Below are positions 1 to 33,251 of a stretch of DNA of 33,251 bases, in pieces (positions within the stretch are counted from its first letter, which is position 1; the number at the start of each line of letters is the position of its first letter). The stretch is taken from positions 1 to 33,251 of the forward strand of contig JAIOQW010000084.1 of assembly GCA_021108405.1 (NCBI GenBank). The letters are read 5' to 3'. The translations under genes and the position numbers were made by a program. The notes under the pieces are model-generated. The model was given only the letters and a program-made list of their open reading frames with translations, was not told the DNA's origin and ran no database searches. Source of the stretch: Methanosarcinales archaeon (lineage in GTDB: Archaea; Halobacteriota; Methanosarcinia; Methanosarcinales; Methanocomedenaceae).

Positions 1-26
1 AGAAAGAGCGAGTAATCGCTCTTTCT
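1..26. terminator. Perfect hairpin at the window edge, possible terminator
   Basis: An 11-bp perfect inverted repeat (AGAAAGAGCGA / TCGCTCTTTCT) closes on a GTAA tetraloop. It could end transcription of a gene lying left of the window. There is no long T-run, only CTTATT, so the role as terminator is inference. Confidence 0.5.
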
Positions 27-545
27 TATTCGGCAAATAATAAAAATTGACATAGTGAGACATGCTCTTTACCAAGATAGTTTTCAAGGGAGTCGGTAAA
101 TGGGACTCCTTTGTAAACTTTTGAAATTTCTGTCATCAGAGGGGGACTTGGTAAAGTATTTAAAGCTGTCGATTTGATGAGATCATTTTCAATTCGTGCT
201 GGTGAAATATAAGAAACCGCAGATGAACGCAGATGAACGCAGATATTCAGGTAGCGTATCCGCGTTTATCTGCGTTCATCCGCGGTTAATTTATAAATAA
301 ATAATGTTACGGTTACGATTTGATCAAATTCGCTTTGACATCTATTGTTGTAACTTTCTATTGTGTAGGCAGAAATCACTTCATCAATCATTGTAAAAAT
401 TTAGTGAAACCCGTGTGTTTCTAATGAGTTATCGTTTGACTTATGTACACAATTTATAGGATATTGATGTTGCCTCGTATCCTGTCAATCATGTCTGATA
501 TTTTCATATGTATAATCGCATATCAACTAGCTCTTGACTTTTTGA
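27..545. other. Left flank without a clear gene
   Basis: No convincing gene is seen. On the - strand an open frame of about 60 codons without a start codon ends at 26-28 (C-terminus ...CQFLLFAE), and a 41-codon frame runs from an ATG at 391 down to 266. The repeat at 211-291 lies between them. They could be halves of one gene broken by the repeat, but I recognise neither and both may be chance frames. Positions 300-545 hold nothing else that I can support. Confidence 0.3.
211..291. repeat. Palindromic intergenic repeat (CGCAGATGAACGCAGAT type)
   Basis: The left arm AACCGCAGATGAACGCAGAT is answered by ATCTGCGTTCATCCGCGGTT about 40 bases later, and the left arm also contains a tandem GATGAACGCA repeat. 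Relatives with the same arm wording occur at 8021-8234 and 10915-10974. It resembles small non-coding palindromic elements that are widely dispersed in environmental prokaryote genomes. Confidence 0.7.
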
Positions 546-746
546 CAGGATGTTGAAGTTGATATAAATTTAGGCTATCTGAAAAAAACAGATAATTTCT
601 TAAGCCAAAATGCTAATTTGATGTTTTCAGCGAAGATTAGAAGAATTGGATACGAGGAAATAGCGTCGAGCTTCACTTGGCAGTTAAACTCGTCAAGATT
701 CACAAACGAGGTGCCGTCGAAAGGACCACCAGGTGACTTCAGCTAA
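546..746 (+). pseudogene. Start-less reading frame forming the first cassette remnant
   Basis: An open frame of 66 codons runs from a stop at 543 to a TAA at 744-746. It reads like real protein (QDVEVDINLGYL..., then ...IRRIGYEEIASSFTWQL, ending ...KGPPGDFS) but has no good start codon. The stop codon sits inside the left core of the following attC-like site, the usual placement for a cassette gene. I do not recognise the family. Most likely it is a 5'-truncated cassette gene. Confidence 0.4.
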
Positions 747-829
747 CACAGCATAAAAAACCCGTGCCTAACGGCACTCACCCAAATTTTTGCATCGTAA
801 AAATTTCTTTTATGCTGGAAACGTCATAT
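742..829 (+). other. attC-like site 1
   Basis: The left core is GCTAAC. The inner arms AGCATAAAA (750-758) and TTTTATGCT (808-816) pair perfectly over 9 bp. The centre contains CACTCACCCAAATTTTTGC. The right core GTCATAT departs from the GTTRRRY consensus by a T-to-C change. It is very similar in sequence to attC-like site 2. Confidence 0.72.
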
Positions 830-893
830 GAAATAGCATAAAATCCGAAAAGGAATAAGATCAAAAACATAAAAAATTTAGAAGGAGGAACTA

Positions 894-1673
894 ATGAAAA
901 CTTTTGAATTTGATGGTGAAAAATATAGAAAAGCGTCAGCTCTTCAAAAAGAATGGGGAATAAAAATAATTTCTGAATTGAACTTGACAGGAAGTGAAAC
1001 GATTCTTGATCTCGGTTGTGGAGATGGAATTTTGACTGAAAAATTAGCTCAACTTGTTCCAAAAGGCAAGGTTATTGGTATTGATGCATCTCATGGGATG
1101 ATCAAAATTACAAAAGAGCTGAAAAGAAATAATTTGATTTTTAAAGTGATGAACATCAACAAAATTAATTTCAAGAATGAGTTTGATTTAATATTCTCAA
1201 ATTCAACTTTACATTGGATAAAAGATCACGAAAAGCTTATAATCAATTGTTTTGAAGCTTTGAAGCTAAATGGAATAATACGATTCAATTTTGCAGGAAA
1301 AGGAAATAGTTCACATTTTACTAAAGTTATAAGAGAGGTGATGGGCTATTTAAAATACCAAAAGTACTTTATCAACTATGAATGGCCATGGTACATACCA
1401 AATATAAATGAATACAAAAACCTCATTTACAGATTCAATTTTAGAGAAGTAAAAGTTTGGGAAGAAAATGCAGATAGATATTACGCTGACTTTGATGAAA
1501 TAATAAAATGGGTTGATCAACCTGTTATCGTCCCATTTTTAATGTGTGTTGATGAAAAAGATAAGAAAGAATTTCGGGATACTGTTATGAAAAAAATGAA
1601 CGAAGAGACTATCCAAAAAGATGGGACCTATTTTGAGACTTTTAGGCGCATTCATGTCTTCGCAAGAAAATAA
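894..1673 (+). CDS. Class I SAM methyltransferase, trans-aconitate-methyltransferase-like (cassette gene)
   Basis: The 259-residue protein has the Rossmann methyltransferase motif I ILDLGCGDG (about residues 37-45), an acidic residue after strand 2 (VIGIDAS), and FSNSTLHWI around the post-motif where trans-aconitate methyltransferases have similar wording. The C-terminal half (WPWYIPN, WVDQPVIVPFL, TYFETFRRI) matches its paralogue at 14483-15265 closely. A strong Shine-Dalgarno AAGGAGG lies at 882-888, six bases before the ATG. The substrate is probably a small carboxylic acid but is not proven. An attC-like site precedes it and a partial one follows within two bases of the stop. The methyltransferase fold is certain; the exact function is inferred. 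Confidence 0.88.
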   Translation: MKTFEFDGEKYRKASALQKEWGIKIISELNLTGSETILDLGCGDGILTEKLAQLVPKGKVIGIDASHGMIKITKELKRNNLIFKVMNINKINFKNEFDLIFSNSTLHWIKDHEKLIINCFEALKLNGIIRFNFAGKGNSSHFTKVIREVMGYLKYQKYFINYEWPWYIPNINEYKNLIYRFNFREVKVWEENADRYYADFDEIIKWVDQPVIVPFLMCVDEKDKKEFRDTVMKKMNEETIQKDGTYFETFRRIHVFARK

Positions 1674-1705
1674 AGGCAACTTCGCATAGCTGCAATACGT
1701 TATAT
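1674..1705 (+). other. Partial attC-like site (right half only)
   Basis: The run GGCAACTTCGCATAGCTGC followed by AATACGTTATAT matches the right halves of the sites at 12303 and 13978. No left core is visible because the methyltransferase stop codon is directly adjacent. The left half appears to have been lost, perhaps by recombination into the gene end. Confidence 0.6.
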
Positions 1706-1748
1706 ATCATTGCTCTGTGATGATGGTGTAACGGATGGAAGAAACAAT

Positions 1749-2396
1749 ATGATCATAAAAAGAAATACTGCGATAGCTCTGATATACTGGCTAGTGTTAT
1801 TCATAATCCTGTTGGCTGCTGGAAGGGCTCGCGAGACGGCTCAGCCAATCTTTATAGTTTTAGGACTAACCTATGTAATATCATCCTGGAGTTCCCTTTT
1901 GATCGTCAAGTTTATTGAACACCGTCCAATTGCGTCGCTCGGCTTCCGTTTGAACTCTCCACTGCGAATCGTACTTTGGGGTGCGGGTGCTTTCATCCTA
2001 GTATCTGCGTTCCTCACTCTCGAGATCTGGTATAGGGTATTTTTTTGTGGGGAACCACTTGGATCGACTGCACCGTCAATTTCCAATTGGGTGCTGGAAC
2101 TCTTATCACAACTGCTGTTCATTGGACTGCCCGAGGAGATCGTAAGCCGCGGCTACTTGCTCACCCGACTAAGAGAGAGTTGGGGTACTTGGCCTGCTCT
2201 ATTGATTTCGTCACTTCTTTTTGGGGTAGATCATCTAGCGTTGGGTGACTTGCCACAAGCAATTCAAGCGGGACTGAGTGGACTGGTGTATGGGTTGGCT
2301 TTTCTTGCAACCGAGAGTGTTTATGCTCCGGCGCTCGCACATAGCTTGAAAAATTTGTTTGGTAGGACGGTTGCCTGGTTTGTTCTCTCGCGTTGA
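1749..2396 (+). CDS. CPBP-family intramembrane metalloprotease (Abi-like)
   Basis: The 215-residue protein has about six hydrophobic segments. It carries the CPBP motifs: a paired glutamate (GLPEEIVSRGYLLTRL), a later HLALGDLPQAIQAGL segment with its histidine, and ALAHSLKNLFG with the last conserved histidine. The family includes Rce1-like CAAX proteases and bacterial Abi proteins, acting within the membrane. ATG 1749 is preferred over an upstream start at 1710 because the hydrophobic region begins directly after it and GGAAG lies at 1738. Base composition is visibly richer in GC than in neighbouring cassettes, which suggests a separate origin. No clear attC-like site follows. Confidence 0.82.
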   Translation: MIIKRNTAIALIYWLVLFIILLAAGRARETAQPIFIVLGLTYVISSWSSLLIVKFIEHRPIASLGFRLNSPLRIVLWGAGAFILVSAFLTLEIWYRVFFCGEPLGSTAPSISNWVLELLSQLLFIGLPEEIVSRGYLLTRLRESWGTWPALLISSLLFGVDHLALGDLPQAIQAGLSGLVYGLAFLATESVYAPALAHSLKNLFGRTVAWFVLSR

Positions 2397-2458
2397 GGTA
2401 ATAGATCGACTGATCGAGCAACTGCGCTTAATGCAAACTTTTCATAGAGGTTAGAAAT

Positions 2459-2605
2459 ATGATCTTACAAGGAGATAAAATTGTTTTGCGACCAATGACT
2501 GTTGAAGAAATTCCCATTTTTTATAAATGGGCTACACAATCAGATTCAACACCTTTTTGGTATAGTGAAGTTTATGGTGGCAATACTACACCTAACCCAG
2601 TATAA
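2459..2605 (+). pseudogene. N-terminal fragment of a GNAT acetyltransferase, cut at attC
   Basis: An ATG-started frame of 48 codons reads MILQGDKIVLRPMTVEEI then FYKWATQSDSTPFWYSE. This is the opening of AacA/RimJ-like GNAT acetyltransferases, in which the LRPMTxED strand is followed by WATQSDxTPFWYG. The family's usual length is about 170-180 residues. Here the frame passes straight into the attC-like site and stops inside its stem (2603-2605). The acetyl-CoA-binding part is missing, so the gene is almost certainly non-functional. Confidence 0.7.
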
Positions 2606-2678
2606 AAGGCTCGTGCCTTATTGTACTCACCCAAATTATTGCTTCGCAAAAACTTCTTTTATGCTGGGAACGTTATAC
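2590..2678 (+). other. attC-like site 2
   Basis: The left core ACCTAAC fits RYYYAAC exactly and the right core is GTTATAC. The inner arms CAGTATAAAAG (2598-2608) and CTTTTATGCTG (2656-2666) pair at 10 of 11 positions plus one G-T. The centre reads TACTCACCCAAATTATTGC. It is nearly a copy of site 1. Confidence 0.88.
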
Positions 2679-2713
2679 ACAATTTAGGCTATGCTTAATA
2701 GAGGGGAAGAATT

Positions 2714-3358
2714 ATGAATACCATTGAAATTTTTGAAAGGTATGCTCAAAAATATGATGAGTGGTTTGATGCAAATAGATTTGCCTATGAGTCCGAAGTT
2801 CAGGCTTTAAAGAAGTTCATTTCAAAAAATAGTAAGGGTTTAGAGGTTGGAGTGGGTACAGGAAGATTTGCAGTTCCTCTTGGTATCAGGATTGGAGTGG
2901 AGCCAGCAAAAGCAATGGCAGATATTGCACAAAAACGTGGGATAGAGGTTTATGAAGCAAAAGCGGAAAAACTTCCTTTTGATGATTCTTCTTTTGACTT
3001 TGTATTGATAGTTGTAACAATATGTTTTGTGCAAAACCCTATACAAGCACTCAGGGAAGCAAAAAGAGTTCTTAAGCCGGGAGGATACATCATTATAGGT
3101 ATGATTGACAAGGAGAGTTTTCTTGGCAAACTGTATGAATCAAAGAAGAAAGAGAGTAAATTCTACAGGCATGCCAACTTTTATTCTACCAGACAAGTTT
3201 TGGATTGGCTTAAAAAATTGGAGTCTGAACATATCAAAACCTGTCAGACAATCTTCAAAAACCCCAAAAAAATAACTGCTGTTGAACCTGTTAAAGAAGG
3301 TCACGGAGAAGGAGGCTTTGTTGTAATCACGGCACAGAAAAAGGAGGTAGAAACATGA
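2714..3358 (+). CDS. Class I SAM-dependent methyltransferase (Methyltransf_11 type)
   Basis: The 214-residue protein has motif I LEVGVGTGRF (residues 43-52), an acidic loop (IGVEPAKAM), LPFDDSSFDFVLIVVTICFV as motif II/post-II, and AKRVLKPGGYIIIGMI as motif III, the standard layout of UbiE/Methyltransf_11 enzymes. The stop codon overlaps the ATG of the next frame (ATGA at 3355-3358), so the two were translationally coupled. The purine-rich GAGGGGAAG sits just before the start. In other genomes such methyltransferases are found next to DsrE-like genes, as here, but the partner is now broken. The substrate is unknown. Confidence 0.87.
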   Translation: MNTIEIFERYAQKYDEWFDANRFAYESEVQALKKFISKNSKGLEVGVGTGRFAVPLGIRIGVEPAKAMADIAQKRGIEVYEAKAEKLPFDDSSFDFVLIVVTICFVQNPIQALREAKRVLKPGGYIIIGMIDKESFLGKLYESKKKESKFYRHANFYSTRQVLDWLKKLESEHIKTCQTIFKNPKKITAVEPVKEGHGEGGFVVITAQKKEVET

Positions 3359-3573
3359 AAATGGGAATCATGGTCTATTCAAACGACTCGGAAACAGTAT
3401 GGAACGCATTTCGGTTTGCAAATTTTGCATTGAAAGAGGGCGACGAAATTGTCGGTTGCTTAGCCTTCAGTCTTCAGGCCAGCGGCGGTTCGATGCCATC
3501 CCCACCCATCGCACTAACCACCAGGCTACCATGCGTGCCCCATCCCACCCGAAGAACTTCAGCGATTGCATGA
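3355..3573 (+). pseudogene. DsrE-like gene truncated after about 33 residues
   Basis: After a strong Shine-Dalgarno (AAGGAGGT at 3341-3348), the frame opens MKMGIMVYSNDSETVWNAF then RFANFALKEGDEI. This is the start of DsrE/DsrF-like (YchN-type) small sulfur-relay proteins of about 110-120 residues. From about 3455 the similarity stops, composition jumps to GC-rich, and the frame runs through unrelated sequence (many Pro and Thr) to a stop at 3573. It is a chimera: DsrE start, unrelated insert, then a phytase tail in another frame. Confidence 0.72.
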
Positions 3574-3614
3574 TTGCTGCGTGGAAGAGAGGGGGATTGG
3601 GGATTTTTGGTAAG

Positions 3615-4130
3615 AAGGTCCGCCAGTGGGATTTAGTCGGTTGTGAAGGAGCTGTAGCAGATGATGAAGCCGGGGTGCTCTTTATTGCTCAGGAAGCAAA
3701 AGGAATTTGGAAAGTAGGCGCTGAACCCTCTGACCCGACGCCTGGTGAACTCATTATCAGAATCCCTCTAATTAGAATCCATCCGAATAATCTTGTACCC
3801 GATGTTGAAGGATTGACAATTTACAAACTTTCCCAAAAGGAAGGCTATCTGATTGCTTCCAATCAAGAAAGGAACAACTTTCGAATTTATGAGCGTGGTA
3901 AAAGTCATAATTACATTGGTACTTTTACTGTCAATCAAGCTCTTCACACAGACGGAATTGATATAGTAAATGTGGATTTAGGACCACTATTTCCAAAGGG
4001 CTTGTTTGCCTGTCATACAGATCAAAAAGATAGCGATTTATGTCCAGTATTAGTAACCCCATGGGATTCCATCGCAACAGCAATGAATCTTAAAACAAAT
4101 ACAACTTGGAATCCAAGAAATACTATATGA
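3615..4130 (+). pseudogene. C-terminal remnant of a beta-propeller phytase (3-phytase)
   Basis: The frame contains hallmark blocks of the BPP phytase family: GCEGAVADDEAGVLFIAQE, GIWKVGAEP, DVEGLTIYKL, GYLIASNQERNNFRIYERG, HNYIGTF, TDGIDIVNVDLGPLFPKGLF and LVTPWDSIA. These are the last three or so of six propeller blades; the N-terminal signal peptide and first blades (over 150 residues) are absent. An ATG at 3399 is in frame but reads through the DsrE fragment out of phase, so it is unlikely to be real. The complete enzyme is a secreted Ca2+-dependent phytate phosphohydrolase; this remnant is probably inactive. No attC-like site follows it. Confidence 0.78.
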
Positions 4131-4213
4131 AATTCCGAACCCTGCTTTCTAAATCAAGTAAAGTATTTTAAAGACATTTTATGTTTAAATAAAATAGAGA
4201 AGGAAGCGAGAAG

Positions 4214-4702
4214 ATGAAACTCAAGAGTAAATTAATTGAATTCATGGTGGTGCATGATTTTATTCCTGCACGAGTAAGATGGAGAAAAAGTGCAAGTGGG
4301 GTCGGTAGAATGTTTAATGATGTTTTTCACATGCTTGATAAAAATGAACGGGTCAAATTGACGAAAATGATGTATTCATGGGGTCTTGCAGATTCTGACG
4401 AAATCGTTAAAACATTGGGAATTGAAAGAAACCTGCACGGATGTGCGATCGCTTTAATGGGAATGCACCGCCTCTTTGGAATAAAGAGCCATATTGCAGA
4501 TGAAAATGCTAACGAAATAAAAATTCATGCAACTGAATGTATGTGGAAGAACAAAAGGAGCTGGACTTCTGAAGTATGTGTATCAATCGACCATTATGAA
4601 AGGGGAATAGTTGATGGTATAAACAAGAACTTAAAGCACTATTACACCACGAGAAGAAGTAAAGGTGATAAATTTTGTGAGCTGATATTAAAGAAATCAT
4701 GA
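4214..4702 (+). CDS. Hypothetical 162-residue cassette protein, possibly ATC-hydrolase-like
   Basis: The soluble protein starts at ATG 4214 behind the purine-rich GAAGGAAGCGAGAAG. Visible blocks are an N-terminal helix followed by HDFIPARVRWRKS, a middle helix-rich region rich in His and Met (GCAIALMGMHRLFGI), and the C-terminal end GDKFCELILKK. The closing GD..CE..I pattern, with a conserved-looking Cys and preceding acidic/histidine positions, is reminiscent of the L-2-amino-thiazoline-4-carboxylic acid hydrolase-like families, but I am not confident. An attC-like site follows 60 bases after the stop, so this gene is a cassette passenger. Confidence 0.62.
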   Translation: MKLKSKLIEFMVVHDFIPARVRWRKSASGVGRMFNDVFHMLDKNERVKLTKMMYSWGLADSDEIVKTLGIERNLHGCAIALMGMHRLFGIKSHIADENANEIKIHATECMWKNKRSWTSEVCVSIDHYERGIVDGINKNLKHYYTTRRSKGDKFCELILKKS

Positions 4703-4761
4703 CTGGTGACCACTTCGGCAGACTCTCGTTCCACTTCGTTCCGCTCGGTACTATCACACTC

Positions 4762-4850
4762 CGATAACAGCGAATATGCGGTTTGTCCTATTGTCGCTCA
4801 CCAAAATTGCTCACTTTGTTTGCAACTTCTCATATCCGCAAATGTTATAC
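4762..4850 (+). other. attC-like site 3
   Basis: The left core is CGATAAC and the right core GTTATAC. The inner arms GCGAATATG (4770-4778) and CATATCCGC (4831-4839) pair at 8 of 9 positions. The centre contains TCGCTCACCAAAATTGC. Confidence 0.85.
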
Positions 4851-4872
4851 GCAATCTGCTTAATCAAAAGAG

Positions 4873-5706
4873 ATGAAGATGATGAAAAAAGAAAATCTTA
4901 AAAAAATTCAGAGAAAACTTGAATGGTTGACTGGAAGGTGGTGGTTTATTCTCGTTTTTGTTTTGCTTGGATTTATACTACCACCATATGCTTCAAAAGG
5001 TTATGAGTATTCAGAAACAGGGAAGGTTATTCAATATATACTTGGAAATTCTTTGCTTCATGATGTATCTTCACTATACCCTATCTTCAAAATACTCCCT
5101 GTTCTTCTGATTATTTCTATATTCTTTTTTAGGAATCGGGTAACACGGCTTTTCAGTATTTATGCAGGGATTACCTATATTCTTTTTGCATTTCTTCAAG
5201 GTATTGGCATAACTGAAGAGTATGGTTTAGGAATTATTACAGGGGATATTATTATGTTGCTTATTGTTGCTGCTTTTTGGTTCTGGGAAGCAAAGATGGG
5301 GAAGAATGACTTTACACCAAAGAAGTTTTCAATCTGGAATTACTGGCCTTTACCTTTCGCATTTTTAGCCTTTTGGTTTCCACTCAACCTTGAAACTATC
5401 AAACCTGATTTCAATCCTATTTATCTATTCACAAACCTGGCTGGTTTAACCTTTTGTATGATGACACCTGTGTATCTGGCAATACTTATCCTCTATTACC
5501 CAAAAGTAAATATCCCGACGCTACGAATTACAGCTCTTTCAGGAATATCTATCGGTTTCTGGAATATGGTAGTGAATTTTTTGATTAAACCCGATATTTT
5601 GTGGTGGAATGGAGTTTTACATCTTCCCTTAGTATTTATATCCATTTATGCTTTCATCCTTTCTTTTAGAAAGCCACAATTGGTAGATGCCAAATATCTA
5701 ATCTAA
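4873..5706 (+). CDS. Polytopic membrane protein, unknown function
   Basis: The 277-residue protein has about eight hydrophobic stretches, beginning with WWFILVFVLLGFILPPYAS. Charged residues are limited to the ends and short loops. The second loop (YEYSETGKVIQYILGNS) is the largest hydrophilic part. I recognise no catalytic motif. ATG 4873 or ATG 4879 could be the start; spacing from the purine run AAAAGAGATGAAG fits either. It starts 23 bases after the attC-like site and is followed 14 bases later by the DUF3795 gene, so both probably travel in one cassette. Confidence 0.75.
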   Translation: MKMMKKENLKKIQRKLEWLTGRWWFILVFVLLGFILPPYASKGYEYSETGKVIQYILGNSLLHDVSSLYPIFKILPVLLIISIFFFRNRVTRLFSIYAGITYILFAFLQGIGITEEYGLGIITGDIIMLLIVAAFWFWEAKMGKNDFTPKKFSIWNYWPLPFAFLAFWFPLNLETIKPDFNPIYLFTNLAGLTFCMMTPVYLAILILYYPKVNIPTLRITALSGISIGFWNMVVNFLIKPDILWWNGVLHLPLVFISIYAFILSFRKPQLVDAKYLI

Positions 5707-5720
5707 AATGAGGGAAAAAT

Positions 5721-6134
5721 ATGAAACAACTTCCAAATGAATTAGCTCCTTGTGGGGTTTTTTGTGGAGCATGTCCTTCCTTTAATAAGACTTGTCTTGG
5801 ATGTGCCTCAGAAAGTAAAGAACAAAAAAGAACAAGTAAATGGGGCTGTAAAATAAGAGATTGTTGCTATAATAGAGAAGAGAAAGACTACTGCATCGAT
5901 TGCATCCAATTCCCATGTAAGAAACACAGGAAGAAACTTCTTAATACTCATACAGGAGATCCGAAGTTTAGATACAGACATGAAATACCGGGTATTTTTG
6001 AAAAGATGAAAGAAATGGGGATAGAGGACTATCTCGAATATCAGGAGCGAAGATGGTCATGCCCTTCATGTGGAGGAATCGTCAATTTTTATCATTACAA
6101 ATGTAGTAAATATGGAAAAGAAGTAAGTGTATAA
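5721..6134 (+). CDS. DUF3795-family cysteine-rich protein
   Basis: The 137-residue protein opens ELAPCGVFCGACPSF and continues with C-rich spacing (CLGCASES, GCKIRDCC, YCIDCIQFPC). This is the signature of DUF3795, small proteins that probably bind zinc or an Fe-S cluster and are frequent in methanogens and anaerobes. A second C-terminal cluster (CPSCGG...YKCSKYG) resembles a zinc ribbon, with its last CxxC degraded to CSKYG. It shares its cassette with the membrane protein before it, and an attC-like site begins 15 bases after the stop. The family assignment is firm; the function is unknown. Confidence 0.87.
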   Translation: MKQLPNELAPCGVFCGACPSFNKTCLGCASESKEQKRTSKWGCKIRDCCYNREEKDYCIDCIQFPCKKHRKKLLNTHTGDPKFRYRHEIPGIFEKMKEMGIEDYLEYQERRWSCPSCGGIVNFYHYKCSKYGKEVSV

Positions 6135-6149
6135 TATTTTTGGCACGTC

Positions 6150-6231
6150 GCCTAACAGCGGATTTAAGCTTCGCTCCTTCGTCGCTCACCCAAATTGCCC
6201 TGCAACTTCTTAAACCCACGAAACGTTATCG
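6150..6231 (+). other. attC-like site 4
   Basis: The left core GCCTAAC matches RYYYAAC exactly. The right core is GTTATCG. The arms GATTTAAG and CTTAAACC form an imperfect stem. The centre TCGCTCACCCAAATTGCCC is the clearest form of the shared motif. Confidence 0.88.
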
Positions 6232-6281
6232 GAAATTACTGGGCTTCCACAAAACCTTATTAACTTTAATACAATTAAATT

Positions 6282-6464
6282 ATGGCTATGGAAAAGAAAA
6301 TTGAAATTAGTTTAATTGCTTTATTCATTGGAATTATTGTAATTGGTGGATATTTTATCCTAAGCAATCAGCCAAAAATTTTAAAAGAAGAATTTGGAAT
6401 TTATCTCTTGGAAAATGATGAAATAATTTCTGGTGTTAACAATGAATCTCAAAATATTCGATGA
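6282..6464 (+). pseudogene. Truncated one-pass membrane protein fused in front of a GNAT gene
   Basis: The frame encodes 60 residues: a short charged N-terminus (MAMEKKIEI), one hydrophobic helix (LIALFIGIIVIGGYFIL) and the start of an outer domain (EEFGIYLLENDEIISG). It then runs into the start of the acetyltransferase gene in another frame and stops at 6464. The break after ISGVNNES suggests that a longer membrane-anchored protein lost its C-terminal domain when the two cassettes joined. No attC-like site separates them. Confidence 0.5.
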
Positions 6465-7287
6465 TGCAAAAACCTTCTACGATAGAATTAAACAAAATTT
6501 TTCAGATAAACAAATGGAAAATGATTTGATGTTGGGTTTAGCCTATCTTCTAATTGATGACCCGAATCATTACGGCTCACAACCATTTTTAGCATCGATA
6601 GAAGAAGATGGAAAAATATTTCTCTGTGCATTTATGACACCACCCTGGAATATTCTAATACATGGAATAGAGGAGTGTCCCGATCTCTCTTATAAAATCC
6701 TGATCGATTATTTATTAGAAGAAAGAATACCTATCCCAGGAGTAAATGGTCGGGCTGATATTTCGAAAAGATTTATGGATATTTGGTGCAACAGGACTCA
6801 AGACAAGTCAGAATTGCATATGGAAAGCCGTTTGTTTATCCTAACAGACGTAAATAAGATAACTAATTCTTCAGGACATTTAGTGAGAGCAGATATGAGC
6901 TATTTTAAACTTTTAAATGAATGGGCGAAACAATTTCATGTTGAAGTAAGATTGGATGTAGAAGATGATTACATTCGAAAGCATGTAAAATATATAATTC
7001 AATCAGGAAATGCATTTTTCTGGATTGATAAAGAACCAGTTTGTATGACTTTTCGTGAACGTCCTCATGAAAATGGAATCTCAATTGGCTACGTATTTAC
7101 CCCACTGAAATTTCGCAATAAGGGTTATGCTTTGAGTTGTACTGCAACTGTAAGTCAGAGAATCCTTAGCAGTGGTTTTGCTTATTGTTCACTGTTTACT
7201 GACCTTACCAATCCCACGTCAAATAGTATCTATCAAAAAATCGGTTATCGATCAGCTTGCGATTATATTTATTATGACTTTAAGTAG
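6442..7287 (+). CDS. GNAT-family N-acetyltransferase
   Basis: The 281-residue protein is a two-part GNAT of the type with an N-terminal domain of about 140 residues (MTPPWNILI, IPGVNGRADISKRFMDIW) and a C-terminal acetyltransferase half (GISIGYVFTPLKFRNKGYA, then LFTDLTNPTSNSIYQKIGY). The KFRNKGYA segment is the acetyl-CoA-binding motif A, and NPTSNSIYQKIGYRSACDY is the standard closing helix and strand. ATG 6442 starts the recognisable protein; a GTG at 6433 is an alternative. Its original 5' region is replaced by the truncated membrane-protein gene. The acetyl acceptor is unknown. Confidence 0.85.
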   Translation: MNLKIFDDAKTFYDRIKQNFSDKQMENDLMLGLAYLLIDDPNHYGSQPFLASIEEDGKIFLCAFMTPPWNILIHGIEECPDLSYKILIDYLLEERIPIPGVNGRADISKRFMDIWCNRTQDKSELHMESRLFILTDVNKITNSSGHLVRADMSYFKLLNEWAKQFHVEVRLDVEDDYIRKHVKYIIQSGNAFFWIDKEPVCMTFRERPHENGISIGYVFTPLKFRNKGYALSCTATVSQRILSSGFAYCSLFTDLTNPTSNSIYQKIGYRSACDYIYYDFK

Positions 7288-7333
7288 TAGCTAAATATTA
7301 TTAACTGGGAGTGTTTTGTCATACTTTTTTTAG

Positions 7334-7367
7334 AGGTAAGGCTATAAAGAAATAATCATTAGTATGA
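7334..7367 (+). repeat. 34-bp copy of a methyltransferase gene end
   Basis: These 34 bases are identical to 13158-13191, where they contain the last codons (...GKAIKK stop) of a methyltransferase and its 3' flank. Upstream, TGTCATACTTTTTTT also matches the gene's TGTTATACATTTTTT. Here it is an orphan tail in front of the YdeI-like gene. Confidence 0.85.
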
Positions 7368-7374
7368 AAGTATT

Positions 7375-7950
7375 ATGGAAGCAACTAAAACGCTATATGT
7401 AACACATTGGAAAGAATGGCGTGAGTGGTTAGAAAAAAATTATGCCACTAAGCAAGAAGCTTGGTTGATTTATTATAAAAAACATACTGGAAAGCCTATA
7501 ATTCCTTATGACGATGCAGTTGAAGAGGCAATATGTTTTGGTTGGATAGATAGTATTATAAAAAGAATTGATGATGAAAAGTATGCTCGAAAATTCACTC
7601 CTCGTACAGAGGATAGTAGATGGTCTGAACTAAACAAAAAAAGAGCTAAAAAAATGATAGCCACCGGTAAAATGACCGAAGCAGGACTACAAAAAATAGG
7701 AGAAGCAAAAAGAAACGGTATTTGGTCTCAGACTTCAACACAGAGAAAACAATTTGTACTTTCGCCAGAATTCGAAAAAATTCCAAAGTCCAATAAAAAA
7801 GCGTGGCATAATTTTAACAATCTTTCACCGTCATATAAGAAGAACTACATAGGTTGGGTTATGAGTGCTAGAAGAGAAGAAACTAGAAAACATAGATTCA
7901 ACGAGGTCTTAAGATGTTTAGAGCAAAATAAAAAACTAGGTCTGAAATAA
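7375..7950 (+). CDS. YdeI/OmdA-like protein
   Basis: The 191-residue protein has the Omp-associated YdeI domain: EWREWLEKNYATKQEAWLI, GKPIIPYDDAVEEAICFGWI, DSIIKRIDDEKYARKFTPR, SRWSELNKKRAKKMIATGKM, then the C-terminal helical repeat LSPSYKKNYIGWVMSARREE typical of this family of about 190-200 residues. It is soluble. The biological role is not well defined; family members recur in integron cassettes. It has no attC-like site of its own. It is preceded by the orphan methyltransferase tail and followed by a non-cassette insert. Confidence 0.88.
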   Translation: MEATKTLYVTHWKEWREWLEKNYATKQEAWLIYYKKHTGKPIIPYDDAVEEAICFGWIDSIIKRIDDEKYARKFTPRTEDSRWSELNKKRAKKMIATGKMTEAGLQKIGEAKRNGIWSQTSTQRKQFVLSPEFEKIPKSNKKAWHNFNNLSPSYKKNYIGWVMSARREETRKHRFNEVLRCLEQNKKLGLK

Positions 7951-8311
7951 AATATGAAAATAACTGTATCCACTTCATAAAGTATGGTATTTTGACATTT
8001 GTGATCGATTAAGGAATTTTAATCCGTGTAAATCTGTGTTACCTGCACGCCCTTTAGGCGTAGCAGGCACTCAACTCCGTAGGAGTTGGGTGTATCCGTG
8101 TCTGAAAAAATATTTTCTGACTCTATCAAGATTACTTCCTATTCTATATAATATATAACCCTGGACAATAATCATAAGCAATGTACACTCCCTTGTTAGA
8201 ATGAATTTTTTTTGGACACGGATTTACACAGATTTCTCAAGAGGAAATAATAAAAAGTCTTTAACATCATACGCAAATTCTCTTTAAGGATTTAGTTTTA
8301 ACTTCACCCCA
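7951..8311. other. Gene-free interval with nested palindromic repeats
   Basis: No gene is seen. The segment ATCCGTGTAAATCTGTGTT (8022-8040) is answered by ACACGGATTTACACAGAT near 8216-8233, about 175 bases apart. Inside lies a smaller hairpin, CAACTCC/GGAGTTG (8072-8088), preceded by a GC-rich GCACGCCCTTTAGGCGTAGC stretch. The small hairpin wording recurs at 10926-10955. It marks the left edge of the non-cassette insert. Confidence 0.6.
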
Positions 8312-9976
8312 TCACCTAAATCCCCTCATCCCCAGTTCCCTTGCCACTCTATCCAGTTCATCCACATCTGAAATAAATATTCCCTTCTCCCTGGCAAAAT
8401 CGACTGCATTAAGCTTGAACCCTTCCTTTGAGATCGCCCATAGTTGATTTATGGAAATCTTCTCGTTCTCTTCAATCTCCCGTTTCTTATCCAGCATTTT
8501 TTGAAGATCTTTTACTGTCATCTGCCGCCCTCGGTATTTACACTCCACTATCCAGTTGGCAGAGCCCCTGACAAGCGCATCCACCTCAATTTCACCTAAA
8601 ATCCAGCTTTGTACCGAAACCACAAAGGGGAGTTCAATCTCTCTATTTGAGATTATGACTTCCTGACCGTTAAACAATCTTAGAAGTTCACGGACTCTTG
8701 CCTCAAATCCAAGTCCCCCCTCAGATGCTGCTTTTTCAAATTTTTCCCGGTACTGCTCTATAAGTTCTTCCAGTATCTTATGGCCTGGATAGTCATCAAG
8801 CACTATGCCTTCAAATGTATAGAGCATCCAGCATCGTAGGACAGAGTCTTTAAAGAAATATTCACTTCCTTCTTTATAAACAAGATCAGTATGGAGTAGT
8901 CGGTTAAAATACACGCCCACAATGGCAGTATCCAGATATGTTTCCCTGGCGATCTGTGTCACACTTCCATGTCCTACTTTTGCCAGACATTTGAGAATAG
9001 TCCTGTAAATGGATTCTTTGCGGATATCACGAAACGACTCCTTGAATATGTATGCACAGATATTATAGATCTTACCGTCCGGATTGAGGGTTTCTGTGAA
9101 AAACGCCTTGTCAACCAGTTTAGTGGTTAATGAAAGGTTATCTATCTTACAGAATCGTTTTAATTTTTCAGCAATTACATAAATATAAAACGGATGCCCG
9201 AATGACAACTGGAATATCCGGCTGGAAATAGTATCAGGGGTCTTGCCAAACACTTTTTTCACAAGACTACGTGTATCATCCCTGGTAAACGGCTTGATAG
9301 GAATAATTGAAAAATGCAAGAACAATGGGGACTCTGGTTCTTTGAATATTTTCTCAAGTATGTGGACAGCCGAACCTGCTGCAAGATAATGCGTTCTACT
9401 CTGTGTCTGTAGAACACTTCTAAATAATGGAATGATATCTCTTGAAACCTCTGTAATTTGCTGGAACTCATCAACCAGTATGATTATGTTTGTGCCAGTC
9501 CTATTTGCAAGTAACTCAGGAAAGTCCAATGCTGCATGAATTATCTTTTCATCATCAAGATAATTCATTTCATTGACATGATCTATCAGTTCATGATCCC
9601 CTATTTTTGCCAATTCCGAATATATTTGCTTGTGTTCACCTATCCCCACCGGCATGATAGTACCATGAGTATTGAACCAGTGCACAACATATCCAATATA
9701 GGTAAATGAAAAGTTCCTGGGTTCAAGGCTCAGCCCTTCCAAATCCAGATAAACAGGTACACAGTCCTTTTTAAATCTAATAAGCTGTTGCATGAATTCT
9801 TTAAGGATCAGTGTCTTGCCAATCTTACGAAGACCGATCAATACAATATTTTCACCGGTTTCCCTGCTTTGGATCTGTTCTATATTATAGTTCAACTGTT
9901 TGAGAATTGCTTTTCTGTTTGTGAACAATTTTTTTTTACTGGCAGGGTAAAGCCATTTGAGTGTGCTGTTAGTCAT
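8312..9976 (-). CDS. Archaeal AAA+ ATPase with C-terminal PD-(D/E)XK nuclease-like domain
   Basis: The 554-residue protein has Walker A GLRKIGKT (residues 48-55) and Walker B NIIILVDEFQQI near residue 170. A middle winged-helix region follows (LAKVGHGSVTQIARETY). The C-terminal domain has EIEVDALVRGSANWIVECKY, the spaced D and ExK residues of PD-(D/E)XK nucleases. This is the layout of the archaeal ATPase families linked to mobile elements, STAND-like with an attached nuclease-like domain. The gene is opposite to all cassettes and interrupts the array. The ATG at 9976 abuts a run of GTTATA repeats that may regulate it. DNA target and role are unknown. Confidence 0.85.
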   Translation of the reverse strand: MTNSTLKWLYPASKKKLFTNRKAILKQLNYNIEQIQSRETGENIVLIGLRKIGKTLILKEFMQQLIRFKKDCVPVYLDLEGLSLEPRNFSFTYIGYVVHWFNTHGTIMPVGIGEHKQIYSELAKIGDHELIDHVNEMNYLDDEKIIHAALDFPELLANRTGTNIIILVDEFQQITEVSRDIIPLFRSVLQTQSRTHYLAAGSAVHILEKIFKEPESPLFLHFSIIPIKPFTRDDTRSLVKKVFGKTPDTISSRIFQLSFGHPFYIYVIAEKLKRFCKIDNLSLTTKLVDKAFFTETLNPDGKIYNICAYIFKESFRDIRKESIYRTILKCLAKVGHGSVTQIARETYLDTAIVGVYFNRLLHTDLVYKEGSEYFFKDSVLRCWMLYTFEGIVLDDYPGHKILEELIEQYREKFEKAASEGGLGFEARVRELLRLFNGQEVIISNREIELPFVVSVQSWILGEIEVDALVRGSANWIVECKYRGRQMTVKDLQKMLDKKREIEENEKISINQLWAISKEGFKLNAVDFAREKGIFISDVDELDRVARELGMRGFR

Positions 9977-9978
9977 AA

Positions 9979-10026
9979 TATAACACGTACGTTATAAACA
10001 CTTGTGTTATAAACACATATGTTATA
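9979..10026. promoter_or_regulatory. GTTATA repeat cluster upstream of the ATPase gene
   Basis: TATAAC at 9979-9984 faces GTTATA at 9991, making a palindrome around ACGTAC. GTTATA then recurs at 10006 and 10021, exactly every 15 bases, with GTTATAAACAC shared by the first two. On the - strand this lies directly before the ATPase start codon. It could be an operator array. GTTATA also resembles the right core of the attC-like sites, so an attI-like role is conceivable but unproven. Confidence 0.5.
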
Positions 10027-10101
10027 TAAAATTAGCGGTTGTTGCTTGACGTATAGGAAAGTATAAAGGTATTTATTTATCTTGATGCTGAAATTAGGTA
10101 C

Positions 10102-10214
10102 ATGATGAAGGATGTTAGCGTTCATTCACTGAGGCACAGCTTTGCTACACATTTACTGGAGAAGATAAACTATACAAAGTCTCAAATTTAGATATATTAC
10201 TCGGATATATTTAA
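10102..10214 (+). pseudogene. Tyrosine recombinase/integrase fragment, frameshifted
   Basis: The frame reads MMKDVSVHSLRHSFATHLLE, the HxLRHSFATHLLE box with the second catalytic Arg and its partner His that marks XerC/D, integron-integrase and phage-type tyrosine recombinases. It stops at 10191, but a one-base shift restores NLDILLGYI (end 10214), corresponding to the family's xxELLGH block. The N-terminal DNA-binding part, the first catalytic Arg and the final Tyr are missing. Whether it derives from an integron integrase or another recombinase cannot be decided from about 30 residues. Confidence 0.72.
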
Positions 10215-10390
10215 GTACAATAACAATATTGAATTTATTCGATAAACATCTATCAAACCAAAAGAACAAAATCCTCGCTATATACTTGATATATTATAAA
10301 TAAAAGATTAATAAGGAATAATATCATGAATAAAGCATATTTTTTTTTATCCACCACACCCATAATAAAACCCGGATCATATACTTTTCT

Positions 10391-10729
10391 AATTCTTCTA
10401 ATAATACTGACGTTGAACTGCGGCTTCCATGTGATAAGGCGTTTAATCTCTGCATTGAATCCATTAGTTCAATAAAGAAATGTAAGATTCAGACAGAAGA
10501 TTGTTCTCATGGCAAAATTGTCGCTAAAGCAGGTAGTACTTGGAAGACTTGGGGAGATGTAATTTCATTTGAGGCACACAAGATAGACAATGGTAGAACA
10601 CAAGTCGTAGTATCAAGCAGACCTGCTATGCGAACAACATTAGTTGATTATGGCAAAAACTTAGAGAATGTGGAAAGAATCAGTTCCTTTTTGAATGAGC
10701 AAAGCGAGACAGCGTATAACAGCCGATAA
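10391..10729 (+). pseudogene. Cassette gene lacking its start codon (unknown family)
   Basis: An open frame of 112 codons (VELRLPCDKAFNLCIESI, KIVAKAGSTWKTWGDVISF, VVVSSRPAMRTTLVDYGKN, LENVERISSFL) is plainly protein-coding in character. No ATG, GTG or TTG is placed near its beginning. The frame extends upstream through a T9 run without a start either, while an unrelated ATG-started frame (10326-10475) overlaps in another phase. The 5' end therefore looks replaced. The fold is probably a small alpha/beta (SRPBCC- or DUF1499-like) domain, a low-confidence guess. The stop codon overlaps the left end of attC-like site 5. Confidence 0.55.
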
Positions 10730-10796
10730 AAGAGAAATCAAAGATTTCCCCAAATTGCCTTCAGCTCGGACTTTATATACCCACCAACCGTTAGGC
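10714..10796 (+). other. attC-like site 5
   Basis: The left core is GTATAAC. The right core GTTAGGC is a perfect GTTRRRY. The arms GATAAAAG and CTTTATAT pair partly. The centre TTTCCCCAAATTGCCTTC carries the shared CCCAAATTGCC. Confidence 0.8.
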
Positions 10797-10815
10797 GACA
10801 TAGGGTGATAAACAA

Positions 10816-10877
10816 ATGAAATTCGACTACTACTGACCAATGTTATACAGATAAGTTTATAAGAGACGAAGGTACAA
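10816..10877 (+). repeat. 62-bp leader segment duplicated at 17872-17933
   Basis: The two copies differ at four of 62 positions. This copy includes AATGTTATAC, which equals the right core of attC-like site 3 and may be a leftover half-site. It lies upstream of the methyltransferase gene that is also partly duplicated at 18011. Confidence 0.85.
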
Positions 10878-10914
10878 ATTGGATGAATTACACTATTTGT
10901 TGGTAAACTCAAAT

Positions 10915-10974
10915 CAACCGCGGATACACTCACCTCCTACGGAGTTGAGTGTATTTGCGTTTATCTGCGGTTTT
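10915..10974. repeat. Palindromic intergenic repeat with internal hairpin
   Basis: The outer arms AACCGCGGAT and ATCTGCGGTT enclose an inner hairpin ACACTCACCTCC / GGAGTTGAGTGT. It is related in wording to 211-291 (outer arms) and to 8068-8097 (inner hairpin). It lies in the leader of the methyltransferase cassette. Confidence 0.7.
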
Positions 10975-11061
10975 CCATTATTCACCAACACGAAGACATC
11001 AATAATAAAATGGTCGAATATTATATTAAACAATCTTTTAAATTATAAGGAAATAAAATTT

Positions 11062-11745
11062 ATGGAAATAAATTATAAAGACATTGTGCCGTGGGGTAGG
11101 TCTTTTGACGAATATATCAAAATGTTCTCTCTGATGCCTGATGACCTAAATCTGAAGATATTAGATTGTGGCGGGGGACCTTCCGGTTTCAATGCCGAAA
11201 TGACCAGGCAAGGGAAGAAGGTGATATCAATTGACCCAATCTATAATTTATCCTCTGATGATATTGAAATAGGAATAAATGAAACATATGATGATGTGAT
11301 AAATCAGACAAGACTGAATGCAGATAAATTCATCTGGCAAAATATCTCATCGGTCGAAGAGTTAGGCCGTATCCGTATGGCTGCGATGAAACAGTTTTTA
11401 GATGACTTTGAACAAGGTAAAATTGAGGGACGTTATATTTATACTGAGTTGCCGTCGCTACCTTTTACTGATAAAGAATTTGACATTGCTTTAAGTTCAC
11501 ATTTTTTGTTTTTATACAGTTCAAATCTTTCTTTGGATTTTCACCGAAAAGCGATAAATGAGATGGTTCGTGTCGCAAGGGAGATCCGTATATTCCCGTT
11601 GGTTAATGTTAATACTATTCCATCTCCATATGTTGAGCATATTAAGAACGAACTGGTGAAAAAGGGTTATAAAGTAACAATAGAAAAAGTTGATTATGAA
11701 TTTCAAAAAGGCGGGAACGAGATATTAAGAATTATCAGCAAATAA
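11062..11745 (+). CDS. SAM-dependent methyltransferase-like protein
   Basis: The 227-residue protein opens MEINYKDIVPWGRSFDEY and has a glycine-rich motif I, LKILDCGGGPSGFNAEM (residues 31-47), then VISIDPIY as the acidic strand-2 end, and LPSLPFTDKEFDIALSSHFL as motif II. The family is seen in cyanobacteria and other bacteria, often annotated only as methyltransferase. ATG 11062 is chosen because AAGGAAAT lies about eight bases before it and the family protein starts there; an upstream in-frame start at 10879 would read through the palindromic repeat. The 3' end is duplicated at 18011-18104. The GNAT gene follows 21 bases later, probably in the same cassette. Confidence 0.85.
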   Translation: MEINYKDIVPWGRSFDEYIKMFSLMPDDLNLKILDCGGGPSGFNAEMTRQGKKVISIDPIYNLSSDDIEIGINETYDDVINQTRLNADKFIWQNISSVEELGRIRMAAMKQFLDDFEQGKIEGRYIYTELPSLPFTDKEFDIALSSHFLFLYSSNLSLDFHRKAINEMVRVAREIRIFPLVNVNTIPSPYVEHIKNELVKKGYKVTIEKVDYEFQKGGNEILRIISK

Positions 11746-11766
11746 TTTACTTTTGAGGATATCTGC

Positions 11767-12252
11767 ATGAATAACATTGACATATACACATATCGCATAA
11801 TGAAAACCGAAGAAGCGAATTATTTATATGATATTATATTACAGGTATTTCATAAACATGTTGCACCAGCCTATTCAGAAGAAGGGATTAAGACTTTTCT
11901 CAGGATGCTTTCTCCTGAATTTTTAAAAATTGTGACTCCAGAACAATTCACAATTGTTGCTGAACAAAACGATCAAATTTACGGTACATTGTCTATAATC
12001 AACAAAAACCATATTGCCCTACTCTTTGTGAAGTCTGAAATGCAGGGGGAAGGAATAGGTAAAAGCCTTATTCAATTTGCTACTCATAAATGTTTAGAAA
12101 ATAATCCAGATGTAAAATCAATTACAGTAAGTTCATCTCCTAATTCTTTAACCTTTTACCAAAATTTTGGGTTTATAATTCCCGAAGAAGAAAAGAACGA
12201 AAAAGGTATGCGAATTATACCAATGGAAAAAAAGATTTTTAAATATAGTTAA
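11767..12252 (+). CDS. GNAT-family N-acetyltransferase
   Basis: The 161-residue single-domain GNAT has YRIMKTEEANYLYDIILQVF as beta1-alpha1, IALLFVKSEMQGEGIGKSLI with the Q/RxxGxG/A acetyl-CoA motif (MQGEGIGKSL), and ITVSSSPNSLTFYQNFGFI as the closing motif B. This is a standard length for small-molecule or protein acetyltransferases. The start at 11767 follows TTTGAGGATATCTGC, a moderate ribosome-binding site. It is cotranscribed with the methyltransferase upstream. A half attC-like site follows about 50 bases after the stop. The substrate is unknown. Confidence 0.88.
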   Translation: MNNIDIYTYRIMKTEEANYLYDIILQVFHKHVAPAYSEEGIKTFLRMLSPEFLKIVTPEQFTIVAEQNDQIYGTLSIINKNHIALLFVKSEMQGEGIGKSLIQFATHKCLENNPDVKSITVSSSPNSLTFYQNFGFIIPEEEKNEKGMRIIPMEKKIFKYS

Positions 12253-12302
12253 ATAAAAATAAGTTAGAAAATGGAAATAAAAATTAAATAATTAGAATTG
12301 GT

Positions 12303-12335
12303 AGGGCAACTTCATATAGCTGCAATACGTTAGGC
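12303..12335 (+). other. Partial attC-like site (right half only)
   Basis: GGGCAACTTCATATAGCTGC then AATACGTTAGGC gives a right arm and a perfect GTTAGGC core. The AT-rich 50 bases before it contain no left core. The wording matches the half-site at 1674. Confidence 0.62.
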
Positions 12336-12375
12336 GAAATTTGCGGGATAATTAGTTGAAAAGGAAGATAACAAT

Positions 12376-13179
12376 ATGAACAATTATATTCATGGATACT
12401 CCGGGAAAGAATTAAAGAGACTACAAGATCAAGCAAACACACTTGATGAATTATTACATTATGACTCCATTTTTCCCGAGAATTCAAAAATATTAGAAGC
12501 TGGTTGCGGTGTTGGTTCTCAGATAAAAATAATTGCTCCAAAAAATACTTCATGCCATTTTACTTCAATTGATATTTCCAAAACATCACTTGAAAAAGCA
12601 AGAACAATGATTCAAGCATTGAACATTAAAAATGTAATGTTGCAAATTGGTGATATTTTTAATTTACCTTTTGAAGCTGAATCATTTGACCATATATTTG
12701 TATGTTTTGTTTTAGAACATTTATCAAATCCCGTACAAGCATTACTAAATTTGAAAAAAGTATTACGAAAAGGTGGCACAATAACAGTGATTGAAGGGGA
12801 TCATGGTTCAGCGTATTTTTATCCACGTAGTGATGCTGCGCAAAAAGCTATTAATTGCCAGGTGCAATTACAAGCATTGCATGGCGGAAATGCCCTTATT
12901 GGTAGAGAAATTTATCCTTTATTATATAAAGCTGGTTTTTCAGATTGTTTAGTATCTCCTCGAATGGTTTATGTTGATTCAAGTAAACCATTTTTAGTTG
13001 AAGGTTTTATAAAAAATACGTTTACTGCAATGATCGAGGGTGTTGAAAAGGATGAATTAAATAACTCATTAATAGATAAATACGAATGGGACCAAGGAAT
13101 AAAAGACCTCTATCGGACAGCAGAAAAAGATGGTGTGTTTTGTTATACATTTTTTAAAGGTAAGGCTATAAAGAAATAA
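12376..13179 (+). CDS. SAM-dependent methyltransferase (UbiE/arsenite-methyltransferase-like fold)
   Basis: The 267-residue protein has motif I ILEAGCGVGSQ (residues 39-49), SIDISKTSLEKA as the strand-2 acidic region, GDIFNLPFEAESFDHIFVCFV as motif II, and VLRKGGTITVIEGDHG as motif III. The long C-terminal extension (GREIYPLLYKAGFSDC and onward) resembles natural-product and small-molecule C- or O-methyltransferases. The start codon follows AAGGAAGATAAC. The end of the gene and its 3' flank recur as a 34-bp orphan at 7334-7367. It is followed after 60 bases by an SDR gene without an attC-like site between them. Confidence 0.87.
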   Translation: MNNYIHGYSGKELKRLQDQANTLDELLHYDSIFPENSKILEAGCGVGSQIKIIAPKNTSCHFTSIDISKTSLEKARTMIQALNIKNVMLQIGDIFNLPFEAESFDHIFVCFVLEHLSNPVQALLNLKKVLRKGGTITVIEGDHGSAYFYPRSDAAQKAINCQVQLQALHGGNALIGREIYPLLYKAGFSDCLVSPRMVYVDSSKPFLVEGFIKNTFTAMIEGVEKDELNNSLIDKYEWDQGIKDLYRTAEKDGVFCYTFFKGKAIKK

Positions 13180-13191
13180 TCATTAGTATGA
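13158..13191 (+). repeat. 34-bp segment duplicated at 7334-7367
   Basis: The segment covers the methyltransferase's last seven codons, its stop and twelve bases of flank. The two copies are identical, although what follows differs completely (SDR here, YdeI-like there). This suggests recombination ending at the same point. Confidence 0.85.
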
Positions 13192-13239
13192 TAATTTTAA
13201 TCCCTGACCACACAAAGTTTTAAAAACAATTGCAATATT

Positions 13240-13983
13240 ATGAATACCATGAATTTTAAAAATAAAATTGTTTTAATCACAGGTGCAAGTAGAGGTATCG
13301 GTGCAGAAACTGCAAAGTTATTTTCAAAAGAAGGCGCAACAGTAATTATTAACTATCTCTCAGATGAAGTGTCTGCAAAATCTGTATTAAATAAAATAAA
13401 CAATAACGGCATGCTCATTAAAGCAGACATTAGCAAACAAGACGAAATTAACAGCATGTTTGAGCAGGTATCTGAAAAATACGAAAAACTGGATGTTTTA
13501 GTAAATAACGCAGGTATAGTTTCCGTAAAACCTTTTTCAGAACTTACTCTAGAAGAGTGGAATAAAACTTATGCCGTCAATATCACTGGAATGTTTTTAT
13601 GTTCTCAAAAAGCTATCAAATTAATGAAAGATGGCGGTTCAATTGTTAATATTTCCTCAATAAGGGGATTATTCGATCAAGGGAGAGCGTCAATTACAGA
13701 TTATTCGACTTCTAAAGCAGCCGTTATCAGTTTTACTAAAACATTAGCAAAAGAAGTTGCGCCTAAAATTCGTGTAAATACTGTTGCGCCTGGAATGACA
13801 AATACTGATAATGCAAAATCAATACCAAAGATATCAATAGAAAAATTTAAAGAAGATAGTTATTTAAAAAGACTTATTGAACCAAAGGAGGTAGCACACA
13901 CTATTTTATTTTTAAGCTCTGATGAAGCAAGCGCTATTACAGGAGCATTATTGATAGTGGATGGAGGACAAAGCCTGAGATAA
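13240..13983 (+). CDS. Short-chain dehydrogenase/reductase (FabG-like)
   Basis: The 247-residue classical SDR has the cofactor motif TGASRGIG (residues 14-21), NNAG (89-92), catalytic Ser near 139, and YxxxK as Tyr155/Lys159 (DYSTSKAA). The PG motif (VAPGMTNTDNA) and C-terminal GALLIVDGGQSLR are also standard. It is probably an NADP(H)-dependent 3-oxoacyl or sugar/alcohol reductase; the specific substrate cannot be read. ATG 13240 and ATG 13249 are both possible starts. The stop codon lies within the left core of the next attC-like site, marking it as the last gene in its cassette. Confidence 0.92.
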   Translation: MNTMNFKNKIVLITGASRGIGAETAKLFSKEGATVIINYLSDEVSAKSVLNKINNNGMLIKADISKQDEINSMFEQVSEKYEKLDVLVNNAGIVSVKPFSELTLEEWNKTYAVNITGMFLCSQKAIKLMKDGGSIVNISSIRGLFDQGRASITDYSTSKAAVISFTKTLAKEVAPKIRVNTVAPGMTNTDNAKSIPKISIEKFKEDSYLKRLIEPKEVAHTILFLSSDEASAITGALLIVDGGQSLR

Positions 13984-14085
13984 CGGGTCAAGGATTAAAC
14001 TCAAGGGGGTGCTGCGCTTTCGCTCCCGCTGATCGCTTCACTCAAATTGCCTTGGGCAACTTCGCATAGCTGCAGAACGTTATAC
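13978..14085 (+). other. attC-like site 6 (long, imperfect)
   Basis: The left core AGATAAC contains the SDR stop codon and the right core is GTTATAC. The interior holds TTCACTCAAATTGCCTT and the right arm GGCAACTTCGCATAGCTGC shared with the half-sites at 1674 and 12303. The stem is poor compared with the other sites. Confidence 0.65.
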
Positions 14086-14152
14086 GCAATCGACTTCGGG
14101 ACGCAAAACAATTAAAAAGAAGAAGTAATAAAATTTAGAAGGAGGTAGAATT

Positions 14153-14389
14153 ATGATAAAAATGGAAGAACCAGTAAAATTAGCAATAGTCACAGCCGTT
14201 CTTATGATGGCGGTGACAATATTTTTTAAGAATATAGTGCACGAATCACAAGATGTGGTATCTTTGTCTTCAATTCCATTGTATCTTTATGTCGGATATC
14301 TAATGGGAAAGTTTGGTGATGCTAAAGTTTGGATGGGTACGATGCTGTTTATCACTCTTGCAATGGCCGTATTTTACGCTTTCTTTTAG
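14153..14389 (+). CDS. Small two-helix membrane protein
   Basis: The 78-residue protein has three hydrophobic stretches (AIVTAVLMMAVTIFF, IPLYLYVGYLMG, MLFITLAMAVFYAFF), probably two or three membrane helices with a short acidic linker. I do not recognise a family. It is preceded by a very strong Shine-Dalgarno AAGGAGGT (14139-14146). The 16-base leader AAAATTTAGAAGGAGG is identical to the one before the methyltransferase gene at 894. Confidence 0.72.
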   Translation: MIKMEEPVKLAIVTAVLMMAVTIFFKNIVHESQDVVSLSSIPLYLYVGYLMGKFGDAKVWMGTMLFITLAMAVFYAFF

Positions 14390-14417
14390 AGTTCTTCTTT
14401 GGCGTCCATTCGCCGAA

Positions 14418-14446
14418 TGTCACATATGCTCGGAACATTATATGAC
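14418..14446 (+). other. Possible partial attC-like site
   Basis: TATGCTCGGAACATTATATG resembles the right end of sites 1 and 2 (TATGCTGG then AACGTTATA), with CATTATAT in place of the GTTATAT core. No left half is evident. Confidence 0.4.
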
Positions 14447-14482
14447 AATGAACGTAAATATCAATACAGAGGATAATCAGAT

Positions 14483-15265
14483 ATGGAAACTAAATATCAA
14501 TTTGATGGGAAGAGATATGAAAAATCATCTGAGCACCAAAGAGAATGGGGTAGTAAGTTGATCGAAGAATTAAATTTAAAAGGAGATGAGACTATTCTTG
14601 ATCTCGGGTGTGGAAACGGGCTTACAACAAAAGAACTCGCCAGAAAAGTTCCTAATGGAAAAGTTGTTGGAATTGACAATTCCATTTCGATGATTGAAAC
14701 AGCAAAATCTCATAAAACAGAAAATATGGAACTGATGCTTCTTAACATAGATGAAATGAATTTTGATAATGAGTTTGATGTCGTATTCTCAAATGCTACT
14801 CTTCATTGGGTATTAGACCATAAAAAACTTCAAAAGAATATTTACAGTGCCTTGAAACCAAACGGGTTTATGCGAATACAGTTAGCAGGTGATGGCAATT
14901 GCTCTAACTTTTTTGAGGTCGTCAGAGAGTGTATAAGTCTTCCGGAATTCAGAACTTATTTTGAAAACTTCACGTGGCCATGGTACATGCCAGATATTGA
15001 GGAATATGAAAAACTACTTTCATATGCAAAATTTGAGAATTACAAGATTTGGGGAGAGAATGCAGATCGCTATTTTCCAGACGAAAAATCTATGATTGGA
15101 TGGATCGAACAGCCAAGCATTGTTCCGTTTCTTGTGGTATTTCGAGAAAATATGAAAAAATTGTTTACAGATTCAGTAATTGAGAGAATGATTAAGAAAA
15201 CAAAACAACCAAATGGAACTTGTTTTGAAACTTTCAGAAGGATAAATGTATATGCCAGAAAGTAG
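14483..15265 (+). CDS. Class I SAM methyltransferase, trans-aconitate-methyltransferase-like (paralogue)
   Basis: The 260-residue protein is clearly a paralogue of the one at 894-1673. The same opening (FDGKRYEKSSEHQREWG), motif I ILDLGCGNG (residues 38-46), VVGIDNSISMIETA, VFSNATLHWVLDH, WPWYMPDIEEYEKLL, WIEQPSIVPFL and CFETFRRINVYARK run the full length. The shared length and conserved end rule out truncation. It is followed two bases later by a complete attC-like site. The substrate is probably a small carboxylate; Tam-like naming rests on fold similarity only. Confidence 0.88.
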   Translation: METKYQFDGKRYEKSSEHQREWGSKLIEELNLKGDETILDLGCGNGLTTKELARKVPNGKVVGIDNSISMIETAKSHKTENMELMLLNIDEMNFDNEFDVVFSNATLHWVLDHKKLQKNIYSALKPNGFMRIQLAGDGNCSNFFEVVRECISLPEFRTYFENFTWPWYMPDIEEYEKLLSYAKFENYKIWGENADRYFPDEKSMIGWIEQPSIVPFLVVFRENMKKLFTDSVIERMIKKTKQPNGTCFETFRRINVYARK

Positions 15266-15266
15266 G

Positions 15267-15370
15267 GTTCAACATTACATCCGGGCTAAACGGTTTCGTT
15301 CGGTTTCACCTTACTCCATCCAAATCCTTCCGTTTCTCTACAGGACTTCGTTTAGCCCTATATGTTATAT
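15267..15370 (+). other. attC-like site 7
   Basis: The left core GTTCAAC fits RYYYAAC exactly and the right core is GTTATAT. The arms GGGCTAAACG (15283-15292) and CGTTTAGCCC pair perfectly over 10 bp, the best stem in the array. The centre TTACTCCATCCAAATCC is a diverged form of the shared motif. Confidence 0.88.
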
Positions 15371-15479
15371 GACATTCCGAATCCCACCTTAAAAAAAGAA
15401 AGTTATTTATACATATTCAAGTGTAATAAATTATGGAGAAAAAAAAAGAGAACATGGTTTTAAGAAGGTGATTGAAAAA

Positions 15480-16109
15480 ATGAACAAACAAATATTTCTA
15501 AAATGGTTTAAAATCAACAGTTTATGTTTTATAGGTACCTTTATTATAATATTTCTTCTAGTCCAATTATTTCCCAATATTATGCTCGGATTTTGGGCGG
15601 GATGGGCTTCTTTAATAGAGCAGACAGGAACCAGGGGAGCAGCAGAATTTTCTCCTGATTTCAATACATTCATCAGTATACTCTGTAGAAACAGCATCTC
15701 AGTCTCTATTGTTTTTGTCGTCGGACTATTCTTACAGGCACCAATTTTGATGATAGTGTATGGTTCATTATATTCTCTTGTAGTTTCTCTTGCCCCGCTA
15801 ACGATTGGGAAAACCTTCACCTTTTTCGACTGGATTCTAATTACAACCGAATCACTTTTCTTGATAGTAAGCGCAACTTTCGCATCAACTCTTGCAGCGG
15901 AAATATTTGGAATAAAACCAGAGATAAAACAGTTGTTAGAGTATTGGAAAAAGCAGTTGACGGATTGGAAGAACCCCTGGTCATTTCCTGAGCAAAAAAG
16001 AAACTGGCGAATTGTGTTTAAAGAAAATAAAAAAGAATTTGTTTTATTTATCATAATAATCTTAGCATTGCTATTATTTGGAGCGTGGTTTGAAGTTTGG
16101 GGTTATTGA
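15480..16109 (+). CDS. SpoIIM/DUF95-like integral membrane protein
   Basis: The 209-residue protein has about five membrane segments (SLCFIGTFIIIFLLVQLF, ISVSIVFVVGLFLQAPIL, MIVYGSLYSLVVSLAPL, LFLIVSATFASTLAAEIFG, FVLFIIIILALLLFG). The order, with a conserved-looking RNSISV...FGI region, resembles stage II sporulation protein M (DUF95) proteins, which are widespread in archaea and not tied to sporulation there. ATG 15480 follows AGAAGGTG about ten bases earlier; a GTG at 15468 is possible. It is followed by the ICMT-like gene and shares a cassette with it. Confidence 0.68.
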   Translation: MNKQIFLKWFKINSLCFIGTFIIIFLLVQLFPNIMLGFWAGWASLIEQTGTRGAAEFSPDFNTFISILCRNSISVSIVFVVGLFLQAPILMIVYGSLYSLVVSLAPLTIGKTFTFFDWILITTESLFLIVSATFASTLAAEIFGIKPEIKQLLEYWKKQLTDWKNPWSFPEQKRNWRIVFKENKKEFVLFIIIILALLLFGAWFEVWGY

Positions 16110-16186
16110 AATGGAAATCAAAGTAGCTTTTTTTTTCATAAAAATAGAAGGAGCAAGCTTGAAGAAAATATTAAAAAGATAAAATT

Positions 16187-16702
16187 ATGAATTTCAGAAA
16201 AATCGAAAAATTGATGAAAGGTGGCTTTCTCTACTACATAGCGGGAGTCTTGCTGGTCCTGGCCTATCTGTTACTCTGGTTTTTAGATAAACCTGCTGGT
16301 ATCGATGAGCTATGGTATGCCGGATGGATGATCTTTGCGGTCGGACTTGTCCTAATTTTTCTGCCTATGTTTGTTTTTCGCAATAAGGGCAAGGTGAAAA
16401 AGGAAAAGGATTGGACCAAGACCTCAGTCCTTGTTGATACAGGAATATATTCCATTGTTCGACATCCGCTCTATCTGGGTTGGTTACTCATGTACCTTGC
16501 AATTATTTTCTGGAGTCAGCATTGTTTGACAACAATTATTGGGATTATAGGCATGGCATGTGTCTACTCAATTTCAAAACAAGAAGACCAGCAACTCGTT
16601 GAGAAGTTTGGCGATGCCTATAAACGCTATATGAAATCTGTGCCGAGGATAAATATTTTAGTTGGGCTTATCCGATTGCTACGACGTAGAAATAAAGATT
16701 GA
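16187..16702 (+). CDS. Isoprenylcysteine carboxyl methyltransferase-like membrane protein
   Basis: The 171-residue protein has about four helices and the ICMT/PEMT signature GIYSIVRHPLYLGWLLMYL followed by KQEDQQLVEKFGDAYKRYM and SVPR. In this family the RHP and the E of the ExxL...FG..Y..Y motif bind SAM and the phospholipid or prenyl-cysteine substrate. It is probably a membrane methyltransferase of lipid or isoprenoid-like substrates; the exact target is unknown. It is the last gene before a complete attC-like site that starts eight bases after its stop. Confidence 0.9.
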   Translation: MNFRKIEKLMKGGFLYYIAGVLLVLAYLLLWFLDKPAGIDELWYAGWMIFAVGLVLIFLPMFVFRNKGKVKKEKDWTKTSVLVDTGIYSIVRHPLYLGWLLMYLAIIFWSQHCLTTIIGIIGMACVYSISKQEDQQLVEKFGDAYKRYMKSVPRINILVGLIRLLRRRNKD

Positions 16703-16709
16703 AAATGGT

Positions 16710-16801
16710 AACTAACTCCACGCGAATACCTGGCTACGCATCGCTCCGCCAAAAGTGGCTTCCGTTGGTCGCCAACTTCAAGTATTCGCGGGACGTTATG
16801 T
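16710..16801 (+). other. attC-like site 8
   Basis: The left core is AACTAAC and the right core GTTATGT. The arms CGCGAATAC (16721-16729) and GTATTCGCG (16782-16790) pair perfectly over 9 bp. The centre TCGCTCCGCCAAAAGTGGC is a diverged version of the shared motif. Confidence 0.87.
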
Positions 16802-16872
16802 GTAATTGAAAAAGTGCCAAGAATTTGAAAAGATTAATAAACATCATTTTTACTTTGTAAGGAATGAGTAAT

Positions 16873-17637
16873 ATGAAAATTATCAGTATTGATAAAAACA
16901 ATATCGACCAAGAACATATTTGTTGTGCTATTGGAAATGACAAAAAGAACAAAAGCAGAGCTCAATCAAAAAAAGATTGGATGAAGAAAAGATTTAATGA
17001 TGGATTAACATTCAAAAGATTTGATGAAAGGGGCAAGATTTTTATAGAGTATATGCCTATTGAAAACGTTTGGAAACCAATAATTGGGACAAATTTTATG
17101 GTCATTAATTGTTTGTGGGTTTCTGGAAAATTCAAGGGGAAAGGATTATCAACACAATTACTAGATGAGTGCATAAAAGATGCAAAAACACAAAAAATGG
17201 ATGGAATTGCTGTCGTTAGCAGCACGAAAGTAAAACCTTTTTTGACTGATAAAAAATTCTATTTGAAACATGGTTTTGAAGTTGTTGATTCAACTCCACC
17301 ATATTTTGAATTACTTGTGTTGAAATTCAATGAAAAAGCAAAGAACCCATCATTCACAGACAATGTAAAAAATGGCACATGTTCAAATAAAAAAGGATTT
17401 ACTTTCATTTATTCAAATCAATGTCCTTTCATGGAAGAATATGTTGAACTATTGTCTGAAATTTCCAAAACTAAGAAAATACCTTTTAAGGTTATAAAGT
17501 TACAGATTTATAAAGAAGTACAACAAATAGGAAGTCCTTTTGGAACACTTGGAATTTATTACAATGGTGAATTTAAAACTCATGAACTGATGTCAGAAAA
17601 AAAGTTTGAGAAGTTCATTGACGAAGTAAAAAAATGA
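16873..17637 (+). CDS. GNAT acetyltransferase with C-terminal YoaP domain
   Basis: The 254-residue two-domain protein has an N-terminal GNAT part (NCLWVSGKFKGKGLSTQLL, the acetyl-CoA loop KFKGKGLS) and a C-terminal thioredoxin-like YoaP domain (FTFIYSNQCPFMEEYVELL with a single Cys, then GSPFGTLGIYYNGEF). This fusion is a recognised family in methanogens and anaerobic bacteria. AAGGA at 16859-16863 is spaced correctly for ATG 16873; ATG 16864 is too close to it. It lies between two complete attC-like sites and therefore represents an intact single-gene cassette. Confidence 0.9.
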   Translation: MKIISIDKNNIDQEHICCAIGNDKKNKSRAQSKKDWMKKRFNDGLTFKRFDERGKIFIEYMPIENVWKPIIGTNFMVINCLWVSGKFKGKGLSTQLLDECIKDAKTQKMDGIAVVSSTKVKPFLTDKKFYLKHGFEVVDSTPPYFELLVLKFNEKAKNPSFTDNVKNGTCSNKKGFTFIYSNQCPFMEEYVELLSEISKTKKIPFKVIKLQIYKEVQQIGSPFGTLGIYYNGEFKTHELMSEKKFEKFIDEVKK

Positions 17638-17659
17638 TAAGAGACACTTTTTCAAAAGC

Positions 17660-17754
17660 ACATAACAGCGGCTATAAAGTTTCGCTTTGCAGTTCGCTTC
17701 GCTCACCCAAATTCCGCCTTCGGCGGAACTTCGCATACACTAAAAACGTTAGGC
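17660..17754 (+). other. attC-like site 9 (last complete site)
   Basis: The left core is ACATAAC. The right core GTTAGGC is a perfect GTTRRRY. The centre TCGCTCACCCAAATTCCGCC shows the shared motif followed by a tight CCGCC-TTC-GGCGG hairpin. Arms further out pair poorly. Confidence 0.82.
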
Positions 17755-17810
17755 GATATTGCTAAGAGCGAATTAGTATAAAATTTATACTTACAGGAGA
17801 AGTATAGATT

Positions 17811-17918
17811 ATGCAGTTTCCAGATCCAAATATTGGCTATGTATTCGGATATAAAAGCATAATAGTGGATGATGAAATTCGACTACTACTGACCAATCTT
17901 ATACGGATAAGCTCATAA
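17811..17918 (+). pseudogene. Short cassette-gene remnant (35 codons)
   Basis: An ATG behind AGGAGA opens MQFPDPNIGYVFGYKSIIV and then runs into the 62-bp duplicated leader segment, stopping at 17916-17918. The normal spacing from the preceding attC-like site (57 bases) suggests a real cassette start whose body was replaced. I do not recognise the protein. Confidence 0.4.
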
Positions 17919-17933
17919 GAGACGAAGGTACAA
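17872..17933 (+). repeat. 62-bp copy of 10816-10877
   Basis: 58 of 62 positions are identical to the copy in front of the methyltransferase at 11062. Here CTTATAC replaces GTTATAC, so the presumed half-core is spoiled. Confidence 0.85.
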
Positions 17934-18010
17934 TAAACATTAGGGAATAAAAATGGAAGAAGTAGAGACTATATATGAAATCCTGTCCCCACCTAAAAAG
18001 TGACAGTTAT

Positions 18011-18104
18011 GAGGATATTAAGAATGAACTGGTGAAAAAGGATTATAAAGTAGCAATAGAAAAAGTTGATTATGAATTTCAAAAAGGCGGGAACGAGATA
18101 ATTA
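18011..18104 (+). pseudogene. 3'-end fragment of the 11062-type methyltransferase
   Basis: The fragment reads KNELVKKDYKVAIEKVDYEF then QKGGNEI, matching the last residues of the 11062-11745 methyltransferase with a few changes. With the leader copy at 17872, it shows a second cassette copy from which nearly all of the gene is deleted. A tiny frame MEEVETIYEILSPPKK (17953-18003) fills the gap. Confidence 0.8.
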
Positions 18105-18188
18105 GCAGAAAAGTATGGTGCATCTCCTGAATTAATTGAGAAAATATATAAAATGATGATTGATTTTTTTATAGTATATAATCTGTAA
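18105..18188 (+). pseudogene. C-terminal fragment resembling a chorismate-mutase-like domain
   Basis: AEKYGASPELIEKIYKMMID then FFIVYNL is read in a different phase directly after the methyltransferase fragment. The wording SPELIEKIYKMMIDFFI resembles the last helix of AroQ-type chorismate mutase and isochorismate-pyruvate lyase domains. At only 27 residues the identification is tentative. Confidence 0.4.
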
Positions 18189-18198
18189 GATAATATAC

Positions 18199-18233
18199 TC
18201 AAGAAAATCCGACCGAAGGGAGGATTTTGTTCT
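18199..18233. repeat. Dispersed hairpin element (AAAATCC/GGATTTT)
   Basis: TCAAG, then arms AAAATCC (18204-18210) and GGATTTT (18222-18228) around GACCGAAGGGA, then GTTCT. A near-copy lies at 29254-29288. It sits between the end of the array debris and the membrane-protein gene on the - strand, where it could stop transcription. Confidence 0.75.
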
Positions 18234-18277
18234 AAATGAAGAAATAAAAGAATGTAAATCAAAATAAATTCGGAGTC

Positions 18278-18664
18278 CTAAGATTTGGTAAATAAATCCT
18301 TATTGTTCCATAATATAACACAAAAATAAATTATCAAAATTGCCTGGATCCAGGGAAAAATAGGATACCACCAAATTCCATTTTGATCTGGTATGGCCCT
18401 TATAATGTGTATGTATATTGGCTGAAAGATCATCCATATTCCACAGATAATACCTAACACTAGCCCTGCCTTGTTTCTGAATACGGTCAGAACAATCCCT
18501 GCAAAAAGGAGTATTGAAAACACAATGGTTATAATCCACCCAGGACCTTCCAACTTTAAAGATCCCGGTATTTCTCTAACAATCTTATGAACTAGCTGTA
18601 TAAGCAACATTGCAATAACTGCCTGTAGTTCAATGGGCAATTTTAGTTTATATTCCATTTTCAC
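18278..18664 (-). CDS. Small four-helix membrane protein cotranscribed with ArsR regulator
   Basis: The 128-residue protein has about four hydrophobic helices (AVIAMLLIQLVHKIV, WIITIVFSILLFAGIVLTVF, LVLGIICGIWMIFQPIYIHI, WIQAILIIYFCVILW). I recognise no family motif. Its start overlaps the stop of the ArsR gene by four bases, so the two are translationally coupled. It is probably the regulated partner, perhaps a sensor-linked or transport membrane protein; that is inference from position only. Confidence 0.78.
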   Translation of the reverse strand: MKMEYKLKLPIELQAVIAMLLIQLVHKIVREIPGSLKLEGPGWIITIVFSILLFAGIVLTVFRNKAGLVLGIICGIWMIFQPIYIHIIRAIPDQNGIWWYPIFPWIQAILIIYFCVILWNNKDLFTKS

Positions 18665-19008
18665 GTTCCTCTATGGCCTTCACATTTACCACAATTTTCA
18701 CATTTGGTAAATGCCATCTTGAATAATAAATCCATGTTTTCTTTATATTCCTTTAAGACATCCACATTGACATCATAGTAAGTATAATAGCCGTCTCTGC
18801 TTGATTCAAGTATCCCAACATTTTTTAAAACCTTGATGTGTTGGGATGCTGCTGGCTGAGTAATCCCAAGTTTATTAGCCATATCACCAACACTAAGGCC
18901 AGTCTCCATTTTCGACACTAACATTCTTATTATTCTAAGTCGTGTAGGATCTCCCAAAGCTTTGAAAACTTCAGACATTTCCATTACAATATTTTCTTTT
19001 GGTTTCAT
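18661..19008 (-). CDS. ArsR/SmtB-family winged-helix regulator with C-terminal cysteine tail
   Basis: The 115-residue protein starts MKPKENIVMEMSEVFKALGD and has the ArsR core PTRLRIIRML, the recognition helix region ITQPAASQHIKVLKNVGILE, and the wing RDGYYTYYDV. The tail CENCGKCEGH has three Cys and one His, a likely metal or redox site, though its ligands are not the classic ELCVCDL motif. The start is taken at 19008 because the protein family begins there and a TATA box and inverted repeat lie directly upstream; a longer frame up to 19128 would run through that promoter. It probably represses its own operon. Confidence 0.9.
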   Translation of the reverse strand: MKPKENIVMEMSEVFKALGDPTRLRIIRMLVSKMETGLSVGDMANKLGITQPAASQHIKVLKNVGILESSRDGYYTYYDVNVDVLKEYKENMDLLFKMAFTKCENCGKCEGHRGT

Positions 19009-19040
19009 ATAAGTATATACGCATAAACTTATATAAATAG
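19008..19040 (-). promoter_or_regulatory. TATA box and inverted-repeat operator of the arsR-like operon
   Basis: On the - strand CTATTTATATAAG reads as an archaeal TATA box about 25 bases before the ATG, implying a nearly leaderless transcript. The arms TATAAGT (19008-19014) and ACTTATA (19027-19033) form an inverted repeat with a 12-base spacer that overlaps TATA box and start, well placed for autorepression. Confidence 0.65.
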
Positions 19041-19079
19041 TTTTCTTTTTTAATAGTACATCAAATAGAACTTGAATCG

Positions 19080-19160
19080 AAAATACTTTGTATTTTCTAA
19101 TCTTCAGCTTCTTCGAAGCTTCAGTCAAGAAAATACGAGCGTTAGCGAGTATTTTGTTCT
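19080..19160. repeat. Cluster of dispersed hairpin elements
   Basis: Three hairpins lie in a row: AAAATAC/GTATTTT (19080-19096), AGCTTC/GAAGCT (19106-19120) and AAAATAC/GTATTTT around GAGCGTTAGCGA (19130-19155), with TCAAG before and GTTCT after the last. The same combination recurs in inverse order near 29290-29390. Confidence 0.72.
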
Positions 19161-19186
19161 GGATACACTACAACCACAAATTTTCC

Positions 19187-19519
19187 TTATTTCTCCAAAT
19201 CAAATATCAAACCAGCATTTTTATTATCAATCCGATTAGCTATAATAATATCATCCTTTATTTTATATTTTTTTCCACTATACCATTTTCCGGTAATTTG
19301 AAGCGTATCATTCTTTGAAACAAGGCAAATCCCCGGATATATTACAACAACTGCTCGACCTTCATATTCAATGGAAAAAATACTTTCATATTTTCCCCAC
19401 ACCCAGCCAAATACAATAATAAAAGGTATGCCCAAAAAAGATGTCATTCTTTCATAAATTCTCGAATCTACCAAAACTTCAGATTCAATTTTTATTATTT
19501 CAGGATCATTGGTCTCCAT
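19187..19519 (-). CDS. Hypothetical 110-residue protein downstream of uvrA
   Basis: The protein has an N-terminal acidic stretch (METNDPEIIKIESEVLVD), one hydrophobic helix (TSFLGIPFIIVFGWVWG) and a beta-rich C-terminal half (AVVVIYPGICLVSKNDTLQI). It may be a small membrane-anchored OB-like domain, but I recognise no family. The start follows AGGAGTGATAAT, a good ribosome-binding site, four bases after the uvrA stop, so it belongs to the same transcript. Confidence 0.72.
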   Translation of the reverse strand: METNDPEIIKIESEVLVDSRIYERMTSFLGIPFIIVFGWVWGKYESIFSIEYEGRAVVVIYPGICLVSKNDTLQITGKWYSGKKYKIKDDIIIANRIDNKNAGLIFDLEK

Positions 19520-19523
19520 ATTA

Positions 19524-22352
19524 TCACTCCTGATTATTCAAAACATTTGTCAAAAAAATTCCAGTATAAGACCCACTTTCATCAGCCACTTCTTCCGGGG
19601 TTCCTTTTGCAACAATCATACCACCCCGGTCACCACCTTCGGGCCCGAGATCAATGATATAATCAGCCGTCTTGATGACATCCAGATTATGCTCTATAAC
19701 AATCACTGTATTACCTGCATCAGTCAGCCTGTTAAGTACACTCAGCAGTTTTTTCACATCATCAAAATGAAGCCCTGTAGTGGGTTCATCCAGTATATAC
19801 ACAGTCTTCCCCGTACTTTTGCGGCTCAGCTCAGTAGACAATTTAATACGCTGTGCTTCACCACCACTTAACGTAGTAGCAGGCTGTCCCAGTTTAATAT
19901 ACCCAAGACCCACATCATAGATCGTTTGGAGCTTATTATGTATCTTTGGAATATGCTTGAAAAATTCAAGTGCCTCCTCTACAGTCATATTAAGCACATC
20001 TGCAATATTCTTTCCTTTATAAGTGATCTCCAGTGTCTCGTTGTTATAGCGGCTGCCGTGACACACCTCACACTGGATATATACATCAGGCAGAAAATGC
20101 ATTTCAATGGTAATGATACCGTCACCGTGACAGGACTCACACCGCCCCCCACGTACATTGAAACTGAACCTGCCTGGCTTATATCCTCTTATCTTGGACT
20201 CAGGGGTCATAGCAAATAGTTCCCTGATCGGAGTAAAAACATTAGTATAGGTAGCAGGATTGGACCTGGGTGTTCTGCCAATAGGACTCTGGTCAATAGT
20301 GATCACCTTATCAATCTGCCTGATACCTTCAATACTGCTGTGTTTACCTGGTCTGGAGCGTGCACGGTGGAGCTTGTTCGCCAGGGCCTTATTTAATATC
20401 TCATTGACAAGGGTACTCTTCCCGGAACCTGAAACTCCGGTGACGCATGTCATCACGCGCAGCGGAAAATTCACATCAATGTGTTTTAGATTATGTTCTT
20501 GCGCTCCTTTGAGAGTTAACCACCCGTTTGGAGTCCTGCGATTAGAAGGCACATCGATCTGTTTCTTACCTGCAAGATACTGGCCTGTTAGTGAACTGTT
20601 ATTATTGATGATCTCTTTCGGAGTACCTGCTGCCACAATTTCTCCTCCATGGACACCTGCACCGGGTCCCATATCTATAATGTAGTCGGCAGAGAGCATA
20701 GTATCCATGTCATGTTCTACCACAATGATGGTATTGCCCAGATCACGCAAGCGCTTTAACATCCCTATAAGCCTATCATTATCCCTGTGGTGCAGCCCGA
20801 TACTGGGCTCATCCAGAATATATAATACTCCTACCAGGCTGGACCCTATCTGGGTCGCCAGCCTTATTCGCTGAGCTTCACCTCCGCTTAATGATCCGGC
20901 TGATCTGCTCAGGTTGAGATAATCAAGTCCCACATCCATTAGAAAACCCAGTCTGGCATTGATCTCCTTCAATATACGTCTGGCTATATGCATATCACGC
21001 TCGGATAATGTAAGGTCATTAAAGAAATCCTTGGCATCTTTCACAGACATTTCTGATATCACATCAATAGTGGTTTCGTTAAGAGTCACTGCAAGACTGT
21101 AAGGTTTCAACCTGCGCCCTTTACACTGCGGGCAGTGGCTGGAGCTCATATACTGCTGGATCTTTTCCCGCATATCTTCACTGGAAGATTCCCTGTACCG
21201 TCTCTTAAGGTTGGGGATAATGCCTTCATATTTGCTATAATGCTCCCATACCCCGGGTTTATCTCGGGGTGTATACCTGAGGTTGATCCGTTCATCAGAC
21301 CCGTATAATATGATATCCTTATGCTTCTTACTTAATTTTTCAAATGGAGTATTGACAGAGAAACTATATCTTTTTGCAACAGACTTCAAGGTCTGCATAT
21401 AATATCCGTCAGGCGAATTACCCCAGGGATCTATTGCACCTTCCAGTATAGACAAAGAAGGATCAGCAACGACCAGGCCAGGATCAAAATCCAGGGTATT
21501 ACCCAGGCCCTGACAGCGAGGACACGCTCCCCTCGGGTTATTAAAAGAGAACATGGCAGGTTCTAATGCATCAAAACTTAGTTGGCAGTGGGCACATGAA
21601 AGATGTTCGGAAAACAGCAGTTCACGTTCATCATCCACGACCTGCACCATTACCACACCGCCACCTACATGTAGTGCAGTCTCTACCGAATCGGCCAAAC
21701 GCTCTTTTATGCCATCCTTTATTATTAGTCGATCGATCACTACATCTATGTTATGCTTCTGGTACCTGCCCAGTTCAATATCATCGTCCATTGCATATAC
21801 CTGACCGTCAACACGCACACGGCTGTATCCTTCTTGTTTCAGGTCTTCTAACAACTGGCGGTATTCGCCTTTACGGTCCTTCACTACCGGTGCCAGTACA
21901 TGGACCTTCGTACCTTCCGGTAGTTCTAATACGCGGTCCATGATCTGGTCAAGTGTCTGTGGGGCTATCTCTCTCCCGCATTGTGGGCAGTGAGGTATTC
22001 CTATCCTGGCAAAGAGTAGGCGCAGGTAATCATGGATCTCTGTTACTGTACCTACAGTTGAGCGCGGGTTCTTGCTTGTGGTCTTCTGCTCTATGGATAT
22101 AGCTGGTGAGAGTCCTTCGATATATTCCACATCCGGTTTGTCCATCTGTCCTAAGAACTGACGGGCATAGGCTGATAGGGATTCCACATACCTGCGCTGG
22201 CCTTCCGCATAAATAGTATCAAAGGCAAGAGAGGATTTACCGCTGCCGCTGATCCCGGTAATTACAATGAATTTATCCCTGGGTAGTTCCAGGTCTATAT
22301 TCTTAAGGTTGTGCACTTTTGCACCTTTGATGATGATCTTATCCTTTGCCAT
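19524..22352 (-). CDS. uvrA: Excinuclease ABC subunit A
   Basis: The 942-residue protein is full length for UvrA. It has the first Walker A GISGSGKS (residues 33-40), [20 protein letters not shown], the UvrB-binding region, a zinc module (CAHCQLS ... CPRCQGLG), the first signature [19 protein letters not shown], second Walker [10 protein letters not shown], the second zinc module (CESCHGDG ... CEVCHG) and the second signature [16 protein letters not shown] with Walker [10 protein letters not shown]. It recognises DNA lesions and loads UvrB in nucleotide excision repair. In archaea uvrABC is present only in some lineages, including Methanosarcinales, and is generally regarded as acquired from bacteria. 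uvrB and uvrC are not in the window. Confidence 0.98.
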
Positions 22353-22492
22353 AAAGATGGTTACATTTTACCTGATTAATAATAAATCCTTTCAACTTAT
22401 TTAAGGGCAATAGAAGAATCTGTGGATTATAATCGACAAACCATTATATTGATTATCGATAGTATTATCACATATTACCATTTATTAACCGG

Positions 22493-22502
22493 ATATATAA
22501 TG
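22493..22502 (+). promoter_or_regulatory. TATA box of the tRNA-Val transcript
   Basis: ATATATAAT preceded by ACCGG (BRE-like) is centred about 24 bases before the tRNA 5' end, the normal archaeal spacing. Confidence 0.65.
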
Positions 22503-22520
22503 TAAATAGAAAATCAAATT

Positions 22521-22594
22521 GGGCTCGTGGTCTAGTTGGTTATGACGTCGCCTTCACACGGCGGAGGTCCGGAGTTCGAATCTCCGCGGGCCCA
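22521..22594 (+). tRNA. tRNA-Val (anticodon CAC)
   Basis: The acceptor stem is GGGCTCG/CGGGCCC (one G-T pair). The D arm contains TAGTTGG. The anticodon stem TCGCC/GGCGG holds loop TTCACAC, giving anticodon CAC for codon GUG. The T arm is CGGAG-TTCGAAT-CTCCG with the TTCGAAT loop, and the discriminator is A. No CCA is encoded and there is no intron. The mtrA-like start codon lies 22 bases downstream. Confidence 0.95.
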
Positions 22595-22616
22595 TTCAGG
22601 GTTAGAGATTGTTGCA

Positions 22617-23216
22617 ATGTTTGAAGATACGATTGTGAAAGATTGGCCGTCTGTACGTGGAGATCATACAGTAGTAGATCCTGTATCACATATCTGTGTT
22701 GTTACATTGGCCAGTGATATGGAGCCGCTTGAAAACGTCTGTATGATGGGGAGCTGTAAGACCGAGAACCTGGGGATAGAAAAGATCATTGCCAACACTA
22801 TCTCTAATATTAATATAAGATATATCCTGATATGCGGACAGGAGTCAAGAGGTCATCTTTCAGGTAATACTCTACTCGCGGTACATGAAAATGGTATTGA
22901 TGAGCATGGCAGGATCATAAGCTCGCAAGGTGCCATACCATTTATTGAGAATATACCTACCCATGCCGTTGAGCGTTTCAGGCAGCAGGTAGAACTAATT
23001 GATAAGCGCGGTTTGGTTGATGCTAAAAAGATACAGGCAATAGTTGAAGAATATAGATCCAAAGGCGAACCGTTCTCCCAACCGCCCCTGATCCTTGAAT
23101 CAGCTAAAAAGAAAAAGACTCATTCGCCTGTGCAGGAGATCGCACATGGAGATATGATGATAGCTCAGGATATTCTAATGGACTCTGCCTCAGGAGTTAT
23201 ATTTGTTGAAGTATAA
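22617..23216 (+). CDS. mtrA: Tetrahydromethanopterin S-methyltransferase subunit A-like corrinoid protein, no membrane anchor
   Basis: The 199-residue protein matches MtrA across its cytoplasmic corrinoid-binding domain: WPSVRGDHTVVDPVSHICVV, GSCKTENLGIEKIIANTISN, RYILICGQESRGHLSGNTLL, HENGIDEHGRIISSQGAIPF, IENIPTHAVERFRQQVELID. MtrA normally continues to about 240 residues and ends in a membrane helix that anchors it in the Mtr complex. Here the C-terminus (DILMDSASGVIFVEV) is not a membrane helix, so the protein is soluble. The homologue of mtrH follows 24 bases later, while mtrEDCB, F and G are absent. It probably carries a methyl group on cobalt between methyl-H4MPT and another acceptor. 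The family is firm; the alternative role is inferred. Confidence 0.92.
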   Translation: MFEDTIVKDWPSVRGDHTVVDPVSHICVVTLASDMEPLENVCMMGSCKTENLGIEKIIANTISNINIRYILICGQESRGHLSGNTLLAVHENGIDEHGRIISSQGAIPFIENIPTHAVERFRQQVELIDKRGLVDAKKIQAIVEEYRSKGEPFSQPPLILESAKKKKTHSPVQEIAHGDMMIAQDILMDSASGVIFVEV

Positions 23217-23240
23217 TTAGTACAGACGGAATTGATAATT

Positions 23241-24173
23241 ATGTTTGTATTCCAAAAAGAGCAAGAGATCGTGAATATCGCTAATGTGAAGATAGGGGGC
23301 CAACCAGGGGAATTACCTACTGTACTGGCAGGAACCATTTTTTACAATAACCACCACATTGTCACAGATCCATTACAAGGCGTTTTCAATAGAAAGGATG
23401 CAGAGGGCCTCATTAATATACAGGACACACTTTCTGATGAAACAGGGAACCCTAATATGGTGCATATATATGCCCACACTTTTAGTGCTGCTGTAAAGTA
23501 TCTCGACTTTGTAAGCGAGCATACTGACTCCCCAATTCTTATAGATTCCACTGAATCAAAGGTACGGACAGCCACAGCCAGCTATGTAAGTGAGGTAGGA
23601 CTGGCTGATAAGACCATCTATAATAGCCTGAATATGTCAGTGACTGAAGATGAGATAGAAGCTCTTACTATATCAGATATTGATACTGCGATCATACTTG
23701 GTTTTAATGCAATGGATTCCGGTCTTAACGGGCGGATGCAATTACTGGAGGACGGAGGGAAAGTGCTGCCAAAGGGTCTGTTAGAGATTGCACAGGAATG
23801 CGGGATCAAAAAAAAACTGATCGACCCTAGCATCACACCTATGGGTGATGGTGCAGGCGTAGCATTGCGGATGTGCATCACTTCCAAGGCAAAATACGGG
23901 CATCCGGTTGGTTCAGGTATTCATAATGCACCTTCATCATGGAACTGGCTGCGAGGCAAAAAAAAGGAAGATATGCTTGTTGCAAAGATATGTGATATAG
24001 CCTCGACCGGACTTCAGCAGATGGCTGCAGGTGATTTTATTCTTTTTGGTCCGATCGAGAATGCTAAATATACATTCCCTTTAGCAGCAATGGCAGATAT
24101 CATGATCTCGGAAAGCGTTGCTGATCTTGGTAGTGAGCCTGTAGATGGTCATCCTGTATATAAACTTGTGTGA
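23241..24173 (+). CDS. mtrH: Tetrahydromethanopterin S-methyltransferase subunit H-like
   Basis: The 310-residue protein matches MtrH along its length: VFQKEQEIVNIANVKIGGQP, PTVLAGTIFY, DSTESKVRTATASYVSEVGL, YNSLNMSVTEDEIEAL, LIDPSITPMGDGAGVALRM, GHPVGSGIHNAPSSWNWLRG, FILFGPIENAKYTFPLAAMA. MtrH is the soluble subunit that moves the methyl group between N5 of tetrahydromethanopterin and the corrinoid of MtrA. Length equals the family's usual length. ATG 23241 is preferred over TTG 23232. Together with the anchorless MtrA it would make a two-protein methyltransferase module. Confidence 0.93.
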   Translation: MFVFQKEQEIVNIANVKIGGQPGELPTVLAGTIFYNNHHIVTDPLQGVFNRKDAEGLINIQDTLSDETGNPNMVHIYAHTFSAAVKYLDFVSEHTDSPILIDSTESKVRTATASYVSEVGLADKTIYNSLNMSVTEDEIEALTISDIDTAIILGFNAMDSGLNGRMQLLEDGGKVLPKGLLEIAQECGIKKKLIDPSITPMGDGAGVALRMCITSKAKYGHPVGSGIHNAPSSWNWLRGKKKEDMLVAKICDIASTGLQQMAAGDFILFGPIENAKYTFPLAAMADIMISESVADLGSEPVDGHPVYKLV

Positions 24174-24321
24174 ACTACCCCCTACATGTGGCTTTTAGGA
24201 TAGTGCCGGTGTTGGTATTCCCAGAATAAATTAAAAAATATCCTTATTTTCAATAAATAAGTATTTATATGAATAAAGTATATTTTATATGTGAATTATA
24301 TAAAATCAGGGGGTTAATATA

Positions 24322-24519
24322 ATTACAGAAGAGAAGAATAAAACACTGGCACTCGTATTGAGTTTTTTTATATCCGGATCAGGGCTATTATATATTGATC
24401 CGAAAAAGTATCTAACAAAATTTTTATTGTGTTTCTTATTATGCTGGCTATTTATCCCATGGATATTGGGACTTTATTGGACAGCTACTGCACCTGAATT
24501 TGATCAAGGAACTACTTAA
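24322..24519 (+). CDS. Small TM2-like membrane protein without an ATG start
   Basis: A 65-residue frame reads TEEKNKTLALVLSFFISGSG then LLYIDPKKYLTKFLLCF and LLCWLFIPWILGLYW, the pattern of TM2-domain proteins (short charged start, two helices linked by a turn). A stop lies upstream at 24302-24304 and no ATG, GTG or TTG follows, but AGGGGG at 24308-24313 is placed correctly for an ATT (24322) or ATA (24319) codon. Either a rare start codon is used or the gene is damaged. TATA-like sequences lie upstream. Confidence 0.5.
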   Translation: MTEEKNKTLALVLSFFISGSGLLYIDPKKYLTKFLLCFLLCWLFIPWILGLYWTATAPEFDQGTT

Positions 24520-24535
24520 TAATAGTGCGAGCTCC

Positions 24536-24621
24536 AGAACAAGAAAATGCTCACTTCGTTCGCATTTACTTGAGTACATCAAGTATTACTTGATGTACTA
24601 GAACAAAATCCTCGCTAACGC
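24536..24621. repeat. Hairpin element followed by a perfect 27-base palindrome
   Basis: AAAATGC (24544-24550) and GCATTT (24562-24567) surround TCACTTCGTTC; a near-copy lies at 28550-28587. Directly after it come AGTACATCAAGTA (24573-24585) and its exact complement at 24587-24599 with one base between. A half-element GAACAAAATCCTCGCTAACG ends the block. Confidence 0.78.
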
Positions 24622-24648
24622 CTGGATTAGAAAACGCTTAGGAGTTAC

Positions 24649-24683
24649 TTGAGTATATAATTAAAAAAAATTTATATACTCAA
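24649..24683. terminator. Bidirectional terminator-like hairpin
   Basis: TTGAGTATATA and TATATACTCAA pair perfectly around an A/T loop containing eight A. It lies between two convergent genes, five bases before the end of the secreted-protein gene on the - strand. Confidence 0.6.
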
Positions 24684-24688
24684 AAAAC

Positions 24689-25687
24689 TCATCCTAATGA
24701 CCATACAGTTATAATTTCTTGGATATCTGTTGCAGACATCGGATTTCCATCTACTGGTATATTATCCAACCAGTGGTGAATTGCATCTTGAACTTCGCTT
24801 GTAGTCACTGTAGTTCCACCATCTGAACCAGGGCCTAACCACTTATCCTTCCAATCAGGTCCTTTCCAGGTAAAATCGGTGATCACTACTTCATCACCCA
24901 ATCCACTTAATGGTGCCTTGCTTTCGTATAACCAGAAATTGAAATGAATAATTTCATTTCCTGGTTCCGGTACATCTCCGCCTGCATTTGTCCACCTATG
25001 GACCAGGGCGCTTGCTGGCGGTATACTGTTAATGTATTTACCATGATAGGTGCTAATTTCAACAATACCTGGTCTCCAGACCATATAATGAGTCAGGTCA
25101 GTATCACTATCTGTCAGATCAACCCTGAAACGTGTGCACTGATCACCACATCCCGGGCACTCACTGCAAGGTTGAACCACATATTGACCATTAGTATACT
25201 CATCCGGATTGCCCCATCTGGTAAATTCAATTGTCATCTCACGATTATGTTGCTGTGTAGCTTCAATATCCCATGTAAACAGACCGATAACCATCATCGG
25301 ATCAATGATATCAACTCGTTTGTTGGTCTGGAATACATAATTACCATAGCCCAAAGAAGTATCGAGATAAACTTCTGTACAATACCATTTGTCATCTTGC
25401 TTACTGATGGTCAGGTGAAGTCCGTCTCCATCAACCCATACATCATCCTCACTGCCTGAGAAATAATTAGGTCCGGGGCCAACCTGGAAATCACATTCTT
25501 TTACAATCCAATCATATCCGGCAAAGGATATGGTTCTAGTATCTTGAATTGCTTCCGGAACAAAGACAAACATCCCTGATTTTTGTGATAATTCCAAACC
25601 TGCAGATGCTGTTTGGGAAAGGCCTATTAACAGGCCAAGAATTATTAATATTTTAATTATATGTGTTTTTTGTTTCATATTTTTCAT
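24689..25687 (-). CDS. Secreted GH16-like lectin/glucanase-fold protein with dockerin-like C-terminus
   Basis: The 332-residue protein has an N-terminal signal peptide (hydrophobic IIKILIILGLLIGLSQTASA, predicted cut after residue 29). The central part (WIVKECDFQVGPGPNYFSG, DGLHLTISKQDDKWYCTEVY, GYGNYVFQTNKRVDIIDPMM, NREMTIEFTRWGNPDEYTNG) has the wording of the concanavalin-type fold of family 16 glycoside hydrolases, including the cell-surface layout of YGxYxF followed by EIDIE-like EMTIEF. The expected catalytic ExDxE appears only as EMTIEF, so activity is uncertain. A CxxC cluster (CSECPGCGDQC) is unusual. The C-terminus (VQDAIHHWLDNIPVDGNPMS then ATDIQEIITVWSLG) is a tail seen on Methanosarcinales surface proteins. 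Confidence 0.8.
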   Translation of the reverse strand: MKNMKQKTHIIKILIILGLLIGLSQTASAGLELSQKSGMFVFVPEAIQDTRTISFAGYDWIVKECDFQVGPGPNYFSGSEDDVWVDGDGLHLTISKQDDKWYCTEVYLDTSLGYGNYVFQTNKRVDIIDPMMVIGLFTWDIEATQQHNREMTIEFTRWGNPDEYTNGQYVVQPCSECPGCGDQCTRFRVDLTDSDTDLTHYMVWRPGIVEISTYHGKYINSIPPASALVHRWTNAGGDVPEPGNEIIHFNFWLYESKAPLSGLGDEVVITDFTWKGPDWKDKWLGPGSDGGTTVTTSEVQDAIHHWLDNIPVDGNPMSATDIQEIITVWSLG

Positions 25688-25804
25688 ATTTTCCGTCCTT
25701 TACGTTGTGATCTTAATTTCTTATAACTGTCGGGCATTATATTATTGGTTTACTGATAACGCATATTATTATACTTGCATATAAATTATGTGATTTAGAT
25801 GAAC

Positions 25805-27163
25805 CTACAAGAAATCATCCATATCAAATATCATAAACCCCATTTCACTTAATTCCTTTTTATTATCTATCTTTTTTACAATTAGCCCGAAATATTCTAT
25901 TCTTTTATCTTTATTCCACTTAACATAATCTGATTTTTCTTTTAATTTTCTAAGGATATTTAATGATTCTTTCAAGGAAACAGTTTTCCATTTGCATTCA
26001 ATAAATAATATCTCGTTAGAATCATCATTTAGAGCAATTAAATCAATTTCAATACCTTTATGCCACCAGCGGCCGACCCGTGTAAAATCTATCGGTCTTT
26101 TTTTCCAGAGAAATTCTGCTGATATTTTCTCAAAAACACGACCTATATAGCGATTAAATTCCACAGAAAAATTCCTGATTTTCTGATCATTATTTATAAG
26201 ACTTTTATTTGGAAAGACAAACCTGAACCAGAAGGTAAAATAATTATCAGTGATATAGTATCTGGCATTTCTTGATCGCTGGATATTATCAGTAACCGGA
26301 TAATCAGCTTTTACTATATTTAATATTGAGAGATTTGATAAATATTGTGATACTATAGATGTACTTAGTCCTGTGTAATTGACAATATCTCCGAATTTTG
26401 TCTTTCCAAAAGCTATAGCTTTTAGTATAGCGAAATATTTTGCAGGTTCTCTAAACTCATATTTTAACAGTATTTCTGCTTCCTCAAGAAGCAGGCTTTG
26501 TGTAGAGTAAAGTGTTTCAATTTCACTGATCTTGTTAATCCTATATTGTGCTTCTTTTAAGTAATAGGGTATTCCATCAGTTATTGCATATATCTTTATC
26601 AGGTCATCTATCCTGAAGGTAGGAAAAAACAATGACATGTGCCTGAATTCGAATGGTTTGACCTGTATTTGACCTGTCCGCCTCCCATAGAGCGGGCTTT
26701 TACTTCCAAGTACATGTTGCTCCATCATGCTTATTGAAGAGCCACACAGGATCATTACAATATTTGAATCACTAAGATAAAGATCCCAGGCTTTTTGGAA
26801 TATTGAAGGTATGGCTTTATTGCCGTTTATCAGATATGGATATTCGTCGATTATTATGATCAATCTTATTTCTGTTTTTGAAACCTCTTTTAATAAATTG
26901 ATCCAATCCAGGTCGGAAGATCTTATAAGATTATTATCCAACCTGTCAGCTACAAGTGTTTTAAATTCCGAAAGATTTTCAAGGTCTCCCCTTTCATCAG
27001 CAAGGAAATATATAGCATTCTTGTCCTTTGCAAATTCCTTTAAAAGTTCGGTTTTTCCAATTCTTCTTCTTCCGTATATTACAATGAATTCACTTCTATC
27101 TGATTCATGTGCAGAATTAAGATAATTAAGTTCTTTTTTCCGGTTTATGAATTGATTAAACAC
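25805..27163 (-). CDS. Archaeal AAA+ ATPase with DUF234 nuclease-like domain
   Basis: The 452-residue protein begins (M/V)FNQFINRKKELNYLNSAHE and has Walker A YGRRRIGKTELL, Walker B IRLIIIIDEYPYL, sensor-like MILCGSSISMMEQHVLG, a winged-helix stretch (FGDIVNYTGLSTSIVSQYLS) and the C-terminal DUF234 region with EIDLIALNDDSNEILFIECK, a PD-(D/E)XK-like D...ExK. GTG 27163 is chosen because the family starts at FxNRxxEL; the frame stays open to 27592, but that extension overlaps the opposite HTH gene and has no family similarity. Such ATPases are numerous in archaea and of unknown role. Confidence 0.88.
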   Translation of the reverse strand: MFNQFINRKKELNYLNSAHESDRSEFIVIYGRRRIGKTELLKEFAKDKNAIYFLADERGDLENLSEFKTLVADRLDNNLIRSSDLDWINLLKEVSKTEIRLIIIIDEYPYLINGNKAIPSIFQKAWDLYLSDSNIVMILCGSSISMMEQHVLGSKSPLYGRRTGQIQVKPFEFRHMSLFFPTFRIDDLIKIYAITDGIPYYLKEAQYRINKISEIETLYSTQSLLLEEAEILLKYEFREPAKYFAILKAIAFGKTKFGDIVNYTGLSTSIVSQYLSNLSILNIVKADYPVTDNIQRSRNARYYITDNYFTFWFRFVFPNKSLINNDQKIRNFSVEFNRYIGRVFEKISAEFLWKKRPIDFTRVGRWWHKGIEIDLIALNDDSNEILFIECKWKTVSLKESLNILRKLKEKSDYVKWNKDKRIEYFGLIVKKIDNKKELSEMGFMIFDMDDFL

Positions 27164-27272
27164 GATTATGCTAATTGTGATTAAACTATTTAGGCGTTTT
27201 GGTAAACGAAAATTTTTCAGAGATACTGTCCTTACAGCAATATACTTATAGTAAACACACATATATTGACAT

Positions 27273-27722
27273 ATGTTCATCCCTATCCAGGAAAAGCAAT
27301 TCGAATTCTGGCGGTTGCGGCGTAGCGGCCTACCTAACATTAACATTGCGCACTCCTTCAATATATCCAGACAGGCAGTATCCAGAGCGCTCATTACTAT
27401 GGATAAGCGCATTGAAGAAACACTGCTGGAAATGGCGCAGGCTAACCAGATAGAAGTAGAGAACCTTAACACTGAATACGGCATCCTATTAGGCCGCTCA
27501 GTACCCTTCAATGTCAGGACTGTTATCTTTATTTCCGCAAAGCACGGTATGCAGGTATGGTACGAGCATGAGGGAGATTGCAGTTCATGCACCAGATATA
27601 CTCAGTGTATAGAACTGTTGTGGGACCTTGCAGATGAGATGAATATCAAACTTGAGAAGACAGATGATCCTACAAAGCTGGCAGATGAGCTGTTTAATAA
27701 GCTAAGGGGATTGATGCTATAA
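27273..27722 (+). CDS. HTH transcription regulator with a cysteine motif
   Basis: The 149-residue protein has an N-terminal helix-turn-helix: EKQFEFWRLRRSGLPNINIA then HSFNISRQAVSRALITMD (residues about 7-44), similar to sigma-70 region-4 or MerR-type DNA-binding helices. The middle carries VRTVIFISAKHGMQVWYEHE and a C-S-S-C-x5-C motif (Cys103, Cys106, Cys112) that may bind zinc or iron. Similar proteins occur in methanogen genomes. The stop codon at 27720-27722 directly abuts the ATG of the DUF1673-like gene, so they are probably cotranscribed. Confidence 0.85.
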   Translation: MFIPIQEKQFEFWRLRRSGLPNINIAHSFNISRQAVSRALITMDKRIEETLLEMAQANQIEVENLNTEYGILLGRSVPFNVRTVIFISAKHGMQVWYEHEGDCSSCTRYTQCIELLWDLADEMNIKLEKTDDPTKLADELFNKLRGLML

Positions 27723-28550
27723 ATGAATGTAATGGGAATAATAAGAAAAACTATGAGCTGGTGTCCTTATATAAAAAACAGCAATTCTACAATATTTCAA
27801 AACAATGCTAAATATTTATCAAACGAAAAAAATACAATACCCAATACCATACCAATTCTATTAGAAAAAACCCCTCTTGAAGGACTGACTAAAGAAGCAC
27901 TCATTGTTAAAATTTACAATGTAGCCCTAGTATTTTTCATTTTTATCTACATGATATTAACTCTAATAACTTATTCATATAATTCTCCTTTATGTTATGA
28001 ATTGAAACCTGAACTAATATATGTATTATTATTAATATTATATTTTATAATGGCAATATTACATTTTATCCAAAGCCATTCAACTATTGAAATCAGTACT
28101 AACTGCATCAAAGTAGACACCTTATTTCATCGGATTACGGGCTCAACAACATACTCATTAGAATCTATTCATTCAATACAAGTAAAAGATAACGAAATAT
28201 ATAGATTAAACTATAAATTTGTGTTCATAATAGCAATACCATTATTATTTATTTTTTTCTCGCTGCCTTTCATTTTTCAGCTTATTGGAATGCCACTAAA
28301 AAATGTTATTATACTTTATATTCTTTTTTTCTGTTTAATCATATTTTTATTTAGTACTGGATATTATTCATATATTGCATCAAAGTCATCTTCCAGTATT
28401 CAAATCAAGTTTAGGCCATATCCTTTTTTCAACAGAATCAGGATACACACAAAGAACGCTTGTCAAATTGCTGATATGCTGGCACAAGTAAATAAGCATG
28501 AGCATAAACTGGATATAGATGAAAAAAAGGATAGTGGATGTAGTGAATAA
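27723..28550 (+). CDS. DUF1673-like membrane protein
   Basis: The 275-residue protein opens MNVMGIIRKTMSWCPYIKNS, which matches the start of the Methanosarcina DUF1673 family (N-terminal IRKxMGWCP). Four hydrophobic helices follow in two pairs (IYNVALVFFIFIYMILTLI, LIYVLLLILYFIMAILHFI, FVFIIAIPLLFIFFSLPFIF, VIILYILFFCLIIFLFSTG). Between the pairs lies a soluble domain of about 50 residues (STIEISTNCIKVDTLFHRIT) resembling a bacterial PH-like beta domain. Function unknown. The start touches the preceding gene's stop without any spacing, with AGGGGA about ten bases earlier. Confidence 0.8.
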   Translation: MNVMGIIRKTMSWCPYIKNSNSTIFQNNAKYLSNEKNTIPNTIPILLEKTPLEGLTKEALIVKIYNVALVFFIFIYMILTLITYSYNSPLCYELKPELIYVLLLILYFIMAILHFIQSHSTIEISTNCIKVDTLFHRITGSTTYSLESIHSIQVKDNEIYRLNYKFVFIIAIPLLFIFFSLPFIFQLIGMPLKNVIILYILFFCLIIFLFSTGYYSYIASKSSSSIQIKFRPYPFFNRIRIHTKNACQIADMLAQVNKHEHKLDIDEKKDSGCSE

Positions 28551-28587
28551 AACAAGAAAATGCTCACTTCGTTCGCATTTGCTTGAG
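28550..28587. repeat. Dispersed hairpin element (AAAATGC/GCATTT)
   Basis: AAAATGC (28557-28563) and GCATTT (28575-28580) enclose TCACTTCGTTC; CTTGAG follows. The first 30 bases are nearly identical to 24536-24567. It sits directly after the stop of the DUF1673-like gene. Confidence 0.75.
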
Positions 28588-28647
28588 ATATATTTTTGTA
28601 AAACCCCAACATCTGTAATAAATAATAATTACTGACAGGTAAGATCC

Positions 28648-29253
28648 ATGGATTTGCAAGAAATAAAGGGTGAGAAAATAATTGCTGATTACCTGATTCT
28701 TCTGGATATAATAGGAATAATAATTCCTTCTATTTTAGTCGGAGTAACAATAATGTTCTTAGATGGATTTTTCTTTAGTCATACTTATTTGACTTCTATA
28801 ATTGGATTTTCCATTATTTTTATAGGTTATGCAATATACCTACTTCAGAGTCATACAGTAGTAAATTTTACTGGTGATACAGTAATAATTCATAAACCCC
28901 TTCGCAAACCCATTATAATAAATAAAGAAGAAATTAAAAATACCGAAATTAAAAAGAATGAAAGTTATACATTCCGATGGATCTTCCGCATTATTTTCAT
29001 AGTTTTGCTGATCTATATGGTAATTAATACAATTAATGAAATACATTTATGCGAACAACAGTCTTATCCATTTATAGAAATGCTTTTTTCAATTGTCTCA
29101 ATAAACTTAGCATTTATATTAGTTCTTATATTAATAATTGGCTCGGAAATCAGATCACCATATCCAACTGCTCTCAAACTGGTTATGGGTTCTCACCGAT
29201 ATATCATCTTATGTGTAGATGATCCGGATAAATATATCAATAAACTGCAATAG
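28648..29253 (+). CDS. Four-helix membrane protein related to the preceding DUF1673-like gene
   Basis: The 201-residue protein has two helix pairs (YLILLDIIGIIIPSILVGVT, YLTSIIGFSIIFIGYAIYLL, FRWIFRIIFIVLLIYMVINT, MLFSIVSINLAFILVLILII) and a soluble beta segment between them (HTVVNFTGDTVIIHKPLRK). This layout repeats the one in the preceding gene without the N-terminal IRKTMSWCP part; the two may be paralogues. The start follows CAGGTAAGATCC. Function unknown. Confidence 0.75.
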   Translation: MDLQEIKGEKIIADYLILLDIIGIIIPSILVGVTIMFLDGFFFSHTYLTSIIGFSIIFIGYAIYLLQSHTVVNFTGDTVIIHKPLRKPIIINKEEIKNTEIKKNESYTFRWIFRIIFIVLLIYMVINTINEIHLCEQQSYPFIEMLFSIVSINLAFILVLILIIGSEIRSPYPTALKLVMGSHRYIILCVDDPDKYINKLQ

Positions 29254-29565
29254 GAACAAAATCCGACCGAAGGGAGGATTTTATTGACTGAGGCTCTTAA
29301 AAGAGCCGAAGATTAGAAGATTCGTAGAATCTTCGTCCGACATTATAGAGGAATGGGGGATTAAAAAATACGAAGTATTTTCGATTCAAGTTATACTTGA
29401 TATACTATAGAAAAATATGATTTGTTTAAAATGAGCATTCAACTATATCCGATAAAAAAAATTTTGTAGTCCGCCCATCCATCGACAAACTTAAATGTGA
29501 TGTTATCTTCCTACAATAAGCAGCTATAATTAATATACCATTCACAATTTCATCAGAGGTAATCA
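29254..29565. other. Intergenic region with four hairpins before the ABC operon
   Basis: No gene is seen. Hairpins occur in order: AAAATCC/GGATTTT (29258-29282, near-copy of 18204), GGCTCTT/AAGAGCC (29292-29307), GAAGATTC/GAATCTTC (29316-29334) and AAAATAC/GTATTTT (29365-29381) followed by CGATTCAAG. The last element and its flank are the mirror of 19066-19096. The remaining bases to 29565 are the operon leader. Confidence 0.7.
29525..29537 (+). promoter_or_regulatory. TATA box of the ABC export operon
   Basis: TATAATTAATATA lies about 30-40 bases before the ATG at 29566 in an otherwise plain leader, with GAGG at 29556-29559 as the ribosome-binding site. Confidence 0.5.
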
Positions 29566-30234
29566 ATGGAAGATGTTCTATCCATCAGGGATGTTGATAA
29601 AACCTATCACCTGGGAAAACTATCAGTTCCTGTACTTAAAAATATTAACATATCGATCAAGCACGGCGAGTTTGTAGCCATCATGGGCCCCTCCGGCAGT
29701 GGTAAGACTACACTAATGAACTTAATTGGCTGTCTTGACCGACCTAGCAGCGGTAAGATATTTATTGATAATGTGGATACATCTGGTCTTAATGATATGG
29801 AACTTGCCAGGATACGCGGTAAAAAGATCGGATTTGTATTCCAGACATTTAACCTTATTGCAAGATTTGATTCCTTTAAGAACGTTGAACTGCCCATGAT
29901 CTACCAGGATATAACAAAAACCAAACGAAAAGCACGTGCAAAAGAACTTCTCAAACAGTTCGGACTGGGAAATCGAATGAAACACAAACCCCCCGAACTC
30001 TCAGGAGGACAGCGCCAAAGGGTTGCTATAGCCAGATCACTGGTTAACAATCCCGGGATACTTTTAGCAGATGAACCCACAGGTAATCTCGACACCAGAA
30101 CAGGAGAAGAAATAATGGATATTTTCAAGACACTGAACTCAGAAGGAATGACCATTGTAATGGTTACCCATGAACATGATATAGGACAGATGTGCCATCG
30201 TATAATCAGGATAAGGGATGGTATGATAGTATGA
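29566..30234 (+). CDS. MacB/LolD-type ABC transporter ATP-binding protein
   Basis: The 222-residue ATPase has Walker A GPSGSGKT (residues 41-48), Q-loop FVFQTFNLI (about 90-98), signature LSGGQRQRVAIARS (145-158), Walker B ILLADEPTGNLD (165-176) and the H-loop MVTHEHD. This subfamily powers MacB/LolCDE-type permeases that work by mechanotransmission and do not form a membrane channel of their own. The stop codon overlaps the start of the next gene (ATGA), so the operon is tightly coupled. Confidence 0.95.
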   Translation: MEDVLSIRDVDKTYHLGKLSVPVLKNINISIKHGEFVAIMGPSGSGKTTLMNLIGCLDRPSSGKIFIDNVDTSGLNDMELARIRGKKIGFVFQTFNLIARFDSFKNVELPMIYQDITKTKRKARAKELLKQFGLGNRMKHKPPELSGGQRQRVAIARSLVNNPGILLADEPTGNLDTRTGEEIMDIFKTLNSEGMTIVMVTHEHDIGQMCHRIIRIRDGMIV

Positions 30235-31142
30235 AAAGGAAAAAGATCATTGTTCATTTACCAGTATTACTGGTAATGTTAATAGTGATACTTATGCAAC
30301 TACCCGGCTCTGTAGCTGATACTGATGTCACGATCCGACCATCCGTAATGGTAGAATGTTCGGTAGACCCGGAATATCTAATGCCGGGAGATGAAGGTAC
30401 TGTAACAGTTACATTAAAAAATGCAGCAAAAACATATTCCTATTCTGTCTTTGTGGATGAAAACGAAGAAGAAGTATTTGAATTAAGCGCTCAGGTACTT
30501 GACGCATCCCTGTTAAGCACAGACAATATCCAGGTAACCAGTGATTCTTACCATGATGTGGGAATACTTGGACCGGGAGATACTATTGATTTCACCTATT
30601 CAATAAACATAGATCAGGATGCTAAGGACGGCATACATTTTCTTAATTTTATTTTCGTAGGTGGTGGGGATATGTATGATGTTAAATGGAAAGTACCTGT
30701 GACAGTAGATTCATCACAGATCGAAATAATAAGTACGGAATCACTTGACGGCTCACATTATGTGGTACTGGACATTGCCAATACCAGACCTGATATCATT
30801 AATGCGGTGACCATTATTCCAGTGACCGATAATGTTACCTTCGAACCGGCACAGTATTTTATCGGTACCATGGACTCTGATGAGATGTTCACTATCAGGT
30901 TCGATATAGACACAGATGACGACATTGACGAAATAGGAATTAAAGCATCATTCAGGAATGGTAATAACTGGCATGAATCAGCTATTCAGACCTTTGGGAT
31001 GAATAACTCAAAACCTGTGACTGCTATTGAGTCAGAATCAAATCCACTCATAATAATAGGGATAGTGGGCGGTATTCTTGTAGTACTGGTAGTGTTCTTT
31101 GTTATCATGCAAAGAAGAAGACGCTCAAATGAAGAATCATGA
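30231..31142 (+). CDS. Secreted, C-terminally anchored protein of the ABC operon
   Basis: The 303-residue protein has a signal peptide (MKRKKIIVHLPVLLVMLIVI, then LMQLPGSVADT) and a beta-rich outer region with two Ig-like domains (VECSVDPEYLMPGDEGTVTV, DGSHYVVLDIANTRPDIIN), as in archaeal S-layer-related (COG1361) proteins. A C-terminal helix (PLIIIGIVGGILVVLVVFFV) is followed by QRRRRSNEES. Such proteins are found with MacB-like ATPase/permease pairs in methanogens and may act as the extracellular partner. ATG 30231 overlaps the ATPase stop and begins the signal peptide; the upstream in-frame start at 30192 lies inside the ATPase gene. Confidence 0.85.
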   Translation: MKRKKIIVHLPVLLVMLIVILMQLPGSVADTDVTIRPSVMVECSVDPEYLMPGDEGTVTVTLKNAAKTYSYSVFVDENEEEVFELSAQVLDASLLSTDNIQVTSDSYHDVGILGPGDTIDFTYSINIDQDAKDGIHFLNFIFVGGGDMYDVKWKVPVTVDSSQIEIISTESLDGSHYVVLDIANTRPDIINAVTIIPVTDNVTFEPAQYFIGTMDSDEMFTIRFDIDTDDDIDEIGIKASFRNGNNWHESAIQTFGMNNSKPVTAIESESNPLIIIGIVGGILVVLVVFFVIMQRRRRSNEES

Positions 31143-32350
31143 AAAAATTAGACGCACTTGAATTTGTTTTCCTGAGTTTTAAAGGTGAGAAGTTCAAGAC
31201 CATAATGTCAAGTCTTGGCATCATCATCGGAGTAGCGGCAGTTGTAGTGATGCTGTCCGTAGGCGAAGGGCTGATCGTAGGTATCTCAGGAGTCTTTGGT
31301 GATATGGAACTCAATATGGTGCAGGTTATGCCTGGTGGTTTTGAAGAAGCTGAATTGGGCAGGCCTATGAAGAATGCCGTGCTGGATAGCAAGGATGTTT
31401 CAATCCTGGAAGGTGTAGTAGGAGTTGAACGTGTAATGCCGCGTTATTCTGCATGGGGAATTCTTATGGAATTTCGAAATGAAGAAAGGGATATGGGCAT
31501 TCAAGCTATTACACCATCAAAAGAACAACAAATTGCCGATACTATAGAAACGGGCAGGTTTCTCACTGATTCTGACCGTAACTGTATAGTGCTGGGATAT
31601 GATGTTGCGCTTAATATGTTTGATATGCCTATTAATCCGGGGTCTCATATAACATTATCATACCCACTTACTAATACCAGTGCAAATTTTAAAGTAGTGG
31701 GTATCCTTAACGATTCCGAACAAAGTTCGGTTTTAGGGGGCAGTACTAATTCCCAGATGTTTATTACCCATCCTGCAATGAAGAGTTTTTTAGATATTGA
31801 TGAGTATTCTTTCTCATATATCAATGTCTGGGTAGAAGATCAGGACAAGATCGATGAGACCATTGAACGTATGGAATTTGCACTTCAACGGACCCATAGA
31901 AATGAAAGGTACCAGATATTCGATCAGGGTTCAATCCTGGAATATGTAACTGATATACTTACAAAAGTAAAATACGGTCTGGGTGGAATAGGTGCAATTG
32001 CCCTGGCCGTAGGCGGCATAGGTATTGTAAATGTGATGATGCTCACAGTCACAGAGCGCATCAAAGAGATCGGTGTTATGAAAGCAGTGGGTGCCAACAA
32101 AGGAGATATAAGGACCCTGTTCTTGATCGAATCAGGTATACTGGGTCTGGTGAGTGGTTTCATAGGAGTTATAATAGGCGGTGGAATCGCATTTGGCATC
32201 TCAGTACTTGGGAATTTTCCCTGCACAGTGACATTGCCGTCAATAATCATAGGCCTTAGCTTTGGGGTTGGTACTGCTGTGGTGGCAGGTGTATATCCTG
32301 CATCCAAGGCGGCAAGAATGGACCCGGTGGAGGCTCTTCGAGCAGAATAA
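31139..32350 (+). CDS. MacB/FtsX-type ABC transporter permease
   Basis: The 403-residue protein has an N-terminal helix (IMSSLGIIIGVAAVVVMLSV), a MacB-type extracytoplasmic domain of about 200 residues (GVERVMPRYSAWGILMEF, GRFLTDSDRNCIVLGYDVAL) and three C-terminal helices (GGIGAIALAVGGIGIVNVMM, the IKEIGVMKAVGANKGDI coupling loop, then GLSFGVGTAVVAGVYPASKA). It closes with ARMDPVEALRAE, standard for the family. It overlaps the preceding gene by four bases (ATGA). With the ATPase it forms an exporter or extracytoplasmic mechanotransmission complex. Confidence 0.94.
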   Translation: MKKLDALEFVFLSFKGEKFKTIMSSLGIIIGVAAVVVMLSVGEGLIVGISGVFGDMELNMVQVMPGGFEEAELGRPMKNAVLDSKDVSILEGVVGVERVMPRYSAWGILMEFRNEERDMGIQAITPSKEQQIADTIETGRFLTDSDRNCIVLGYDVALNMFDMPINPGSHITLSYPLTNTSANFKVVGILNDSEQSSVLGGSTNSQMFITHPAMKSFLDIDEYSFSYINVWVEDQDKIDETIERMEFALQRTHRNERYQIFDQGSILEYVTDILTKVKYGLGGIGAIALAVGGIGIVNVMMLTVTERIKEIGVMKAVGANKGDIRTLFLIESGILGLVSGFIGVIIGGGIAFGISVLGNFPCTVTLPSIIIGLSFGVGTAVVAGVYPASKAARMDPVEALRAE

Positions 32351-32372
32351 AACAAGTAAGGAAGAAAATAAA

Positions 32373-33038
32373 ATGAGCATGGTAAGTAATATAACAGGGA
32401 TTATCGCAAGTCCCGGTCAAACAATAGAAAAGATAGCTGAGAAACCATATATTGAAGAGGCGATCCTGATAGTGGGAATTGTTGCTATACTATCAGGGAT
32501 CAATGCATACATCTTTAGTAAAATAATCATTTATGATTATGGTGATATAGATTTAACGGACAACTATATAATTAATACTATTACGCCGATACTCACTATT
32601 GTAATGCCGATTGTCGTTACGATGATCGTGTGGTTAATCGCTACAGGAGTTGTGCACTTGATCAGCGTTGCACTGGGCGGAGAAGGTAACTTCACCCAGA
32701 TGCTGGTGATCTATGGATATGCTTATATTCCTATCCTGATCGGAGGGGTTGTTAGTATAGTATTGATGATGTTCATCGAACCTATAACAATATCATTAAC
32801 AGATCTCTCACAAGATTTTACAGGAGGACTTGATTCAAATCCTTATTACCAGGGTTTGAGCATCATCAGTTATTTAATGAGTCTCTGGTCTATAGGCCTT
32901 CTATTTATGGGTGTTAAGTATGTGCATACTCTGACCAGCGGCAAGGCTTTGATCGCGGTGAGCATTCCTATATTATTCCTGATAGGCAGCATTATAGCTA
33001 CGCTATTCTCAAAAGATTTAATGAACATGTTTGTATAA
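32373..33038 (+). CDS. Yip1-domain integral membrane protein
   Basis: The 221-residue protein opens VSNITGIIASPGQTIEKIAE, the SPxxTFxKIxE-like Yip1 start, and has five helices (AILIVGIVAILSGINAYIF, IVMPIVVTMIVWLIATGVVH, MLVIYGYAYIPILIGGVVSI, YLMSLWSIGLLFMGVKYVHT, ALIAVSIPILFLIGSIIATL). FTQMLVIYGYAYIP is the conserved third-helix block. Yip1 proteins often follow MacB-like operons in methanogens. It lies 22 bases after the permease stop and probably belongs to the same operon. The exact role is unknown. Confidence 0.88.
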   Translation: MSMVSNITGIIASPGQTIEKIAEKPYIEEAILIVGIVAILSGINAYIFSKIIIYDYGDIDLTDNYIINTITPILTIVMPIVVTMIVWLIATGVVHLISVALGGEGNFTQMLVIYGYAYIPILIGGVVSIVLMMFIEPITISLTDLSQDFTGGLDSNPYYQGLSIISYLMSLWSIGLLFMGVKYVHTLTSGKALIAVSIPILFLIGSIIATLFSKDLMNMFV

Positions 33039-33249
33039 GATCTATTACCATACGGGCGGGAATAATATAGTCAAAATAATAATCAATGAGGAAAAATGCA
33101 CCGGATGCGGTGAATGCGTACAGGTATGCAGGAGCAGAAGCCTTACTATACGTAATAATGTATGTTATCCTTCCAGACCGGATGACTGCAAGCTTTGTAT
33201 GTTATGTAAGGCAGTCTGCCCCCAAAAAGCTATTGAGATAGAAGTATGA
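33031..33249 (+). CDS. Two-[4Fe-4S] ferredoxin-type protein at the window edge
   Basis: The sequence has KCTGCGECVQVCRSRSLTI and then CKLCMLCKAVCPQKAIEIEV, two complete CxxCxxCxxxC motifs (the second with C-P), so both cubane clusters can form. The C-terminus is complete (stop at 33247-33249). The start is uncertain: TTG 33031 overlaps the Yip1 gene's last codons. GGGCGGG at 33054-33060 would suit a start near 33070, but the codons there are ATA and GTC. It is a probable electron carrier of about 60-72 residues. Confidence 0.85.
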   Translation: MYKIYYHTGGNNIVKIIINEEKCTGCGECVQVCRSRSLTIRNNVCYPSRPDDCKLCMLCKAVCPQKAIEIEV

Positions 33250-33251
33250 AC

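Follow-up and report, generated by a model that had tools for sequence, protein, structure and literature searches.

The window, that is, the whole stretch of 33,251 nucleotides from contig JAIOQW010000084.1 of a Methanosarcinales archaeon that was analysed, carries short co-oriented genes in tandem with an attC site after each, and this cassette array is split by a 4.5-kb gap into two blocks of sites (741-6234 and 10714-17757). All cassette genes lie on the + strand. Those of the first block encode a class I methyltransferase (894-1673; Pfam Methyltransf_11, 1e-18), a CPBP/Rce1-like membrane protease (1710-2396; PF02517, 5e-19), a methyltransferase (2714-3358; PF08241, 2e-21) and a DUF3795 protein (5721-6134; PF12675, 1e-6), together with a phytase-like gene fragment that covers only profile positions 191-358 (3399-4130, +; PF02333, 8e-31). 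A GNAT-like gene (6433-7287, +; PF08445, 2e-6) and a YdeI/OmdA-like gene (7375-7950, +; PF13376, 1e-13) follow, after which a reversed archaeal-type ATPase gene (8312-9976, - strand; PF01637, 8e-11) interrupts the array. The second block contains cassette genes for a methyltransferase (11062-11745; PF08241, 2e-5) whose tail is duplicated at 18010-18105, a GNAT acetyltransferase (11767-12252; PF13673, 2e-32), a methyltransferase (12376-13179; PF13847, 8e-24), a short-chain dehydrogenase (SDR; 13240-13983; PF13561, 1e-67) with a 95% identical copy in G001:C124, a further methyltransferase (14483-15265; PF13847, 5e-22), an ICMT/PEMT-like methyltransferase (16187-16702; PF04191, 4e-9) and a GNAT with a YoaP-like domain (16864-17637; PF14268, 8e-13). 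Farther on lies debris (17872-18105, +) of a second copy of the methyltransferase cassette at 10816-11729 (direct repeats D5 and D2, 94%).

The window was searched with the attC covariance model R1, a check suggested in an earlier note on this DNA; the model was built solely from attC-like sites of related archaea and included no window sequence. The results revealed nine complete attC-like sites, every one on the + strand (28-57 bits; E 2e-11 to 2e-4), and with filters off the next-best match in the window had E 0.93, with nothing beyond the nine. Site 1 (741-832; 47.8 bits) has the R'' box AGCTAAC, inner arms of 11 bp and the R' box GTCATAT, and is followed by site 2 (2590-2681; 57.2 bits), site 3 (4762-4853; 53.1 bits) and site 4 (6150-6234; 54.3 bits), which closes the first block. 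Site 5 (10714-10799; 28.7 bits) heads the second block, which continues with site 6 (13994-14088; 28.5 bits), a hybrid or eroded site with arms that do not match, site 7 (15272-15373; 44.2 bits), site 8 (16710-16804; 47.9 bits) and the closing site 9 (17660-17757; 43.9 bits). Three partial sites end in GTT or ATT near 1699, 12329 and 14436, two of them being 3' halves of repeat family D1 (1674-1710, +, 3' half only, GTT at 1699; 12304-12340, +, GTT at 12329). The independent model and the partial-site repeats bear out the nine complete and about three partial sites that the earlier note had described. Its boundaries need correction: nothing attC-like was found at 546, where the array was said to start (the first site begins at 741), and cassette debris runs beyond the proposed end at 17754 to about 18110. 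Strict agreement with GTTRRRY holds only for the R' boxes GTTAGGC at 10790 and 17748 and for one partial site, and not for the other R' boxes; the proposed inner arms of 8-11 bp are good in six of the nine sites and eroded in those at 10714, 13994 and 17660.

In the window sites, R'' and R' cores enclose complementary L'' and L' arms. Arm covariation reached 0.49 and 0.45 compared with 0.14 and 0.15 after shuffling, in two alignments that were both biased to structure by selection. The bottom-strand fold was clearly better than that of shuffles in only three of the nine sites (z of -3.3, -2.5 and -3.6 for sites 1, 7 and 8). A generic search for paired arms, set to bacterial spacings, was dropped because many chance palindromes outranked real sites, RNAalifold on a MAFFT alignment of the window sites gave zero pairs because the arms were misaligned, and a pattern scan of viral contigs gave, among the matches listed, mostly chance hits. 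The window sites are true attC sites, and the feature is an integron cassette array. It comprises two clusters of the CALIN kind, each with two or more attC spaced under 4 kb and with no intI in the vicinity.

Chromosomal setting, cassette recombination and spread of the attC type

The array meets host sequence at the tail of a chorismate-mutase-like gene (18106-18149, +), which is longer in G001, a second MAG of the same genus; positions 18100-18149 are 100% identical to G001:C124:3130-3179. Beyond it lie an ArsR-type regulator (18661-19018, -; 18850-18993 93% identical to G001:C124), uvrA (19524-22352, -; Pfam UvrA domains; 94% identical to G001 and 75-77% to other family members) and mtrA-mtrH (22536-24173, +; PF04208, PF02007), with MtrH 91% identical to that of ANME-2 archaeon HR1. 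In G001, the SDR cassette, the right edge of the array and the ArsR gene share one scaffold, which has an N gap within this neighbourhood.

Among 30 adjacent pairs, the cassette start complemented at least three of the five variable bases of its own attC's R'' in 43%, compared with 7% under the null. None of 5000 permutations reached the observed value, and R' and R'' of one same site stood at the null level. In the window, the signature appeared in only one of six testable pairs (16710-17660), where the cassette start GTTATGTG is complementary to R'' of site 9. In the relatives and in this one window pair, the sequences show that recombination at G/TT within R' brought cassettes of this type together.

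Sites of the window type were detected in 44 of 120 relatives and in 96 of 394 phylum genomes. Many of them are single and scattered on both strands, as in G018. Integrons disseminate resistance genes among bacteria; archaeal integrons as such are already known, and those reported are mostly CALINs (PMC9668308). The integrons and CALINs that Ghaly et al. described in 2022 are likewise attC arrays of short genes in one orientation from archaeal MAGs, with IntI missing from most, and they too share attC with bacteria and have cargo rich in acetyltransferases; single sites, as many are here, were left out of their counts (PMC9668308). The archaea-built model also matched, unprompted, the attC between aac(6')-Ib and ere(B) on the Klebsiella plasmid NZ_CP044036 (65.6 bits). 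This class 1 integron site has the plan of the archaeal sites, R''-L''...CCAAATT...AACTTC-L'-R', and the cassette start GTTGGGTGCAAT resembles those of archaeal arrays, but unlike the archaeal sites it adjoins canonical intI1, in a bacterium. That a class 1 resistance integron has the same attC type supports the idea of a cassette pool shared by archaea and bacteria.

The division of the MAG into 363 contigs might suggest an assembly chimera, or bacterial contamination fused to archaeal sequence. However, the array-to-ArsR neighbourhood is shared with G001, despite the N gap in that scaffold, the MAG's 24 sites are spread over 14 contigs, and another of these has flanks 93% identical to G001. 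It is unlikely that the contig is a chimera, because the array-to-host neighbourhood repeats in a second member of the genus, because sites of the window type occur throughout a single-contig 1.92-Mb relative, as they do across other single-contig genomes, and because no N bases were found in the window. The array lies in the chromosome of a methane-oxidising ANME-2 archaeon, as the earlier note had proposed from its continuation into mtrA-mtrH, and we regard a chimera as highly improbable. The scattered single sites would fit a dispersed palindromic repeat family (MITE/REP-like) in place of integron sites, but complementarity of a cassette start to its own R'', absent within one site, is specific to cassette recombination, and the identical site type parts cassettes in the class 1 integron; such a family is scarcely credible as the explanation.

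The search for an integrase

Canonical IntI was found in none of the 394 phylum genomes. The IntI of a complete integron was also absent from the array's own genome, with a best score of 39 bits against a cut-off of 265, and one candidate for the role, the C58 recombinase (198 aa, 39 bits), was discarded because it amounts to a generic Xer core. Three class genomes contained IntI above the cut-off, in each case on a short contig of an incomplete MAG. The IntI of G022:C41 (325 bits) was set aside as a resident integrase, its C-terminus being broken before the catalytic tyrosine; its contig has no good attC and looks mobile or bacterial. The genome search that had been suggested earlier gave no IntI but relics of a different recombinase, one that stands at the head of attC arrays in relatives. 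In the window, the 4.5-kb stretch carries, besides the inverted ATPase gene, such a relic ahead of the second block (10102-10161, +), only 18-20 residues around the catalytic HxxR box, with 18 of 18 amino acids identical to an intact G018 protein (E 4e-6). A first reading as an IntI remnant was dropped, and the relic was assigned to this other family, here called family A.

Family A is an XerA/IntI-like tyrosine recombinase with the catalytic residues present. Its best PDB relative is IntI (TIGR02249; structure 2a3v; E 1e-45), with which it shares SAM-like N-terminal and catalytic domains and identical catalytic residues, but the 41-residue IntI insertion around the I2 helix is absent, and it scores 215-237 bits against the IntI profile, under the 265-bit cut-off. 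The IntIs of Ghaly et al. 2022, in contrast to this head gene, carry the IntI-specific domain (PMC9668308). Against archaeal XerA (NF040815; structures 4a8e, 5hxy), family A exceeds the XerA_Arch cut-off (242-253 versus 220 bits). The family does not separate cleanly in the tree (support 47/79).

We used a family A query from a locus already known to lie beside attC, and test loci in other genomes. The results showed attC downstream of the gene and in its orientation in 23 of 56 loci, and the other three arrangements in none; the remaining 33 loci had no detected attC, in part because contigs end. Control Xer loci of the same genomes had attC in 0/30, and Methanoperedens-type Xer genes (40-44% identical) had none within 1.5 kb. 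Unlike archaeal XerA and the generic Xer of the same genomes, family A heads attC arrays with a cassette junction. Reversed-orientation integrons of Spirochaetota likewise have an integrase oriented as its array, but theirs is IntI (PMC9668308).

A conserved attI-like dyad, dif-like as for archaeal XerA, was detected 26-166 nt past the family A gene. The start of the first cassette adjoins this dyad in 14 loci, and there a stretch of 9-10 nt is complementary to the attC of that cassette. The dyad was recovered in held-out loci, with a score above 11 in 11/32 compared with 0/22 controls, and contig C102 of the array's own genome, among these loci, carries it. The window itself gave no scoring match to the attI of a complete integron.

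A probable decaying integron and its candidate integrase

We consider it probable, on sequence evidence, that the window holds a decaying ANME-2 chromosomal integron array whose resident integrase was family A rather than IntI. The two blocks of co-oriented, attC-flanked cassettes would be the remains of this integron. In related archaea, the resident integrase would most likely be family A, without the IntI-specific insertion; its gene heads the array and points the same way as the cassettes, an anatomy seen in relatives from which catalysis is inferred, and the attI-like dyad past it would be the point where the first cassette begins. Since only a relic is left of the family A gene and erosion affects several sites, the window array is probably frozen and immobile in cis, and it may persist as a vertically inherited store of small genes.

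A plain CALIN, with cassettes inserted by an IntI of bacterial type that has since disappeared or is provided in trans by other cells, and with family A an unrelated neighbour, would accord with the prevalence of CALINs among reported archaeal integrons (PMC9668308), with the integron integrase reported in one ETH-SRB1 genome (PMC9391474) and with the three above-cut-off class genomes. We hold this to be unlikely: family A stood upstream and co-oriented in all 23 attC-bearing cases, compared with 0/30 for other Xer, first cassettes start at the conserved dyad beside it, and the phylum genomes gave no IntI. Family A might also be frequent cassette cargo, as its constant co-orientation with downstream attC could suggest. 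However, attC stands a median of about 760 nt from the gene, not directly past the stop codon, with the attI-like dyad and cassette start intervening, and no upstream attC was found in 98 kb, which makes a cargo role very unlikely.

With family A as the preferred integrase, the new part is the integrase, not the existence of archaeal integrons. We lean, with less assurance than for the window, towards a distinct integron in archaea of the phylum, especially methane- and alkane-oxidising lineages, with an I2-less XerA/IntI-like integrase, a dif-like attI and bacterial-type attC. The IntI insertion has been called essential for integron function (PMC8138268); cassette capture is reported to require the I2 helix, which is held to enable recombination of single-stranded attC hairpins, with no I2-less intermediates known (PMC7790495). 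If this reading is true, a distinct integrase would explain the integrase-less look of archaeal arrays, many of which would have an unrecognised integrase, and family A would either be a survivor from a time in integron evolution before I2 was acquired or have arrived at attC recombination independently. The origin of integrons would become open to direct test through a recombinase that lacks I2 yet stands, with an attI of its own, at the head of attC arrays.

attC sites and their recombination signature

The covariance model R1 was trained on 24 sites in related archaea, picked from short-pattern matches and a stem scan; no window site was among them. Over the window, R1 recovered nine sites, all on the + strand and scoring 28-57 bits, and the next-best match had an E of 0.93 with filters off. 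Across the whole genome, 24 sites were found at E ≤ 1, with the two weakest window sites at genome-wide E values of 0.016-0.018. The array that the earlier note had read from the bases alone was recovered, and model and architecture together identify its sites, at the sequence level, as attC. Covariation between arms was 0.49 in the R1 training set (shuffled: 0.14) and 0.45 in the own-genome matches (shuffled: 0.15), both sets being biased toward structure by selection or fitting.

When one archaeal site was compared by blastn with 7.3 Gb of plasmids, the top match was weak (E 0.2) and lay on the Klebsiella plasmid NZ_CP044036, between aac(6')-Ib and ere(B) and adjoining intI1. This plasmid site, absent from R1 training, scored 65.6 bits with R1 (E 3e-13). 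Stronger evidence for attC came from a cassette-start test. In an integron, the R' box of each site contains the opening bases of the cassette that follows, and these are complementary to the R'' box in that cassette's own attC. The matching run in 30 adjacent co-oriented pairs averaged 2.33 of 5 variable bases compared to 0.74 in unrelated pairs, and at least 3 of 5 bases matched in 43% of them compared to 7% of unrelated pairs. None of 5000 permutations equalled the observed match, and R'/R'' complementarity inside one same site was at null level only. The complementarity across the 30 pairs therefore indicates cassettes joined at G/TT, and a recombination signature is evident in the group from these base matches. 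Within the window, only the pair 16710-17660 carried it, as expected for an old, eroded array.

Two further features of the sites were observed. Between window positions 4762 and 14088, R'' of site 3 is complementary to R' of site 4, R'' of site 4 to R' of site 5 and R'' of site 5 to R' of site 6, each time over 9-10 nt. This match is shifted from the expected order and may reflect rearrangement or the chance sharing of common types of cassette start. At window 13994 and in loci L185:5094, L193:1266, L147 and L148, hybrid attC sites combine L'' and L' arms from different site types, as if halves had been exchanged via the conserved centre.

R1 sites were present in 44 of 120 relatives, and 96 of 394 genomes in the phylum sample had matches at E ≤ 1e-6; almost all members of one family of mostly closed genomes (f4) had none at that threshold. 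The relative G018 carries 34 sites on its single 1,922,745-base contig. Both strands carry them, dispersed along the 1.92 Mb and in many cases single, a pattern suggesting either that old arrays broke up or that insertion took place repeatedly at a distance from one platform.

Chromosomal setting and decay of the array

The host MAG comprises 3.67 Mb in 363 contigs (99% complete, 2% contaminated); its contig C22, the window, contains no N bases. The right part carries uvrA, tRNA-Val(CAC) and mtrA-mtrH. MtrH was 91% identical to that of ANME-2 cluster archaeon HR1, and all 10 MtrH matches came from ANME-2 or Methanosarcinales MAGs. Contig C124 of G001, a second MAG of the same genus, has the window's order of SDR cassette (95% identity), array right edge (window 18100-18149, 100%) and ArsR gene (93%), with an N gap in the scaffold ahead of ArsR. 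The array/host junction falls inside the tail of a chorismate-mutase-like gene, which is longer in G001, and sits 3' of debris from a second methyltransferase cassette; past it, uvrA is 94% identical to G001. The flanks of C21, another site-bearing contig of the host MAG, are 93% identical to G001. This comparative evidence, the shared array-to-ArsR order and the C21 flanks, places the array in the archaeal chromosome, as the earlier note had proposed and as judged from sequence. Just right of the array, dispersed repeats (18164-18233 and 19030-19164) occur on many contigs of the same MAG and family and are native to the group.

On re-reading, the array resolved into two + strand blocks: block 1 (741-6234), with four sites, begins near the contig end, and block 2 (10714-17757), with five, has a relic of the tyrosine recombinase family A before it. 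The cargo was as named in the earlier note (methyltransferases, GNATs, CPBP, YdeI, DUF3795). A mosaic cassette lies at 3355-4130, where a DsrE-like N-terminal fragment continues into a phytase domain that is truncated. Decay of the array is shown by its partial sites, by pieces of cassettes present in duplicate and by an ATPase gene in reverse orientation; the window array is probably immobile.

A recombinase family beside the arrays

The search for an integron integrase urged by the earlier note returned no IntI in the host genome (best 39 bits; cut-off 265). It did yield the family-A relic at window 10102-10161 (+), which matches the intact protein at 18 of 18 residues (E 4e-6). The relic is co-oriented with block 2 and lies 550 nt upstream of its first attC, a placing it shares with intact platforms; no attI scores near it. 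IntI occurred in 3 of 238 genomes of the class, all three on short contigs of incomplete MAGs, and in none of the 394 genomes of the phylum sample. At locus L196 (G022:C41, 3446-4360, minus strand), an IntI over the cut-off has the I2 region, is broken before the catalytic tyrosine and adjoins a different Xer-like gene; this contig looks mobile or bacterial.

Fragments of a non-IntI tyrosine recombinase recurred near attC. We searched the intact G018 protein against 51 attC-bearing genomes of other families and scanned the fetched surroundings with R1; the 56 loci at least 45% identical to it constitute family A. Co-oriented attC lay downstream in 23 of the 56, and none had attC upstream or in opposite orientation downstream (98 kb upstream and 76 kb downstream searched). 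At 30 Xer loci of lower identity (21-40%), no attC was found.

Family A combines a SAM-like domain with a catalytic one and carries the catalytic residues R, K, HxxR, H and Y. Its KGxKDR-to-HxLRHSF spacing is 73 residues compared to 114 in IntI, showing that the IntI insertion is absent from the predicted proteins. That insertion contains the I2 helix, which is described as required for capturing cassettes and as found in no other protein (PMC7790495). Family A scores over the NCBI XerA_Arch cut-off and under that for integron integrases; despite the latter, its closest solved structure is V. cholerae IntI4 (2a3v). In a small tree it fell into a group that included IntI and the Xer proteins of Methanoperedens and left out generic Xer, the inner branches being weakly supported. 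In the intact G018 protein (L201), the SAM-like domain is preceded by a KYWEVP segment and, at the N-terminus, by an HTH_17 domain of the excisionase type.

Downstream of the family-A stop codon and before the first attC lies a conserved dyad, e.g. GATATACGAACTCAAGTTCGGATATC, with GTTA a few bases later. From GTT on, 26-166 nt past the family-A gene, 9-10 nt match the reverse complement of the first attC's R'' in 14 of 30 loci. An attI matrix made from 14 such sites scored >11 at 11 of 32 loci outside training, including contig C102 of the host MAG, and 10 of the 11 were the best site of their locus; all 22 control Xer loci scored <6.6. The locus order is putative integrase, putative attI and attC cassettes, in a single direction throughout.

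We found no report of an integrase lacking the insertion at attC arrays in the literature searched, whose coverage was incomplete; the 75 genomes of PMC9668308 may include this MAG or its relatives. These results show an arrangement of family A, attC and attI-like sites in which family A would be the likely catalyst of cassette recombination.

Follow-up and report, generated by a model that had tools for sequence, protein, structure and literature searches.

A conserved MtxA-MtxH pair in a Methanosarcinales archaeon and its probable role in Na+-uncoupled methyl transfer

The gene pair and its surroundings

The window, meaning the whole 33,251-nucleotide stretch of contig JAIOQW010000084.1 that was analysed, contains two neighbouring genes of the MtrA and MtrH families directly behind a tRNA gene:

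22520..22595, plus strand: tRNA-Val (CAC), ending 21 nt 5' of mtxA (ARAGORN and Rfam)
22617..23216, plus strand: mtxA, soluble MtrA homologue (group II MtrA), cobamide carrier without a membrane anchor (PF04208, E=1.9e-52)
23241..24173, plus strand: mtxH, MtrH homologue (subgroup II), predicted methyl-pterin:corrinoid methyltransferase (PF02007, E=1.1e-116)

The mtxA frame extends from an ATG at 22617 to a stop at 23216 (199 aa) and the mtxH frame from an ATG at 23241 to a stop at 24173 (310 aa), in agreement with the MtrA-MtrH pair that a preliminary description had placed at 22617-24173. The best NCBIfam model for MtxA was NF010654, whose cut-off of 279 bits was just missed with 271 bits. 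MtxA has no membrane helix: the top 19-residue hydrophobicity in its last 60 residues was 1.27, whereas canonical MtrA from this family scored 2.38 by the same measure. A divergent uvrA lies 5' of the pair and unrelated genes lie 3', and no further mtr gene was seen beside mtxA-mtxH in the window. The missing helix and the position of MtrA beside MtrH only, both claimed beforehand, are therefore borne out. Elsewhere in the window, an ATPase-like frame (25805-27592, minus strand) matched the PADLOC candidate defence models PDC-S27 with 168 bits.

The order of tRNA-Val followed by mtxA, including its spacing, was identical in ANME-2 archaeon HR1 (L034), the nearest relative of the pair (86%/91% identity, with 91% for the best named match). 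The tRNA gene occupies the slot that mtxX holds in most relatives, and tRNA-Val and mtxAH are possibly co-transcribed from the tRNA promoter. The host genome comprises 3.67 Mb in 363 contigs, is 99% complete and encodes an McrA of the methane type. Because HR1 was the best named match, we read the host family as apparently of the ANME-2a/b type, on the basis of the HR1 name and PMC9012536.

Identity of the pair and its relation to the canonical Mtr complex

By its sequence, the pair is identified as the known MtxA-MtxH (group II MtrA, subgroup II MtrH) of the mtxXAH operon, which has been reported for Methanosarcinales (PMC4632066, PMC3087415) and whose MtxAH is handled as a distinct complex in PMC9982363; the preliminary description had not recognised it as such. 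The host pair shares with this operon the clades of both proteins, the A-then-H order, the conserved His84 and the lack of both a membrane helix and MtrBCDEFG, but in the host genus it stands apart from mtxX, behind tRNA-Val.

Phylogenetic analysis, which had been proposed as a check, placed both proteins outside the canonical clades. The MtxA clade was separated from canonical MtrA (Methanosarcinales and Methanobacteriaceae) and Mtr2 at 100/100 in a tree from which two long-branch rows were omitted; deep support was weaker (81/84) in an earlier tree that included them. Support for the MtxH clade was 97/93. The cobamide domain of MtxA is homologous to that of the canonical complex (36% identity to HR1 MtrA), and MtxH is 45% identical to the MtrH of a family member, with shared catalytic residues. 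However, MtxA lacks the C-terminal helix and the KDPGA motif and forms its own clade, no Na+-pumping subunits accompany the pair, and Asp5 and Gln75 are replaced in MtxH. When the pair was compared with members of a canonical mtrEDCBAFGH operon, His84 was present, while the MtrA helix and the neighbouring mtr genes were both missing.

Inspection of the cobalt-ligating histidine and the MtrH active-site residues, a second proposed check, found His84 and the four pterin residues intact. His84 was kept in 92/92 MtrA/MtxA rows, and Asp103, Asn129, Asp196 and Asn230, the designated pterin residues in PMC12774963, were invariant across all aligned MtxH and related rows. Gln75 was replaced by His in 26 of the 27 MtxH rows and was Gln in every canonical and Mtr2 row, which makes the change, as judged from the alignment, a subgroup mark of MtxH. 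Since it lies in the pterin pocket, the pterin preference of MtxH could differ, for example towards folate over tetrahydrosarcinapterin (H4SPT). Asp5, the MtrB-binding residue of canonical MtrH, was lost in MtxH and also in Mtr2; the loss was dropped as a sign of an absent MtrB partner because Mtr2 lacks the residue too.

A KDPGA motif links the catalytic domain of canonical MtrA to its membrane domain and forms the Connectase site (PMC10154401). A motif of this type was present in 27/30 canonical Methanosarcinales MtrA and 24/27 Methanobacteriaceae MtrA, and absent from all MtxA sequences scanned. A separate arrangement was observed in genome G056, where a soluble canonical-type MtrA (196 aa; L053:8215-8805, plus strand) contains the KDPGA motif of the Connectase site and is followed by a Connectase gene (PF09894; L053:8905-9531, plus strand); this Connectase might swap or ligate MtrA domains.

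Two other proteins resemble the pair in part. MtgA of Desulfitobacterium hafniense (PDB 6SJ8) has the fold family and pterin residues in common with MtxH, but it is distant (165 bits, compared with 281 for M. mazei MtrH) and, as a methylcorrinoid:tetrahydrofolate methyltransferase, uses tetrahydrofolate (H4F) and another corrinoid protein. The cytoplasmic MtrA homologue of Methanothermus fervidus (PDB 5LAA/5L8X) is likewise a soluble MtrA domain with His84 as cobalt ligand, but it is reported to share 97% identity with the membrane-bound MtrA of that species (PMC4915002), whereas MtxA represents an old, separate lineage with its own MtrH.

The search for a complete mtr operon elsewhere, also proposed in advance, revealed where the canonical operon of the host begins. 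In the assembly MtrA and MtrH each occur once and MtrE is absent, which by itself would suit a reading of the pair as what is left of a decaying canonical operon or as a fragment split from it. In HR1, however, the canonical operon sits behind ahcY, and the host ahcY lies on a contig of 23,080 bases (C40) that has the same upstream sequence as HR1 and stops 12 codons into mtrE, at MNNRMTDPIIID. Because C40 ends in the first codons of mtrE, the canonical operon was severed by the assembly, and the seeming absence of the Na+-pumping subunits in the host is an assembly artefact; the ordinary Mtr complex is kept. The far end of the operon was sought through the genes that lie 3' of mtrH in other genera, but these were found inside contig C21, without mtrH. 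The only other genome of the genus (G001) carries both the pair and the canonical operon, and of 60 relatives nearly every one has a canonical MtrA, about 240 to 250 aa long. The idea that the host has lost the canonical Mtr complex was rejected on account of C40; the case shows how a gap in an assembly can make a central energy complex look lost. As a refuting observation, the preliminary description had named a split operon that leaves the genome without further mtr genes; what was found instead is a canonical operon that starts at a contig end.

Both genes are also under purifying selection, with a dN/dS relative to HR1 of about 0.17 for mtxA (0.083/0.477) and about 0.09 for mtxH. Together with the separate clades of both proteins, the co-occurrence of soluble and canonical MtrA in nearly all relatives and the mtrE start at the end of C40, this leaves the remnant or split-off reading with hardly any credibility, and it was set aside as refuted by the trees and by C40.

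Distribution, gene order and fusions

The mtxA-mtxH pair was found in 15/15 members of the family that were examined, as well as in most Methanosarcinaceae, and is a real, conserved pair of an already known kind. Its strongest new points are the fusion of the two proteins, the lack of a Connectase motif in MtxA and the evidence that speaks against methylotrophy. Of 80 named loci, 48 showed a stand-alone A-then-H arrangement, 34 of these with mtxX, and two were fused in the order A-H. The usual 5' neighbour in relatives was a gene of 270 to 330 aa corresponding to MtxX (TIGR03270). It was absent beside the host mtxAH and stays near pyrC on contig C30; in HR1, mtxAH likewise lies behind tRNA-Val, apart from mtxX. 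Because several relatives lack the mtxX adjacency too, we treated it as a usual rather than a required feature, although MtxX as the usual operon partner could alter the picture. Among genome contigs, a single-sequence scan with MtxA gave no match, whereas an alignment search with MtxH succeeded.

In four Methanococcoides genomes (M. seepicolus LLY, M. alaskense DSM 17273 and two further genomes), MtxA and MtxH are encoded 3' of mtxX in a single open frame that covers the two Pfam domains:

L103, 7331-8692, plus strand: MtxA-MtxH fusion
L104, 5671-7032, minus strand: MtxA-MtxH fusion
L142 and L149, 5572-6933, plus strand: MtxA-MtxH fusion

Together with the adjacency of the two genes at almost every stand-alone locus, this fusion strongly, if indirectly, suggests a stoichiometric unit, and MtxA and MtxH very probably act as one. 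As Methanococcoides is a genus with cultured species, the fusion offers a single-protein handle on the reaction. In the L103 and L104 fusions, the MtrA domain begins 5' of the first ATG, GTG or TTG in frame, which points to a likely rare start codon. Two Methanosarcina-type loci (L110 and L112) have mtxA frames without ATG, GTG or TTG right after the mtxX stop, with a probable CTG-like start. A different fusion was seen in genome G029 of family f5, where a protein of 451 aa (L105:6406-7761, minus strand) combines an MtrA domain with one of thymidylate synthase (PF00303).

Proposed reaction and candidate methyl acceptors

The pair is probably best explained as the MtxA-MtxH of an ANME-2a/b archaeon, carrying out Na+-uncoupled methyl transfer beside the ordinary Mtr complex. 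MtxH, a TIM barrel, would bind methyl-tetrahydrosarcinapterin and use it to methylate the Co(I) cobamide on His84 of MtxA, or catalyse the reverse, and MtxA would act as a free cytoplasmic methyl donor or acceptor alongside the Mtr complex. Given that MtxA lacks a membrane helix and has no MtrBCDEFG partners, this step would not be coupled to Na+ transport. The preliminary description had suggested such Na+-independent transfer between methyl-pterin and a corrinoid, and the proposal fits the conserved His84, Asp103, Asn129, Asp196 and Asn230 and the separate clade. We infer this reaction and its uncoupling from Na+, a physical complex of the two proteins and a role in biosynthesis instead of methylotrophy; methionine synthase and folate C1 metabolism are the candidates for the final methyl acceptor. 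A literature search returned no biochemistry on MtxA or MtxH, no function assignment for a pair named for decades and no discussion of it in this organism group.

A methylotrophic entry or exit route had also been suggested for the pair and did not hold up. Harms and Thauer proposed in 1997, as given in PMC4632066, that methyl groups from methanol or methylamines reach H4SPT via MtxA-MtxH at no Na+ cost; the proposal was made for Methanosarcina, and the pair does occur in many methylotrophic Methanosarcinaceae. However, MtaB, the substrate enzyme searched, was absent from the host genome and 16 members of its pair-carrying family. It was also absent from 41 genomes of family f6, presumably Methanotrichaceae, which carries the pair, while in genus g16 the genomes G042, G045 and G054 each encode two MtaB and gave no MtxA-level match. 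ANME genomes are moreover reported to have no methyltransferases for methanol, methylamine or methylsulfide (PMC9012536). Strict conservation in methane oxidisers and in a second family without MtaB speaks against a methylotrophic role, and we consider this route improbable.

With regard to biosynthetic acceptors, methyl-MtxA may supply the core methionine synthase (MesC type) of Methanosarcinales, a tentative suggestion. Core methionine synthases depend on a methyl-corrinoid protein, which for MesA is predicted to be MtrA; MesC is present in Methanosarcinales and Methanotrichales (PMC7857596). A soluble MtrA charged from methyl-H4SPT would suit such a donor, and the role would be identical for methanogens and methanotrophs. 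However, the predicted MesC donor is the corrinoid iron-sulfur protein of CODH (PMC7857596), mtxAH has no conserved methionine-gene neighbour, and MtxA is missing from ANME-2c, from most Methanoperedenaceae and from genus g16, all of which need to make methionine.

A link between the H4SPT and H4F C1 pools, with MtxH using methyl-H4F or MtxAH shuttling between the two pterins, is rather less likely. The idea draws on the action of the MtrH relative MtgA on H4F, on the position of the Gln75-to-His change in the MtxH pterin pocket and on a folate cluster 3' of mtxAH in g2, another genus of the host family (L035, L038, L040, L044 and L047), arranged as follows in one locus:

L040, 4508-11186, plus strand: mtxAH, then a 350-aa gene, a gene resembling formyltransferase, glyA, folD and dihydropteroate synthase

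This association is confined to one genus, however, and FolD was also found in families without the pair (f3 and f5) and in genus g16, while the host FolD lies on a separate contig (C12). The FolD distribution does not track the pair, and support for a folate link from the gene profile was therefore discarded.

Finally, MtxA-MtxH might, in a speculative and on balance unlikely extension of Na+-uncoupled transfer, be a dedicated Na+-independent shuttle from the catabolic H4SPT pool of ANME-2a/b into biosynthesis, through either folate C1 metabolism or methionine. If so, methane carbon would enter biomass while bypassing the energy-consuming Mtr step.
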